A stretch of 64,000 bases of DNA from Elusimicrobiota bacterium (GTDB lineage: Bacteria > Elusimicrobiota > Elusimicrobia > UBA1565). A program made the translations under genes and the position numbers. Positions 1 through 64,000 of this stretch are shown piece after piece. Under the pieces are notes generated by a model that saw only the letters and a program-made list of their open reading frames with translations, searched no databases and had not been told where the DNA came from. The stretch lies in contig JACPXC010000046.1 in NCBI GenBank assembly GCA_016196755.1, positions 1 to 64,000 on the forward strand. The letters are read 5' to 3'. The first letter of the stretch is position 1. Each line of letters opens with the position of its first letter.

Positions 1-1
1 C

Positions 2-139
2 GACCCTGATTTTTGCCCGTCCTGGGAGAAGTTCGCCCCAAATCTGCCGTGCCGTCGCTGTTGTCGTACCCCCAAGGCCCCTTCGGAGGGGCCGCGGGAG
101 CTGGGTGACAAGTTCCGTGTTACCTTGCCCGAGGATTAA
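2..139 (+). CDS. possible 3' end of an unrecognised gene
   Basis: A frame entering from the left edge stays open for 45 codons and ends at TAA (137-139). The peptide has cysteines spaced like a small metal site (one Cys near its start, then CRRCC) and ends in FRVTLPED. I recognise no family. Codon choice is not clearly GC-rich at third positions, so this may be chance. The stretch also contains a perfect 7-bp stem with a 4-base loop (76-93), which would instead fit a terminator or leader hairpin. The next gene's promoter starts only 6 bases after the stop. Confidence 0.3.
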   Translation, partial: DPDFCPSWEKFAPNLPCRRCCRTPKAPSEGPRELGDKFRVTLPED

Positions 140-145
140 GGGGGA

Positions 146-174
146 TTGACGCCGGCACCCCGACGGTGCATAAT
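146..174 (+). promoter_or_regulatory. sigma-70-type promoter of the response regulator
   Basis: TTGACG at 146-151 and CATAAT at 169-174 are separated by exactly 17 bases. Transcription would start near 181-182, which is the ATG chosen for the downstream gene. The TTG that could extend the reading frame upstream is the -35 box itself, which argues against that longer start. Confidence 0.65.
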
Positions 175-181
175 GGTGCCG

Positions 182-551
182 ATGGCGGCCTCGCGAATCC
201 TCATAATCGACGACGACCCCACCTTCCGCACCGTCCTGCGCGACTATTTCCAGGAGCACGGCCTCGAGGTCTTTGAGGCCGGCGACGCGGCGACCGGGCT
301 CCAGCTGGCGGCCGAGGCCAAGCCGGACATCGTCGTCAGCGACATCACGATGCCCGGTTTCGGCTCCGGCCTAGACGCGCTCAAGTGCCTGCGCGACTCC
401 CCGGCCACTCGCTCCCTGCCGGTCATCATCCTCAGCGGCTCGATCGGCGGCCCCAAGCTCAACACCCTCGCCGAGCCCGGCCGGACCTGGGTCCTGCGCA
501 AACCCCCCGACTGGGCCGAGCTCATCAAGACCGTCAAGTCCGCTATCGGCG

Positions 552-559
<8 letters not shown>
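182..559 (+). CDS. single-domain response regulator (CheY-like receiver)
   Basis: This is a stand-alone receiver domain of about 125 residues with no output domain. The visible features are the acidic cluster IIDDDP near the N-terminus, the phospho-acceptor Asp in IVVSDITMPG, the conserved Ser in ILSGS and the Lys in LRKP. Such proteins relay phosphate from a histidine kinase to a partner; no kinase is encoded nearby. I chose the ATG at 182 because the promoter at 146-174 ends just before it, although an in-frame ATG at 173 and a TTG at 146 also exist. The mRNA would then be leaderless. The 3' end overlaps the end of the convergent kbl gene by 8 bases. The output partner is unknown. Confidence 0.85.
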
Positions 560-1747
<1,188 letters not shown>

Positions 1748-1751
<4 letters not shown>

Positions 1752-2791
1752 CGCGCGGCCCCGATCTCGAAGACGACCTTGCCGCAGTTCTTGGCCTTGG
1801 CGTTCATGACGGCGAAGCCCTGCTTGAAGCGCTTGAGCGGGAAGCTGTGGGTGACGACGGGCCGGGGGTCGAGGGCCTTGGACCTGAGCAGGGCATCGGT
1901 CGTGTACCAGGTCTTGAAGACCTCGCGCCCGGCGATCCCCATGATGCGCACGCCCTTGAAGACCACGTCGTTGGCCCAGTCGACGCTGAGCTCGCGCGGC
2001 GGGATGCCGAAAGCGCTGAGGCGGCCGCCGGAGCGCACCGCCTTGAGGCCCAGGGCGACGGCCGCCGGGGCTCCCGACATCTCGAGGACGGCGTCGGCCC
2101 CGCCCTCGGTCAGGCGCTCGATCTTTTTTAGGACGTCGGGGTCGGCGGGGGAGAGGACGACGTCGGCCCCCATCTTCTTGGCCAGGCGCATGCGGAACGG
2201 GGCGCCCTCGACGGCGATGACGGGCTTGGCCCCCCCCGCCTTGGCGGCCGAGATGGCGAAGAGGCCTTGCGGGCCGCAGCCCAGCACGAGGACGGAGCGT
2301 CCGACGACCTCCTCGCAGAGCGCGGCGTAGACGGCGTTGCCGATGGGCTCGAGCAGCGAGCCCACCTGGGCCAGCGAGCGGTCCTTGTGCTTCCAGGCGC
2401 AGCGCGCCGGCACCCGCGCGTACTCGCCGAAGCCGCCGGCCGTGTCGATGCCGATGATGCGCAGGTCGCGGCAGACGTGGCGCTGTCCGTTGCGGCACTG
2501 CGCGCAGAGCCCGCAGTAGATGTGCGACTCCACCGAGATGAAGTCGCCCTTCTTGAAGTCGCGCGTCGCAGGTCCGGTCTCGGCCACCGTGCCGCAGAAC
2601 TCGTGCCCGAAGACGGTGGGGAGCTTCAGGCGCGTGGGAGCCCAGGCCGACCAGTTGTAGATCGGCAGGTCCGAGCCGCAGATCGAGGCGCGCTCGACCT
2701 TGACCAGGAGTTCGTCGGGGGCGATGCGCGGGACCTCCAGGCGGAGGAGGTCGGCGCCGGGTCCGGGCTTGGTCTTGGCTAAGGCGAGCAT
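1748..2791 (-). CDS. tdh: L-threonine 3-dehydrogenase
   Basis: A zinc-dependent medium-chain dehydrogenase of 347 residues that oxidises L-threonine with NAD to 2-amino-3-ketobutyrate, the substrate of the next gene product. Catalytic zinc ligands are Cys38 (SICGSD) and His63/Glu64 (GHE). The structural zinc site is Cys93, 96, 99 and 107. The Rossmann dinucleotide site is GCGPQGLFAISAAKAGG near residue 170. On sequence alone, related polyol or alcohol dehydrogenases are possible, but the ATGA overlap with kbl makes threonine catabolism the best reading. It starts 9 bases after the proline dehydrogenase stop. Confidence 0.93.
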
Positions 2792-2800
2792 CGGGGCTCC

Positions 2801-3649
2801 TTATCCTTTGAAGATGCTGCGGACGATGAAGAAGATGTTCTCCTTGCGCTCGCGCAGGCGGCGGGAGAAGTACGGGAACCAGTGGGTGCCGTAGGGGACG
2901 TAGACTCGGAAGCCGTAACCTGCGGCGGCCAGCTCGGCCCAGCGCTTGGCGCGCAGGCCATAGAGCATCTGGAACTCGTACTTGTCGGCGGAGATTCCCT
3001 TGCGGCGCGCCTCGGCCTGCACCTCGGCGATGCGCGGGTCGTCGTGCGTGGCGAAGGCCGGGAAGGTCCCCGAGGCGAGGAGGTCCTTGGCCACCGCGTC
3101 GTAGGCCGCGTTGACGTCCTCCTTGCGGGGATAGGCCAGCTCGGCGGGCTCTTTGTAGGCGCCCTTGCACAGGCGGACGCGCACCCCCGCCTTGCTCAAG
3201 CGCGCCGCGTCGGCCGGCGTGCGGCGCAGCATGGCCTGGAGGACCGTCCCGACGTTGCCATACTTTGCGTGGGCTTCGAGGACCATGTCGATGGTGGCCG
3301 TCGTCCAGACCGAGCCCTCCATGTCGACGCGCACGAAGTTGCCGTGCCTCTTGGCTTCCTCAAGGACGCGATACAGGCAGCGGCGGGCCACGTCCGCGCC
3401 GAGGTTCAGCCCGAACTGGGTCAGCTTGAGGCTGACGTTGGCGTCGACTCCGGCGGACTTTATGCCGGCTAGGAGCCGGCAGTACTCGTCGGCCGCCGCC
3501 GCGGCCTGGGCCTCGTTCTCGGTGTCCTCGCCGAGGAAGTCCAGCGAGGCGCGCAGGCCCTTCTTGTTGAGCTTCTTGACGGCTTCGATGGCCTCTTTGG
3601 CGGTCTCGCCGGCCACGAACCGTCGCGCCAGGAATGTGAGGGCGCGCAT
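2801..3649 (-). CDS. proline dehydrogenase (monofunctional, PutA-type barrel)
   Basis: A 282-residue FAD enzyme that oxidises proline to pyrroline-5-carboxylate. The family signatures are in order: VRVDMEG, LQAMLRRT, VRLCKGAYKEP, EFQMLYGLR, and near the end RVYVPYGTHWFPYFSRRLRER with the Arg pair that binds the proline carboxylate. This matches short monofunctional proline dehydrogenases, not bifunctional PutA; no P5C dehydrogenase lies in the window. The ATG at 3649 is preferred over a TTG at 3667 because the family-like sequence begins there. Together with tdh and kbl it makes an amino-acid catabolism block (Pro and Thr) at the end of the operon. Confidence 0.93.
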   Translation of the reverse strand: MRALTFLARRFVAGETAKEAIEAVKKLNKKGLRASLDFLGEDTENEAQAAAAADEYCRLLAGIKSAGVDANVSLKLTQFGLNLGADVARRCLYRVLEEAKRHGNFVRVDMEGSVWTTATIDMVLEAHAKYGNVGTVLQAMLRRTPADAARLSKAGVRVRLCKGAYKEPAELAYPRKEDVNAAYDAVAKDLLASGTFPAFATHDDPRIAEVQAEARRKGISADKYEFQMLYGLRAKRWAELAAAGYGFRVYVPYGTHWFPYFSRRLRERKENIFFIVRSIFKG

Positions 3650-3676
3650 GGTGGTTGGTTTTACCAAATTCGCGCG

Positions 3677-4540
3677 TCATCCTGGCCTCTTGCCGTGCCT
3701 CCAATCGTCAAATTGAGGGAACAAGCGCCGCACCTCGCGGGCAAGGTACCGGCGCAGATTGAGCGCCAAGCCTACAAGAATGCCTTTGACGGGATGGTAG
3801 AGCTTGTTCTTGGGTTTAAAGAGCAGGAGAAGGTGCGCCGGCCGGTCCCGTACGGAATCCTGGTCATAGAAGCGATTACGGTCTTGCGCGGCGACAAAAG
3901 GTCCGACGCCGCCGAAATCCCTCATCGAGAACCCGGCTCGTTGAAGCAGGGTCGGGATCAGCACCTCGTGATGCCCGACCCACCCGTCGCGATGCGCCGC
4001 GTCGATCGCCTTCAATGCCGGCAGGGAGATGCGCCAGATCACATTCAAGGAGCTGACCAAAAGGCCGCGGTCTACATTTTCCCGAGGATGCGCCAGCGTC
4101 TTCCACCAGGGCCAGACAGGGAAGTCGGGATAGGTCCGCATGCGGGACGTTAGGAGATCCTCGTTGCCTGCCTCGAAATAGCGGAAGAAATCCGCCCAGT
4201 CGCCTTTAAAGCGGACGTCGTACTCGATGAACCAGTACCGTTCGTATTCATGTTCGCGGCAGAACAGGATCAAGGTAAAATGTTCGCAGCCTGGAAAGAG
4301 ACGATTTTCGACCAGGCACCGAAATCCTAAGGCCGCCAATCCGGATTCCGTCACGATATAGTGCGGGCGCTCCAAGATCGAGCGGTGGGGTTTGACGCCC
4401 GGGAGCTGATGGTAAAGGAAGATGCAAGGGCCGAGACCCTTGGTCGCGGTCCGCAGCTTATCGAACTCAGCGACTATCGCGGTCGAATGATTGTGCGCGA
4501 CGAATAGGAATACGTCTCGCTTCGGCGTCGCTCGGTTCAA
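3677..4540 (-). CDS. unrecognised 287-residue protein, lower GC than its neighbours
   Basis: I do not recognise this family with confidence. It has an opening beta-strand-like segment (RDVFLFVAHN), a central aromatic-acidic motif YWFIEYDVRFKGDWADFF, and a basic C-terminal tail. The EYD motif in an aromatic setting recalls acid motifs of some glycosyltransferase-like or DUF3405-type proteins; that is inference only. The start is a TTG with a good GGAGGGG ribosome site a few bases upstream. Base composition differs from its surroundings: two 60-base lines I counted (3781 and 4261) have 32 and 29 G+C, against well over two thirds nearby. It lies in tight series between the pseudouridine synthase and proline dehydrogenase genes, so it may be a transferred gene caught in the operon. 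Confidence 0.75.
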   Translation of the reverse strand: MNRATPKRDVFLFVAHNHSTAIVAEFDKLRTATKGLGPCIFLYHQLPGVKPHRSILERPHYIVTESGLAALGFRCLVENRLFPGCEHFTLILFCREHEYERYWFIEYDVRFKGDWADFFRYFEAGNEDLLTSRMRTYPDFPVWPWWKTLAHPRENVDRGLLVSSLNVIWRISLPALKAIDAAHRDGWVGHHEVLIPTLLQRAGFSMRDFGGVGPFVAAQDRNRFYDQDSVRDRPAHLLLLFKPKNKLYHPVKGILVGLALNLRRYLAREVRRLFPQFDDWRHGKRPG

Positions 4541-4561
4541 GACCCCTCCGGGGGGCTGGAA

Positions 4562-5497
4562 TCACTTTCTCGAAGCCTTCCAATAGTCGGTAAAGTCCTT
4601 GGGCGCCGGGGCGGTGTAGGAGACGGACTTGCCGGTGCCGGGATGCCGGAAGGAGACCTTGTAGGCGTGGAGCAGGAGGCGAGGCGGCTCGGGCAGTTTC
4701 AGGGCCTCGAACTGCCGGCGCGCCGGACCAATGACCGTCTCGGGGTCGCCCAAGACCGGGTTGCCTATGACGGCCAGGTGGGCGCGGATCTGGTGCGTTC
4801 GCCCCGTCAGCGGACGCGCCTCAACCAAGCTGATGCCCCGGCCCTTCGACACGATGCGGAAACCCGTAGAGGCCTCGCGGCCGAAGGGCGTGACCTTCAC
4901 CTTCCTGTGTCCAGGGGCGCGTCCGATCGGCGCGTCGACCAGCTTCTCCGCGACCGTGCCAAGGACGACGGCGCGGTAGACCTTGGCGATGCGCCGCTCT
5001 CGGAAGTCCGCGAGCAGGGCTTCCTCGGCCCGGAGGCTCTTGGCCACCAGCATGACCCCGCTCGTGGGGCGGTCGAGGCGGTGGACGATGCCACAGCGCG
5101 CCACCCCGGCGGTCCGGCAGGCCGGCCGGTGCTTGAGGAGCAGGCCCGCCAGGTTCGGCACCGGCTCCTCCAAGGCCGCGGCCGGTGTGCGCAGCCAGCT
5201 CTCGCCCAGCGGGTGCACGAGCAGGCCCGCGGGCTTGGCCAGCACCAGGAGGTCCTTGTCCTCGTGGATGACCCAATCCTCGAAAGGCTCCTCGGGCCAG
5301 CCGCGCGGCGCGTCATCGACCCGGACGAGCTCCCCGCCGCGCAGGCGGAAGTCGATGGACCGGCGGACGCCGTCGACGAGGACGGCGCCGCGCTCGATGA
5401 GGGCCCGGACATGCGACCGGCTCACGTTCGGCAGGCGGCGGGCCAGGAACTGGTCGATGCGGGAAGCCCCATCCGCGATGTAGCGAACCTCGCTCAT
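4562..5497 (-). CDS. RluA/RluD-family pseudouridine synthase
   Basis: A 311-residue RNA-modifying enzyme that isomerises uridine to pseudouridine, probably in 23S rRNA. An S4-like RNA-binding domain covers roughly residues 10-60 (RIDQFLARRL, SRSHVRALIERGAVLVDG). The catalytic domain has HRLDRPTSGVMLVAKS, with the catalytic Asp in HRLDR, and the later RPLTGRTHQIRAHL motif. The exact target uridines cannot be read from the sequence. The start ATG at 5497 overlaps the lgt stop in an ATGA (5494-5497). Confidence 0.92.
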   Translation of the reverse strand: MSEVRYIADGASRIDQFLARRLPNVSRSHVRALIERGAVLVDGVRRSIDFRLRGGELVRVDDAPRGWPEEPFEDWVIHEDKDLLVLAKPAGLLVHPLGESWLRTPAAALEEPVPNLAGLLLKHRPACRTAGVARCGIVHRLDRPTSGVMLVAKSLRAEEALLADFRERRIAKVYRAVVLGTVAEKLVDAPIGRAPGHRKVKVTPFGREASTGFRIVSKGRGISLVEARPLTGRTHQIRAHLAVIGNPVLGDPETVIGPARRQFEALKLPEPPRLLLHAYKVSFRHPGTGKSVSYTAPAPKDFTDYWKASRK

Positions 5498-6273
5498 GCC
5501 GCCGCCCTCCGCGAGCGCGCCAAATAGATGACGGCTCCGAAAGTGGTGGCGATGGCCAGCGCGCGCGCCGGGGAGAGGCCGAGCAGTCCCTGGCCGCGGT
5601 CGTCGCCGCGGAAGGATTCGAGCACGAAGCGAGCCACGCCATAGGCGGCCAGGTAGGCCGCCCAGCCGGCCCCGTGCCGGAGCTTGCCGGCGTCGACCCA
5701 GCCAAGGACCTTGAGCGCCAGCGCGGTGACCGCCAGATCGGCGGCCGACTCGTAGGCCTGGACAGGATGCAGCGGGACGCCGAGCAGGGCGGGGTCCACG
5801 AGCGCCTCGGGGTGCGTGAAGCGGATGGCCCAGGGCAGGGAGGTCGGTCGGCCGACACAGCAGCCCGAGGTCAGGCAGGCCAGCCGGCCCACCGCGTGGC
5901 CGAGCGGAAGGGCCACGGCGAAATAATCGGCGAACTTGGCGAAAGACTGGCTGCGGCGCCGGCACCAAAAGGTGCCGAAGGCCATCGAGCCGAGGACCCC
6001 GCCGTAGAAGACAAAGCCGTAGCGGATGTCGCGCAGAGGATGCAGAGTGCCATCGAAGAGCGCCCGCCATTCGACGGCCAGGTAGAGCAGCTTGCCGCCG
6101 ATGAGCGCGCCCGCGAAAAGCCAATAGACGAGGCTCCAGAAGTCGTCCTCCGTGAGGCCCATCTTCTCGCGCTGGCGGGTCAGCCACCAGATGCCGAGCA
6201 GGTAGCCGGCGGCCACGACCACGCCGTAGGTGGCCAGGCGGAACTCCCCGATACGCAGTAGGGTCGGGAACAT
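5494..6273 (-). CDS. lgt: prolipoprotein diacylglyceryl transferase
   Basis: A 259-residue polytopic inner-membrane enzyme that moves a diacylglyceryl group from phosphatidylglycerol onto the lipobox cysteine of prolipoproteins. Several hydrophobic membrane segments are visible. The Lgt signature is intact: GHAVGRLACLTSGCCVG near residue 125, HPVQAYES near residue 170, and RFVLESFRGDDRG near residue 220 with the essential Arg. The length is usual. It overlaps by one base with the upstream FtsB-like gene (TGATG, 6271-6275) and by four with the downstream synthase, so it is firmly within the operon. Confidence 0.95.
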   Translation of the reverse strand: MFPTLLRIGEFRLATYGVVVAAGYLLGIWWLTRQREKMGLTEDDFWSLVYWLFAGALIGGKLLYLAVEWRALFDGTLHPLRDIRYGFVFYGGVLGSMAFGTFWCRRRSQSFAKFADYFAVALPLGHAVGRLACLTSGCCVGRPTSLPWAIRFTHPEALVDPALLGVPLHPVQAYESAADLAVTALALKVLGWVDAGKLRHGAGWAAYLAAYGVARFVLESFRGDDRGQGLLGLSPARALAIATTFGAVIYLARSRRAAA

Positions 6274-6569
6274 CAGCGTTTGACGGGCGGCGGGAAGCGG
6301 TACTCGATCTCGCCGGCGCGCTGGTAGCCCAGCTCGGCGCGCGCCGCGCGCTCCAGGGCGCGGTCATCGCCCTTGGCGGCGGCGATACGGTCCTTGAAAA
6401 CCCCTTCCTCGCGCTCCACGGCCTTGAGCTCGGCGCGCAGAGACCGCAGGGACCACCACGAGGAGAGCATCGACCGCATGCCGCGGTTGCCGACCAGCAG
6501 CAGCCCCAGGCACACCCCCACCCCCGTCAGCAGCCAGCGGCGCTCGAGGCGCAGGGGGAAACGGGGCAT
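6273..6569 (-). CDS. FtsB/DivIC-like septum formation initiator
   Basis: A 98-residue bitopic protein: a short basic N-terminus, one membrane segment (LLTGVGVCLGLLLVG) and then a coiled-coil-like stretch (LRAELKAVEREEGVFKDRIAAAKGDD), followed by an AARAELGYQRAGEIEYRF segment. This layout, including the LGY..xGEIxY ending and the position just after enolase, matches FtsB/DivIC proteins; ftsB follows eno in many bacteria. The role would be to bridge FtsL and FtsQ/DivIB in the divisome. The ATG at 6569 has an AGGCGG ribosome site; an in-frame upstream start would run into the enolase end. Confidence 0.82.
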   Translation of the reverse strand: MPRFPLRLERRWLLTGVGVCLGLLLVGNRGMRSMLSSWWSLRSLRAELKAVEREEGVFKDRIAAAKGDDRALERAARAELGYQRAGEIEYRFPPPVKR

Positions 6570-6577
6570 GCCGCCTG

Positions 6578-7954
6578 CTAACGCGCGGCCGGCCGCTTCC
6601 ACGGCCTCGGCGGCGGCACTTCCTCGCGATAGCGCTCGGTCGCGGCCGGGCGCCGGGCGGCCGCGGGCACGGCGCGGCGCTTGAAGGCGCGGTCCCCGGC
6701 GTAGCGGGCTTTGCGGCCCAGGGCGTCCGAGATCCTCAAGAGCTGATTGTACTTGGAGAGCCGCTCCGAACGGCAGGGCGCCCCGGTCTTGATGGCGCCG
6801 GCGTTGAGCGCCACGGCCAAATCGGCGATGTAGGGATCCTCGGTCTCGCCCGAGCGGTGCGAGATGATCGAGGTAAATCCAGCCTGGTGGGCGCGCAGGA
6901 CGGCGTCCACCGTCTCGGTGACCGTGCCGATCTGGTTGAGCTTGATGAGGATGGCGTTGGCCGAGCCCTCGGCGATCCCGCGCTCGAGGCGCTGGGCGTT
7001 GGTGACGAAGATGTCGTCGCCCACGATGCGCAGGACCGCGCCCAGGCGGTCGGTCATGGCCTTCCAGCCCGACCAGTCGTCCTCGGCCAGGGGGTCCTCG
7101 ATCGACAGCAGGCCGTAGTTCTTCGTCCAGGAGGCGTAGCGATCGGTCATCGCCGAGGCCGAGAGCCCCTGGCCCTCGAACTTGTAGACGCCTCCTTTAT
7201 AGTATTCGCTGGCCGCGCAATCGAGGGAAATCCGCACCCTGCCGGCCCCGCCCGAGCGCTTGAGGGCTTCGCCGATGGTGTCGAGCACGGCCTCGTGGGT
7301 CTTGATGCGGGGTGCGAAACCGCCCTCGTCGCCCACGGCGGTCGACTGGCCGCGCTCATGGAGCAGCTTCTTGAGGACCTGGTAGGCCTCGCAGCCCAGG
7401 CGCATGGCCTCGGGAAACGACGCCGCGCCGGTCGGGACGATCATGAACTCCTGGACGTCGAGGCCGCTGTCGGCGTGCTTGCCGCCGTTGATGATGTTGA
7501 GCATCGGCGCCGGAAGGAGCCATTCCTTGTCCTTGATGCCGAAGGCCGCGCGCAGGTGCTCGTAAAGGGGCTTCTTCTTGGAGGCCGCCGCGGCGCGCGA
7601 GGCCGCCATCGAGACGCCGAGCAGGGCGTTGGCGCCCAGCTTGCCCTTGTTCGGGGTGCCGTCGGCCGCGAGGAGCCGCTTATCGACGGCGCGCTGGTCG
7701 GAGGCGTCAAGGCCCTTAACCGCGGGGCCCAGGACCTTGGCCGCGTTGCGGACCGCCGTCAGGACGCCCTTGCCCGCGAAGCGCGCCGCGTCGCCGTCGC
7801 GCAGTTCGACGGCCTCGTGCTCGCCGGTGGAGGCCCCGCTAGGCACCGAGGCGCGTCCCAGGGAGCCGTCGGAGAGGAGCACCTCGGCCTCGAGCGTCGG
7901 GAAGCCGCGGGAGTCGATGACCTCGCGCGCCGCTACGGACTTGATCTTCGCCAT
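6578..7954 (-). CDS. eno: enolase with a repeat-derived C-terminal extension
   Basis: Phosphopyruvate hydratase, which converts 2-phosphoglycerate to phosphoenolpyruvate. Family motifs include SGASTGEHEAVELRDGD, GDDIFVTNAQ, KLNQIGTVTET, and the late block ISHRSGETEDPYIADLAVAL through SERLSKYNQLLRI. At 458 residues it is roughly 25-30 longer than usual. The extra residues lie after the normal end and include [16 protein letters not shown], which is encoded by a 51-base dispersed repeat also present in dnaG. A GGAGG ribosome site lies 4 bases before the ATG. It is the second gene of the operon, 25 bases after the phosphohexomutase. Confidence 0.96.
   Translation of the reverse strand: MAKIKSVAAREVIDSRGFPTLEAEVLLSDGSLGRASVPSGASTGEHEAVELRDGDAARFAGKGVLTAVRNAAKVLGPAVKGLDASDQRAVDKRLLAADGTPNKGKLGANALLGVSMAASRAAAASKKKPLYEHLRAAFGIKDKEWLLPAPMLNIINGGKHADSGLDVQEFMIVPTGAASFPEAMRLGCEAYQVLKKLLHERGQSTAVGDEGGFAPRIKTHEAVLDTIGEALKRSGGAGRVRISLDCAASEYYKGGVYKFEGQGLSASAMTDRYASWTKNYGLLSIEDPLAEDDWSGWKAMTDRLGAVLRIVGDDIFVTNAQRLERGIAEGSANAILIKLNQIGTVTETVDAVLRAHQAGFTSIISHRSGETEDPYIADLAVALNAGAIKTGAPCRSERLSKYNQLLRISDALGRKARYAGDRAFKRRAVPAAARRPAATERYREEVPPPRPWKRPAAR
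6592..6642. repeat. dispersed 51-base repeat, copy 1 (inside eno 3' end)
   Basis: Aligned by eye with 60128-60178, this segment matches at 47 of 51 positions, including an uninterrupted 31-base identity (6612-6642). On the minus strand, in the enolase frame, it encodes [16 protein letters not shown]. Copy 2 lies inside dnaG in a different reading frame, so DNA homology explains the likeness, not protein homology. Confidence 0.85.
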
Positions 7955-7979
7955 GGGACCTCCAGCGGGAACGACCAGC

Positions 7980-9458
7980 CTAAAGCTTGCCCTTGAGGAT
8001 GCGCTTGCCTTCCTCGACCATCGCGGCCAGGCCCTTCGGGTCCTTCGCCTCGGCGTAGAGCCGGACCACGGACTCGGTGCCCGAGAAGCGCAGGCCTAGC
8101 CAGCGCCCGTCCTTGAGGATGAACTTGAAGCCGTCGGAGTCGTCGATGCGCCAGACCGAGGCGCCGGCCAGGGTCGTCGGGGGCTTGACCCTCAGGCGCT
8201 CGTTGAGCTCGCGCACGAGCTTGGCGCCCTCGAGCTCGAAGTTGACGCGGGTCGTGTGGAACTCGCCGTGCTTCTTGAAGAGCTCGTCGCGGACCTTGGC
8301 GAGCGGGCGCTTCTCGAAGGCCACGAGCTCGGCCATCAGCAGGCCCGCCAGCAGGCCGTCCTTCTCGGGCACGTGCCCGCGGATCGACATACCGGCCGAC
8401 TCCTCGCCGCCGAGCAGGAAGTCGCCGCCGCGCAGGAGCTCGCCGATGTGCTTGAAGCCGACCGGCGTCTCGCGCACGCGCTGACCGTGGGACTTGGCCA
8501 CGGCGTCGACGAAATGGGAGGTCATCAGGCTGCGCGCCACGCCGCCCGTCATCTTGCGGTTCTTGACCAGGTGGTAGTAGGCCAGAGCGAGGACCTCGTT
8601 GGCGGAGATCCAGGCCCCGCCGGCGTCCATGACGCCGAAGCGGTCTGCGTCTCCGTCGCAGGCCAGGCCGATGTCGAGGCGCTCCTTCTTCATGAGCGCG
8701 GAGAGGCCCCCGAGCTTCTCGGCCTCGGGCTCCGGCGAGACGCCGCCGAAGAGCACCTCGCGCTCCTCGCGCAGGCCGAAGGTCTTGAGGCCCAAGCTGT
8801 CGAGGAACGGCCGCAGGTAGGTGCGCGCCGCGCCGTTCATCGCGTCGACGCCGATCTTGAGCTTGGAGGACTTGAGAGCCTTGGGGTCGAGCAGGCTCTT
8901 GAGCTGCTTGTAGTAGCCCGGCCCGAAATCGGTCTCGGCGATCCAGCCGTCGCGCACGGCCTTGTCGTAGGCCATCGCGCGCGGGATGCCGGGGGTCAAG
9001 AGGCCCAGGCGGCGCTCGATGTCCTCGGTGATCGGCGCCGTGGCGGGACCGGCCCAGAACGGCGACCACTTGATCCCGTTATAGCGCGCCGGATTGTGGC
9101 TGGCGGTGACCACGATCCCGCCCACGGCGTGGTTCTCGAGGAGGGCCCAGGCCACGGCTGGGGTCGGGACGTCGCCCTTCGACAAGAGGACCCGGACGGC
9201 GTCCTGGGCAAATACCATGGCGGCCTCGGCGGCGAACTGCTCGCCCATGAAGCGCGGGTCGTAGCCGACGACGACGGTGGGGGCCACCCCGCCGGAGGCC
9301 ACGGCGGCGTGCTGGCGGTAGTCCTTCGAGGGGAAGCCGAAGTCCGCGCTTTCCTTGACGTGGCCGGCGATCGAGTGGATCAGGCGGCGTACATTAGGGA
9401 AGGTGAACTCGTCGGCGAACAGCGCGCGCCAACCGGAGGTGCCGAATCGTATTGCCAT
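7980..9458 (-). CDS. phosphoglucomutase/phosphomannomutase family enzyme
   Basis: A 492-residue alpha-D-phosphohexomutase that interconverts hexose 1- and 6-phosphates. The four active-site loops are present: TASHNP with the phosphoserine near residue 130, the metal loop DGDADR near residue 255, the sugar loop GGEESAG near residue 350, and the phosphate loop FSGTES near the C-terminus. Whether it prefers glucose, mannose or glucosamine phosphates cannot be decided from sequence alone. It is the first gene of the nine-gene minus-strand run, and its promoter lies immediately upstream, so the leader is very short. Confidence 0.92.
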   Translation of the reverse strand: MAIRFGTSGWRALFADEFTFPNVRRLIHSIAGHVKESADFGFPSKDYRQHAAVASGGVAPTVVVGYDPRFMGEQFAAEAAMVFAQDAVRVLLSKGDVPTPAVAWALLENHAVGGIVVTASHNPARYNGIKWSPFWAGPATAPITEDIERRLGLLTPGIPRAMAYDKAVRDGWIAETDFGPGYYKQLKSLLDPKALKSSKLKIGVDAMNGAARTYLRPFLDSLGLKTFGLREEREVLFGGVSPEPEAEKLGGLSALMKKERLDIGLACDGDADRFGVMDAGGAWISANEVLALAYYHLVKNRKMTGGVARSLMTSHFVDAVAKSHGQRVRETPVGFKHIGELLRGGDFLLGGEESAGMSIRGHVPEKDGLLAGLLMAELVAFEKRPLAKVRDELFKKHGEFHTTRVNFELEGAKLVRELNERLRVKPPTTLAGASVWRIDDSDGFKFILKDGRWLGLRFSGTESVVRLYAEAKDPKGLAAMVEEGKRILKGKL

Positions 9459-9467
9459 GGGCGGTTA

Positions 9468-9496
9468 TGTATACAAAAGTCCCCTGGTAAATACAA
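9468..9496 (-). promoter_or_regulatory. promoter of the phosphohexomutase-enolase operon
   Basis: Read on the minus strand, TTGTAT (9496-9491) and TATACA (9473-9468) are spaced by exactly 17 bases. The predicted start is near 9461, only about 3 bases before the ATG at 9458. Confidence 0.6.
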
Positions 9497-9527
9497 CGGT
9501 TTTCCGCGGTTTTCGAGCCTTTTGCAC

Positions 9528-9549
9528 AAGGCCTAACAAAGTAGGCCTT
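9528..9549. promoter_or_regulatory. inverted repeat between divergent promoters
   Basis: AAGGCCTA (9528-9535) and its exact complement TAGGCCTT (9542-9549) flank a 6-base loop. It lies midway in the 164-base gap between two divergent genes, so it could be an operator or an RNA hairpin. There is no U-rich tail to support a terminator. Confidence 0.4.
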
Positions 9550-9579
9550 TGGACCCATTGACGTATAGGTCCGTGGGTC

Positions 9580-9608
9580 TTGCGAATGCAAGGGCCCGGG
9601 CCTATACT
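9580..9608 (+). promoter_or_regulatory. promoter of the 446-residue secreted protein gene
   Basis: TTGCGA (9580-9585) and TATACT (9603-9608) are 17 bases apart. The predicted start lies near 9615, within about 8 bases of the ATG at 9623. A second -35-like TTGACG at 9558-9563 has no good partner box. Confidence 0.55.
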
Positions 9609-9622
9609 CGGAATGAGGCCGT

Positions 9623-10963
9623 ATGCGCAGCGTCATATTCTCCCTCCTAATAGCCATGGGGACCGCCGCTACCGCGGCGGCCCAGGAAGATGAAGAGTAC
9701 ACTCCCCCCCAGACGACCGAGGCCGAGCCGCAGCAGAGCTCCTCATGGAACGACATCGGGCAGGGCGCACTCCAAGGAGCCGCGGCGGGCTCTCCTTTCG
9801 GCCTTACGGGGATAGCCTTTGGCGCTGGAATCGGGGCGATTTCGTCCTACATCAACGGAGGGGCCGCTCCGCCCGCGTCGCAGAACCCGGAGACCCCCGC
9901 GCGGGTCGGGCTCGAGCCCGGCAAGCCCGTCCCGCCCGAGGTTCAGCGCCAGATCGACGCCGGGCTGGTCAATGTCGACGGCAGCGAAATCCCGCTGGCG
10001 CAGGCCATCGAGCAGATGGGTCCCGACGACGCGGCGATGGCCCGGCAGATGATCGCGGCAGGCGTGACGCCGATCGTCTCGAATTACGGACTAATCGGCG
10101 GCGGCGACATGTCGGATCCCAATCGTGCCTACAGCATGGAGGACCTGCAGCGCCAGTTCCCCTCCCAGAACCCGATGGCCGGTCAGACCGCCGCCGATGC
10201 CAATCACACGGCGTCGGCCGGCGAGATCATCGGGGAAGACGATCCCAGGTTCATCGGACCGCGCCGTCCGCCTACCGACACCCCGAGAAACGACTGCGAG
10301 ACGAACTGGCGTCCTCCCTGCGCCCCGCGGCAGGACACCCCTCCTGGGACGCCGACCGCCCCCGATCTCAGTACGCCGGCCGGAGTACAGAGCTTCGCGA
10401 ACAACCTTCTCGATCAATATAGGAACCCGCCGCCCGACAGGCGCCCCCCCCCGGCCACCGGCGGCCAGACGACCGGGACCCCTGGGGTCAGTTCCATCCA
10501 GAGGCCCAACACCCCCGGCATCGCGGGAGACTCCGGGACGATCGCCCGCGGCAATGGCGACGATGAGATTGGCTCCGAACGGCCTTGCACGACCGAATCC
10601 GATTGCCTCGCTTATGCGAACGGCTACAGCCAGGCCCAGCAGGGCGCGCAGGTCGCCAACAATGGCCGGACCGACCCATCCGTCATGAGCGTGTATGGGT
10701 TGACCCAGAGCCGGTTCGGCTCGGCCCTCCGCGAGCTCGGCCAAGGCGACGTCAGCGGCGCGCTGGGGACCTTGTTCAACGTCAACCGGGGCATCCAACG
10801 CGAGCTGCATAACACCGTGGTCGCCGGCGAGACTATCCTCGACGGCAGCAAAAGCGGCACCTATGACGGCGGCGGGGAAGGCGACCGTCCCGAGGTGGAA
10901 GCCCAGCTCTGCCGGGGCGGAGACTTCTGCTTCAACAACGGCGTCGAGCGATCCCGGACCTGA
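9623..10963 (+). CDS. secreted low-complexity protein of unknown function
   Basis: I recognise no family. The 446 residues begin with a clear signal peptide (MRSVIFSLLIAMGTAATAAA, cleavage before QEDEE). Around residues 45-75 is a glycine-zipper-like hydrophobic stretch (GALQGAAAGSPFGLTGIAFG), which could insert in or associate with a membrane. A Pro/Gly/Asp-rich, mostly disordered middle follows, with several Cys in CxxxxC-like pairs (NDCETNWRPPC; PCTTESDC) near residues 225 and 320. The C-terminus has a short ordered-looking segment and a final Cys pair. It is divergent from the phosphohexomutase operon and followed, in the same direction, by another unknown secreted gene. Confidence 0.75.
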   Translation: MRSVIFSLLIAMGTAATAAAQEDEEYTPPQTTEAEPQQSSSWNDIGQGALQGAAAGSPFGLTGIAFGAGIGAISSYINGGAAPPASQNPETPARVGLEPGKPVPPEVQRQIDAGLVNVDGSEIPLAQAIEQMGPDDAAMARQMIAAGVTPIVSNYGLIGGGDMSDPNRAYSMEDLQRQFPSQNPMAGQTAADANHTASAGEIIGEDDPRFIGPRRPPTDTPRNDCETNWRPPCAPRQDTPPGTPTAPDLSTPAGVQSFANNLLDQYRNPPPDRRPPPATGGQTTGTPGVSSIQRPNTPGIAGDSGTIARGNGDDEIGSERPCTTESDCLAYANGYSQAQQGAQVANNGRTDPSVMSVYGLTQSRFGSALRELGQGDVSGALGTLFNVNRGIQRELHNTVVAGETILDGSKSGTYDGGGEGDRPEVEAQLCRGGDFCFNNGVERSRT

Positions 10964-11055
10964 AATCACACACCCAAAAGTCCCAGAGCAACCTAGGCCC
11001 TCAACACCTCCCCGTCCTAGGCCCATCGCCACTGAACCTTTCGCCGCTCCCCCCC
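10964..11055 (+). other. intergenic stretch with a short direct repeat
   Basis: The gap between the two secreted-protein genes contains CCTAGGCCC twice (near 10992 and 11016) and otherwise nothing I can name. I see no terminator hairpin for the upstream gene. Confidence 0.4.
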
Positions 11056-11061
11056 TATAAT
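11056..11061 (+). promoter_or_regulatory. -10 box of the 188-residue secreted protein gene
   Basis: A perfect TATAAT lies 6 bases before the ATG at 11068, so transcription would start at about the start codon. The matching -35 is weak (CTGAAC at 11032-11037, 18-base spacing). The six intervening bases, GGAGGC, resemble a ribosome site but would hardly be transcribed. Confidence 0.5.
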
Positions 11062-11067
11062 GGAGGC

Positions 11068-11634
11068 ATGAAGCGAATCTTCCTCCTGGCCGCGGTCGCC
11101 GCCCTGAACGCCGACGCCTACGCCGGCCAGGCCGCCGCGCCGGCCAACCCGCCCAGCGGCACCTACCAGATCTGCCTGTGGCCGAACCCCTGCGCCGGCG
11201 AGCCGCGCGCGGCGCAGCCGAAGACGCCGCCCGCCAAGGACGAGACCACCCGTCCCATCGCGCTGATCCCGGGCGACCCCCTGACCCAGGCCGTCATCCA
11301 GGGCACGATCTCGCAGGGCGAGGACGGCATCGTCTCTTCCATCCGCCTCGACCAGCGCCACACCGGGACCGCGCGCGAACAGATCATCACCCGCGGCACG
11401 GGCCTGCGCGACGCCCTGGCCCCGGCCGGCGGCGCCGCTCTCCCCGCCTCGCGCGTCCCGCCGTCCAAGAAGGGCGCCAAGAAGCCCGCTGACGCCGAGT
11501 GGGTGAGAGTCGACGTCCCCGGCGCCACCGCCGGCCAGCTCAACGACATGCGCACCGAGCGCCGGGCCCTGACCGGCGGCCGCGAGACCTCCCACCGCGC
11601 CGCCGGGCGCATGTGGAAAGACAAGAAGAAGTAA
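11068..11634 (+). CDS. small secreted protein of unknown function
   Basis: A 188-residue protein with a signal peptide (MKRIFLLAAVAALNADAYAG). I recognise no domain. Two Cys lie just after the signal (QICLWPNPC). The rest is mixed charged and Ala/Pro-rich, with one ordered-looking stretch (TQAVIQGTISQGEDGIVSSIRLDQ, residues about 73-96), and it ends in a Lys-rich tail (MWKDKKK). It is the last plus-strand gene before the convergent cassette B; the long inverted repeat at 11641-11722 begins 6 bases after its stop. Confidence 0.75.
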   Translation: MKRIFLLAAVAALNADAYAGQAAAPANPPSGTYQICLWPNPCAGEPRAAQPKTPPAKDETTRPIALIPGDPLTQAVIQGTISQGEDGIVSSIRLDQRHTGTAREQIITRGTGLRDALAPAGGAALPASRVPPSKKGAKKPADAEWVRVDVPGATAGQLNDMRTERRALTGGRETSHRAAGRMWKDKKK

Positions 11635-11640
11635 CCCCCA

Positions 11641-11722
11641 CGGTGCCAGTTGTTGACTTGTTGACTTGTCGCGGAGAAGTCCTTTGTCATCCGACAAGTC
11701 AACAAGTCAACAACTGGCACCG
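11641..11722. repeat. perfect 31-bp inverted repeat filling a convergent gap
   Basis: Arms 11641-11671 and 11692-11722 are exact complements around a 20-base loop. Each arm holds a tandem TTGACTTG-type repeat and is visibly less GC-rich than the surroundings. It fills the gap between the stops at 11634 (plus) and 11723 (minus). It may work as a bidirectional terminator. Its length and internal tandem repeats also suit a small mobile or REP/MITE-like element. Confidence 0.85.
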
Positions 11723-12667
11723 CTAAAAGCGGATTCTGATCGTCGTGTGGTAGGCGGCGCCCAGGTCGCCGAACGGCAGCATCGCGAAGTCCACGCCTAG
11801 GCGGCCGTAGGCGACGCCGCCCCCGAAGGTGAAGCCCCCGAAACCATCGGCCTCACGGTTGGACGCGTTCCAACCGGCCCTGGCCGCGGCGCTCAACGTC
11901 CCGAACTTCCTCGACAGCTCGGCCCCGGCCGAGAAGCGGGGCGCGTCATCGCGCGGCAGGCGGACTTCGACGGCGAGAAGTATCCCCGGGGCGGGGCGCA
12001 GGGAGCCGCCGGCGTAGAGCGTCAGAGGCAGCGGGGCGGCCGTGGAGCCCAGCGCCAGCTTTCCCCCTAGGTTGCGCCAGCCGGCCCCGGCCGAGACGCG
12101 CCCGCCGCGCCACAAGAGGCCCGCGTCGGAGGCCGCCGTGCGGCCGTTGGCCGAGTCGAGGGTCTGCTCCACGAGCTTGACCGTCCCTCCGGCGGCCAGC
12201 CCGCCGACGACGAGGCGCCCGTAGGAGAGCGCGTAGCTCACGTCCGAGGCCCCGAAGGTCCCCACCGGAGCGTCGGTCTCGACGAGGCCCCGGCGCTCGA
12301 TGTCGGAGGCGCCCAAGGTCTTGACCGAGAACGCCGCCACGCCCCAGGCGTTGCGCTTGAGCCGCGTGTCGCGCAGCGACAAGAGCGGGACGGCGAGCAC
12401 CCCGTACTCGTGGTTCAGACCCTGGAAGTGGCTGTCATGGGTGGCCGCCGCCTCCACCGCCTCGAGGAAGGCCAGCCCCGCCGGGTTGTAGTTGGCCGCG
12501 TGGGCGTCGTCGGCCAGGCCGCCGAAGGCGTCGCCCATAGCCGCCGGCCGGGCCCCGGCCGGGATCTTGAGGAACGCCGCGGCCGAGGTGCCCTTGTCGG
12601 CCCGGCCGAGGGCGCGCGCGGGGACGGCCGGCGCAAGCAGGAGGAGCGCGAGAGCGAGGGCCCTCAC
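11723..12667 (-). CDS. PorV/PorQ-family outer-membrane protein, cassette B
   Basis: A 314-residue predicted outer-membrane barrel with signal peptide (MRALALALLLLAPAVPARA). The family hallmark is at residues about 30-70: AAFLKIPAGARPAAMGDAFGGLADDAHAANYNPAGLA. Alternating beta-strand patterns continue to a C-terminal aromatic residue (TIRIRF). In Bacteroidota, PorV binds sorting-domain cargo after passage through the type IX translocon and hands it to the attachment complex; PorQ-type relatives are less defined. The GTG start overlaps the giant gene's stop in GTGA (12664-12667), so the two are made together. The specific pairing with that cargo is inference. Confidence 0.85.
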   Translation of the reverse strand: MRALALALLLLAPAVPARALGRADKGTSAAAFLKIPAGARPAAMGDAFGGLADDAHAANYNPAGLAFLEAVEAAATHDSHFQGLNHEYGVLAVPLLSLRDTRLKRNAWGVAAFSVKTLGASDIERRGLVETDAPVGTFGASDVSYALSYGRLVVGGLAAGGTVKLVEQTLDSANGRTAASDAGLLWRGGRVSAGAGWRNLGGKLALGSTAAPLPLTLYAGGSLRPAPGILLAVEVRLPRDDAPRFSAGAELSRKFGTLSAAARAGWNASNREADGFGGFTFGGGVAYGRLGVDFAMLPFGDLGAAYHTTIRIRF

Positions 12668-15600
12668 CTCAGGACCGCCATCTTGAAGAAGGCCGAGCGG
12701 CCGCCGACCTTCACCTGGCCGATGTAGAGCCCGCTGGCCGCGTCGCGGCCCGAGTCGTTGGCTCCGTCCCAGGCGTGGTAGTAGGTCTTGCCGCCCTGCA
12801 GGAAGCCCAGCTCGATGGTCCGCACGCGCTCGCCCGCCGCGCTAAAGACCATCAGCCGCCCGTCGCCGTCGACGCCGGAGGGCACGGCGATCCGGATCAT
12901 CGTGCCGCGCACGGTCTGCGGCCCGGCCCCGTGGATCGGCGTGACGGTCTTCGGCGAGAGGTCGAACGGGTTCGGGAAGTTGTACGCGCTCAGGTCGGCC
13001 CCGCCGTAGGCGTTGCCGGAGATGACGGCCGCCGCGGCGTCAAAGAGCACGAAGGTCGAGAAGTGGTCCACGGCCAGCGAGACCGTCCGGTTGAACGCGT
13101 CGAGCTGGTAGTCGGCGCCGGTGACGTCCGGCTGCAGGACGAAGGCGTTGGCCGCCTCGTTGTACCAGTAGACGTTGAGGCGCGTCGGCTCCTGGCCCGC
13201 CGTATAGCCCAAGGTCAGGGTGGCCGGCCGGGCCAGGCGCGTGCTCGTCGCAGACGACAAGACGACGTCGTAGTAGGGCCCCGAGGGGCGGACGTCCGGC
13301 GGCGTGGCGGCCATGGCCCGGAGAAGGTCGGCCGGGTAGGCCGCCGCCTCGCGGCGCAGGGAGCGCACGACGGCTTCCCCGGCCGGCACGCCGGAGAGGG
13401 CCAGCGACCGGGCCCCGAGCAGGAGCTCATCGGAGCGGCGCAAAGCCACCGCCACGCTCGAGGAGGCGTCGGCAAAGAACGTGCCCTTGGGCAGCGCTAG
13501 GCGGCCGGCGTCCCCCTCGATGGCCAGCGTCCCGCCGGTCAGATTCGAGACCCTAGTCGAGTTGCTGCCGTCAAGGCCGGCGAAGAACGCCGCGGTGGCG
13601 ACGGCGAGGAACTCGCCGCCGTCGGCGGCGTCGGGGTCGAGCGCGGCGGTCCGCGCGGCCAAGCGCAGGCTGAAGCTCGACTCCGAGACCTCCGGCGTGT
13701 ACACCGCCGAGATGCGCCGGCGGTCCGCGGACACCGACGCCTGCGACAGGCTCCCGCGAGCCGCGGCGGTGGCCAAGAGCAGGGACGCGTCGAGGTCGGC
13801 CGAGGTCCGCGCGCGCAGAGGCTGGGACACCGCGAACTCCACCAGGAAGTCCGAACCCGAGCGGCGCGACTTAGCGCTCACCCTCGGCGCCGGGGTGCGG
13901 AACACGACGTCGAGCGAGCGGACCTCGGCGCTCGAGGCGAACACCAGCGCCGCGGCCTCGGGCGGCGTGAAGGCCTGGTCGTCGGCGCCGATGAGGAGGA
14001 GGCGGTAGGTCCGGCCCGGCGTGAAGCCGCTGACGCGATAGCCGCCCGCGGTGCGCCCCGCGGCGTCGCGGACCAGCCCCCCCGCCAGGACCTCGGAGAG
14101 GTCGGGGGCGGCGGCAAAGACCCGGCGCACCTCGTCCTCACCCGGCGCCGAGCCGTCCGGCCGGCGCAGGGTCCCGGTCAGCGTCGCCCCGCGCGAGAGC
14201 AGCACCGTCCCCAGCGAGACGGAGGCCGTGGTCACCCGCACCGAGAATACGCGCGGGGCGTAGCCCCGCGCCGCCACGGTGAGGCGGTAGGCGCCGGCGG
14301 AGAGCCCGGCCGCCGTGAAGCTGCCGTCGGGGGAGGCGAGCAGCACCGTGTCGCCCAGCGGCCCGGTCAGCGGCGGAGTCCCCTCGAGCTCGAGGAACAC
14401 GCGCGCGCCCGCCTGGCCTTGCGCGCCGTCGGAGTCCGAGAACAGCGGCTCGCCGCCGGCCGCGACGGCCCGGCCCGAGACCGAGTAGGGCGCGGAGCGC
14501 AGGGGCAGGCTCAGCGAGGTCGTGCTGAGGACGTCGACGGCGGCCACCACGGACTGCTCCCACGGCGGGACCGGGTCTCCCGGGACCCCGTCGCGCGCCG
14601 CCAGCACGAGGTCGTAGAAGCGCGTCTCGGGGTCGAGGCCGCCCACCGTGAAGCGGCCGTCGGCGCCGCTGCGCGCGCGCGCCGCCGGGCGGCGCAGGCT
14701 GTCCCCGGCCCCGGCGACCGACGGACGCGCCGCCACGGCCACGCCCGCCGCCGGCGCCCCGGTCGCCGCGTCGCTCAAAAGTCCCGAGACCGCGGCCGCC
14801 GCGCGCAGGCGGACGACTCCCAGGTCGACGCTGACTCCGGCCTCCACCCGGACCCCCGAGCGCACCGCCGGGGCCAGGTCGGCGCCGCCGGCGGCCGGCG
14901 ACGGGACGAACTCCACGTCGTAGAGGCCGGGAAGGACGCCTTGGATGAAGACCCGGCCCTGCGCGTCAAAGAGAGGCCTGCGGCAGCCGTCCTCGTCGCA
15001 GTCGGAGCCCGCGGCCGGGAAGAACCCGCCGTCGACCCAGGGCGCGGCCACCGCGGCGATGCGGAGCTCGGCCGGCAGCAGGCTCCGGTCCGAACCGTCG
15101 AGGACGCTCACCTCGGCGCTGCCGTCGGCGCGCCTCCGCTCCAGGGCCAGCCGCGCCCGGACGGCCCCGGCAGCCTCCATCGGCACCAGCCCCACTTCGG
15201 CCGACCCGCCCGAGACCGTCAGGCGCCGGGGACGGGCGGCGAAGGCCGGAGGAAAGCCCAGGTCCGAGACGCCCAACGTATACTCGCCGTCCGGCACCGT
15301 GTCGAGCGCGAAGCCGGCCGGCGCCCCCGCCTCGGCCTCGACCAGCGCCGAGCGCAGGCGCGCGCCGGCGCGGTCGGAGAGCGCCACCCGCAGCGGCCGC
15401 CGCCCCGCCGTGCCCGGCGGCAGGGACACCGACCCGGCCACACGTCCTCCCGGACCCACGCTCAGCTCCAGCGTCGTGTCCGCCGAGACGCTCAGCGCCT
15501 CGGCGACGGGCGCCAGCTCGTCGCCGTTCTCCGGACTGCCGTCCATGTCGCCCGGGATCCGGGCCAGGTACGCTCCGGGCGGCACCCCGGGAATCCGGAA

Positions 15601-18600
15601 GGCGCCGTCCGCCGAGAGCGTCCCCACGTAGGCGATGGCCGGGGCCGCCGGTTCGGGGTTCCAGGCGGCGCAGGACGCGCCGGCCCGGGCCAGCGGCCCG
15701 GCGACCGCCGGGAAGCCGGGGCCGAGCGGGATGAGCTCGACGCGCGCCGAGGAGAGGACCCGTGCTGCCGAGGAGGACAGCAGGCAGTAGGCGGCGCGCG
15801 CGGCATGCGCCGCCAGGCCGGGGACCGAGCTGACCGTCACCGCGAACGCCGCCGAGGAAAGACGGACGGCTCCGGTCATGACGACGCGGCCCGACACCGT
15901 GCGGCTGGCGCCGGCCAGGTCCACCGAGGCCGCGGCCGTCGCCCCCGGGGAGAGCTCGAGCGAGAAAAGGCCGGTCCGGCCGGTGAGCTTGTCGAGGAAG
16001 GTCCAGCGGTGGGGTCCCGCCGCCAAGCCCGCTAGGCTCAGCGTCATCGAGGCGGCGGCAAACTCGTAGGAGGCGCCCGCCAGGGCGGTGGCCACGGCGA
16101 CCGCCTCGGCGCCGCCCGAGGGCGGCTGATGGACGAAGGCCAGGCGCGCGTAGTCGGCCGCGCACAGGCAGGGGACGGCGGGCGGCTCGACGACCACCGT
16201 CAAGCGGGCGCCGGCGGCCGGCGCGACGAAGGCCAGGAGCGCCGCGCCGCCGGCCGCGTCGACCGTCACGGTCTGCGCGCCCGCGGGGCTCTTCTCGAAC
16301 CCCGGGACCTCGGCGCGCAGGTCCCAGCGGCCGGGCTCGAGCCCCCCGACCTCGAACGGCGCGGACGTCTCCGCCGCTCCCGTGGAGAGGCGCACGATCG
16401 TCCGCACGCGCCGGAGCAGGCGCGGCTCGAAGGCGTCGACTAAGACCGAGAAGCCGGCCGTCGCCGCGGCATCGGGGGCCGGCCCGGTCCCCGCGAGGCC
16501 GCGCGTGTCGCCCGTCACCGTGACGGTTCCCCTCAGCACGGAGCCCACGCCCAGCGAGAGCAGAGGCCCCCCGGCGCCGGAGGCGTCGCCGATGTCGGCG
16601 AAAGAGGGCACCGTCAGGGTCGTCGACGCGGCGCTAAAGCCGGGCGCCTGGGCGCTCAGCGTCCAGCTCCCGGGCTCGAGGCCGAAGAGCTTGAAGACGC
16701 CGCTCGATGGGACGACGCCGCTCGAGGCCGCAGCCACGAACAGCGCGGCAAAACGCGTAGGCAGCGCCGCGCCGGCGCGCAGGGCCGAGAGCGCCACCGC
16801 GGTGCCGTAGGCCTGGGTGCTGGGCAGGACCACCAGCCCGGTCGCCGTCGCCAGACGCGGCAGGTCGACGCGAACATCGACGACGGCGGCCGTGGCGGCG
16901 AAGACCGCCAGGGAGGTGCTGATCCCGACCTCCGGGAGGTCGAGCTCCAGCGTATAGACGCCGGGAGCCGCGGCCAGGACGGTCCAGGTGCTGGCCGCCC
17001 GGCCCAGGGCCACCGCGCCGTCGTCGGAGCTGGCGCCGAAGCGCGGGAAGTGCAGCCCCCCCGAGGCGACGGCGGAACCGTCCGCCGCGCGCAGGCGGAC
17101 CGCGCCGAAGAGCTCGATCGAGGTCAGGACGGGGAGACCCGCGCTGACCCGCACGAACGCCGGCGCCGTGAGCGACAACGCCCCCGCGTCGCCGCCGCCG
17201 GTCGACGCGGCGACCGAGAACGCCGCCGTGGAGAGCGTGCGCGCCTCGCCATAGACCAGTTGGACCGAGGAGGCGCGCACCGAGTAGCGTCCGCCCTCGC
17301 GCAGGCCGTCGACCCGGAAGGCGCCCGCGGCGTCGGCGCGGGCGGCCGAGCCGTACCCCGCCCCCGGGCCCTCCACCGACACGGAGGCTCCGGCTCCCGC
17401 CGCGCCCAGCGAGCCGCGCACGAACGGCGAGGTGGCCACGCGCACCTCGAGCGCCGGCCCCGGCAGGCCGGCCGCGCGGACCCGGACCGGATAGCGGCCG
17501 GGGGAGGCGAACGAACAGACGCCGGCGCAGACCACGCCGTCCCAAGCCACCGCCAGCGGGGCCGCGGCATCCCCGGCACCCGAGCGCCGGAAGAGCGGCG
17601 CGGTGAAGCCCGACTCCGTGGCGGCCGTCACGTCCCAGGCGACGGCCGGGTCGGCCAGCGTGAAGCGCGCCACGGCCCGCGCCCCGGCCGAGCCGGGGAC
17701 GAGGACAGCACTCGTGGCGCCGGGCGTCAGCGTCCCCGAGTCGATCGAGACGCCGGACGGCGCCACCGAGGACGCCCGCACCAGCACCAGGCGCTGGGCC
17801 TCCACGACAGCACCCGCCAAGGTGGCCGTGGCGCGGAGGAACTCGGAGTCCACCCCCGCCGTCGAGCTCAGGACGTAGAAGCCGGCCGAGCGCGAAGCCC
17901 CGGCCAAGATCGTGACGGAGCCCGTGCCGGCCCCGCCGGCCAGGAAGAACGCGGCGGTGACGTCGCGTTCGAAGCCCGCGGCCGCGGGCTGGCCCGCCGA
18001 GAGCGGCACGACGAGCGGCGCGGCGGCGGCGGCGGCGTTCCCGCAGCCGTCGGTCAGGTCCAGGAACATGGTCGGGGCGGTCTGGAGCGGCCCGAGGGCC
18101 AGCGGCGAGCGGTCGGAGAACTCCAGGCCCCGGGGCGGGCCCGCGGAAAGGATCAGCGCCGGCGCCGTGGTCAAGGAGACCAGGGTCCCCGCCCCTCCGG
18201 CGCGGCTGCGCAGCTCGAGCAGGTGCCGGCCCGCCGCGCGGGCGGGCGGGAAGCCGTGGTAGAAAAAGCTCACCGTCTCCCCTGGACGCACGGGGTTGGC
18301 CGCCGCCGAGCTCAGGCGCAGGGCCACCCAGTCCGCGCCCAGCGTCACGCTTCCGATCGACGGCGGGGCGAAGAGCACCTCGGAGGAGCCGGCCACCGTC
18401 CACGCCAGGCTGGTGGAGACGATCGTCACATAGCCCAAGGGCGGCGGCACGGCCGTCGAGATCCCCAGAGGGGCCGTCCAGCCCGACGGCGCGCGCAGGG
18501 CCACGGCCCCCCCCGCCCCCAAGCCCGAGGGCCCGGCCGTGAAGGTCACCGTCGCCACCACGGCCTGGCAGGCCGCCGTCGAGGCCGGGGCCGCGGCGGC

Positions 18601-21600
18601 CGTCCCCTCCCCGTCGCCGGGCGAGAACTGCAGGATGCCGCGGTCGAAGGTGATCGTCGAGGAGAGCACGGTGTCGAGGTCGGTCGGGTTGAGCGCCCGC
18701 AGGAAGACCTCGTAGGCGCGGCCCGAGCTCAACAGGGCGTCCGAGAAGGGGACCTCCCAGGCCACGTCCCGGCCTCGGAACGGGACCACCGAGGCCGAGC
18801 GCATGACGGGGGCGGTCGACGAGAAGGCGCCCGCCTCGTCCAACCACAGGTCGGATTGGACCTCGCGCAGCGCCACGCCCACGTCGACGACGGCGACCCC
18901 GTCGGCGGCGCGGCCGTTGACGGTGCCGCCCAGCGTGCCGACCAAGGCCCCGTCCGGGACGCCGTAACTGAGCGACGGGCTCGAGGCCGAGAACGAGAAC
19001 ACCGCCACAGTCGAGCTCTCCACGCCGGCGATGGCGGCGCTGTCGACGTCGACGGCCGGCACCCGGAACGTGCCGGTCGTGAAGATGACCAGACCCCCGA
19101 GGGTCGCCGAGCCGGCCGAGAGCGCGGCCGGCGCGGGCAGGGTGACCGAGGCGCCGGCCACCGGCTGGAGGGCCACCGAGTCGGTGACCGTGGCGATCAG
19201 GTTCCCAAAGGCGTCGGCTGCCCGCACGACGACGGAGAAGGGGACGCCGACGAGCTGGAATTCGGCGACGCCCGTCCGGCCCGACGGCCCCCCCGGCCGC
19301 GGCGACTCCCCGGGCAGCAGGACCTGGAGCGTGCCAAACGCCGCCGGCAGGACCGCCACCGTGGAACCGGCGACCGCGGCCGCCGAGCCGGCCGCCGTGA
19401 CCTGGACCGAGAGCGGGGCCGGCTCGGCCTGCCGCAGCATCGCCGGAAAGAAGGCCGCGCCGGCCGTCATCGCCGTCGAAGGCTCGGCGTCGAAGGGGTC
19501 GCCCGTGCGCAGCGCCACGCTCATCGACGCGGTGTGGACCGGCTGGAAGCGGTCGGAGACCGCCCGGACCGTCACCGTGAAGGTCGTCCCGGCGGTCTCG
19601 AACACCGCCGCGCCGCCGCGTCCAGCCCCGGAGACGAAGGTCTCCCCCGGCACGAGCACGAGCAGGCCCGGCCGGAACTCGACGCCCGCGTTGCCGCCGC
19701 CGTCGAACGAACGGCCGTCGTTGGCGAACACCAGGGGTCCCGTGGAAAGGTCGAGGTCCCTCAGGAGCGCCGCGGTCACCGTGGAGACCGCCGCCGACAG
19801 CGCGGCGGGCGTGCCCGCCGCGGCGCTTTCGACGACGGCCAGCGTGGCCGTCGAGACGCCGTTGACCCGGAACTCCCCCAAGGCGTGCAGGCCCGAGGTC
19901 GACAGGCTCAGCGCCGCGGCCGGCTGGGTGGCCGATAAGACCGCCGCGTCGAAGGAAGCCGTAAAGAAGCGCGGCCCGGGACCGGCAGAAAGGCCGTTGA
20001 AAGCCTGGTGGATGGAGTCCCGATAGCGCTGGATGGAGCTCGAGCTGAAGGACACCGTCGAGCCCTGGGCGGCGAAGGTCCCGCCCGACCCGGTCCAGTC
20101 GCCGTCGAGCTCCAGGCGCGCGTCGGAGCCCTCGAGGCGCCCCGAGGCCAAGCTCAGCCCGCGTCGGACGCGCAGGAGGGTCCCCGGCGCCAACGCCGCG
20201 CTGCTCGAGCCGGCCAGCTCGACGAAGGCGAAGGCGTCGGAGGGGCCCGGGGCGAGGACCTGGTGCGCCGAGCCCGACAGGCTCAGCGTGCTGCGCGGTG
20301 AGGACGAGAAGTCGAAGACGCCGCCCGTGGAGCGCAGGTCGCCCCGCAGGCTCAAGCGGACCGAGTCGACCACGCGCGCCGTCCCGGCCGCCGCGACCAG
20401 CGACCCGTCGACGCCCAGGGCCGCGAAGCGGAAGCTAGCCGCGGGGTCGGACGGGGCGAGCAGGACGTTGCGGACCGGCCCGGTCGAGAGCCCCAGGCCG
20501 CGCTCGCTCCCCGAGCCCTCATAGACCAGCCAGGAGCCGGCGTCGTGCAGGTAGGCCGACCCCGTGGAGAGGATGAGCTCCGAGGCGCCGCGGAAGGTCA
20601 CGGTGGCGCCCCGGCCGTCGAGCGTGCCGCTCGAGAACGCCTGCAGGGCTCCGCCCGCCACGTAGAGCCGCCCGGCCAGGCGCGCCACGCCGGTGATGTC
20701 GACGCGCGCCGCCACCGTGCTGCCGTCGGCCACCAGGACGCGCCCGGGGGCCGGCGACTGCCAGAGGACGCGGTGGGCGCTCGAGGAGAGATAGACCGCG
20801 CCCGCCGTGTTCCAGCCGGGCGCCGCGCCGGAAAGGGTCAGGGAGCTCAAGGCCCCGTCGAAGACCGCCCCGGCGGCCACGGTGAACGTGCCGTAGATGA
20901 CCAGCGGCTCGTCGAGACGGGCCCCGCCGCTCGAGTTGGTCACGGTCAGGCTCTGGAGGGCGGCCCCTCCGAGGGCCAGGGACTGGACGCCGCCTCCGTC
21001 GAGGATGATGTTCGAGGAGGAGACCGCGACGGCGGGCGCGCCCAGCCGGGCCAGCCGGCCGCGCAGCCGGACCGTGCGGCTCGAGATATCGAGGACGCCC
21101 CTCACGAGCTCCAGGCCGCCGTCGAACGCGGCGTCGCGCGCCAGGAGCACCCCGGCGGGGTTCGACGAGACCAGTCGTCCGAAGACCGAGTTCGTCGCCC
21201 CCATGACCGACTGGCGCGAGCTGCCGGCGAGCACCAGCGCGCCCGAGGAGCCGTGGAAGTCGCCGCCGGCCGTAGTCCAGAAGCCGAGGACGGTATGGGT
21301 CGCCGACCCGAGGTCGGTCGAGCCGGAGCTGAAGGTTACGCCGCCGACGGCGGTGACCGGAGCGGCCCAGAACACGCCTCCCGCGGAGGCCATGTCGAGG
21401 TGGTTGAAGGACGCCCCGCCGGCCAGGATGGCCTGGGGCGCGGACCCCATGAAGGCCACCGTGCCCGCCCCGGCCGAAAAGCTGCCCGAGGAGCTCCAGT
21501 TCCCCGTCAGCTCGAGCCTGGACACGAGGCCGACGAGCGCGGCTCCGGCCTCGAGCTCCAGGTCGCCCCGGATGGCCGCCGTCGGGCCGACTCCGGGGAG

Positions 21601-23271
21601 GAGGAATACCTGGGTCGGGCTGCTCACGCGCAGGGACCCGTACTCGTTCCAGCGTGACTGCAGGACGCCCGGGGTGCTTTCGAAGACGACGAAGGAGCCG
21701 GGGGCTGAGACGGTGCCGAGCTGGGTGAGGAAGCCCGTCGTGCGCAGGAAGGTCCCACTCGAGAGCGTCAGGATGCCCGTCGGGCGGACGGTGAGGTTTC
21801 CCCCCACGGTGAGCGTGGACGCCGCCGTCACCGAGCCGCCGTTTTCCACCACGAGATGGTTGAAGCGGCTGGACGAAAGGACGCTCAGCGTCCGGGCGGC
21901 CCCCGCCAGGGTGACGCTCCCCGCGGTAAGCGCGAAGCCCCCGCCCGTCTGCGTGAAATCCCCGCCGACCCGCAGGTCGACGTTGGTCACCGTCAGCGTG
22001 CCGCCGCGCATGACGAAGCTCCCCGAGACGCTGGAGAGCAGGGTGTTCCAGCTCAGGATGCCTTGATAGCCCGGCTCCATGGTCAGGCTGCCGACCGCCA
22101 GCGGGGTAAAGTCCCAGGCGCAGGACTTGAGCGGGGCCGTCGAGCCGAACACGACGTTCTCGGACGCCTGAGGGGCGATGTTGGCCACCCAGTTGCCGGG
22201 GTCCTTGCAGTCCACGGCCCCCGCCCCCGTCCAGACCTTGGGGTCGACGAAGGCGCTGCCCGCGGCGCCGCCCGCGCCCGAGTTAGCGGCGGGCCCCCCC
22301 GCGCCGGAGGCCGAGGACACCGTCACGGCCGAGAGGTTGAGGCCCGTGCTGAGCATGGCCACCCGGCCGCCGCCGCCGCCGCCGCCGCCGCGGCCCGCGC
22401 CGCCCGCCCCGCCCGTGCCCCCGCGGGCGAACAGGGAGCCTCCCCCTAGGACGCTCACCGCCTCGATGAGGATCGAGCCTCCCGCCCCGGCCCCGCCGGC
22501 TTGAGTACAGCCGCCGCTCCCCCCGGCCCCGTCGGCCAGGATCGTGCCGTCGAGCGTCGCCGTCGACGCCAAGATCCGGACCACGCCGCCGCCGGCCCCG
22601 CCCGTGCAGGGCGCCAAGCCGCCGCCGCCGCCCGAGCCCATGGTCGTCGGCAGGGACCGGCTGCCGTAGGCGGCCCCGCCGTTGACCGACAGCCCTCCGC
22701 CCCCGCCTGCGCCGCCGTGACCGCCGCCGCCGCCGCCGGTGCCGCCGGTTCCCGCGCCTCCCGGCCCCGGGCCGGAGCCGCCGCTGGCCGCGACGCCGCC
22801 GACAAAGCCCCGTCCTCCGGCCTGGACGGTGGCGCCGGCCGCCAGGGTGAATACCTCCGCGGCGATGGTCACCGCCGTCGTGGCTTGGCTGACCGGCCCG
22901 AACTGGTCGACCAGCCCCCCCGCGTCGACCTGGAAGGTCCCCGCCCGGGCCGTCTGGGTCGAGAGAAAGAGCAGGTTGGAGCCGGCGCGCACGCGCAGGA
23001 GGCCGACGACCAGGGTCCCGGTGGCCAGCTGCAGCTGGGCCGTGGCGGCCGCGCCGAGGTCGAGCGAGGCCGCCGTCACGGGGATGGACGAAGAAGCCAC
23101 GACCAGCGGCGAACTGATGACGACCTCCGAGGCCGCGTCGGGGACGCCGGGGGGCGACCAGTTCGCAGGGTCCGACCAGCTCGACCCGTCTCCCGCGCCC
23201 GTCCAATCGACGGGCACGGCGGCGGCCGGGATGGCCGCCGCCAGGAGCAGGGCGAACGTCGCTGCGCGGAT
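12664..23271 (-). CDS. giant surface protein B with FlgD-like sorting domain
   Basis: A 3,535-residue secreted protein. The canonical GTG at 23217 would cut off a good signal peptide, MRAATFALLLAAAIPAAA (first codon ATC at 23271), so a non-canonical start is proposed; ACG at 23277 is an alternative with better spacing from GGGGG. After the signal comes an NW-type module (WTGAGDGSSWSDPANW), a glycine-rich block at about residues 150-340, and a long beta-helix-like Ser/Thr/Gly repeat region to about 1,150. From about residue 1,540 to the end it is collinear with giant A: carboxypeptidase-regulatory-like modules, a ZU5-like region ending VDHFSTFVLF, and a final FlgD-like/type IX-type domain (YNFPNPFD, HAWDGANDSGRDAASGLYIG, FFKMAVLR). 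The role is probably surface display or adhesion. Confidence 0.85.
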   Translation of the reverse strand: MRAATFALLLAAAIPAAAVPVDWTGAGDGSSWSDPANWSPPGVPDAASEVVISSPLVVASSSIPVTAASLDLGAAATAQLQLATGTLVVGLLRVRAGSNLLFLSTQTARAGTFQVDAGGLVDQFGPVSQATTAVTIAAEVFTLAAGATVQAGGRGFVGGVAASGGSGPGPGGAGTGGTGGGGGGHGGAGGGGGLSVNGGAAYGSRSLPTTMGSGGGGGLAPCTGGAGGGVVRILASTATLDGTILADGAGGSGGCTQAGGAGAGGSILIEAVSVLGGGSLFARGGTGGAGGAGRGGGGGGGGRVAMLSTGLNLSAVTVSSASGAGGPAANSGAGGAAGSAFVDPKVWTGAGAVDCKDPGNWVANIAPQASENVVFGSTAPLKSCAWDFTPLAVGSLTMEPGYQGILSWNTLLSSVSGSFVMRGGTLTVTNVDLRVGGDFTQTGGGFALTAGSVTLAGAARTLSVLSSSRFNHLVVENGGSVTAASTLTVGGNLTVRPTGILTLSSGTFLRTTGFLTQLGTVSAPGSFVVFESTPGVLQSRWNEYGSLRVSSPTQVFLLPGVGPTAAIRGDLELEAGAALVGLVSRLELTGNWSSSGSFSAGAGTVAFMGSAPQAILAGGASFNHLDMASAGGVFWAAPVTAVGGVTFSSGSTDLGSATHTVLGFWTTAGGDFHGSSGALVLAGSSRQSVMGATNSVFGRLVSSNPAGVLLARDAAFDGGLELVRGVLDISSRTVRLRGRLARLGAPAVAVSSSNIILDGGGVQSLALGGAALQSLTVTNSSGGARLDEPLVIYGTFTVAAGAVFDGALSSLTLSGAAPGWNTAGAVYLSSSAHRVLWQSPAPGRVLVADGSTVAARVDITGVARLAGRLYVAGGALQAFSSGTLDGRGATVTFRGASELILSTGSAYLHDAGSWLVYEGSGSERGLGLSTGPVRNVLLAPSDPAASFRFAALGVDGSLVAAAGTARVVDSVRLSLRGDLRSTGGVFDFSSSPRSTLSLSGSAHQVLAPGPSDAFAFVELAGSSSAALAPGTLLRVRRGLSLASGRLEGSDARLELDGDWTGSGGTFAAQGSTVSFSSSSIQRYRDSIHQAFNGLSAGPGPRFFTASFDAAVLSATQPAAALSLSTSGLHALGEFRVNGVSTATLAVVESAAAGTPAALSAAVSTVTAALLRDLDLSTGPLVFANDGRSFDGGGNAGVEFRPGLLVLVPGETFVSGAGRGGAAVFETAGTTFTVTVRAVSDRFQPVHTASMSVALRTGDPFDAEPSTAMTAGAAFFPAMLRQAEPAPLSVQVTAAGSAAAVAGSTVAVLPAAFGTLQVLLPGESPRPGGPSGRTGVAEFQLVGVPFSVVVRAADAFGNLIATVTDSVALQPVAGASVTLPAPAALSAGSATLGGLVIFTTGTFRVPAVDVDSAAIAGVESSTVAVFSFSASSPSLSYGVPDGALVGTLGGTVNGRAADGVAVVDVGVALREVQSDLWLDEAGAFSSTAPVMRSASVVPFRGRDVAWEVPFSDALLSSGRAYEVFLRALNPTDLDTVLSSTITFDRGILQFSPGDGEGTAAAAPASTAACQAVVATVTFTAGPSGLGAGGAVALRAPSGWTAPLGISTAVPPPLGYVTIVSTSLAWTVAGSSEVLFAPPSIGSVTLGADWVALRLSSAAANPVRPGETVSFFYHGFPPARAAGRHLLELRSRAGGAGTLVSLTTAPALILSAGPPRGLEFSDRSPLALGPLQTAPTMFLDLTDGCGNAAAAAAPLVVPLSAGQPAAAGFERDVTAAFFLAGGAGTGSVTILAGASRSAGFYVLSSTAGVDSEFLRATATLAGAVVEAQRLVLVRASSVAPSGVSIDSGTLTPGATSAVLVPGSAGARAVARFTLADPAVAWDVTAATESGFTAPLFRRSGAGDAAAPLAVAWDGVVCAGVCSFASPGRYPVRVRAAGLPGPALEVRVATSPFVRGSLGAAGAGASVSVEGPGAGYGSAARADAAGAFRVDGLREGGRYSVRASSVQLVYGEARTLSTAAFSVAASTGGGDAGALSLTAPAFVRVSAGLPVLTSIELFGAVRLRAADGSAVASGGLHFPRFGASSDDGAVALGRAASTWTVLAAAPGVYTLELDLPEVGISTSLAVFAATAAVVDVRVDLPRLATATGLVVLPSTQAYGTAVALSALRAGAALPTRFAALFVAAASSGVVPSSGVFKLFGLEPGSWTLSAQAPGFSAASTTLTVPSFADIGDASGAGGPLLSLGVGSVLRGTVTVTGDTRGLAGTGPAPDAAATAGFSVLVDAFEPRLLRRVRTIVRLSTGAAETSAPFEVGGLEPGRWDLRAEVPGFEKSPAGAQTVTVDAAGGAALLAFVAPAAGARLTVVVEPPAVPCLCAADYARLAFVHQPPSGGAEAVAVATALAGASYEFAAASMTLSLAGLAAGPHRWTFLDKLTGRTGLFSLELSPGATAAASVDLAGASRTVSGRVVMTGAVRLSSAAFAVTVSSVPGLAAHAARAAYCLLSSSAARVLSSARVELIPLGPGFPAVAGPLARAGASCAAWNPEPAAPAIAYVGTLSADGAFRIPGVPPGAYLARIPGDMDGSPENGDELAPVAEALSVSADTTLELSVGPGGRVAGSVSLPPGTAGRRPLRVALSDRAGARLRSALVEAEAGAPAGFALDTVPDGEYTLGVSDLGFPPAFAARPRRLTVSGGSAEVGLVPMEAAGAVRARLALERRRADGSAEVSVLDGSDRSLLPAELRIAAVAAPWVDGGFFPAAGSDCDEDGCRRPLFDAQGRVFIQGVLPGLYDVEFVPSPAAGGADLAPAVRSGVRVEAGVSVDLGVVRLRAAAAVSGLLSDAATGAPAAGVAVAARPSVAGAGDSLRRPAARARSGADGRFTVGGLDPETRFYDLVLAARDGVPGDPVPPWEQSVVAAVDVLSTTSLSLPLRSAPYSVSGRAVAAGGEPLFSDSDGAQGQAGARVFLELEGTPPLTGPLGDTVLLASPDGSFTAAGLSAGAYRLTVAARGYAPRVFSVRVTTASVSLGTVLLSRGATLTGTLRRPDGSAPGEDEVRRVFAAAPDLSEVLAGGLVRDAAGRTAGGYRVSGFTPGRTYRLLLIGADDQAFTPPEAAALVFASSAEVRSLDVVFRTPAPRVSAKSRRSGSDFLVEFAVSQPLRARTSADLDASLLLATAAARGSLSQASVSADRRRISAVYTPEVSESSFSLRLAARTAALDPDAADGGEFLAVATAAFFAGLDGSNSTRVSNLTGGTLAIEGDAGRLALPKGTFFADASSSVAVALRRSDELLLGARSLALSGVPAGEAVVRSLRREAAAYPADLLRAMAATPPDVRPSGPYYDVVLSSATSTRLARPATLTLGYTAGQEPTRLNVYWYNEAANAFVLQPDVTGADYQLDAFNRTVSLAVDHFSTFVLFDAAAAVISGNAYGGADLSAYNFPNPFDLSPKTVTPIHGAGPQTVRGTMIRIAVPSGVDGDGRLMVFSAAGERVRTIELGFLQGGKTYYHAWDGANDSGRDAASGLYIGQVKVGGRSAFFKMAVLR

Positions 23272-23288
23272 GCCCGTGGCGATTCCCC

Positions 23289-23747
23289 CTATCTCTTGTC
23301 CTGTCGGGACATGAACTTGCGGCGCTCGGCCAGCTTGCGCATCTCCTCGGCGAACGCGGGGCTCTTCTTGAGCATGAAGCCGAAGTCGGCCGAGAGCAGG
23401 ACGAAGAGCCGGGTGGGCTCCTCGCAGACCACGGTGGCGCTGCGCGGGTCGCGCGAGAGGAGCGCCATCTCGCCGAAGAAGTCGCCCGCCCCGAGCCGCG
23501 CCACCTGCTTCTTAAAGAACAGGATGGTCTTGACGCGCACGCTGAGGGCGCCGTCGTGCACGATGTAGAAGGCGTCCCCGGGGTCGCCTTGGCGGAAGAC
23601 CGTCTCCCCCGCCTTGTAGCGGCAGAGCATGATGTACTTCACGATCTGCTCGAGCTCGCCGACGTTGAGCGGCGCGAAGAAGTCCACCTTGCGCATCGCG
23701 CGCGCCAAGGCGCCGTAATCGGCGTCCGACATCGTCAGTTTCTCCAT
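23289..23747 (-). CDS. stand-alone cyclic-nucleotide-binding domain protein
   Basis: A 152-residue protein made almost entirely of one CRP-type cNMP-binding domain: KAGETVFRQGDPGDAFYIVHDG (about residues 47-68) and the phosphate-binding cassette FGEMALLSRDPRSATV, with the Glu and Arg that contact the cyclic nucleotide. There is no helix-turn-helix, so it is not a transcription factor by itself. It has no signal peptide and should be cytoplasmic. The ATG at 23747 has a GGGAGG ribosome site. It sits 16 bases after the barrel gene and directly before the giant gene of cassette B; cassette A has no counterpart. A sensor or scaffold role is inference. Confidence 0.87.
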   Translation of the reverse strand: MEKLTMSDADYGALARAMRKVDFFAPLNVGELEQIVKYIMLCRYKAGETVFRQGDPGDAFYIVHDGALSVRVKTILFFKKQVARLGAGDFFGEMALLSRDPRSATVVCEEPTRLFVLLSADFGFMLKKSPAFAEEMRKLAERRKFMSRQDKR

Positions 23748-23763
23748 CGCCGCCTCCCGTGAT

Positions 23764-24978
23764 TCATGGCTCCAAGGCCACCCCGAACAAGAAAGAGGTC
23801 GCGTCGTGGTTGAAGCGCTGGGCGGCCTGGTAGTGGTCGTTGGCGCGCGCGATGCGCCGCTCCAGGCGCGCCACCAAAGCCAAGCCGGGGCGCAGAGGCC
23901 AGCGGCCGTCGGCCGCCAAGGTCCAGGCCTGCTGGAGCAGCCCGTTCCCCGTGTAGGCGCCGCCGGCGTCGCGCGCGGAGCGGTGCGGCCAGCGGCGCCA
24001 TGAGTAGCGCGCCGCAAGCGAGAGAGCCGCGGGCGCCCGGGGATCGCCCCAGGACACCGCCAAGTCCGGCCCGACGCTCCAGGCCGCGCTGTTGTAATGG
24101 CGCGGCTCGTAGCGCGCCCGGGCCGGGTCGAAGGAGGCCTGGTCGGATACCACGTCCTCGAAGGAGACGGCCAGCGCCCCCGAAGCGCGCAGGTCGGGCC
24201 GCGGCTCGCGGTCCAGGCGCAGGGAAGCCTCGGCCGTCGTCACCAGGTCCTCGCGGGTCTCGGAGGCCAGCAGGCCGTCGGAGCGCACCAGCCGCTGCTG
24301 GGGATAGTCCCGGAGCTGCAGGCCCAGCCTGCCGTCGGCGCGCAGGCCGCCTCCCAGAGGGGCGCGCAGCGAAGCCGTCAGCACCTGGGCGTCCGAGTCG
24401 AGGACCTTGGCTCCGGCCAGCTCACGGGCCAGCGGCCGTCCGCGGATGTCCGTCGGGGCCGCCGACTCGAGCGTCGCGTAGTTCGGGAAGATGGTACGCG
24501 TATACGCCCAGCCCAGAGCCCAAGCGGCGCCGCCGCGCAGGTCGCGCTCGAACTCGAGGCCGCCGTCGAAGGTGTGGTGGTCGAAGAGCCCGTCGGTCCA
24601 GCCCTCGTCCTTGGTCTCGCGCAGGAAGCTGCCCCGCCAGCCGGCATGCGGCTTGAGGCGCCAGCGAGCCCGGGCCGGCTGGAAGGCCGCCTTGGCCGCG
24701 ACGCGGTGCTCCATCGTCTCGGAAAACAGCGTCGCCCCGCCCGGGGTGGCCAGCGCCGACTGGACGCCGCTCCATGACCCCGAGAGGGACGGGAACAGGG
24801 TCCAGCGCGGGCCGAGCGGCACGGCCGCCGCGGCGGCCGCGGCGGCGCTGCCCGACAGGGAGTCTTGGCGGCCTTCGGCGAGGTGGCGCCCTCCCAGAAG
24901 GCGGGCGGAGAGCAGGGTCTCGACGGCTCCGGCGGGGGCGGAGAAGAGCAGGAGGGCGAGGCAGAGCGCTGCTCTCAC
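23764..24978 (-). CDS. predicted outer-membrane beta-barrel, cassette B
   Basis: A 404-residue protein with signal peptide (MRAALCLALLLFSAPAGA) and alternating hydrophobic/polar strands throughout. It is the paralogue of the barrel at 54726-55967: both share a GG(R/Q)x(L/F) segment after the signal, the FLRETKDEGWTDGLFDHHT versus FLKETRDETWGKGLFDTQT stretch, and an SFLFGV or NYLFGF segment near the C-terminus. A porin-like or secretion-associated channel is possible; I cannot name the family. The GTG start overlaps the FecR stop in GTGA (24975-24978). Confidence 0.75.
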   Translation of the reverse strand: MRAALCLALLLFSAPAGAVETLLSARLLGGRHLAEGRQDSLSGSAAAAAAAAVPLGPRWTLFPSLSGSWSGVQSALATPGGATLFSETMEHRVAAKAAFQPARARWRLKPHAGWRGSFLRETKDEGWTDGLFDHHTFDGGLEFERDLRGGAAWALGWAYTRTIFPNYATLESAAPTDIRGRPLARELAGAKVLDSDAQVLTASLRAPLGGGLRADGRLGLQLRDYPQQRLVRSDGLLASETREDLVTTAEASLRLDREPRPDLRASGALAVSFEDVVSDQASFDPARARYEPRHYNSAAWSVGPDLAVSWGDPRAPAALSLAARYSWRRWPHRSARDAGGAYTGNGLLQQAWTLAADGRWPLRPGLALVARLERRIARANDHYQAAQRFNHDATSFLFGVALEP

Positions 24979-26513
24979 GGCACCAACCCCGTGGAGAGCG
25001 CCAGCGCGGGGTCCACGTTGAGCTCGATCCGCCGCCCCCCGAAGAGCGAGCTTCCGATGTACTGCTCGAGCCGGGTCCCCAGCAGAAGGGACCGGAACGC
25101 CGACGCGCCGCCGACCGCGGGCAGCGCCCCGGAACGCAAGCGTCCGCCCTCGAGTCCCGAGGAGGTCACCGACAGATTCGAGCCCTCGACCCAGACCTTG
25201 CTGCTTAGCTGGCTCACCGACCCGGGCACCGGGCTGGTCAAGGACGGGGTGAACGCCGAGAGGACCCCGCCGTCGAGCAGGGCCGTGGCCGCGGTCAGGA
25301 CCGCGCCCGAGAACGGGTCGTTGGCGGAAGACGCCGCGGCCATGGCGTCGGCCGAGCTCTGGATGTTGGCGCCGGAGTAGCCGTCGGCGAGACGGCCGTT
25401 CAGATAGAGCCCGTAGCGGTCGAAAAGCGAGCGCCAGGCCGCGCGCCCGGACGCGTCCGAGAAGGTCCCCGTCACCGGGTCGAAGACGGCGGCGACATCG
25501 TCGGCGGCCACCGCGTTGGCGTTGAGGTCGACGAGGTGGCCGCCGTCGGCGGTCTCGAGCATGACGTCGGGGCCGTTGGAGCGCACCGCCTCGTAGGCGA
25601 TGAGGGTCCGCGGCGGCGGGGCGCCGGCCGTCCCGGCCATGGCCCGCAGGGCGGCCGCGGTGTCCCCCCCCAGCGCGGCGTCGAAGGTCCCCAGGTGGTA
25701 GAAGTAGTCGGCCCGCCCCGGACGGGCGGTCAGGGTCACCAGCTCGAGCTGGTCGGGGCGCGGGCGCAGGAGCCAGGTCTCCGCGCGCAGGCGGCGGCCG
25801 CTCGAGTCGATGAGCGCGCGCCCTTTCTCCCATTCGCCGCGCCGGGCACCCTCGGCGGCCGAGGCGTAGAGCCGCTCTCGGAAGCCGTCGCCGTCGGCCT
25901 CGCGGCGGATACGCTCGCGCAAGCCCTCGCGGCGCAGGGCCGCCGCCGCCGGCAGGCGCCGCGGCACCTCGAGGCCGCGCAGGTCGACGCGGACGCTCTC
26001 CCCCGCGCGCAGCAGGAGCTGATGGCCGCGGTTGTCGGAGATGCCGAGCTCCCCCTCGGCCAGGTCCACCGTCGTCCGTCCGCCGGAGAGGACGCTGACC
26101 CGGAACTCCCCTCCGCGCGAACTCAGCGCGGCGGCCGGGGTGCGGATCTGGGCCTTGCGCCCCTTCGTCACGGCGAAGCGGAACACCGCCACGCCGATCT
26201 CTACGCGGCCGAGAAGGCGCTCCGGGCGAGCCTCCTCGAGGGTGAAGACGGTCTCCTCCTGCAGGAGCGCCGTGTCTTCCCCCGCCAAACGCAGAAACGC
26301 GGAGGACTGCCGCCCGGAACGCACGGCCTCCCCGGACGCCAGCGCACGCGGGAACTTGTCGACCGAGACCCAGCGCTCGCCGTTGACGCCGCGCACCTGG
26401 ACCAAGCCGGAGGCGCCGGCGATCGACGCGCTCCGCGACGCCTCCGCGCGCGCGGGGAGGGCCGAGAATGCCGCCACTATTAGGGAAAGGAGGAGCCGGG
26501 GTTCGATGCCGAT
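24975..26513 (-). CDS. FecR-domain secreted protein, cassette B
   Basis: About 512 residues. Just after a signal peptide comes a FecR-like domain (GLVQVRGVNGERWVSVDKFP, later RTPAAALSSRGGEFRVSV, EGELGISDNRGHQLLLRAGESV; residues about 35-180). A helical stretch and a long C-terminal region follow, collinear with the cassette A paralogue (ADYFYHLGTFDAAL, GGHLVDLNANAVAADDVAAVFD, FGGRRIELNVDPAL, final SGLIP-like end). The first canonical codon, GTG at 26477, leaves only 11 residues of signal. Upstream in frame is a full signal peptide, MGIEPRLLLSLIVAAFSAL, starting at ATC 26513, 10 bases after GGAGG; ATC 26507 or ATT further up are alternatives. FecR domains in other systems sense signals across the envelope; the role here is unknown. 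Confidence 0.8.
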   Translation of the reverse strand: MGIEPRLLLSLIVAAFSALPARAEASRSASIAGASGLVQVRGVNGERWVSVDKFPRALASGEAVRSGRQSSAFLRLAGEDTALLQEETVFTLEEARPERLLGRVEIGVAVFRFAVTKGRKAQIRTPAAALSSRGGEFRVSVLSGGRTTVDLAEGELGISDNRGHQLLLRAGESVRVDLRGLEVPRRLPAAAALRREGLRERIRREADGDGFRERLYASAAEGARRGEWEKGRALIDSSGRRLRAETWLLRPRPDQLELVTLTARPGRADYFYHLGTFDAALGGDTAAALRAMAGTAGAPPPRTLIAYEAVRSNGPDVMLETADGGHLVDLNANAVAADDVAAVFDPVTGTFSDASGRAAWRSLFDRYGLYLNGRLADGYSGANIQSSADAMAAASSANDPFSGAVLTAATALLDGGVLSAFTPSLTSPVPGSVSQLSSKVWVEGSNLSVTSSGLEGGRLRSGALPAVGGASAFRSLLLGTRLEQYIGSSLFGGRRIELNVDPALALSTGLVP

Positions 26514-26553
26514 AGGGTAGACGCCTCCTTCGAGGCGCGCAATACCCGGACGG

Positions 26554-26763
26554 CTAGAACGAGGCTAGGGAGTCCATGGCGACCCGGCTGCCGAGCAGGG
26601 CGCGGTCGGCTTCGGCCGTCAGGGCGCCGAGGTCGGGAAGCGACGGATCGAACGAGGGAACGAGAAAGCTCCCCATCTCGCCGGCGACGCCGGAGAAGAT
26701 CCCCAGGATCAGGAGAAAGCAGAAGACGCCAGCCTTGACCAACGGCCAAAGGATACGAGGCAT
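26554..26763 (-). CDS. small single-pass membrane or exported protein
   Basis: A 69-residue protein: a short basic start (MPRILWPLVKAG), a hydrophobic segment (VFCFLLILGIFSGVAG) and then an acidic/polar C-terminal part ending MDSLASF. I recognise no family. It sits between the end of cassette A and the FecR gene of cassette B, in the same direction, with a TATAAT just before its ATG, so it may be the first gene of the cassette B transcript. Confidence 0.6.
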   Translation of the reverse strand: MPRILWPLVKAGVFCFLLILGIFSGVAGEMGSFLVPSFDPSLPDLGALTAEADRALLGSRVAMDSLASF

Positions 26764-26768
26764 ACGTC

Positions 26769-26774
26769 ATTATA
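26769..26774 (-). promoter_or_regulatory. -10 box in front of the small membrane protein and cassette B
   Basis: A perfect TATAAT on the minus strand ends 5 bases before the ATG at 26763, which would make the mRNA leaderless. I see no convincing -35 box, because the terminator hairpin of cassette A occupies that region. Confidence 0.45.
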
Positions 26775-26780
26775 GGAAAT

Positions 26781-26799
26781 CCGCCCCCGGAGGAGGCGG
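26781..26799 (-). terminator. terminator hairpin after cassette A PorV/PorQ gene
   Basis: On the minus strand, directly after the TAG of the PorV/PorQ gene, an 8-bp GC-rich stem with one G-T pair closes a 3-base loop, followed by ATTT. The U-tract is short, so termination may be partial. Confidence 0.55.
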
Positions 26800-27774
26800 C
26801 TACTTGTTGGCGAAACGCAGGACGAGCGAGAAGCGGAAGGTGTTGCCGAGGTCGCCGTAGGGCACCCAGGCGAAGTCGAAGCCCGCGCGGTAGAAGTTGA
26901 TCCCGGCGCCGAAGCTCATCAGGTTCATTCCCTCGTTGTCGATGCGGTGGGTGTTGATGCCGCCGCGCAAGGCGCCCGAGACGTTCTGCGTGAACGGATG
27001 GAGGTACTCGACGCCGGCCCCGATGAAGGCGTTGGTGTCGCGGTATTTCGTCACGTCGACGGCGAGCTTCGTGCGCTTGGACAGCCGCGTGCCCGCCCCG
27101 ACGACCAGCCCTCGCGGCAAGGGGTCGGTGACCCCGGCAAAGGAGATGTCGGTGCCCAGGTTCTTGATCACGCCCGAGAGCCACAGCGGCCGGCCGCGGA
27201 AGACGTCGTCGATGGTGTAGAGGGCCGCCAAGTCGGCGGCGTAGGCCGAGGCCGAGTAGCTGTCGATGGTCTCATGGATGAGCTTGCCGGAGACGCCTAG
27301 GCTCAGATTCGGCATCGCCCGGTAGGCGTAAGAGAGAGTGTAGGCGTAGTCGCCGGCCTCGAAGGTGCCGATCGGCGCGCGGGTGTCGGCGGTGCGCCGT
27401 TCGATGTCGGCGATCGAGAGGTTGTAGATCGAGCCGGCCAGGACGTGGCGCGAGTGGCCGGTCTCGCGCCCGAACGGGTAGGCGAAGGCGGCGAAGTCGT
27501 AGCTGATCCCCTGGAAGTGCTCGGCGTGGGCGGCCGCGATCTGGCTCTCGGTCAGACGGGTCAGGGCCGCCGGGTTGTAGTAGACGCCGTAGACGTCGTC
27601 GGCGATCGCGGAGTAGGCCTCGCCCATCGCACCCGCGCGCGAACCGGCGCCGAGCTTCAGGAACTGGGCCCCGCTCGTGCCGGCGCCGGGGTTGATGGCG
27701 GCGCGCGCCGCCGTCGGGCAGAGCAGGACCGCGAAGGCGGCCATCAAGCTCAGGGAGCGGTGCATGCGCGTCAC
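26800..27774 (-). CDS. PorV/PorQ-family outer-membrane protein, cassette A
   Basis: A 324-residue predicted barrel. The signal peptide begins at the GTG (27774) or the ATG six bases... nine bases further in (MHRSLSLMAAFAVLLCPTA). The family hallmark follows: QFLKLGAGSRAGAMGEAYSA then IADDVYGVYYNPAALT, and the protein ends in a barrel-like FSLVLRF strand. It is paralogous to the cassette B protein (shared DIERR, GTF, AYTLSY/SYALSY and GDLG motifs). In type IX secretion, PorV carries sorting-domain cargo. The GTG overlaps the stop of the 8,962-residue gene in GTGA (27771-27774), the same junction as in cassette B. Confidence 0.88.
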   Translation of the reverse strand: MTRMHRSLSLMAAFAVLLCPTAARAAINPGAGTSGAQFLKLGAGSRAGAMGEAYSAIADDVYGVYYNPAALTRLTESQIAAAHAEHFQGISYDFAAFAYPFGRETGHSRHVLAGSIYNLSIADIERRTADTRAPIGTFEAGDYAYTLSYAYRAMPNLSLGVSGKLIHETIDSYSASAYAADLAALYTIDDVFRGRPLWLSGVIKNLGTDISFAGVTDPLPRGLVVGAGTRLSKRTKLAVDVTKYRDTNAFIGAGVEYLHPFTQNVSGALRGGINTHRIDNEGMNLMSFGAGINFYRAGFDFAWVPYGDLGNTFRFSLVLRFANK

Positions 27775-30700
27775 AGGCCGCTCCCCTTGATGACGGCCAT
27801 CTTGTGGTAGACGCTCTGGCCGTTCACGTGGTACTCGAGGATGTACACGCCCGAGGCGACCGGGCGCCCCGAGGAGTTCGTGCAGTCCCAGAAGTCGTAA
27901 AGGTTCGTGCCGCCGGGGCCGGTCTTGTGGAACTCGTCGACGAGCTCGCCGGCCACGTTGTAGATGCGGAAGCGGTGGTCGAGCTGCTGCGTGCCGCCGG
28001 GGGCCGCGTAGTGGATGACGGTGCCCATGCCGGTCAGCGCGCCGCCGGCGCAGGAGCCCTCGGCGACGTTGCAGGTCACCGTGCGCGAGCGGCAGTCGAA
28101 CGGGTTCGGGAAGTTGAAGGCGATCGGCTTCTGCTCCGCGAACGTGCCGCCGACGAGGCCCGGCGGGCCGTTGAGGATGACGAAGGTCGAGAAGTGATCG
28201 ACCGCCACCGTGATCGTGTTGTTGATCGTGTCGACGCGCTTGTTGGTGGTCTCCTCGACCGGCGCGGCGCCGTTGGAGATGCTCCAGACCCTCAGGTTGG
28301 CGATGGAGTTGTTCGAGGTCAGCGCCACGTCGTAGGGCAGAGTGATGTCGACCGGCTTGTTGAGCTGGGCGCGGATGCCGAGCGGCAGGAACACCTCGTA
28401 GAAGGAGCTGAAGGGGTTCGCGTTGAAGGCGTTGTTGGTGGCCTGGGTGCCGAAGCTCGAGGGCTGCAGCGCCTGGATGCGCTGCGGCACGTAGCCCAGC
28501 TTGAGCATGGCCAGGTTGGCGGCCTGAACCGGGTCGAGCGAGCCGGTGACGCGGACCGCGACCTTATTGTCGTCGGAGGTCTGGCCCGAGCAGTTGTAGT
28601 CGGTGTCGCCGCCCGAGCAGGACTCGAAGGAGCCGGGCTGGAAGTTCAAGCCGAACTGCTCGCCCTGCTCGACGCCGGACTGGTCGCCGTAGCCCTGCAG
28701 GTTGACCTCGCCGCCCTGCGCGCTGTTGACCGGGCGCTCGGTCTCGGAGGTCACCAGACGGTCGGGGATCGACTCGGCGGACGGCCGGAAGGACGCCGTC
28801 CCGGCGCCGGCGGCAGACCGGGTCGTGTTGAAGTCGAATATCTTGACCAGGCGGAAGCTCTCGCCCGTAGCCGGGTCGACCGTGGCCATGAAGGCGTCCA
28901 GGCGAAGCGAGAAGCGCGCCTCATCGGCCGCCGTCCGGTAGACGACCGTGATGTTGCGGCGGTTGTTGGCGATGAGCTTGTTGGACCCGCCGAGCAGCTC
29001 GCCCGCACCGTTGGGCGCCGAGAAGTTGACGCCCAGCGAGTTCGCCGTCGACTTCGTGATGAGCAGGTCGACGTCGTCGTCGGCGGACGTCTGCTTGCGC
29101 AAGGGCTCCGAACAGCTGATCTTGACCTGGAACTGGCCGTTGCCGAGCTGCTTCTCGCGCGCCTCGGCGAAGCAGTCCGGGGTCGAGCGGCTGTAGGTCA
29201 GGTTGATCGTCTTGGTCGTCGTGCTCTCCGCGGCCGTAAACGAGACGTTGCGGCCTTCCGCGGGGAAGACGACGTCGAGGTCGTCCTTCTCGGGCGGCAG
29301 GATGACGAGGTTGTAGTTGACCCCGGGCTCGAAGCCGGTGATCGTGTAGCCGTTGACGGTCCGCGCGGTCCGGTCGACGTCGACGGTGCCGATGACGAAG
29401 CGCGTGAACTGGGCGTCGGCGGCCGCGATCCCGCCGACCTCGTTGGTGCTGGGCGCTGAGCCGTCGGGCAGGAGGATGCGGCCCTGCACTACCGCGCCGC
29501 GCTTGAGGGTGAGGCCGGCCTCGCACTTGCCGACGACGGTCGTCGTCGAGATGCAGAAGCTGCCGTTGGTCACCGTGACGGTGCCGGCGGCCACGCCGTA
29601 GCCCAGGCTGACCGCGCGCAGGGTGTAGACGCCGGGTGCCACGCCCGGGAAGCTGAACACGCCGTCGGCCTCGGTGTCGACGCGCGTATCGCCCAGCGGG
29701 TTCTCGCGCGGCAGGGTGTTCGTCGGCTGGAGGAAGATCGCCGCGCCCGGGAAGCCCTGCTGGTCGCCGAACGGGTAAGACAGAGCGCCGCCGTCGGCGG
29801 TGAGGGCTTGGCCGGTGACGGCCCCCAGGAGCTCGGTCAGCTCGATGCGCAGGGGCTGGGTCGAGACCAGGAACCGGGTCAGCGGCACGGTCTTGAACCG
29901 GCGGCCGTCGTTGGCCAAGTTGCCGTCGGCCGGGGCGAATACCAGGTCGTAGGTCGGCGAGACGAAGGTGGAGACCCAGAGCGTGAACTCGCCCTGCGCG
30001 TTGGAGTAGGTCTCGACATGGAGGTCGAGGTCGCCGAAGGACGGCTCGCCGGTGACCTTGATGTTGGCGAGCACGGTGCTCGTGGAGGCCGCGTCGACCA
30101 AGGTGCCCTTGATCGAGGAACCCTGGGTCAGCGACAAGGCCCCCAGGTCCTTGAGCTCGGCGGACTGGAGGCTCAGGCCGGAGACCTGGATCGGGGCGTA
30201 GTTCTGCGAGCCCTGGGCCAGGAAGGCCAGGTCCCATTTGTCCTGGGCGACGTTGAGGTCGTAGGGCGTATCGGGGAAGAGCGGTCCCACGAGGAACGTG
30301 CCGTCGGCGCGGATCGGCCGCGCCGCCACGCTGGAGGCGGCCTGGGCGAAGCCGCCCTCCACCCACGGGTTGGCCACCGCGGTGATGCGCAGGTTCGGCG
30401 GCAGGATCGTCGCGTTGCGCTCGGTGATCGATTCGCCGGTGGCGGCGTCGATGAAGCGGCCGGTGAGGTAGGCGGCCCGGCGCAGCGCCACGTCGGCGCC
30501 GAGCTGGCTGGCCTGGAGGCCGGTCGGCGACTGGCCGGGGTCGGGGAAGCGGAACGGGCGGCCGACGTAAAGAGGCTGGGAGGCCTGGTCCTCGACCGTG
30601 AGGGTGTAGAACTCGCCCGCCGGGATCCCGTCGAGGCGATAGGCCACCGAGCCGGCGGCCACGCCGGCCGCGGCGTTGCCGAGGGCGATGCCGGTGGAGC

Positions 30701-33700
30701 GCACCACCTCGAGACGGCGGTTGCGCAGGGTCAGGCGCAGGGTGCGGGCGTCCGAGATGCCGCCGGCTAGGGTGATGACGCCGCTGACGCTGAAGCCGTC
30801 GGTCAGCGTGAACGTCGAGGCCCGCACGTCGCCGGAGCCGACGCTGACGGTCTGGGCCTGGCGCGGCACGATGACCTGGCAGGCGTCGCAGGTGCGCAGG
30901 TCCTCGGTGCGGACCAGGTAGACGCCGGGCGGCACGTTGCGGATCGTGTAAGTCCCGGCGTTGGTGAGGTAGCCGACGCGGTCGGTGGCCGGGTTAAACG
31001 AGGTCGACGCCGCCACGCCGAAGCTCTGGCGGATGGCCAGCACACGGGCCAGCGAGTCGACCGAGGACACACTGCCCAGGTCCACGGCGGCGGTGTCGAT
31101 GACCACGGAGGCCCCGTCGCGGTCCTTGATGCCCACGCGGCCGGAGTTGATGACGATGGCGGGGCTCGAGCTGAACTCCACCACGCTGATCTGCGGTAGG
31201 ACGGCGCCCGTGATCCTGAAGGTCGGGTCGCGCAGGTCGGCCAGCAGAGTCGTCGTGGAGCCGTTGACGATCGACACCCGGGTCTTCACGCTGCGGCCCG
31301 TGGTCTTATAGAGCAGGGAGAGGTCGAGGGTCTCCGAGTTGAGCCCCGTGACGGTGAAGGAGGCCACGTTGATGCCGACCGGGCAGTTGCCGACCACGTC
31401 GGTGCTGGCTCCGTTGCCGCAGACGAAGTTCGGCAGCCCGGCCGCGTTCTCCTGGAAGCGCTTGCCGACCTGCTCGGGCCGCGCCGAGGCGATGGTCTCG
31501 CCGAAGAGGTCGACGCTGCCGAAGTCGCGCGAGCCGGTGGGCAGGTAGATCGTCCCGCGGATGACGCCCGAGGCGGCGGCGAAGTCGAAGGCGGTGGCGC
31601 CGCGGCCGCTGAGGGGCGAGAGGATCACGCGCTTGGGGAAGCCGCCGGACACGTCGAAGTCGGCGTTTCCGTTGGTCTCGAGATGGGCGAAGACCTGGTA
31701 CTCGATGCCCGTGGTCAGGCCGGTCATGTTGACGATCACGGTGGCGCTGGAAACCCCGACCGTGGAGACGGCCACGGTCTGATAGAAGCCGTTCGGCGAG
31801 CTCGGCGCCCAGGCCGAGAGGCTCAGGCGGATGCCGGGGCCGCCGGGGAAGAGCTCCGGGAAGCCGCCCTGGACGGAGTTGATGCCGACCACACCGACCG
31901 TAGCGACGAGCACGGTGGAGTTGGGGTCCTGGTAGGCCGGGAAGTCGGCCCGGGTCTGCTGGCCCGAGACGATCGTCGCCGAGCCGATCGTCACCGCGCG
32001 CAGGCCGGCCGTGTTGGCCTGCAGGCGATAGGAGCCGGGCCGCATGCCGGTGATCGTGTAGGTAGCCACGTTAAGGCCGGCCGGGACGTCCAGGCCGCTG
32101 AAGCCGCCGTCGAGGCGGGTCGTGGTCGTGATCGGCACCGCGTTGACCGAGACGAACACGCCCCCGGTGTTGAAGCCGGCGGGCAAGGTGATCGTCCCGG
32201 TAAATGAGCTCAGGGCTACGAAGCTCGGCAGGTTGAGGGTGGTCTGCCGGCCGTCGGCCGCGAAGACCGACGCCTCGACGGCGTCGAAGCCGCTCAGCAG
32301 GGCGCGGACGGTATAGGTGTCCGGAGCGACCTCGAAGCGAAGCTGGGTCTTGGTCACGAAGGCCTGCAGCGAGGGGTCCCACTGGCCGCCGTCGTCGAAG
32401 GTCGTGGCGCCGGCCAGCAGACGCATCGGGCCGTTGCGCTGGAAGGTCCCGGTGGCGTTGGAGACCTGGAGGAAGCCCCACTGCGTGAAGGGCTGGGTCG
32501 AGGAGAGCGGGATGCTCGGCACGACCACCAAGGACGGCGCGCGCCGCATCAGGATCGAGAGCAGGCCGGCCGAGGTCGAGGACAGCGAGATGCTCGTGTC
32601 GAGCCGGGTCATCGCCGTGATCGCCGAGGCGCTGGAGACGGTGACCGAGGCGCGGCCGACCAGATAGCCGTCCTTCGAGAAGCCGAGGCGGTAGCCGCCG
32701 GCCGCCAGGCCGCTCAAGGTGAGGTTGCCGCTCCGGTCGGTCGAGAAGGAGCCGCCGCCGAACTGGCCGAACACCTCGACGGCGACGGAGTCGAGCGGAA
32801 GGCTCGGGGTCACGCCCGCGTCGAGCACCCGCATGGCCAGCTGGGCCGCCTGCAGGGTGATGCGCAGGGAGTCGTTGCGCACGCCGCCCACGTCCACGCG
32901 GACGTAATAGGTGCCTTGGCCGACGCGCTGGCCGCGGAAGTCGCGGCCGTCCCAGGCGAGCTGGCCGCGGGCCGGCTGGCCGAAGCCGGAGAAGAAGGCC
33001 ACCGGCGAGGGCACCGAGTCGGTCTTATACGGGGACGAGGCGATCGATACGCTCCAGGAGCGGTTCGGGTCGCCGAGGATGAAGTTGATGAAGGCCTGCT
33101 TGGGCGAGTTCGGGTCGCCGTCGGCCCGGATCGTCGCCGAGGTCTGGGCAAGGCTGGTGAACGGCGTCGTCGACACCGTGACGCTCGAGATGGTGTTGTC
33201 GGCCAAGACGTTGACGTTGGCGTAGCCGGTGGTCCCGGTCCCGGTCAGGTTGGCCGCGATCTCGAGGGCGAGGTTCCCCACCGCCGCCGAGCGCAGGCGG
33301 AAGGTGGTCGAGCTCGTCCCGGCCGCGAAGCTGACGACCGCCGTCGAGTCGAACACGCCGGCGATGTTCGAGGACACGAACATGTCGGCCACCGGCTCGT
33401 AGAGGCCGTTGGCGAAGTTGTAGCGGCGGGCGCGCAGGATGACGTTGGCGGCGGCCGCGACGCTGGACTGGTTGTCGCAGCCGTCGAAGCTGCCGAGGAC
33501 CAGGCGCTGGGAGGTGGCGTTCTGGAGCAGGCCGAAGCTCAGCTGCAGCGGGCGCACGCTGACGGCGCTCCCAAGGACGACGTTGATGCTGGGCTGGCCG
33601 CCGAAGAGCGGGGCCGGGGCCAGGGTCTGGCTCGACGCCGAGCCGAAGAAGAGCGTCGACGGCCCGATGGCGCAGGGCACCGCCACGTTCGTATAGGTGA

Positions 33701-36700
33701 AGAGGACCGTGGCGCCCGGGTTGAGCGGCGTGCCGACCACGCGAGCGACGATGCCGGGGGCGCCGCCGGGGGCCGGCTCGGTGGAGAGCACCGCGCCGCC
33801 GACCGTGTTGGAAGCCGAGATCGCGGTGAAGCCGGGCGCCCCCGCGAGGTTCCCCTGGGGCGGGGTCCAGCCGAACGGTACGCCGAAGGCCACGCGGCCT
33901 CCCGCTCCGATGCCGGCCGTCCCGACCACGAAGCTGCTGACGACGACCGCCGTGCCGCCCGCCGAGACCACTGCCGGAGTCAACGAGACCGTACCCTGCC
34001 CGGTGGCGGCCTCGGCGCCGGGCTGGAAGCCGGGGTCGGTGAGCGTGAGATCGATGCCGGAGATCGAGCCGTTGGAGGGCACGAACACCAGTTCGGCGCC
34101 CTGGCCGCGCGGCGCGTAGACTCCCTTCGGCTCGTCGGGGTTCGGCACGAAGTCGGAGTTAAGGTCCAGGAAGGCCCGCACCACGTACGGCTGGCCGCCC
34201 GGCACGCTCAGGTCGTAGGGACCGACGCCGGTCGGGATGGTGCGCACCGCCAGCGGGGCGCCCGAGAAGCTGTTGTCGGCCCAGAACTCGACGCGCAGGA
34301 CGCCGGTCAGGGCGCCGGCGTAGCCGATCGTGCCGGTGACCCGGCCCTCGTTGCCGGCGTAGGCCGCGGTCGACGGGTCGATGACCAGGGTCAGGCCCGA
34401 GACGTCCTGGCCGGCGCGCAGGAAGATCGCGGTGGGCGTCGGCGGGGCGGTCGTGAACACGCCGAAGTCCTCGCCCTGATCCGGGCTATGGTTGAGGTTG
34501 ACGTCGATGAAGGCGCCCAGATAGTAGCTGGTCTCCGAGGCCAGGCTCTGGAAGGCGAACGGGCCGGGGCCGGGCAGGTCGCGCCCGTCTATGAAGGAGC
34601 CCTGGGCGTCGAAGTTCGCCGAGTTGAAGAGGCCCATGACGACCTTGCCGCCCTGGGAGCCCGAGTAGCGGACCTCGCCGGAGATGGCTCCCAGCGCGCC
34701 GCCCGAGTTCTGCAGGAGGAGGCGGAAATCCCCGGCGACGCCGAAGGAGAAGAACGAGGCGGCCAGAGTGTAGTCGCCGGAGGCCGGCAGGGTGACCTTG
34801 AGCCGCGCGTCGCCGGCCTGGGGACCGCCCTCATCGGCCTCGCCCACGAGCTGGCCGTGGTCGTCGTAGAGGTAGAGGTAGTTGTCCTCAGTCGAGTCCA
34901 TGGCGGCGTCGAGCACCTGGCCGCGCGTGCCGCGGAAGGTCAGGAGCTTGTGCGAGGCGCCCAAGGTCGTGCTCTCGCTGGAGCGGCAGTCCGCTCCGGT
35001 GATGGTGAAGGCGTTCTGGGCGCCGGGGGTAAGGTCCAAGGCGCTGCGGTCGCAGATGTCGATCCGGATCGCGTTCACCGACCCGAAGACCGAGATGCCC
35101 TGCGCGTCGGTCAAGCCGAAGGGCTCGTTGACGTCGGGCGAGAAGTTCGCGTTGCGGTCGAGGAAGCCGCGCAGGTAATACTGGCCGCCGGCCAGGCCCG
35201 AGAACGTGTAGGTGGTCGGCGCCGCGCTGAAGGGGAAGGTGGAGAGCCGGACCAGGTCATCGGTGCGGCCGTCCTGGCCGCCGTCCTGGAACAAGGCCAG
35301 GAAGATGGTGCCGGTGGAGAAGGCGCCGCGGTACTCCGCCGTGCCCGAAAGGCTGGCCCCGCCTTCCGGTCCGCCCTGGCCGGCGTCGGTCAGGGTGCCG
35401 TCGACGCTGCCGGCCAGCGGCCGGTCGTTGGTCAGCGTGATGCCGGCCGGCGAGTGGAAGGAGGTGGTCGAGGCCTCGAACTGCGGCTCGAAGGTCGTGT
35501 TGAAGTTCGAGTCCTTGAAGGCGCGCAGGAAGTAGGTGCCGGCGGGCAGATTCTCGAAATTGTAGGGCTGGCTGCCGAAACTGCCGCCCGAGGTGGTCCT
35601 AAACGGGTTCCCCAAGTAGGTGTTGGTCGTAAACGCCTGGACGACGATCGGACCGGGCTGGCCTCCGTTATACGCCAGCGTGCCCTCGATACGGCCGACC
35701 GCGCCGCCGCCGCCGCCCGCGCCGGCGTCGAAGAGGACCAGTTCGATGCCGGACACCTGCGCCCCGGTCGAGACCTGGACCAGGGTCTCGCGGCGGAAGA
35801 ACGGCTCGCCGAAGTCGGAGCGCTGGTTCCCGTTCGAGTCCACGAAGGCGTACATCCTAAACGAACCCGGAGACAAGAACGGAAGGGAGTAAGAGTAGGT
35901 CGACGAGGCGGTGCGGGCGATCGAGATCTGCCGATGGCCGCCGTTGTCGTTGTTGTTGCTGCCGCTCTCGCGCGAGGCCTGCACCACGAGCGGGCCGGCG
36001 ACCGACCCCGTGTAGGTCAGCAGGCCCGAGATCGAGCCGCTCGAGGGGTCGCTGATCGTGAAGGCGACGCCGACCGAGCTCGAGTTCGGGATGAAGAGCT
36101 CGCCCTGGAAATCGCCCGAGGGCTCGACGAAGGCGCCGTCGTCGCTGATGGTGCCGTCGCCGTTGACGTCGATGAAGGCGCCCACGTAGTACGTCGTGCC
36201 GCCCGCGATGCCGGTCTTGCGGAAGAAGCCGGTGGTGGCGCTGGTCAAGAAGTACGGGATGAAGTTGAAGTTCTGGTCGGAGGCGAAGCCGACGAACATC
36301 GTCCCCGTGAAGGCGCCGTTGTAGGTGATGGTGCCGAAGATGATCGAGGAGCCGGCCGAGCCGGTTCCGGGGTCGCGCACCAGGATGTTGACCGTGCTCG
36401 TCGAGTTGGCCTGGACCGAGACCGGCGACGAGGAGCCCTTGGCCTCGAGCGCTCCGGAGCGGTTGTTGGCGTCGCCGTCGACGAACGCCTGGACGATGTA
36501 GTTGGTGGCCGGGGCTACGAAATCGAGCGCGTAGGCCCCGGCGGCCGGAATGGTCGTAAACGCCACGACGTTGAGGTCCGAGCAGTCGTTGCAAGCGCGC
36601 TGCCCCACCTCGACGCGGATCGTGCCCACGAGGCTGCCCTGGCGCAGGATCTGGCCCTCGACGCGGCCGGCGGCCGGGTCGGCCAGCGTAAGCGCGGCGT

Positions 36701-39700
36701 TGGCCGTGTTGGGCACGCCGCCGGTGACGACGATGGCCGTCGGCGAGGAGCTGCTGACCCCGAAGACGCCCGAGGGCTCGCCGGGGTCCTGCGTGAAGTT
36801 CCCGTTGACGTCGCGGAAGGCGCGCAGGTAGAACGTGCCGTCGCGCAGGTTGTCGATGACGAAGGGCCCGGTGCCGCCCTGCGAGGTCACGAAGAACGGG
36901 AAGGCGTTGGCGTCCTGGCTCTCGAAGAGCTGCAGGCGGACCGGGCCGGGCTTCGAGCCGCCGTAGGAGACCGTGCCGGAGATCGAGCCCGAGAACCCGC
37001 CGAAGACGTTCATGAGCAGGGCGTAGCTGCCGGTCTGGCCCGGGTTGAACGAGGTCGGCTCGACGATGTAGAGCCCCGGCTGGCCGGCCGTGAAGGTGAC
37101 GTGCGGGTTGTGCGGGTCGTTGTCGCGCCGCACGACTTGGCCGTCGGGGCCGAGGATGATGAGCTCGGGGGCGAAGCCGCCGCCGGTGACGATCATGCTG
37201 ATGTCGACCGTGGAGCCCACGCCGACCGAGCCGGCGGCGCCGCCGCCGGCGCGGAAGGTGAAGAGGTCGGTGAAGTGCCCGAAGCCCTTGTCGAGCGCGC
37301 GGCAGTCCGTGGTCGACAGGGTCCCGGGCTGGTCCGAGCCCAGCGGCAGGGTGGCCCGGTCGCAGATGGTCACCGTCCGGCCGGTCACCGTGTTGCCGCC
37401 GATGATGTTGATCCCGAACGGCGAGGCCAGGCCGCCGTGGGTGCCCGAGGGCTCGACGGCGGCGTCCTGCCGGTTGTCGGAGTTCGTGTCGCGGAAGCCC
37501 TGCAGATAGTAGACGCCGTCTTCGAGGCCCGCAAACGAGAAGCTCTCCAGAGTGCTCTCGGAGAGGAACGGATCAGCGCGGCGCGGGCTGGTGGAGAGAC
37601 GCACGCGGAAGGCGCCCGAGGTCGTGGCCGTGAAGCTGCTGATCGAGCCCGAGATCGTCCCGCCCACCGCCGGGCGCACGCCCAGCGCGCCCGAGGCCGA
37701 CTCGTTGCGGCCGTAGTCGGAGGACAGGACGCGGTAGACGTTGTCCACCCCGCCGATGGGAGAGAGGTCCGCGAAGGTGACCGCGCCGGTCAGGCTGGGC
37801 ACGCCGGAGAGGGTGAGGGAGGACAGCGTGGCGAAATTGGCCGCGCCCGCGGTCGTGCGCTGGACCTTGAAGCCGGCCAGGTCCGCCAGGACCGAGCCGT
37901 CCTGGCTGGAGGTCGGGGCGTTCCAGCGCAGGTCGACGCGGCCAAACGACACGCCGGCGGTCAACCCGGCGGGCGCCGCCGGCGGGACGGTGTCGACGGC
38001 CACCGAGAAGTCCTTGCCGGTGACGGCTCCGGCCGGGACGAAGATCGGGGAGCCGAACGTGCCCTGGTCCTCGCCGGCCGTGAAGGCGTTCTCGCCCGTG
38101 ACGTCGACGAAGGCGCGCAGGAAGTAGGAGGTGTTCCCCGCCAGCGAGAGGTAGTAGGGCTGGCTGGTCGCGCCGGGCAGGGTCACCGAGGAGACCAGAC
38201 CCGAGAACGGGCCCGAGCTCGTGAAGGCCTGGAGGACGACGTTCCCGGACTGCTGGCCGGAATAGAACAGGAAGCCGCCGATCGACGGGGAGACGGTGGG
38301 CAGAGTGACCACCGAGGCCGTGGAGGACAAGACCGGCTCGACGTTGGGGCGGACCCGGTAGTAGTAGGTGGTGTTCGGGGCCAGGCTCAGGTCCGTGAAC
38401 GACAGGGCCGGACCGGTGAACGGTTCCGAGAACGGGCCGGTCTCCGCGGTGGAGCGCTGCAGGATCCAGAACGTGAGCGAGTTGTTCCCGTTGAGCGACC
38501 AGGAGACCGTAGCGCTGGATTGGCCGATCAGCGAGAAGGTCGGCGTGCCCGGCACGTTGAACGGCCCGCGGGCCAGCCCGTTGAGGAAGGTGGCGGTGGA
38601 CACCCCGACCGAGTTAGCCGGCTGGATGGCCCGGATCGTCGAGGTGGAGCCCGGAGAGGCGCCCTCGGTGTAGGTGGACGCCGAGGCACCCAGGGTCGCC
38701 ACGGTGACGTTCCCCGCGAAATTGAGCAGGCGATACTCCGTGGCTCCCGGTGCTAGGTCCCACGTGAAGGTGACCTGAGAGACGGCGGCGCTGGAGACCC
38801 GGAAGTTCTGCACCCGGCTCGGAGCCGCCGGAGCGCTCAGGCGGATGTCGCGGTTGGCAAAGCCCCCGGCCGGCACCGTGATCGGCCCGAAATCGGCGGC
38901 GAAGAGCTCGCCGGCGTCGTAGGCCTCGTTGAAGTTGCCGTCGACGAACGCGAAGACCACGTAGTCGGTCGCCGGCTTGAGCAGATCGAGGAAGTAGTCC
39001 CGGCTCGTCCCCGTGGCCGCCGACTGGACGAACTGGAAGTCGCGCGCCTCGGCCAGGAAGCCGGGCGACCCGGGCCGGCCGTGAGAGGCGAACAGGATGA
39101 TCTGAGCGTTGGAGACCGGGGTGTCGAAGAACAGCCGGCCCGAGACGGCGCCGCGGTCGACGAGGACCAGCGGGGCGGCGTGGGCGGTCGAGGAAACGAA
39201 GATCGGGACGACGAAGCTCGATAGCTGGGAGAGCACGAGCTGCGACGACGGCACCGAGGCCAAGGCGCCGAAGGCCTCCGGGCCGTCGGGCTCGTGGTTG
39301 GAGTTGCCGTCGCGGAAGCCCACCATGTAGTAGGTGTTCGGGATGGGCAGGTCCGTGATCGCGAACGGGCCGGCGTTGGGGCTCGAGAAGCCGCCGAAGA
39401 AGGCGACCTCGTGCTCGAAGTCCGGGGACGTCGTCACGCCGATCTGGAAATCGCCGAAGTTCATCACGCCGCTGTAGCTCACCGTGCTCGTGATCGTCCC
39501 CAGGCCGGCGAAGACCGGGAAGTCGATCGTGGCCGTCGAGCCGACCGGGGCCTGGAACCCGTTGACGAAGCCGCTGCGGTGCGCGGGGTTGTTCTGGACC
39601 TCGGCGCGCACCGAGAAGAAGCCGCCGAAGGGGATGTGCAGGCCGTAGCTGTAGATCGTGGTGCCGCCGGCCAAAGTCAGGGTCTGCGTGCTGACGATCG

Positions 39701-42700
39701 GGCTGCAGACCCCGGCTCCCCCCGGACCGAAACAGTTCTGGGTCAGGTTCACGAAGAGGTTGCCGGTCTCGCCGCCGGTATAGGTGATCGTGCCCTGGAC
39801 GTGGGAGGTGGTCGAGCCGGTAACCTGGATGTTCGTCGTGACCAGACCCTCGTTGTTGCCGTAGTCGCCGGGAGCGTCGTTGGCCGAGAGGTGGACGGTC
39901 CCGAACCTGTTGGCGGTGACGGTCGTCTGGGTGCCGACGGCGACCCAGCCGTCCCCGACGCTGGCCAAGAGGGCCCCGACGCGCTTGCCGTCGGCCAGGG
40001 TGTCCTGGCCCTCGGTGCCGGCGATGCCGCGCGTGTCGGTGAGCTGGCCGAACTTCCAGGTGCCGGTGGCGGTGAAGGTGACCTGCTGGCCCGGGGCGAA
40101 CTGCACGCCGGTGAAGTAGCCTCCGCCGCCGAACTCGTCGCCTTGCGTAGTGCCGAAGGCGCTCCAGCCGATCACGGCGGAGGTCTGGACGGGGTAGCCC
40201 CCCTGCTCGGCCATCTCGCCCGCGCTGAGCAGGAGCTGGTTGCTCGTGGCGAGGGTCAAAGACAGCGGCGGGAAACCGCCGTGTCCGGCCGCGAGGCCGA
40301 GCGGCTCGAACGCGAGGAACAAGGTGCGGGTCGTGCCGGCCGGCAGGGCCAGCGGGTTGTTGAAGGTGATGAGCGGGGAGCTCGGAGCCCCGCTCGCCGT
40401 ATCCGTGCTCCCCAGGTGGCTGTCTCCGGCCGCGCCGCCGATGTTGAGCAGGCCGTCGCCGTTGCTGTCGCCGTAGACCGAGAAGACCTGTTGGGACTGA
40501 GGGCCGCCGGAACGGGCGAAGACCAGGCCCGTCAGCGTGGCATCCGAGCCGCTGGCCGCCAGCCCCAGCCGCAAAAGGGCCTGCGGTCCGATGTCGCCGA
40601 CCAGCCCGTCGTGCGGGAAGCCGGGGATCAACGTCACTGTCCCGCCGGAGGCGGCGCTGCCCCCGCCGACGTCGATGACGAGGCCCGAGGCGGGCGGGAC
40701 GATGACGCCCGTGCTGCCGAAGGCCTCGAAGCCGTCGAGCTGGCGGTTATTGTTGACGTCGACCCAGGCGACGTAGATCAAGCTGGTGGCCGGGGCGGCC
40801 AACGGCGGGAAGCCGCCGGTCCCGAGCGGGAAGCTGATCGACTCGAAAGTGGTCGTCGAGTTGACGTGCGCGGCGCCCACCAGGATCGGGCCGAACTGGT
40901 TGGAGTTGTTGTTCACCGAGCCGGTGACCTCGAACCAATCCTTGAGCGTGATGTCCTTGGCGGTGAGGTTTTGACCGGGGGCCACGAATACCGGAGCCGA
41001 GCGCAGGAACCCGTCGGTGTTCCCGAAGGCGCCGCGAGGCTCGCCGCCGTCCGGGAAGTCGTTGGGGTTTAGCGGGATCGACTCGCGGTGGGCGTACAGA
41101 TAATAGGTCGCCGGGGCGTCCAGGTTCGAGAGCGTATAGGCTCCGAAGCTGTCGCGGGTGGACAGGAAGACCAAGCCGCCGCTGAAGGCGTTCGTATCGA
41201 AGAACGGCTGGGTCGAGGCGCGCACGATGACGGTGGACCCGCCGATCGTCACGCCGCCGTTTAGGACGTCGCCCGCGATGCTGGCCGGGGCGCCGCCGCC
41301 GTCGGGGTTCCAGAACAGCACGTTGTTGGGGTCGACCTCGTTGGGCGTGCCGCGCTTGTCGCCGCGCGCGTCGAGCATGGTCAGGACGGCGCCGCCGGGC
41401 GCCCCCGAGGCGTCCACGCCGGCGGTGTAGTCGCCGAAGAACTCGAGGCCGTTGAAATTCAAGACCGCCGCCGAGGAGCGGGCGATCGTCAGCGCCGTGC
41501 CGCTGGGTCCGGAGGCGGCCCCGCCGCTGCCCCCGCCGAAGCTCTCGAAGCGGATGCCGTGGAAGGCCAGGATATTCGCCGCCGAGCTCAAGGTGAAGTT
41601 CGAGCGCCCGATGGCGAGGAAGCCCCGGCCGCTGACGTTGACGGTGCCGTCGGCGACGACGAACGGGAAGGAGTCGGGGCCCGAGGGGAAGAAACCCGCG
41701 AAGCTCGGCGTCGACACCGGGGCGAAGCGCAGGAGGCCGCCGTTCTCGACACGAACGCCGGCGGCGCCGACGTCGACGAAGACGTCGTTGGCGCCGAGGT
41801 CGAGGGTCCCGCCCTGCACGAAGATGCCGCCCTGGACGCGGAAGGACTTGCCGCGTCCCAAGTTCAGGGTGCCGGCGGCTATCACGGCGTGGCTGTCGAG
41901 GAATACTTCGTTGAAGTTGTCGGGGTTGGCGCCCGGCGCGCGCAGGCGGACCACGCCCGTGTAGCCGCCCGTCATCGTCCAGCGCGCTAGCCTCAGACCG
42001 CCCAGGTTCCAGTCGCAGGCGGCGTTCGAGACCGTGCCGTCGAAGAGCACGCTCTCGCCGGTCTGCGGGACCTGGCCGCCCTGCCAGTTCTGGGCGATGT
42101 CGGCGTCCTGGCCGAAGCCGCTGCTGCCGAGCCAGGTCCGGGTGACGGTGGAGGGCACGATGCGGAAGTCCACCGCCAGCGACCCGGAGTTGTCCTCGTA
42201 GGAGCTGTCGTTCATGGCCAGGAAGAGCGTTCCCGAGGCGCCCGAGTTGAAGGCGCTTGCGGAGCCCGCGAGGAACCAGGCGCCGCCGCCGACGCGCGCG
42301 ACCAGGGCACCGATCGGCAGTTCGGCGCGCAGACCGCCGAAGGAGCCGGTCCCGTCGGGGCCGCTGGGCGTACCGCCGATGTTCCACGTGCCCTGGGCGT
42401 TGATCTCGAGGCGCTGGCCCTGGTTTACGTAGAGGCCGGTGTCGAAGCCGCCGGTCGACGGCGTGGAGGCCGGGTTGGGATAGCCCATGTCGCCCGGGCG
42501 GCCGGCCAGGGAGAACTGGGTGACCGCCAGGTCGGAGTCGGTCGGGAAGGCGCCCGCGGCCCCCGCCAGCTGGCCGACCGTGAAGGTGAAGGCCGACGAG
42601 TCGGCCAGGCGGACGCCCGCGGTGCGGCCCGGGGGCACGCCGAAGATGCCCAGGCTGACGTAGACAGAGCTCGTGGAGGACGTTACCGTGTGGGTGCTAG

Positions 42701-45700
42701 AGAACGGAACGTCGGCCACCGCCGGGGTCCCGCCGGAGAACGAGCGGTCGCCCAAGAGGAGGTCGATGCCGCCCTGGAAGGCGCCGTCCCCGTTGTTGTC
42801 GACGAAGACGCGGGCGTTGAGCGAGGCCGAGGGCGCGTCGCCGCGCAGGGTCACGCGCATCCCGGTCAACTGGGCGTTGCCGCCCGAGGAGACGAGGTCG
42901 ACGCGCAGGAACGCCGCGTCGCCGTTGGTCGGGATATTCGGCCCGATGACGGAGACCCCGTTGAAGGAGACCGACCCGCCGGCGCTCGAGGAGATCGCGA
43001 TGTTGACGTTGGTCGTGCTGCCGAGGACGGCGGCCGAGAGGTCGATCGGGCCGACGGTGACCGAGTCCTCGCCGACCTCGAACTCGGCGGAGTTGTTGCC
43101 GTCCACGAAGGCGCGGATATGGAGGTTCGATAGCGTCGACGTGAAGAGCGCGTAGGACGTGGCGGTCGAGGGCAGGGTGATGTGGAAATCGGTCCGCCCG
43201 CGCAGGTCTGCGTCGTTGGGCGTCCCGATCCAGGTCTGCAGCATGAGGCTGCCCGACTGCGAGCTCTGGTTGGTGAGCGTGCCGGTGACGGCGACCTGGT
43301 CCCAGAGCCGCACGTCGACGTTCGAGACCGTCTGGTCGACCGCGACGAACACCCCCTCGCGCGGCCCGAACGTCAGGGTGTCGGCCGAGTGCTGGCCGAA
43401 GGGCTCTTGACCGTTCGGCTGGCCGTCGCCGTCGCGGTCAAGGAGGGCGATGAGGTAGTAGGTGTTCGGGGCCGTCAGGCCGGCATGAGCGAAGCCGCCC
43501 AAGGCGGAGGTGCTGATGATGACGTCGCCGTCGCCGAAGCCGAAGGAGCGGGTGGTGAAGCCGATTTTGAAGTTCGAGCCGGCCTGGGTCCCTGAATAGG
43601 ACAGGGTGCCCTGGATGCGGCCGAACTGCGCCGGGGGCGGCGGGGGCTGGGTCTGGACGCCGACCAGCTGGTTGCCCTTGAAGTCGGCGCCGAAGAGGTT
43701 CGTCCCGTTGAAGGCCAGGCCGGCCAGCAGCTTGCCGCCGTCGGCCTGGATCGGCACCGTGGAGATGAAGGGCGCCCCGACCGTCCCGTTATTGTTGAAG
43801 CGCCAGACGGTCCCGCCCCCGGGGACGGAACCCGTGGCGGCCTCGGTGACGAACATGTTGCCCAGGGCGTCGAAAGCCACCGCCAGCGGGGCCGGGATCG
43901 AGGTGATCAGGGCCGAGGTCGAACCCGAGATCGTGCCCGACTGGTTGCGGTAGCGGCGGATCTGGCCCAGCGACGGCACCGTCACCCAGAGGTTGTTGGC
44001 GCTGTCAAAGCCCAGGCCGGCGGCGCCGGGCAGCTGCGCGAAGGTGGTGAAGGTGCTGGCCCCGCCGTCGGAGTAGGTCGGGTTGGGCAAAGTCGAGCCG
44101 CCGTCGCGCAGATAGGAGACCACGCTGGCGCCGCCGCCCGTGCGGTTGGCGGCCCACAGGTCGCCGCTGTCGGGCCGGAACGCGGCCGCCCAGACGTCGC
44201 TCAGGAGAGCGGTCAGGGTATTCGAGGGGCTGGCCGCCACTTCGCCGTCGGGACCGCCGGTGTCGGCGTAGCGCGCGAGGGTCCTGGCCGCGGCGCCGGT
44301 GAACGCGGGGGCTGTGGCCACCGCCACCCAGAGGTTGCCCCCGGCGTCGACGACGACGGCGCGCGGTCCATCGGCGGCCAGCTGCTGGTCGGGGGCCGCT
44401 CCGCCGGAGACCGGGAAGCTCGGAGCGTCGAAGCGCTTGACGGCGTCCTGGGAGCGGTTGGACGCCCAGAGCCGGCCGTCCTTGTTGGCGATGCCCCAGA
44501 AGCCGTCGCCCTGCGGGCCGCCGGGCGGGGGCGCGCCGGCGCCGGTGAGGTTCTTGACGAAGACGACGGACTGGTGGTCGCTGGAGCCGTTGTTGGAGCC
44601 GCCGCCGACGAAGACCCGGGTCGAGTCGAGCACGGCCACCTGGGTGGCAAGGTCCTCGTCGTTGAACCCGCCGTCGAAGCTGACCGACGACTTGAGGACC
44701 AGGTCGGCGTCGATGGCGCGCACCGAGAAGTTGCCGGCGTCCAGGCTGTTCGCGCTCGAGAACGAGACGTAGAAGAAGCCATCAGGGCCGGCGCGCAGGC
44801 CGAAGCCGGGAGACGCGGACAGAACCGGGATGGTCGAGGAGGCGCCGCTGTAGTTGAGGTTGGCGTCGAACTTGCGGATATAGAGGTTCGAGCCGTCGGC
44901 GCCGCCCGCCATGAGGACGCCGTTGGCGAAGGCCAGCTCGGCGCCGCCCTCATCGTTGTTCGCGAACAGGCTCGAGATGTCGCGCTCGGCCAGGGGAATG
45001 AGGTCCTGGTCGTACTTGAGGAGCTTATGGACGGGGTTCCCGGAGCTCTGGATGACCGTGACGAAGACCTCGCCGCCGATGGGCGAGATGGCGATCCCGT
45101 TGCCGTTGATGTGCGGCGCGCCGATCGGGATGTTGACGCGGGTGAGCTCGATGAGGTTCGCGTCGTATTTGATGAGCTTGGCGCCCTGACTGCTGAAGCC
45201 GCCGTCGTTGATCGTATAGATGAAGCCGCCCCGCGAGGCGCCGTCGGTGATGTTGCCCACGTCGGCATCGCCGACGACGGTGGAGTTGAGGCGCGCGAGG
45301 TCGGAGGTGTACTTCACCATCCGCCGCATCGATCCGCCGTCCTTCTCGGCCACGTAGAGGAAGCCGCCCTCCGAGACGAAGGCGTCGCCGGAGCGGTCGC
45401 CCTGGAGCGTCGCCGAGGCCAGGAATGTCCCGGTCAGGTCGTATTTGACGATGGTCACTTGGTCCGGCGTCTCGCCCACAGCCGCGTTGGTCGAATGGAT
45501 CGTGACGAAGACGAACGGCCCGCCGGCGCTGACCGTGTCGATGGCGATGTGGTGGGCTAGGTCGCCGCCGCCCGCGTCGTTGCCGGCCAGCGCGCCGGTC
45601 GAGAAGGCGCCTGAGAAGGCCAGTGTGACCGAGGAGACCGCCGGCGGCGGAGCCGAGCTCAGCAGCAGGCCGTAGAGGTCGTTGTCGGAGGAGTTTTCGA

Positions 45701-48700
45701 AACCGAAGCCGCTCACCTGGCGGTTGATGAAGCCGAAGGTCTTGGAGGCGCCGGTGCGCGCCACGGCCAAGTAGGGAATCTTGCCGGAGACCCCGGAGGC
45801 GATGATCTGCGGCGATTCCAGGGCGTTGCCCGCGGCGTCGGCGGTCACCATCTTGATGACGGTGGTCGACTGCGAGATGAGGCTGCTGCCCGAATGGCCG
45901 ACCCTGTCGGACCACACCAGGCGCCAGCGGTCGCCTTCCCAGACCGGGGCGCTCACCGACAGCCGGAAGTTCGCGCCGCTGTCGATCGGGAACCTGGCGC
46001 TGACCCCGCCGGTCGAGGTGATCAGCGCGCCGAAGATATCGAGCTGCCCCCCGCCGGAGAAATCGACGTTCTCATGGTAGACGACGAAGTAGTTCGTGCC
46101 GTTATGGGCGACGGCGACGGGGTTCTTGCTGTTGACGTCGCCGGCGTCGATGCGGAACGGGGAGCCGTCCAGCGAGCCGCTGTCGAGGACGAACTGGCCC
46201 ATGACGTCGGCGTCGATATCCCCGCCCAGCCGGGTGTCGTCGTGGTAGGCGACGAGGTACTTGCCGCCGCCGAAGGCGACGTAGGGCTCGCGCTCGTGGC
46301 CGGCCGCGTTGGCGATGACGAACGGGCCGGTCCCGGCCGTGCCGCCGCTGGACACGAAGCGGCCGAAGACGTCGCGCTGGGCGCCGCTGCCGGAGGACCA
46401 GACGACGAGATAGTTCGTCCCGTCGAACGCCGCGTTGCCGTGCTCGATGTCGCCGCCCGCATGGCCGGCGTTGAGGTCGACCTTGGGGCCGGCCAGGGTG
46501 CCGTCGGAGCCGACCAGGACGGCCTGGGTCTTATAGTTGTCGCCGCCCATGCCGCCGCAGCCCGCCACGAGGAGGAAGTCGGACCCGTCGGAGGCGAGAT
46601 TAGGGGAGGACTCCCCGCACCAGCCGGTGATGTCGCCGGGCGTGAAGGGTATCTGCGCCCCGGAGAGGCCGCCGGCGGTAGTGATAAGCTGGCCGCGGAC
46701 GTAGTCGTTGTCGCCGTTCTGGAGCTTCTTCTGCCAGGCGGTCAGGAACTTCCCGCCGCCGAAGGCCGCGTCGATGGCCTGCTCATTGTTGTCGGTCTCG
46801 CTGATGACGAACTCGGAGGCTCCCTTGGCGTGGACGAGCGGGGCGCCGGCTCCGCTGCCCGACAGGTTGACCAGGACCGTGGCGCCCTTGTAGTCGCCGG
46901 GGTTCTCGCCGTTGGAGGAGGTGCCGGTGAGGTAGACGTTCGAGGAGTTGCGCACCGCTATGCCGGCGGCGGCCCCGCCGGTGTTGCTGATGCCGTTATA
47001 GACCGCCGAGGCCAGGAAGACCAGGTTGGGGTCGTATTTGAGGGCCAGGTAGGCGTCGTTGGAGACGGTGCCGCTGACCGTGGTCGCCGCGTAGAGGTTG
47101 CCGTCGGGGCCCGCCGTCAAGCGCGTGCCGAGCAGGGCCGTCGTGTTGGTGAAGGTCGAGGAGACGCCGGTGTAGTTCAGGCTGGAGTCGAACTTCCGCA
47201 GGAAGGTCTTCGTGCCGTCCGTGGAGTTGGCGGCCACGTAGAGGCTGCCCCCCACCGAGGCCAGGGCACCCTGGTGCCAGCGCGGGATCAAGGCCGTGCT
47301 GAGGGGGACGTCGAGGGTCGGAGCGGCGCCGTTGGCGAAATTGAGCGGGTACTTGAGAAGGCGCGCCTCGTAGCCGGTCGTCGAGCTGTTGTCCACGCCG
47401 AGGAAGATGTTGCCCGCGCCGTCGAAGGCCCCGCCGAGGGCGCTGTTGAAATCGGGCTGGGCCGTATACTGCGCGCTGGCCGACACCGACAGGTCGGTGT
47501 TGAGCCGGAGCAGCCAGGACCCGTCGGCATGGGCGAAGATGTTGGCCCCGTCCCACTGCATGGGGCCGATGTTGTTGGTGAAGACGGGGGCCGAGCTGAT
47601 GAAGGCCAACTCCTTGGTGTACTTGGCGACCCAGCGGTCGCCGATGGGCATGCCGTCGCCGTTGCTGTCGGCGATGTAGACGTTGCCGGCGGAGTCCTGG
47701 ACGAGGCCGTTGCCGCCCCGGTCGCCGATCAAGGTCACCGAGGAGAGGAAGGTCCCCGAGACGTCGAAGCGCGCGATCAGCTCGACGCTGGGGGAGTCCC
47801 CGACAAAGCCCGTGGTCGCGCTGAAGACGGCGTAGACGAACGGTCCGCCGGAGGTGAACGTATCGACGACGACCTGATGGCCGACGACGTTGAAGCCGTT
47901 GCTCGAGGCGACGTTCTGGCCGTTGGCCGAGCCGAACGTGCCGCTGAAGGTGAGCGCGGGCGAGCCGCCGGACGCCTCGCCTTCTCCGCCGGGAAGCGAG
48001 CGGACCAGCGCGACGCCGTCGTCGTGGGAGCCGTTGCGGCCCGCGCCGGCCAGAAGGATGTTATCGCCGTCGTAGACCGCCAACGAGAGCAGGCTGTCGG
48101 CCCCCGAGAAACCGGCGTCGAAACGACCCGAGGAGATCTGGACGAAGTTCGGGTCGAGCCGGAAGGCCAGGAAGTCGCCGCCGTCCGCCGTGCTCGATGT
48201 GAGGCCCAAAACGAGCGAGCTCTCTGAGGCGGCCAGCGCGGGCTCCGGCGAGGCCCCGGCCACATAGACGAAGGAGCTTACCCCGACCGAGTCTAGAGAC
48301 GAGGAGTCGTAGGCATGGAGGATGGCATGGGCCGGGGGAGCCGAGTCGCCTGAGGCGACATAGACCTTCGAGCCGCCAAAGGCGACGCGGGCCATCGAGC
48401 CGAGGGTCCCGGTCAGGCTCACCGAGGAGAGCTCGACGAGCGCGGAGTTGAAACGGTACAGGGCGCCGATGATAGGAGGCGTGACGTTGGGAGAACTCAC
48501 GGCGACATAGATGTCGCCGCCCGCGCCGGCCGAGATGTCATCGGCGTTGTGATGATCCCCCCCGCCCGCCGGGGCCCGCGTGGCGCGCGCCACCTCGTTG
48601 AGGCTGGCGTCGTATTTGATGATCTTCGCGCCGTTCTCCACCGAGCCGCCGTCGTTGACCGTGTAAAGGAAGCCGCCCGTGAAGGCGGCCCGGGTTATGT

Positions 48701-51700
48701 TCCCGACATGGTCCGGGTCGACCGTGACGGAAGACAGGCGGACCAGGCCGGCGTCGTACTTCGCGATGCGCCGGACCGACCCTTCCTTCTCGCCCACGAA
48801 GACGTGAGTGCCGCTCCAGGCCAGGGCGTCGCCGTTAGCGGCGCCTTGCAGCGGCGCCGAGGCCAGGACCACGCCGCTCGGAGAGACTTTGAGCAGGAAA
48901 GTATCGTCGGGGGTCGCGCCGAAATTGGAGGCCGTGGTCGAATGCGCGACGGTGAAGAAGTTCCCGGTGTCCGTGTCCACCGCCAGGTTGAAGAGGACCT
49001 CGTTGCGGTCCTGCGTGGAATTCACCCGGACGCCCGCGGGCAGGGAACCTGCGTAGGTCAGCACGGTCGGCGAACCCGCCCCGCCGCCGCCCTGCAGACC
49101 CTCGCCGCCGCTGATGAGCGTGCCGCCGGTAAGTAGGATGGCGCCCGCGGACTGGTGGACGGCGGAATAGACGTCGGCGCCGTGGCGCACGGGCTTATAG
49201 AGGCGCCCGTCGGCCAGGGTCTTGGGGAAGCCGCCGACGAGCGCCCCGGTCGTGGCCGTGTAGCGCCAGTACGCCGAGGCCCCGCTGGAGGTGGAAACGT
49301 CCTCGGTGCCGCCGGAGATGAGCGGGTCGCCGGAGGCGTCGAGCGTGATGCCGCCGACGACCTCGTGCCTGAAAGGGCTCTCGGAGTGCCAGTAGCTCTC
49401 GACCACCGGACTGCCGTTCAAGTCGTACTTAAGGAAGGCCAGGTCCAGGTTGCGGGCCGTGTTGACGCGCTCGGCCGCGACGAAGAGATTGTTCAAGTCG
49501 GCGGTGATGTCCGCCCGGATGTCCATGCTGTCGGCGAAGCCCTGCATGCTCGAGACGTGCTGGAGAGCCCCCGCGCTCAAGCGCCACAGGGTCAGGGCCA
49601 TCTTGTCGGCGCCCGGGGCCCCCGTCATGCTGGAGTAGCCCACCAGCCAGAGGACGCTGGTCCCCGTCGAGGCGACGCCGCTCAAGATGTCGCTGTTGGC
49701 GCCGGGGGCGTGGAGCGCGGACAAGAGGGTAAGGACGTCCGAGCCCGTGTCGTAGCTCCAGACGGCGGCGGCGAAGGTGGTCGCGGAATCCTGGATGCCG
49801 CCGGCCAAAATCAGATTGCCCGCCGCGTTCACGGTGGCGGTCTGCACGAAGTCACCGCGCAGGCCGTCGGTCGAATCCAAAGTGCGGCTCGAGACCATGA
49901 GCATCGTGGCGGGGTCGATCTTCCAGACCGCGGCGTCGATGTCCGACGTCGTCGGACCTGAGGCCGAGCCGACGACATAGAGCGAGGCCCCGTGGTAGAC
50001 GAGCTTGATGTCGTTGTCCTCGCCCAGGCCGGTGATCGTCCCCGAGGCGATCAGCGTGCTCGGCGGGCTCAGTTTGTGGAGCTCGGCGACGCCGGGGTCG
50101 TTGGAGTCGGTGCGGCCCAGGTAGATGAAAGTCCCGTCGCTGGCCAGCTCGACGACGCCGCCTCCTTCGTCGCCGCCGCCGCCGCCGAACTCGCTCAGGT
50201 CGAGGCGCTTGGAGACAAAGTCCACGCCATTGGCGTTTATGGCCACGTAGACCTGCTGCGAGCTCACCACGACCAGCGCCGTGGCGGGCTCGCCGTCGGC
50301 GGAGGTCTGCGAGCAGCCCGCGAGGCTGTAGTCGCAGCGCTGGAAGCCGGGGAAAGGCCCGGCGCCCGCCACGTACACCTGGTCGGTCACGTCGTTGGAG
50401 ACCACCAGCGACCGGTAGTCGCCAGCGGGGCTGCCTTCGGCCGAGATGGTCGTCGAGCTCTCTAGGACGAGGTTGGTGTTGAGGCGGAAAAGGGAGGTCA
50501 CCGACTCGGGGACCGTGTTCGAAGACACGCCCGTGACGTAGAGATTGTTGACGACGGAGCTATAGCCGGCCGTGACGCCGGCTATGAAGGGCAAGTCCGA
50601 GATGACCCGGGAAGACAGGAACACCAAGCTGGAGTCGAACTTATGGACGGCCACCGCGCTGCTGACCAGGAGGCCCGCGATGAAGACGTCGCCGGAATTG
50701 GAGAGCCGCAGGACGCCGTTCTGGGTCCCCTGGCCGGTGAAGACGAACGGACCCGCGATATTGGTGGTGGCGATGATCGAGAAGCCGCTGTCGAGCTTAT
50801 TGACGGTGACGACCCCGCCCTGGTTCGGGAACGAACCCCAGGCCGTATAGATGTTCCCGGACCCGTCCACGGCCAAGCCCAGCGGGCTGCCCGGGCCGCC
50901 GTCGCCGGGGAAAGACGGCGAGCCGGCGAGGTAGGCGGCGTCTACCTCATTGAGGCTCGAGTCGTACTTGGCCAGGCGCGGGTAGTAGCTGCCGTGCCCG
51001 AGGACGTAGAGGCTGCCGCCGGCGAAGACCGCTTCCTGGGCCCGGTCATCGTTGAAGGAAAGGCTGTTGAATGCCCGGTCCGCCAGCCTGTTGCCCGCGG
51101 CGTCGTATTTGATGATGGCCCAGTCGTTGCCGTTGGGGCCCTGGGAGCTGTAGCCGACCACGTAGACGTTGGGCGTGCCATCGACGGCGATGGCCAGCGC
51201 CAGGTCCTCGCTGCCGCCGTGGAAGATGGCGCTGGAGGTCTCGCTGGCGTAGTTCCCGGTGAAGGAGCCGGCCAAGGTCGGGCCGCCGCCGCCCGCCCCC
51301 GCCGGCAGGCTCCGCCGCAGCAGCACCGCGTCGGAATGGCCCCCGTTCATCCCGAGGCCGCCCAAGAGGACCGTGCCGGTGCTGTCGGGGAAGACCCCAA
51401 AGGCCGTGTCGGCCGCGTTGAAGCCCGCGTCGAACTGACCCGACGAGAGCTGGACCAGGTCCTTGTCGAACTTGAAGACCAGGAAGTCGCCGCCGTCGGC
51501 GGTGCTCGAGGTCATGTGCAAGACCGCGTTGCCGTCGGGGTCCTCGAGCATGCTGAAACCCGGCGTCGCGCCGGTCACCGTCATCGTCACGCTCTGGCCG
51601 CTGTAGGCCAGGCTCGTGTCGAACTTGCGCAGGTAGACCTGCTGGACCAGAGCCGGGTCGCTGTGGCCGGCCACGTAGACCGTCCCGTCGTCGAAGCCGA

Positions 51701-54659
51701 GCTCGGGGGTGCTGGGGAACTGATTGGTGACCGTAGCGACAGCGACCAGGTCGAGGTTCGCGTCGAACTTGGCGATGTGGTGCGTGAGGCCCAACTCCTC
51801 GCCGCTCGAGACCGCCACGTAGAAGTTGCCGACGTCGTCGATCATCAGCGCGTCGGCGTTGTGGTGGAAGTCGCCGGCTATGCCGGTGTAGGTGGCGCGG
51901 TCGACCTCGTTGAGGTTCAGGTCGTATTTGATGAGCTTCATCCCGCCGCCCGGGAAGCCCGCGCCGTCGGCGGCATAATAGAGGAAGCCGTTGCGGGCGT
52001 TCGCGTGGGTCAGGTTGCCGACCGCGGCGGAATCGATCGGCACGGAGCTGACGACGTTCAGGTTCAGGTCGAACTTGGTCAGCACGAAGAACGTGTAGTC
52101 CTGGTCGCGCTCCTGGACGTAGATGTGGCCGCCGGCGAGGAACATGCCGTCGCCCGCCCGGTTGCCGCCGAGGGTGATCGAGGAGATCAAGGCCCCGTTG
52201 GCCGCGAACTTGCCGATCGCCGAGTGGTCCGGCGTGTCGCCCGGGGAGCCCGACGTGGAATGCCAGTTCGCGTAGAAGTTGCCCGTGTCCGTGTCGACGA
52301 AGACGTAGTGCATCGCCTCGTTCTGGTTGACCGTCGAGTTGATCTTGAAGGAGCCGGCCGGGGAGCCGTTGAACGTGAACGCCAGCGACGAGCCGCCGCC
52401 GGAGCCCTCGAGGCCCGGCGCGCCGTTGGCCGGGCTGCCGCTGGTGAACTGCACCGGGAAGGTCGAGGACACGGCCAGCCACTTGGCGTTGGAGGCGGTG
52501 ACGCCGATCCCGGCCACTTCGCCGAAGTCCCCCGGGACCTCCTCGGCGAAGACCAGCGAGAGGTCCTGGTTGTAGTGCCAGACCGTGGCGACGTGGTCGC
52601 CGGAGGGGCCGGTCCGCCCCACGATGAAGAGCCGGCCGGTGACCGGGCTCAAGACCAGGGCGCTGGGCTCCTCGTCGGTGTTGGGGGTGTTCGCGTGCCA
52701 GAAGCTCGCCGCCACGGAGGCGAGGGCCAGATTGTATTCCACAACCGTCAGGTCCTGGTTGCCGAAGCTGTTGATGATGCCTGCCGAGACGTAGATCGAT
52801 GAGAGCGTCGAGACCGCCAGCGAGGCGTTGCTCTCCAGGATGTCGTGGCTATACGCGTTCTGAAAGGTCACGTTCTGCAATACGCCGCTCGCGTCGTAGC
52901 GGGCCAGGGAGAGAGCGAGCTTGTGGGGGCCGGCGGTCGAATTAGAAGAGAAGCCCAGCGCCCAGACCGCGCCGTCGGAGGCCACGTCGACGTCGTACCA
53001 GGCCGCCGAGCCGGTGATGCCGGAGGTCTTGGTGGAGAGCGAAATCGCACCGGTGTTCATGTCGAACTTCCAAAGGGCGCCGTCGAACTGGCAGGCCTCC
53101 GGGTCCGTCTCGCAGTCCTCCGGGCCGAGCCTCTGGATGGCCCCGGCGATCCACAACGTGGAGGTCACGGTGTCGGTGTCGGCGCCCAGCGAAAAGTCGT
53201 TCTTGTCGTAGGGCCCGTTGGCCGTGGCGCTGGAGAGGATGCCGCCGTCGGGGGCCACCTTGATGACGGCGACGTCCACGCCGACCGTCGTCGGGCCGGA
53301 AGCCGTTCCGACCACATAGGCGTTGCCGGAGGCGTCGAAGTCGATGCTGAACTTGCCGGCGTCGGTCAGGTCGAAGAGGGTGGTCGAGGAGAGGAATACC
53401 GCGCTCGAGTCGAACTTGGCGAGTTCCACGCCGGTCTCTCCGGCGAGGAGCTCCCAGATGTTGCCGCTCGGGTCGATGCCGATGGCCAGGCCGCCGCCGT
53501 CGTCGCCCCCGCTGTCGCCCTCCTGCGGGTTGAATCCGACCGTGACGATGTCGCTGCCGGTGTTGACCTTGGTGGCGTAGGCGAGCGTCGAGCTGACGAC
53601 GTGGAGGGAGTTGGACGGGAAGCCGCCGCTGCCGGTCGCATTGCAGGCGAGCGTCAGCTTGTCGCAGATCTGCAGGCCCGGGAACGGGCCGGAGCCGACG
53701 ACGTACATGTTGCCGTTGCTCAGGTCGAAGCTCAGCGAGCGTTCGTCCGAGGTCCCTCCCGTCTCGGAGTCGGCGGTGATCGTCGTGGAAGCGAGTTGGA
53801 CGAGGGATGCGTCGAGGCGGAAGACGTCGGTATGGGTCTGGCCCGGAGTCGAGGACACCGCCGTCACGTAGATGTCCCCGGAGCGCTCGCGCAGGGTGAC
53901 GCCGCCGCGGTACGCGCGGTTATTGAAGGTCGTCGAGGAGATGAGGCCCAGGCTCGGCAGGCTCGGGCCGAGCTTCGCCACGACCAGAAGCTCGGTGGCG
54001 ACGTCGATGGCCGCCACGTAGGAGTTGCCGGAGCCGTCGCGGTAGATGTTGCGGACTTGTCTGCCGACCTCGTAGCTGCCGTTCACCACGGTGCCGGTGG
54101 CGTCGTTGACGAGGTTGGCGTCGAAATGGTTGACGAAGAGGTTGCCGCCGCGGATCGAGGCCAGGACCGTCCCGGTCCCGCCGTCGCCGGAGATGCCCGT
54201 GAAGACGCCGCCGTTGCTGCCGTCCTCCGAGTACTCCTTAAGGAGGCCGAAGTTCGCGTCGAGGGCGAGCAGGCGGCGGTTGGTCTGCCCGTCGCGCCCG
54301 GCGACCAAGACGACGCCGGGGAACACGGCGACGTCATAGGGCTCGTCGAAGCTGTTGGGTCCGCTGTTGAACGTGCTCGAGGCCAGCACGACGCCGATCG
54401 AGGAATACCTGACCATCAGCCAGTCGTAGCTCGAGAGCCCGCCGGAGGTCTTGCCGACGACGTAGACCTCGGTGCTCGGGGTCACGGCCAGGGCGCTGGC
54501 GCGGTCGTCGTCGCCGCCGTCGTAGCTGGCGCCCGAGGGGTTGGTGAAGTCGCCGAAGAAGCCGATGGCGTAAGATGGGACGGCGAGGGAAGCTAGGAGT
54601 AACCCTAGCCCCATAGTGCGCGCCAATGGCGCGGCGGGGTTCCTCGGCGTTTCTTTCAC
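27771..54659 (-). CDS. giant surface protein A (8,962 residues) with FlgD-like sorting domain
   Basis: An uninterrupted 26.9-kb frame starting at GTG, with signal peptide (MGLGLLLASLAVPSYA) and FlgD-like/type IX-type C-terminus (NFPNPFD, RIYNVAGELV, ASGVYILEYHVNGQSVYHKM; last 125 residues or so). Residues 20 to about 3,660 are beta-propeller-like repeats (GNIYVA, KYDxNLNE types) in tandem blocks. Two PA-IL/LecA-like lectin modules lie near 4,070-4,170 and 4,840-4,940 (INAQGTWN, GALVARVG, LAMNDSSYEDNSG). An NW-type module lies near 4,200. A dozen or more modules of the YYLRAFRDVNGN...GEPSG type and two PPC-like modules (near 5,770 and 6,550) follow. From about 6,880 it is collinear with giant B, including a ZU5-like region near 8,640-8,840. 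It is probably surface-anchored and may bind glycans. Confidence 0.9.
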   Translation of the reverse strand: MKETPRNPAAPLARTMGLGLLLASLAVPSYAIGFFGDFTNPSGASYDGGDDDRASALAVTPSTEVYVVGKTSGGLSSYDWLMVRYSSIGVVLASSTFNSGPNSFDEPYDVAVFPGVVLVAGRDGQTNRRLLALDANFGLLKEYSEDGSNGGVFTGISGDGGTGTVLASIRGGNLFVNHFDANLVNDATGTVVNGSYEVGRQVRNIYRDGSGNSYVAAIDVATELLVVAKLGPSLPSLGLISSTTFNNRAYRGGVTLRERSGDIYVTAVSSTPGQTHTDVFRLDASLVQLASTTITADSETGGTSDERSLSFDLSNGNMYVVGSGPFPGLQICDKLTLACNATGSGGFPSNSLHVVSSTLAYATKVNTGSDIVTVGFNPQEGDSGGDDGGGLAIGIDPSGNIWELLAGETGVELAKFDSSAVFLSSTTLFDLTDAGKFSIDFDASGNAYVVGTASGPTTVGVDVAVIKVAPDGGILSSATANGPYDKNDFSLGADTDTVTSTLWIAGAIQRLGPEDCETDPEACQFDGALWKFDMNTGAISLSTKTSGITGSAAWYDVDVASDGAVWALGFSSNSTAGPHKLALSLARYDASGVLQNVTFQNAYSHDILESNASLAVSTLSSIYVSAGIINSFGNQDLTVVEYNLALASVAASFWHANTPNTDEEPSALVLSPVTGRLFIVGRTGPSGDHVATVWHYNQDLSLVFAEEVPGDFGEVAGIGVTASNAKWLAVSSTFPVQFTSGSPANGAPGLEGSGGGSSLAFTFNGSPAGSFKINSTVNQNEAMHYVFVDTDTGNFYANWHSTSGSPGDTPDHSAIGKFAANGALISSITLGGNRAGDGMFLAGGHIYVQERDQDYTFFVLTKFDLNLNVVSSVPIDSAAVGNLTHANARNGFLYYAADGAGFPGGGMKLIKYDLNLNEVDRATYTGIAGDFHHNADALMIDDVGNFYVAVSSGEELGLTHHIAKFDANLDLVAVATVTNQFPSTPELGFDDGTVYVAGHSDPALVQQVYLRKFDTSLAYSGQSVTMTVTGATPGFSMLEDPDGNAVLHMTSSTADGGDFLVFKFDKDLVQLSSGQFDAGFNAADTAFGVFPDSTGTVLLGGLGMNGGHSDAVLLRRSLPAGAGGGGPTLAGSFTGNYASETSSAIFHGGSEDLALAIAVDGTPNVYVVGYSSQGPNGNDWAIIKYDAAGNRLADRAFNSLSFNDDRAQEAVFAGGSLYVLGHGSYYPRLAKYDSSLNEVDAAYLAGSPSFPGDGGPGSPLGLAVDGSGNIYTAWGSFPNQGGVVTVNKLDSGFSIIATTNIAGPFVFTGQGTQNGVLRLSNSGDVFIAGLLVSSAVAVHKFDSSLVFLSSRVISDLPFIAGVTAGYSSVVNNLYVTGVSSNTVPESVTSLFRLNTNLVLESSTTISAEGSPAGDYRSLVVSNDVTDQVYVAGAGPFPGFQRCDYSLAGCSQTSADGEPATALVVVSSQQVYVAINANGVDFVSKRLDLSEFGGGGGDEGGGVVELASDGTFIYLGRTDSNDPGVAELHKLSPPSTLIASGTITGLGEDNDIKLVYHGASLYVVGSASGPTTSDIDAAVWKIDPATMLMVSSRTLDSTDGLRGDFVQTATVNAAGNLILAGGIQDSATTFAAAVWSYDTGSDVLTLLSALHAPGANSDILSGVASTGTSVLWLVGYSSMTGAPGADKMALTLWRLSAGALQHVSSMQGFADSMDIRADITADLNNLFVAAERVNTARNLDLAFLKYDLNGSPVVESYWHSESPFRHEVVGGITLDASGDPLISGGTEDVSTSSGASAYWRYTATTGALVGGFPKTLADGRLYKPVRHGADVYSAVHQSAGAILLTGGTLISGGEGLQGGGGAGSPTVLTYAGSLPAGVRVNSTQDRNEVLFNLAVDTDTGNFFTVAHSTTASNFGATPDDTFLLKVSPSGVVLASAPLQGAANGDALAWSGTHVFVGEKEGSVRRIAKYDAGLVRLSSVTVDPDHVGNITRAAFTGGFLYTVNDGGSVENGAKIIKYDASLNEVARATRAPAGGGDHHNADDISAGAGGDIYVAVSSPNVTPPIIGALYRFNSALVELSSVSLTGTLGSMARVAFGGSKVYVASGDSAPPAHAILHAYDSSSLDSVGVSSFVYVAGASPEPALAASESSLVLGLTSSTADGGDFLAFRLDPNFVQISSGRFDAGFSGADSLLSLAVYDGDNILLAGAGRNGSHDDGVALVRSLPGGEGEASGGSPALTFSGTFGSANGQNVASSNGFNVVGHQVVVDTFTSGGPFVYAVFSATTGFVGDSPSVELIARFDVSGTFLSSVTLIGDRGGNGLVQDSAGNVYIADSNGDGMPIGDRWVAKYTKELAFISSAPVFTNNIGPMQWDGANIFAHADGSWLLRLNTDLSVSASAQYTAQPDFNSALGGAFDGAGNIFLGVDNSSTTGYEARLLKYPLNFANGAAPTLDVPLSTALIPRWHQGALASVGGSLYVAANSTDGTKTFLRKFDSSLNYTGVSSTFTNTTALLGTRLTAGPDGNLYAATTVSGTVSNDAYLALKYDPNLVFLASAVYNGISNTGGAAAGIAVRNSSNVYLTGTSSNGENPGDYKGATVLVNLSGSGAGAPLVHAKGASEFVISETDNNEQAIDAAFGGGKFLTAWQKKLQNGDNDYVRGQLITTAGGLSGAQIPFTPGDITGWCGESSPNLASDGSDFLLVAGCGGMGGDNYKTQAVLVGSDGTLAGPKVDLNAGHAGGDIEHGNAAFDGTNYLVVWSSGSGAQRDVFGRFVSSGGTAGTGPFVIANAAGHEREPYVAFGGGKYLVAYHDDTRLGGDIDADVMGQFVLDSGSLDGSPFRIDAGDVNSKNPVAVAHNGTNYFVVYHENVDFSGGGQLDIFGALITSTGGVSARFPIDSGANFRLSVSAPVWEGDRWRLVWSDRVGHSGSSLISQSTTVIKMVTADAAGNALESPQIIASGVSGKIPYLAVARTGASKTFGFINRQVSGFGFENSSDNDLYGLLLSSAPPPAVSSVTLAFSGAFSTGALAGNDAGGGDLAHHIAIDTVSAGGPFVFVTIHSTNAAVGETPDQVTIVKYDLTGTFLASATLQGDRSGDAFVSEGGFLYVAEKDGGSMRRMVKYTSDLARLNSTVVGDADVGNITDGASRGGFIYTINDGGFSSQGAKLIKYDANLIELTRVNIPIGAPHINGNGIAISPIGGEVFVTVIQSSGNPVHKLLKYDQDLIPLAERDISSLFANNDEGGAELAFANGVLMAGGADGSNLYIRKFDANLNYSGASSTIPVLSASPGFGLRAGPDGFFYVSFSSANSLDAGNFSVRAIDADLVLKSSVSFDGGFNDEDLATQVAVLDSTRVFVGGGSNNGSSDHQSVVFVKNLTGAGAPPPGGPQGDGFWGIANKDGRLWASNRSQDAVKRFDAPSFPVSGGAAPDQQLAADGPRAVVVDAGGNLWVAVATAPAFTGAAARTLARYADTGGPDGEVAASPSNTLTALLSDVWAAAFRPDSGDLWAANRTGGGASVVSYLRDGGSTLPNPTYSDGGASTFTTFAQLPGAAGLGFDSANNLWVTVPSLGQIRRYRNQSGTISGSTSALITSIPAPLAVAFDALGNMFVTEAATGSVPGGGTVWRFNNNGTVGAPFISTVPIQADGGKLLAGLAFNGTNLFGADFKGNQLVGVQTQPPPPPAQFGRIQGTLSYSGTQAGSNFKIGFTTRSFGFGDGDVIISTSALGGFAHAGLTAPNTYYLIALLDRDGDGQPNGQEPFGQHSADTLTFGPREGVFVAVDQTVSNVDVRLWDQVAVTGTLTNQSSQSGSLMLQTWIGTPNDADLRGRTDFHITLPSTATSYALFTSTLSNLHIRAFVDGNNSAEFEVGEDSVTVGPIDLSAAVLGSTTNVNIAISSSAGGSVSFNGVSVIGPNIPTNGDAAFLRVDLVSSGGNAQLTGMRVTLRGDAPSASLNARVFVDNNGDGAFQGGIDLLLGDRSFSGGTPAVADVPFSSTHTVTSSTSSVYVSLGIFGVPPGRTAGVRLADSSAFTFTVGQLAGAAGAFPTDSDLAVTQFSLAGRPGDMGYPNPASTPSTGGFDTGLYVNQGQRLEINAQGTWNIGGTPSGPDGTGSFGGLRAELPIGALVARVGGGAWFLAGSASAFNSGASGTLFLAMNDSSYEDNSGSLAVDFRIVPSTVTRTWLGSSGFGQDADIAQNWQGGQVPQTGESVLFDGTVSNAACDWNLGGLRLARWTMTGGYTGVVRLRAPGANPDNFNEVFLDSHAVIAAGTLNLGRGKSFRVQGGIFVQGGTLDLGANDVFVDVGAAGVRVENGGLLRFAPVSTPSFAGFFPSGPDSFPFVVADGTVNVSGRGFLAIGRSNFTLSSAANILAFHGIRFESFGGGSGGAASGPSGTALTIARSSAAVLNFNGLEFFGDYTAGVDASGAPGGAVLTMLDARGDKRGTPNEVDPNNVLFWNPDGGGAPASIAGDVLNGGVTIGGSTVIVRASTQPFFDTNAFSGGLVFLSTRDSFGAYTLSNLDAPATYYLYAHRESIPLNPNDFPDGGEPRGAFGNTDGFLRSAPVFVAPGQNLTAKDITLKDWFEVTGSVNNNSNQFGPILVGAAHVNSTTTFESISFPLGTGGFPPLAAPATSLIYVAWVDVNNNRQLDGFEAFGSTGVIVPPASGLVIDVGGGSAASGGTVTLIPGFPHDGLVGDIGPQALLRLGLAASGSDATLTGLVFARSGGPQSQQVFSVYGDSNGDGLLNIGGAAGDSHLGSTDTASGAPSSPLITFNNPLALPAGTTRTLFLAFEPLGLAAGHGGFPPLSLTLATSNQLLLSAGEMAEQGGYPVQTSAVIGWSAFGTTQGDEFGGGGYFTGVQFAPGQQVTFTATGTWKFGQLTDTRGIAGTEGQDTLADGKRVGALLASVGDGWVAVGTQTTVTANRFGTVHLSANDAPGDYGNNEGLVTTNIQVTGSTTSHVQGTITYTGGETGNLFVNLTQNCFGPGGAGVCSPIVSTQTLTLAGGTTIYSYGLHIPFGGFFSVRAEVQNNPAHRSGFVNGFQAPVGSTATIDFPVFAGLGTITSTVSYSGVMNFGDFQIGVTTSPDFEHEVAFFGGFSSPNAGPFAITDLPIPNTYYMVGFRDGNSNHEPDGPEAFGALASVPSSQLVLSQLSSFVVPIFVSSTAHAAPLVLVDRGAVSGRLFFDTPVSNAQIILFASHGRPGSPGFLAEARDFQFVQSAATGTSRDYFLDLLKPATDYVVFAFVDGNFNEAYDAGELFAADFGPITVPAGGFANRDIRLSAPAAPSRVQNFRVSSAAVSQVTFTWDLAPGATEYRLLNFAGNVTVATLGASASTYTEGASPGSTSTIRAIQPANSVGVSTATFLNGLARGPFNVPGTPTFSLIGQSSATVSWSLNGNNSLTFWILQRSTAETGPFSEPFTGPALSFTDLSLAPNTTYYYRVRPNVEPVLSSTASVVTLPTVSPSIGGFLFYSGQQSGNVVLQAFTSSGPFSGLVSSVTLPGATSQPYYLSLAGNTSYFLRAFVDVTGENAFTAGEDQGTFGSPIFVPAGAVTGKDFSVAVDTVPPAAPAGLTAGVSFGRVDLRWNAPTSSQDGSVLADLAGFKVQRTTAGAANFATLSSLTLSGVPSLTGAVTFADLSPIGGVDNVYRVLSSDYGRNESASGALGVRPAVGGTISGSISSFTATTSGAFRVRLSTSPRRADPFLSESTLESFSFAGLEDGVYYLQGFRDTNSDNRQDAAVEPSGTHGGLASPFGINIIGGNTVTGRTVTICDRATLPLGSDQPGTLSTTDCRALDKGFGHFTDLFTFRAGGGAAGSVGVGSTVDISMIVTGGGFAPELIILGPDGQVVRRDNDPHNPHVTFTAGQPGLYIVEPTSFNPGQTGSYALLMNVFGGFSGSISGTVSYGGSKPGPVRLQLFESQDANAFPFFVTSQGGTGPFVIDNLRDGTFYLRAFRDVNGNFTQDPGEPSGVFGVSSSSPTAIVVTGGVPNTANAALTLADPAAGRVEGQILRQGSLVGTIRVEVGQRACNDCSDLNVVAFTTIPAAGAYALDFVAPATNYIVQAFVDGDANNRSGALEAKGSSSPVSVQANSTSTVNILVRDPGTGSAGSSIIFGTITYNGAFTGTMFVGFASDQNFNFIPYFLTSATTGFFRKTGIAGGTTYYVGAFIDVNGDGTISDDGAFVEPSGDFQGELFIPNSSSVGVAFTISDPSSGSISGLLTYTGSVAGPLVVQASRESGSNNNDNGGHRQISIARTASSTYSYSLPFLSPGSFRMYAFVDSNGNQRSDFGEPFFRRETLVQVSTGAQVSGIELVLFDAGAGGGGGAVGRIEGTLAYNGGQPGPIVVQAFTTNTYLGNPFRTTSGGSFGSQPYNFENLPAGTYFLRAFKDSNFNTTFEPQFEASTTSFHSPAGITLTNDRPLAGSVDGTLTDAGQGGPEGGASLSGTAEYRGAFSTGTIFLALFQDGGQDGRTDDLVRLSTFPFSAAPTTYTFSGLAGGQYYLRGFLDRNANFSPDVNEPFGLTDAQGISVFGSVNAIRIDICDRSALDLTPGAQNAFTITGADCRSSESTTLGASHKLLTFRGTRGQVLDAAMDSTEDNYLYLYDDHGQLVGEADEGGPQAGDARLKVTLPASGDYTLAASFFSFGVAGDFRLLLQNSGGALGAISGEVRYSGSQGGKVVMGLFNSANFDAQGSFIDGRDLPGPGPFAFQSLASETSYYLGAFIDVNLNHSPDQGEDFGVFTTAPPTPTAIFLRAGQDVSGLTLVIDPSTAAYAGNEGRVTGTIGYAGALTGVLRVEFWADNSFSGAPLAVRTIPTGVGPYDLSVPGGQPYVVRAFLDLNSDFVPNPDEPKGVYAPRGQGAELVFVPSNGSISGIDLTLTDPGFQPGAEAATGQGTVSLTPAVVSAGGTAVVVSSFVVGTAGIGAGGRVAFGVPFGWTPPQGNLAGAPGFTAISASNTVGGAVLSTEPAPGGAPGIVARVVGTPLNPGATVLFTYTNVAVPCAIGPSTLFFGSASSQTLAPAPLFGGQPSINVVLGSAVSVRPLQLSFGLLQNATSQRLVLGSFDGCDNQSSVAAAANVILRARRYNFANGLYEPVADMFVSSNIAGVFDSTAVVSFAAGTSSTTFRLRSAAVGNLALEIAANLTGTGTTGYANVNVLADNTISSVTVSTTPFTSLAQTSATIRADGDPNSPKQAFINFILGDPNRSWSVSIASSPYKTDSVPSPVAFFSGFGQPARGQLAWDGRDFRGQRVGQGTYYVRVDVGGVRNDSLRITLQAAQLAMRVLDAGVTPSLPLDSVAVEVFGQFGGGSFSTDRSGNLTLSGLAAGGYRLGFSKDGYLVGRASVTVSSASAITAMTRLDTSISLSSTSAGLLSILMRRAPSLVVVPSIPLSSTQPFTQWGFLQVSNATGTFQRNGPMRLLAGATTFDDGGQWDPSLQAFVTKTQLRFEVAPDTYTVRALLSGFDAVEASVFAADGRQTTLNLPSFVALSSFTGTITLPAGFNTGGVFVSVNAVPITTTTRLDGGFSGLDVPAGLNVATYTITGMRPGSYRLQANTAGLRAVTIGSATIVSGQQTRADFPAYQDPNSTVLVATVGVVGINSVQGGFPELFPGGPGIRLSLSAWAPSSPNGFYQTVAVSTVGVSSATVIVNMTGLTTGIEYQVFAHLETNGNADFDVSGGFPKRVILSPLSGRGATAFDFAAASGVIRGTIYLPTGSRDFGSVDLFGETIASARPEQVGKRFQENAAGLPNFVCGNGASTDVVGNCPVGINVASFTVTGLNSETLDLSLLYKTTGRSVKTRVSIVNGSTTTLLADLRDPTFRITGAVLPQISVVEFSSSPAIVINSGRVGIKDRDGASVVIDTAAVDLGSVSSVDSLARVLAIRQSFGVAASTSFNPATDRVGYLTNAGTYTIRNVPPGVYLVRTEDLRTCDACQVIVPRQAQTVSVGSGDVRASTFTLTDGFSVSGVITLAGGISDARTLRLTLRNRRLEVVRSTGIALGNAAAGVAAGSVAYRLDGIPAGEFYTLTVEDQASQPLYVGRPFRFPDPGQSPTGLQASQLGADVALRRAAYLTGRFIDAATGESITERNATILPPNLRITAVANPWVEGGFAQAASSVAARPIRADGTFLVGPLFPDTPYDLNVAQDKWDLAFLAQGSQNYAPIQVSGLSLQSAELKDLGALSLTQGSSIKGTLVDAASTSTVLANIKVTGEPSFGDLDLHVETYSNAQGEFTLWVSTFVSPTYDLVFAPADGNLANDGRRFKTVPLTRFLVSTQPLRIELTELLGAVTGQALTADGGALSYPFGDQQGFPGAAIFLQPTNTLPRENPLGDTRVDTEADGVFSFPGVAPGVYTLRAVSLGYGVAAGTVTVTNGSFCISTTTVVGKCEAGLTLKRGAVVQGRILLPDGSAPSTNEVGGIAAADAQFTRFVIGTVDVDRTARTVNGYTITGFEPGVNYNLVILPPEKDDLDVVFPAEGRNVSFTAAESTTTKTINLTYSRSTPDCFAEAREKQLGNGQFQVKISCSEPLRKQTSADDDVDLLITKSTANSLGVNFSAPNGAGELLGGSNKLIANNRRNITVVYRTAADEARFSLRLDAFMATVDPATGESFRLVKIFDFNTTRSAAGAGTASFRPSAESIPDRLVTSETERPVNSAQGGEVNLQGYGDQSGVEQGEQFGLNFQPGSFESCSGGDTDYNCSGQTSDDNKVAVRVTGSLDPVQAANLAMLKLGYVPQRIQALQPSSFGTQATNNAFNANPFSSFYEVFLPLGIRAQLNKPVDITLPYDVALTSNNSIANLRVWSISNGAAPVEETTNKRVDTINNTITVAVDHFSTFVILNGPPGLVGGTFAEQKPIAFNFPNPFDCRSRTVTCNVAEGSCAGGALTGMGTVIHYAAPGGTQQLDHRFRIYNVAGELVDEFHKTGPGGTNLYDFWDCTNSSGRPVASGVYILEYHVNGQSVYHKMAVIKGSGL

Positions 54660-54679
54660 TGGTACGTTACAACTCGTTT

Positions 54680-54708
54680 ACTCTACCACAACATCCCGTC
54701 AGATGCAA
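54680..54708 (-). promoter_or_regulatory. internal promoter of giant protein A
   Basis: On the minus strand, TTGCAT (54708-54703) and TAGAGT (54685-54680) are 17 bases apart. The start would be near 54673, giving a leader of about 14 bases with no clear ribosome site before the GTG at 54659. The giant/PorV pair could thus be expressed apart from the FecR/barrel pair. Confidence 0.5.
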
Positions 54709-54725
54709 AGCGACTTAGGTCACAG

Positions 54726-55967
54726 TCAATAATCGTAGCTGAAGCCGAAAAGATAGTTGGCCGTGCTGTACGTATAGCGGTACGTCTTCTGGTATTTCAT
54801 GTTCGAGTCGGTCCACAGGAAATTGGCCTGGGCGAGCATCCGGAAGTTCGTCGCTATCGGCACGCCGTAGCCCAGCGTCAGCGCGTAGCGGTCCTGCACC
54901 TGCGTGTCGTTGAGGTAGAGGCCGTTGCCGTCCTGGACGAAACGGCCGAGGTGGCTCTGCCGCGACCAGTTAAATCCCAAAGAGGCCGTCGTCGGGTTCT
55001 CCTTGTCTCCCCAGGAGAGCGACGTGGCGGGGCCGGCCGACATCGACCAATAACTGTAGGCGTCGGGGATGAACTTGGTCTGCCCGGCGTCGTAGGTGTT
55101 CTGGTTGGAGCCCGTGTAGGAGAGCGCGGTGTTCATGCCCAGCGTGAGCCGGGCGCGGCCGTCGAGCACCTCGCGCGGGTGCATGAGCGAGGCGGTCAGG
55201 GCGTTGGCGAAGTCCTGGCGGTTCTGGTTCTCGAACTGCCCCGCGAGGTTCACGAGCGGCTGGTCGTGGAACGTCTGCCAGAGGAAGCGATAGCCCAGGC
55301 TCACCGAAGCCACCGGCTTGTCGTAGGGGAACGGGCGGGTCAGGACGAAGGAGAGCTGGTGGTTGAGGGTGTCGAGCGTGCGCACCCCGGCGGTCTCGCG
55401 GCCCAGCGGCAGGCCCGCCGGGTCGACGCCGGACTTGGACTCGAGGGACTTGAAGTTGCCGAAGCGCGTGTAGAAGAAGTCGTAGCCCAGGCGGTAGGAG
55501 AAGGGCTCCTTGTAGACGTTCTCGGCCTCGAAGCCCAGCCCGGCGGTCTGGGTGTCGAAGAGGCCCTTGCCCCAGGTCTCGTCGCGGGTCTCCTTTAAGA
55601 ACTCGAACTTGTAGGACAGCGAGGGCTTCACGCGCCAGGTGCTGCCCTCCAGCCCACGCAGGTAGCCCATCGAGACTCGGTGGGTCATGCCCTGGGCGAA
55701 TAGGGTCCCCGCGCCGACCGGGTCGGTGGCGTTCTTCGTGCCGCGGTAGGAACCGTTATATAGAGGAAGGAGCAGCTTGCCTGGCCCGAACTTGAGGACC
55801 GGGGCGAAGTTGGCCGAGACGTTGCCGTTGAGCCGGGTCTTGTCGCCCGCGAAGAAGTACTGTCCGCCGAGGAAGCTGGCGCCGTAGACCGGGATGACCT
55901 CGACCGCGCGGGCTTTCGCGCCGCAGAAGGAGACTAGGGCCATGATGGCCAGGGTTCTTTTCTTCAA
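54726..55967 (-). CDS. predicted outer-membrane beta-barrel, cassette A
   Basis: A 413-residue protein with signal peptide (TTG start; MKKRTLAIMALVSFCGAKARA) and amphipathic beta-strands along its whole length, rich in aromatic girdle residues and ending in FGFSYDY, typical of outer-membrane barrels. It is paralogous to the cassette B barrel: LLLPLYNGSYRG, FLKETRDETWGKGLFDTQT, YTRFGNFKSLES and SAGPATSLSWGDKENP have counterparts there. It begins 4 bases after the FecR stop, so coupling is likely. The family name is unknown to me. A channel or an assembly partner for the giant protein is inference from the conserved order. Confidence 0.77.
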   Translation of the reverse strand: MKKRTLAIMALVSFCGAKARAVEVIPVYGASFLGGQYFFAGDKTRLNGNVSANFAPVLKFGPGKLLLPLYNGSYRGTKNATDPVGAGTLFAQGMTHRVSMGYLRGLEGSTWRVKPSLSYKFEFLKETRDETWGKGLFDTQTAGLGFEAENVYKEPFSYRLGYDFFYTRFGNFKSLESKSGVDPAGLPLGRETAGVRTLDTLNHQLSFVLTRPFPYDKPVASVSLGYRFLWQTFHDQPLVNLAGQFENQNRQDFANALTASLMHPREVLDGRARLTLGMNTALSYTGSNQNTYDAGQTKFIPDAYSYWSMSAGPATSLSWGDKENPTTASLGFNWSRQSHLGRFVQDGNGLYLNDTQVQDRYALTLGYGVPIATNFRMLAQANFLWTDSNMKYQKTYRYTYSTANYLFGFSYDY

Positions 55968-55971
55968 GACG

Positions 55972-57573
55972 TTAAGGGATCAACCCGGACTGCATCAGGA
56001 TCTTCGGCTCGAACACCAGGTCGATCTTGCGGCCCCCGAACTCGGAAGCGGTGATGATCTGCTGGTAGTTGAAATCGAGGAGGCGCTTCTTGTAGTCGGC
56101 GCCGTTGGTGACGCCGGCGAAGTCGGTGTGGCTCGAGACCTCGCCGTTGTCGTCGATGATGTAGTTGTCGAACTTGTCCCAAATGGTGCCGAGGGCGTTC
56201 TGGCGGTAGACGATGTCGTGGAACTTGCCCGGGTCGCGGTTGCCGGTGCAGTTGTCAAGGTTCGTGCAGTTCGGGGCCTTGAGGACGTTCACGACGTTGG
56301 TGACGGTTCGTTGGTCTCCGACCCCGTTGATGTCGCCCATGCTCTGGATGCCCCCGCAGGCGGCGCCGACGCCGCCGCCGCACCCGCCGGGATTGTAGGC
56401 GCCGACACCAGACACCCAGGACGTGTGGGTGACATTGTTGAACTTGAGGTCGTAGGTGTCGAAGAGGGTGGTAAAGAACGGGGTCCCGGCCGGAAGGGTG
56501 AAAAAGTCATTCTGCCCGGGGTCGAAGGCGCGGGTCACGTCGTCGCCCGCCACGCCGTTGTTGTTGACGTCGACCAAGTGTCCGCCCGAGACGTTCTCGA
56601 CCACGGCGTCCTGGGTATTCGACCAGGCCGTCTGGTAACCGGTCAGCCAGAAGGTGCAGGCCGTGCCGATGCAGCCCGGCAGCTGGCGCAGGGCGGTGGA
56701 GATGTCGTCAGGCAAGGCGGTATTGAAGGTGCCCGTACGAAAGAAGTAATCGAAGCGGTCCGGACGCTCGTTGAGGACCACGAACTTGAACTGGTTGGCG
56801 GCCGGACGGAGGATGTACTCCTCGATGCGGACGCGGTTGCCGTTGACGTCGGTCATGACCTTGCCCAGCTGGTAGAGCGCCTGCTTGACTTCCTCGGCGG
56901 CCGCCGCGAGGATCTGCTCCTTGTTCATCTCGAGGCCGACCTCGCGCTTGATCTCGCGCCGCTCGGCGTCGCCGCTGTTGGTCTGCTTCTTCTCGCCGCC
57001 CTCGGGCTTGCTGATGCCGCGCAGGTCGACGTCGACGCTCTCGCCGGGCTTGAGCAGGATCTCGTTGCCCTTGTTGTCCTGGACGCCCAGGAGGCCCGAG
57101 AGCAGGTTGACGTTGGTCGAGCCGTCGCCGTTGACGTTGACGTCGAACTCCGTGCCGCGCACGGAGCAGACCGCGGTCGGGGTGCGCACCGCGAAGCGCC
57201 GGGAGGAGGCCTTGGTGACCCAGGCCTTGAGCTTGCCGAAGGAGAGCGTCATCATGCTCTCGGCTTTGCGGGAGGTCTCGAGCAGATAAGAGGAATTGGG
57301 CGCCAACTCGATCTTCGAGCCGTCGTCGAAGCTCATCGTCACGCGCGAGGAGCGGTCGGTCTTGACCTCGTCTCCGTTGTTGACGACGTAGTTGACCGGG
57401 ACCTCGTTCCAGCTGACGGTGTTGGGGCGGCGCAGGCGCGCCACGCCTTTGACGTCGGTGATGATGACCGCGGCGGAGAGCTCGCCGGCGAGGAGGAGCA
57501 GGGTGAAGAATACGGCCGTGAGGGCGGTTGCCCTCCGGCTTGCGCTCTCGGCGAAGGTCGCAAGTTGGTGCAT
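55972..57573 (-). CDS. FecR-domain secreted protein, cassette A
   Basis: A 533-residue protein. A long N-terminal signal peptide (hydrophobic core ALTAVFFTLLLLAG) is followed by a FecR domain, residues about 38-190: VKGVARLRRPNTVSWNEVP, GDEVKTDRSSRVTMSFDDGS, RTPTAVCSVRGTEFDVNV, SGLLGVQDNKGNEILLKPGE. Then come a helical stretch, an extended region with a possible Cys-containing glycine-rich loop (GGCGGGVGAACGG, about 395-410), and a conserved C-terminal tail (FGGRRKIDLV-like, ending SGLIP). In classic systems FecR relays envelope signals to a sigma factor; no anti-sigma membrane helix or ECF sigma gene is seen here, so the role may be structural. It has a strong promoter just upstream. Confidence 0.88.
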   Translation of the reverse strand: MHQLATFAESASRRATALTAVFFTLLLLAGELSAAVIITDVKGVARLRRPNTVSWNEVPVNYVVNNGDEVKTDRSSRVTMSFDDGSKIELAPNSSYLLETSRKAESMMTLSFGKLKAWVTKASSRRFAVRTPTAVCSVRGTEFDVNVNGDGSTNVNLLSGLLGVQDNKGNEILLKPGESVDVDLRGISKPEGGEKKQTNSGDAERREIKREVGLEMNKEQILAAAAEEVKQALYQLGKVMTDVNGNRVRIEEYILRPAANQFKFVVLNERPDRFDYFFRTGTFNTALPDDISTALRQLPGCIGTACTFWLTGYQTAWSNTQDAVVENVSGGHLVDVNNNGVAGDDVTRAFDPGQNDFFTLPAGTPFFTTLFDTYDLKFNNVTHTSWVSGVGAYNPGGCGGGVGAACGGIQSMGDINGVGDQRTVTNVVNVLKAPNCTNLDNCTGNRDPGKFHDIVYRQNALGTIWDKFDNYIIDDNGEVSSHTDFAGVTNGADYKKRLLDFNYQQIITASEFGGRKIDLVFEPKILMQSGLIP

Positions 57574-57588
57574 CGGTGAGTCAGCGGA

Positions 57589-57617
57589 AGTGTAACACTA
57601 GCTCGTTTAGGTGTCAA
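57589..57617 (-). promoter_or_regulatory. strong promoter of cassette A
   Basis: On the minus strand, a perfect TTGACA (57617-57612) and TACACT (57594-57589) are 17 bases apart, with TG two bases ahead of the -10. The predicted start is near 57582, leaving about 9 bases before the ATG at 57573 and no ribosome site. Confidence 0.72.
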
Positions 57618-57661
57618 GAGAAGGAGACATAAATGTTACGTGACTTCCGGCACGCTCGGTC

Positions 57662-57679
57662 CCTCCTTTATAAAGGAGG
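57662..57679. terminator. 18-base perfect palindrome after the rpoD operon
   Basis: CCTCCTTTA is followed directly by its exact complement TAAAGGAGG. It lies just past the stop of the last gene of the operon (57682), where a terminator is expected. One arm equals the Shine-Dalgarno sequence and the other the complementary 16S tail. Confidence 0.5.
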
Positions 57680-57681
57680 CG

Positions 57682-57977
57682 CTACTCGCGGTCGGGGGTG
57701 ATGGGAGGCTTCGGACGCGCGGCGGGGGAAAAATCCCTGGGACGCGGGGAGGCCGCGGGCTGGGCGCCGCTCAAGGCCAAGGGCGGGATGACGGACGGCG
57801 GGCGGTCGACGCCGTCGTCGGGCGCGACGGGCGGCCTCTGGACCGGAAGGGGCGCGGGACGGCGGACCCACCGCCGGTACGCGCGCCCGCCGCCGACGAC
57901 CAGGACGATGGCGAGGACGGCCAACGCGGAGAGGACGACCAGCTTGTGCAGGACGTCGTCCTCGCGCCGCATGCGCG

Positions 57978-57981
<4 letters not shown>
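57682..57981 (-). CDS. small membrane-anchored proline-rich protein
   Basis: A 99-residue protein with a basic/acidic N-terminus, one membrane helix ([19 protein letters not shown], about residues 14-32), a run of Arg after it ([10 protein letters not shown]) and a proline-rich tail. I recognise no family. The positive-inside rule would put the Arg-rich tail in the cytoplasm. It starts inside the rpoD stop in an ATGA overlap (57978-57981), so it is translated with the sigma factor, and it closes the operon. Confidence 0.65.
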
Positions 57982-59696
<1,715 letters not shown>

Positions 59697-59697
59697 A

Positions 59698-61473
59698 TCA
59701 TCCTCTCTTCATACCCTTCAAGTCGGAAAGCAGTCTTCGGTACTCGTCGCGCAGGCCCGGGTCCACGGCGCCGCCGCCGGCCGCGCCAAGGACGAGCGGC
59801 TCGAGCTCCTTGAGGCGGCGCGCCTTGCGCGCGCGGCCCACCACCTCGGCCACCAGCTTCTCGGGGTCGCGCAGCTCGCGGGCGTCGCAGAGCAGCTCAC
59901 GCGCCGCGCCGGCCTCATCGTCGGAGAGTCCCTCGAGCATGCGCGCGGTCCAGCCCTCGCGCGGGCGCCCTTCGGCCAAGAGCGCCAGGAGCCGGCGGAA
60001 GACGCCGCGCGAGCGCGGGTCGGCGAAGTCGGCTTCCTCGACGAGCCCGCCGGCCGCCAGCTGGGGCATGCGCAAAAGAGCCAGGAGCACCTCGCGGTCG
60101 TCGACGGGCACCGCCGCCTTCGGCGCCGCCGCTCCCAAGGCCTTGGAGGCGGCACTTCCTCGCGATAGCGCTCGGTCGGGCGCGGCATGGACGCCTTTGG
60201 CGAGCTGGGAAAGGAGGGTCGACTCGTTGACCGAGAGGATCTGCGAGAGCCGCGTGATCCACTCGCCCTTGAGGACGTCGTCTGGACACTTGCGGATCGT
60301 CTCGAGGACCTGACCGGCCACCTTGGCCTTGTCCTCGTGGCTGAGCGCGCCCGTGAAGCGCGACATGAGGACGCGGGTCTTGAACTCCGGCAGGTCGACG
60401 GCGGCGTCGAGCAGGGAGCGGAAGGCCGCCGCGCCGCGCTGGTGCAGGAGCTCGTCGGGGTCGAGGCCGTCGGGTATGGTGGCCACCGCCACCGAGAAGC
60501 CCTTCTCGAGCAGGAGCTCGGCGCTCTTGACCGCGGCCGAGGAGCCGGCGGCGTCGGGGTCGAAGACGATGACGACCGAGTCCACCCAGCGCTTGAGGAG
60601 GGCGGCGTGGTCCTCGGTGAGCGCGGTGCCCAGCGGGGCCACCGCGTTGGTGAAGCCGAACTGGTGCAGGGCGATCACGTCCATGTAGCCTTCGAGGACG
60701 AGGGCCTTGCGCTCGCGGCGCAGGGCGGGCAGGGCCTCATGCATCCCGTAGAGCACCTTCCCTTTGGAAAAATAGTCCGTCTCCGAAGTGTTGAGGTACT
60801 TGGGCTCCCCCTCGCCTAGGACGCGCCCGCCGAACCCCACCGTCTCGCCCTTGCCGTTGCGGATGGGGAAGAGCAGGCGGGCCCAGAACATCTCGCGCAT
60901 CCGGTCCTCGCGCTTGACGATGAGGCCCGCGCGAAGGAGGGCCGGGGCGCCGATGCCCAGCTTCGTGAGCGCCAGGCCGATGCCGCCGGAGCGCGGCGCA
61001 AAGCCCAGGCCCCAGGCGTCCGTCATTTCGGGAGAGACGCCGCGCTTCTTGAGGACTTGGCGCGCCTCTTCGGCCTCCGGGGACGTCATGAGCAGCTTGT
61101 GATAGTGCTCCCGCGCCGCCTCGAGGGCCTTGCGGCCGCCGATCCGCTCTCGCTCGGCTGGGGAGAGCTCGCGCTCCTCGGGCTCGACCCGGATCCCGAG
61201 CCGCTCGCCGAGCTTCGCCACCGCCTCGAGGAACGCCAGGCCCTCGAGCTTCATGACAAACGAGAACACGTCGCCGCCCGCCCCGCAGCCGAAGCAATGA
61301 TAGATCTGCTTCTCCGGGTTGACGTTGAACGACGGCGTCCGCTCCTGGTGGAACGGGCAGCAGGCCTTATGGTTCCGGCCGGCCGCCTTGAGCGCCGGGA
61401 CGTACTCCCGGACGACCTCGACGATGTCGGAACGGTCTCGGACCTGCTCGACGACGGAATCGGCGATGCGCAT
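59698..61473 (-). CDS. dnaG: DNA primase carrying a repeat-derived linker segment
   Basis: A 591-residue primase that makes RNA primers at the replication fork. The CHC2 zinc finger lies at about residues 38-65 ([21 protein letters not shown]). The RNA polymerase core and TOPRIM domain follow ([40 protein letters not shown]). The C-terminal helicase-interacting part starts after about residue 450. Between them is an Ala-rich linker ([21 protein letters not shown]), encoded by copy 2 of the 51-base repeat shared with eno. ATG at 61473 is preferred to the adjacent TTG. It has no obvious ribosome site; the rpsU-dnaG hairpin ends just upstream. Confidence 0.96.
60128..60178. repeat. dispersed 51-base repeat, copy 2 (inside dnaG)
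   Basis: Matches 6592-6642 at 47 of 51 positions in the same orientation. In this copy the first 26 bases form an imperfect palindrome (two mismatched pairs) around GGCC, as in small palindromic elements. In the dnaG frame it encodes part of the [13 protein letters not shown] linker. Confidence 0.85.
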
Positions 61474-61484
61474 CAAAAGATTGG

Positions 61485-61516
61485 GCGGTCGGCCCCCGGC
61501 GACGGGGGCCGACCGC
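61485..61516 (-). terminator. 14-bp hairpin between rpsU and dnaG (attenuator-like)
   Basis: Arms 61485-61498 and 61503-61516 are perfectly complementary around a 4-base loop. It is in the rpsU-dnaG gap, the place where the E. coli macromolecular-synthesis operon has an internal terminator that lowers dnaG expression. The tail CCCAATCTTTTG on the minus strand gives a short T-rich run just before the dnaG ATG. Confidence 0.7.
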
Positions 61517-61533
61517 TGGAATGCCCCCGGGTA

Positions 61534-61734
61534 CTACCTCGTGCTCTTGCGCCGCTTGAGGCGACGGATCTTGCGCAGCGTCTCGGCGGCCTTGAGCTTG
61601 CGCTTCACGCTCGGCGAGGTGTAATGCTCGCGGCGCTTGATCTCCTTGAGGATGCCGTTGCGCTCGCACTCGCGCTTGAACCGGCGCAGGGCCTCCTCGA
61701 TGGACTCTCCGTCGCGGATCTTGACGAAAACCAT
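61534..61734 (-). CDS. rpsU: 30S ribosomal protein S21
   Basis: A 66-residue, very basic protein with the S21 pattern: [20 protein letters not shown], then [17 protein letters not shown], then an Arg/Lys-rich tail [10 protein letters not shown]. It is a small-subunit protein near the 16S 3' end that helps initiation. A GAGGGGGGTGAT segment, overlapping the stop of the HIT gene, is a probable ribosome site, and AGGA also abuts the ATG. It is the second gene of the HIT-rpsU-dnaG-rpoD operon. Confidence 0.95.
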
Positions 61735-61750
61735 TCCTACATCACCCCCC

Positions 61751-62089
61751 TCATCCGGGCGGCCAGTTCATCCGGCGGCCGGCCAGCAGGTGGTAATGCA
61801 GATGGTCCACCGACTGCCCGGCGCCGCGGCCGTTGTTGGTAACTAGTCGAAAATCCTTGATGCCTTCCCGCTTCGCCACGGCCCCCGCCACGAGTTGGAG
61901 GTGGCCGAGGAGGCCGGCGTCGTCCTCGACGGACTCCGCCACCCGCGGGATGTGCTTGCGCGGCACGACCAGGAGGTGGGTCGGGGCGGCGGGGTTGCGG
62001 TCCTTGAAGACCACGGCCCGGTCGTCCTCGTACACCATCTGGGTCTGCACGGCGCCTTCGGAGATGTCGCAGAATATGCAGGCTGACAC
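61751..62089 (-). CDS. HIT-family (HINT/PKCI-like) nucleotide hydrolase
   Basis: A 112-residue histidine-triad protein. It starts CIFCDISEG, continues with [22 protein letters not shown], and ends with the triad [10 protein letters not shown], whose middle His is the nucleophile. HINT proteins hydrolyse purine nucleoside phosphoramidates and related compounds; the in vivo substrate is unclear. The start is GTG at 62089, 8 bases after a perfect TATAAT, so the mRNA is predicted to be leaderless. rpsU follows after 16 bases. Confidence 0.93.
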
Positions 62090-62097
62090 GAAGGGGG

Positions 62098-62126
62098 ATT
62101 ATAGCCTTTCCTTAATTGCGAGGCAA
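62098..62126 (-). promoter_or_regulatory. promoter of the HIT-rpsU-dnaG-rpoD operon
   Basis: On the minus strand, TTGCCT (62126-62121) and a perfect TATAAT (62103-62098) are 17 bases apart. The GTG start lies 8 bases beyond the -10, about where transcription should begin. Confidence 0.7.
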
Positions 62127-62131
62127 CAGGC

Positions 62132-62151
62132 GACTGTCCCCGTGGACAGTC
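62132..62151. repeat. GACTGTCC hairpin after mtaB
   Basis: GACTGTCC (62132-62139) and its complement GGACAGTC (62144-62151) surround the loop CCGT. It begins 6 bases past the mtaB stop and could end that transcript, or be a REP-like palindrome. There is no U-tract. Confidence 0.5.
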
Positions 62152-62157
62152 CTCGAA

Positions 62158-63405
62158 TTATATCGGAATCGCCAGACCTAATGGACCTTCGGATCCGATC
62201 AGCCGGGCGGAAACCAGGCCTCGCCCGGGGTCGGCATCGGCGAACCTCACCCGCAGGAAGTGCTCCGTGAGGCCCTCGGCGCCCCGGCCGCGCGTCTCAA
62301 GCATGACCTTTCGCGCGGCCCCCTCGTGAGCCCTGGCGAACCTCAACCGCAGAGCCGCGTCGAGGACCCGAAACTCCTCGGCGCGGGCCAGCACGACGGC
62401 CTCGGGCAGCTTGTCCTTGCTCTCGGCGGCCGGCGTCCCGGCCCGCGACGAGAAGCGGAATACGTGGAGGCCGGAGAATGCGATTTCCTCGACGAAGGCG
62501 CGACTTTCGGCGTGCTCGGCCTCGGTCTCGCCGGGGAAGCCCGTCATCAGGTCCGTGAACAGCCCCGCCTCGGGGAACCTCCGGCGCATGGCCTCTACGC
62601 GCCGCCGATAGAAACCGGGCGTGTACCATCTGTTCATGCGCCGCAGGACGTTGTCCGAGCCGCTCTGGAGGGGCAGATGGAACGAGGGACAGAACTTGGG
62701 GCCCGCAGCCTCGGCGGCGTCGAGGAAGCGCTCCGTGACGTCGGTGATCTCGAACGATGATAGGCGGAGACGGAAGTCGCCGGGCAAGGCGCGGAGTTCC
62801 TCGAACAACGCGACGAAATCCGTCCTCTTTTCGGCCTCATCGTGGAGATAGCGCCCCAACCGGATGCCGCAGAGGACCAGTTCCTGGTACCCGCGCGCGA
62901 TGAGGCCGCGAGCCTCGGCAAGGATCTCCGCGACAGGTTTGGAGGCAAGCTCCGGACGCACCGACGGGATGATGCAGTACGTGCAGGACATGTCGCAGCC
63001 GTCCTGCACCTTGAGGAACGCCCGGGTCTTCCCCCCGAAGGCGCGGAAGGCCGCCTCGTCCGGAACGGGGCGGCAGCCCAGCAAGGCCGGGATCGAGTCC
63101 TTCTTGTCGTTGCCGACGACCATCGCCGCGGGGGCGGCTTCCTGGACAGCCTTGGGGTCGCGCGTGGCGAGACAGCCCGTGACGACGAGCCGGGCGGCCG
63201 GGTTGCGGCGCGCGATGCGGCGCACGAGGCGCAGAGCGTCCCCGTCTCCCTCCCCGGTCACCGTGCAGGTGTTGACCACGCAGAGGTCGGCCTCCTCGAA
63301 GTCGGCCACCGCCGTAGAGACGCCGTCGGCCAGCAGCTTCTCCTTGACGGCCTCCGTCTCGGCCTGGTTGACGCGGCAGCCGAAGGTCTTGAAGTAGTAC
63401 TTGAT
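62158..63405 (-). CDS. mtaB: MtaB-type tRNA methylthiotransferase (MiaB family radical SAM)
   Basis: A 415-residue enzyme that adds a methylthio group to t6A at tRNA position 37. The N-terminal UPF0004 domain needs three Cys: FGCRVNQAE (residue 10), VVNTCTV and VTGCLAT. The radical SAM motif is CDMSCTYC, followed by a TRAM-like tail. MiaB or RimO relatives are less likely, given the FGCRVNQAE and VNTCTVT pattern. The first canonical codon (GTG, 63309) would delete residue Cys10. The frame is open upstream only as far as a TAA, and its only plausible start is ATC at 63405 (IKYYFKTFGC), 7 bases after GGGAG. Confidence 0.9.
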   Translation of the reverse strand: MKYYFKTFGCRVNQAETEAVKEKLLADGVSTAVADFEEADLCVVNTCTVTGEGDGDALRLVRRIARRNPAARLVVTGCLATRDPKAVQEAAPAAMVVGNDKKDSIPALLGCRPVPDEAAFRAFGGKTRAFLKVQDGCDMSCTYCIIPSVRPELASKPVAEILAEARGLIARGYQELVLCGIRLGRYLHDEAEKRTDFVALFEELRALPGDFRLRLSSFEITDVTERFLDAAEAAGPKFCPSFHLPLQSGSDNVLRRMNRWYTPGFYRRRVEAMRRRFPEAGLFTDLMTGFPGETEAEHAESRAFVEEIAFSGLHVFRFSSRAGTPAAESKDKLPEAVVLARAEEFRVLDAALRLRFARAHEGAARKVMLETRGRGAEGLTEHFLRVRFADADPGRGLVSARLIGSEGPLGLAIPI

Positions 63406-63428
63406 GGGGGGTCTCCCGAGGCCCTCCG

Positions 63429-63434
63429 ATTATA
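63429..63434 (-). promoter_or_regulatory. -10 box of mtaB
   Basis: A perfect TATAAT on the minus strand lies 23 bases before the proposed ATC start. The -35 region is poor (TCTGAA or CTGAAG). The leader would be about 16 bases and includes GGGAG. Confidence 0.5.
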
Positions 63435-63489
63435 CCGCTTCACCCCTCCCCTTCAGATGGGTATCCGCATGCTGCCGGCCCCTTCCGAT

Positions 63490-64000
63490 CTAAGCCTTCT
63501 TCTGCGCCCGTCCCGCGAACCAGTCCTTGAGGCTTTCCGAAACCGACATGTCGAGGCACGGGACCGACAATACGGGGACCGGACAGGCGCGGAGCACCTG
63601 CTCGGCCGTCGTGCCGACCGTGGCGTTCTCGATGGGACCCTTGCCGTGCGCCGACAGGACGACCAGGTCGTGCCGCCGCGCTTCGGCGAGGATCTCCTCG
63701 ACGGGGATGCCCGCGCGGGTCACGGCCCTCGGCCGGCAGGCTTCCCGCGCCCAGGCCGGGAGGAGGTCCCGATTGAAGAGACCTCGGGGCCCGCGGCCCA
63801 CAGCGTCGCAGGCGACATGGAGCGCCGTCAAGGTCGCGCCCAGCGAGGCGGCCACCCCGGCCGCATAGGCCAAGGCCAGCTCGGAGTAGCCGGTGAAGTT
63901 TATGGGGGCCAGGATGGAACGGATCGGGCGCGAGTCGTCCCGCACGGTCAGGACCGGGATCGGGGAGCGGCGCACGACGGTCTCGGCCACCGAGCCCGTG
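63490..64000 (-). CDS. universal stress protein, probably tandem-domain (5' part outside window)
   Basis: A minus-strand gene whose start lies beyond the right edge. The visible 169 residues begin with the end of one Usp domain (TGSVAETVVRRSPIPVLTVR). A second complete domain follows: RSILAPINFTGYSELALAYA, LTALHV, then the nucleotide-type ending LVVLSAHGKGPIENATVGTT and CPVPVLSV. This arrangement suggests a tandem UspA protein. Such proteins bind ATP/AMP or act in stress survival; the target here is unknown. The C-terminus is basic (GRAQKKA). Confidence 0.85.
   Translation of the reverse strand, partial: TGSVAETVVRRSPIPVLTVRDDSRPIRSILAPINFTGYSELALAYAAGVAASLGATLTALHVACDAVGRGPRGLFNRDLLPAWAREACRPRAVTRAGIPVEEILAEARRHDLVVLSAHGKGPIENATVGTTAEQVLRACPVPVLSVPCLDMSVSESLKDWFAGRAQKKA

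Follow-up and report, generated by a model that had tools for sequence, protein, structure and literature searches.

The closest described counterparts of the locus reported here belong to the type IX secretion system (T9SS). In Flavobacterium johnsoniae, a single PorV serves all cargo proteins with type A tails; a type B cargo such as SprB depends on a PorP/SprF shuttle of its own, encoded downstream and apparently acting in stoichiometric amounts (PMC12618676). The PorP/SprF shuttle has been proposed to anchor its cargo (PMC9143113), and PorE-like envelope partners have been proposed for some type B operons (PMC12618676). The T9SS was found only in Bacteroidetes in one study (PMC4793230), and its genes are stated to be absent from phyla outside the FCB group in another paper (PMC11285876). 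Elusimicrobiota are reported to be enriched in proteins of more than 5000 aa with no COG assignment (PMC11573180). In the literature that could be reached without most subscription papers and preprints, no description was found of PorV, of a T9SS or of the present unit in Elusimicrobiota.

The unit described below suggests that some form of type IX secretion exists beyond the phyla from which this route has been described. It lies in the window, that is, the whole stretch of 64,000 nucleotides that was analysed, which comes from an Elusimicrobiota MAG (the source genome: 4.59 Mb, 67 contigs, rated 100% complete). Gene calling and family scans placed two paralogous cassettes next to each other on the minus strand, between 57573 and 11723. 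Each starts with an FecR protein and an outer-membrane barrel, followed by a giant protein whose C-terminal tail is FlgD/type IX-like and then by a PorV-family barrel. The features are as follows.

55972..57573, minus strand: FecR1, exported protein of 533 aa with a signal peptide, an FecR domain at residues 68-160 (Pfam FecR, E=6e-18) and a phylum-specific C-terminal part
54726..55967, minus strand: barrel1, a 413-aa outer-membrane beta-barrel with about 16 strands and an aromatic C-terminus, from an undescribed family
27771..54659, minus strand: giant1, predicted surface protein of 8962 aa, a stop-free ORF with a signal peptide
27774..28052, minus strand: tail1, C-terminal domain of giant1, FlgD-like / type IX type A-like (TIGR04183, 23.8 bits; cut-off 23)
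26800..27774, minus strand: PorV1, PorV-family barrel (Pfam PorV, 29.6 bits; cut-off 27), overlapping the end of giant1 by 4 bp
24975..26477, minus strand: FecR2, paralogue of FecR1
23764..24978, minus strand: barrel2, paralogue of barrel1, overlapping FecR2 by 4 bp
23289..23747, minus strand: cNMP-binding-domain protein of 152 aa, predicted to be cytoplasmic (Pfam cNMP_binding, E=3e-21)
12664..23217, minus strand: giant2, predicted surface protein of at least 3517 aa with CarboxypepD_reg and FlgD_ig domains
12667..12942, minus strand: tail2, C-terminal domain of giant2, FlgD-like / type IX type A-like (FlgD_ig, 29.5 bits; cut-off 27)
11723..12667, minus strand: PorV2 (UPF0164, 24.4 bits, over its cut-off; PorV, 17.4 bits, below its cut-off), overlapping the end of giant2 by 4 bp

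In pairwise comparison, FecR1 and FecR2 share 29% identity over 529 columns (E=8e-69), barrel1 and barrel2 30% (E=6e-51), and PorV1 and PorV2 36% (E=3e-51). The two giants resemble each other mainly in the final ~1,050 aa, where they are 29.5% identical (E=2e-80); upstream of this they have little in common. The cassettes are flanked by rpoD and dnaG (read by sequence) on one side and by the enolase and phosphoglucomutase genes on the other. A doubled cassette on one strand at these coordinates, with every gene pair paralogous, had been proposed in the original prediction; gene calls and searches bear out the doubling, and the pairwise comparisons bear out the paralogy of all four pairs. The four-gene order proposed there holds for cassette 1 and is not exact in cassette 2, where the cNMP-binding gene had been missed.

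This additional gene sits between barrel2 and giant2. A near-identical gene with a matching N-terminus follows barrel2 in a genome of the same genus (L025:12403-12861), and ORFs of 149-159 aa are found at the corresponding position in three more genomes from its family and order (L099, L100, L101). For the window and its same-genus counterpart the assignment is by homology; in the other three genomes the ORFs were assigned by length and position. The start of giant2 is close to this gene. No ATG, GTG or TTG codon that would start a signal peptide of giant2 was present in the upstream sequence, and in-frame ATC codons at 23283 and 23271 (minus strand, 23283-23269) precede the giant2 sequence IRAATFALLLAAAIPAAA. 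The same-genus orthologue (L025) has an ATG-started signal peptide, which begins MALRRTLCALAFLAAAPAAGA, and the in-frame ATCs of the window fit that start. Giant2 likely starts at the ATC at 23283 or 23271; the lack of an ordinary start reflects either the use of a rare codon for initiation or an error in the sequence.

Domain scans of the giants show carboxypeptidase-regulatory, SdrD_B and SBBP domains along with others of the surface-protein kind. In giant1, diverged internal repeats are observed, and carboxypeptidase-regulatory-like domains lie near the C-terminus. Very long tail-bearing open frames occur in other genomes as well (G037:C6:90173, 17,343 aa; G004:C3:110811, 14,455 aa; G030:C6:189653, 13,077 aa). 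On another contig of the source genome, an open frame of at least 10,886 aa with a match to the type IX-like tail (G000:C25:1-32659) is apparently cut by the contig start.

The last gene of each cassette belongs to the PorV family. A PorV alignment matched chain F of PDB entry 6h3i (PorV) with E=6e-37; the two genes are true PorV relatives, as had been predicted, and each stands directly behind its cargo gene. Pfam PorV was matched by 26 of 41 family members and UPF0164 by most, and PorP_SprF gave weak matches in 2/41. The tails (n=55) matched FlgD_ig in 47 cases, TIGR04183 in 37, CHU_C in 29 and Por_Secre_tail in 14. When the tail family profile was compared with the PDB, chains of PorU, PorZ and FlgD were found.

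The tail and PorV are closely linked in gene order. There are 23 PorV loci in the source genome, and a tail-bearing gene precedes PorV at 20 of them; the shared tail is about 63 aa long, and the overlap between the tail gene and the PorV gene is exactly 4 bp in 15 of these 20 pairs. Among the matches listed for seven genomes, a same-strand PorV gene follows 109 of 150 tails at a distance of at most 1 kb; on the opposite strand, none of the 150 has one at that distance. Chance adjacency was rejected on this difference between 109 same-strand and 0 opposite-strand neighbours. It had also been proposed that each giant brings its own shuttle. A PorV gene does adjoin each cargo gene, but this is not special to the cassettes, given the 20 of 23 PorV loci just described. 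The cargo-PorV pair is the wider rule, and the FecR protein and the barrel are the cassette-specific part. It should be added that, at three loci (L048:10447-10827, L053:10279-10641, L055:10109-10591), a short ORF of 120-160 aa that carries just a tail separates PorV from a larger gene with a tail.

The sequences of the two partners also vary together. Distances between tails follow distances between PorVs (Mantel r=0.40, p=5e-5) in 21 source-genome pairs, one of them without a recognised tail. After removal of close paralogues the correlation was r=0.24 (p=0.018). This correlation fits pairs that would have been inherited and diverged together, and is not proof of binding. The cassette PorVs are separated from the source genome's remaining 21 PorVs, on a branch that is itself without support.

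A translocon of the matching type seems to be encoded elsewhere in the source genome. An SprA homologue of about 1,850 aa was detected with the NCBIfam SprA model in 129 of 150 genomes, and the source-genome homologue is located at G000:C22:6471-12035. An alignment of 11 members matched SprA chains only in the PDB (E=4.5e-27); with the single protein no SprA match was obtained, and the alignment was needed. TIGR04189 was matched by all 11 aligned members, and the score of the source-genome protein was 144 bits, below the curated equivalog cut-off of 200. Pfam SprA_N had no match in the source genome, and the control sequences were likewise without a match. Nine genomes that lack PorV were all without an SprA match (p=3.5e-9 if independent). 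These are nine small genomes of one genus (family f10, genus g25), and shared descent therefore explains part of the joint lack of SprA and PorV matches. By these homologies, a putative diverged but recognisable SprA/Sov-type translocon is present in the source genome and in most of the phylum; a search for an SprA homologue elsewhere in the genome was one of the checks named in the original prediction.

Searches for the PorL/PorM (GldL/GldM) motor, made without a T9SS-positive control genome, gave one weak GldL match in 100 genomes, not in the source genome, and no GldM match in 100. In a search of 60 genomes, likewise without a positive control, no PorU catalytic region was found among the matches listed, all of which lay at the CTD end of the model. 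Since GldM and the PorU catalytic domain were undetected and GldL gave one weak match, a canonical T9SS is not claimed.

The gene order, the homologies, the tail-PorV linkage, the correlated divergence and the presence of an SprA homologue are the observations on which the following reading is built, and we consider it probable. The giant repetitive surface proteins, presumably adhesin-like in function, would leave the cytoplasm by Sec and then cross the outer membrane by a route that resembles type IX secretion but has diverged from it. Recognition of the FlgD-like tail would take place at the SprA-type translocon, and the cargo would be threaded through SprA. The PorV encoded immediately downstream would take the cargo from SprA, so that each cargo would keep its own PorV as shuttle and probably as anchor, and the FecR-barrel pair would serve the giants. 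Because no PorU-type sortase that could remove the tail was found among the matches listed, PorV probably stays bound to its cargo as a stoichiometric anchor. A permanent anchor of this kind would account both for the gene overlaps and for the fact that each cargo has a PorV to itself.

Alternatively, the PorVs might be interchangeable, recycled shuttles, their adjacency to cargo genes might set nothing beyond gene dosage and expression, and the tail might be cleaved after export by an unrecognised sortase. The single PorV used by all type A CTDs in Flavobacterium (PMC12618676) and the type A-like nature of the present tails speak for this alternative. A common shuttle, however, needs neither the more than 20 PorV paralogues found per genome nor the correlated divergence of each tail with its own PorV, and the listed PorU matches cover the C-terminal tail end instead of the catalytic region. 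We thus regard interchangeable shuttles as unlikely, and prefer a dedicated PorV for each cargo.

The distribution of the FecR-barrel pair was analysed across the phylum. Searched with a profile built from both barrels, 89 of 248 genomes (50 of 76 genera) proved to contain relatives; with an FecR profile the number was 84 of 248. A same-strand FecR gene lies within 3 kb of 105 of the 126 barrels compared, upstream of the barrel in 91 of these. Forty stretches around FecR-barrel loci, containing 42 barrels, were gene-called, and 25 FecR-barrel loci not cut by a stretch end could be resolved. At 21 of these 25, in 11 families, the pair is followed by a protein of more than 1000 aa and then by PorV. 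At the other four, PorV follows without a giant between, and in three of the four the gene next upstream of FecR bears a tail. The order returns in genomes across the phylum and is far from a chance arrangement; the genes form a linked set in relatives' genomes and are not randomly scattered, and recurrence of the four-gene order within the lineage had been put forward as one check of the original prediction.

The giants of these loci are themselves related. The C-terminal region of giant1 (about 1,000 aa) matched 21 of 39 large proteins in the relatives' loci, and that of giant2 matched 22 of 39; the same region matched none of 37 large proteins from other loci of the source genome. In G224 (the same-genus genome), G190 and G210, as in the window, one strand carries two FecR-barrel pairs separated by 24-31 kb. 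One group of loci has the order cargo-PorV-barrel-FecR-FecR-barrel-giant-PorV. In L105, L120 and L128 (family f4), barrel-FecR-FecR-barrel stands between two cargo-PorV pairs, which amounts to a rearranged double cassette. In a scan of genome contigs with the FecR profile, the same genes were found on JACRDU010000162.1 (an Elusimicrobia MAG from groundwater); similarity was clear at two Elusimicrobia loci, and FecR matches elsewhere were marginal. L026 was rejected as a cassette, its FecR protein having no barrel behind it. FecR-like proteins without an adjoining barrel match are also encoded at G000:C37:31503-32051 and L058:6452-7183, the latter near another giant tail-bearing protein.

As for the two proteins themselves, the FecR domain is present in all 43 cassette relatives, and the AF2 model of FecR1 was confident for this domain only; any function suggested for the protein is read from the domain. 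The barrel family had no Pfam match in a scan of 40 members. The AF2 model of barrel1 has 16 strands (pLDDT 63). In the PDB it resembles generic outer-membrane barrels and transporters with low TM-scores, and no function was therefore read from the structure. The pair probably forms an envelope complex for one giant family and might, as is proposed for the PorE-like partners of PorP/SprF complexes, dock or tether the cargo-PorV complex.

A different possibility is that the FecR protein and the barrel constitute an independent module, for example for ligand uptake and sensing, which shares a transcript with the giant and PorV and nothing more. The generic transporters among the fold matches would suit such a module, as would the other arrangements mentioned above (barrel-FecR-FecR-barrel, and FecR-barrel-PorV without a giant). 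On the other hand, in 11 families the pair is tied to one homologous giant family and to cassette PorVs, which makes independence improbable in our judgement.

It is much harder to maintain that the barrel is the export pore of the giant, as in two-partner secretion, with SprA uninvolved. A dedicated barrel directly upstream of each giant and the 16-strand model might suggest this. However, no POTRA or Omp85 Pfam match was found among 40 barrels, most tail-bearing cargos of the source genome have a PorV and no such barrel, and the tail and PorV together indicate the SprA route. Two-partner secretion via the barrel was rejected. Equally remote is a role of the FecR protein as an FecR-type signal transducer for a cassette sigma factor: the FecR domain of every member and the regulator-like, cNMP-binding gene of cassette 2 would be in keeping with it, but in the window proteins and most relatives (N-termini read by eye) the signal peptide leads straight into the FecR domain, leaving no cytoplasmic anti-sigma part, and neither cassette contains an ECF sigma factor gene, so that the anti-sigma role was rejected; the envelope sensor of the original prediction is not supported.

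In the preferred reading, then, an SprA/PorV route would carry each cargo on its own PorV, and the FecR-barrel pair would assist one giant family. We advance with less confidence, as a possibility that falls somewhat short of being probable, the broader proposal of a type IX-like branch outside the FCB group that uses SprA without GldLM and PorU, in which a co-translated PorV of its own would be the permanent anchor of each cargo and a phylum-wide FecR-barrel complex would serve one giant family. An SprA homologue together with about 20 PorV-cargo pairs in a 4.6-Mb Elusimicrobiota genome, with SprA found across most of the phylum, would widen the range of the T9SS. The many tail-PorV pairs per genome would offer natural variation in shuttle-cargo recognition, and thus a ready specificity set. 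In addition, some of the phylum's giant proteins, so far unexplained, would gain a concrete export route, and two partner families, FecR and barrel, are named.

Among known proteins, giant1 belongs to the same size class as the huge Elusimicrobiota proteins of PMC11573180; the accessible text of that report gives no secretion route or gene context for them, unlike the present analysis. The FecIRA signalling system has the FecR domain in common with the cassettes, which in contrast are without an inner-membrane anti-sigma segment, a sigma factor and a TonB receptor. The type A T9SS of Bacteroidota (SprA, PorV, PorU, GldKLMN) is alike in its SprA-type translocon, PorV family, Sec-exported cargo and terminal Ig-like CTD. 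It differs in that the host here is outside the FCB group and has many PorVs, each beside a cargo, and in that searches without a positive control detected here no GldM, no PorU catalytic domain and no convincing GldL.

The type B system of F. johnsoniae, SprB-SprF (PMC12618676, PMC9143113), resembles the cassettes in several respects. In both, the cargo is adhesin-like, very long and equipped with a sorting domain at its C-terminus, a dedicated outer-membrane shuttle gene lies directly downstream of the cargo gene, and several operons of the SprB-SprF type include a PorE-like envelope partner. The differences are found in the families employed: the shuttle here is of the PorV family and not PorP/SprF (to which 2/41 members gave weak matches), the tails are mostly type A/FlgD-like, and the extra partners are an FecR protein and an undescribed barrel. 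By analogy, the Elusimicrobiota arrangement looks like type B logic run with PorV-family shuttles.
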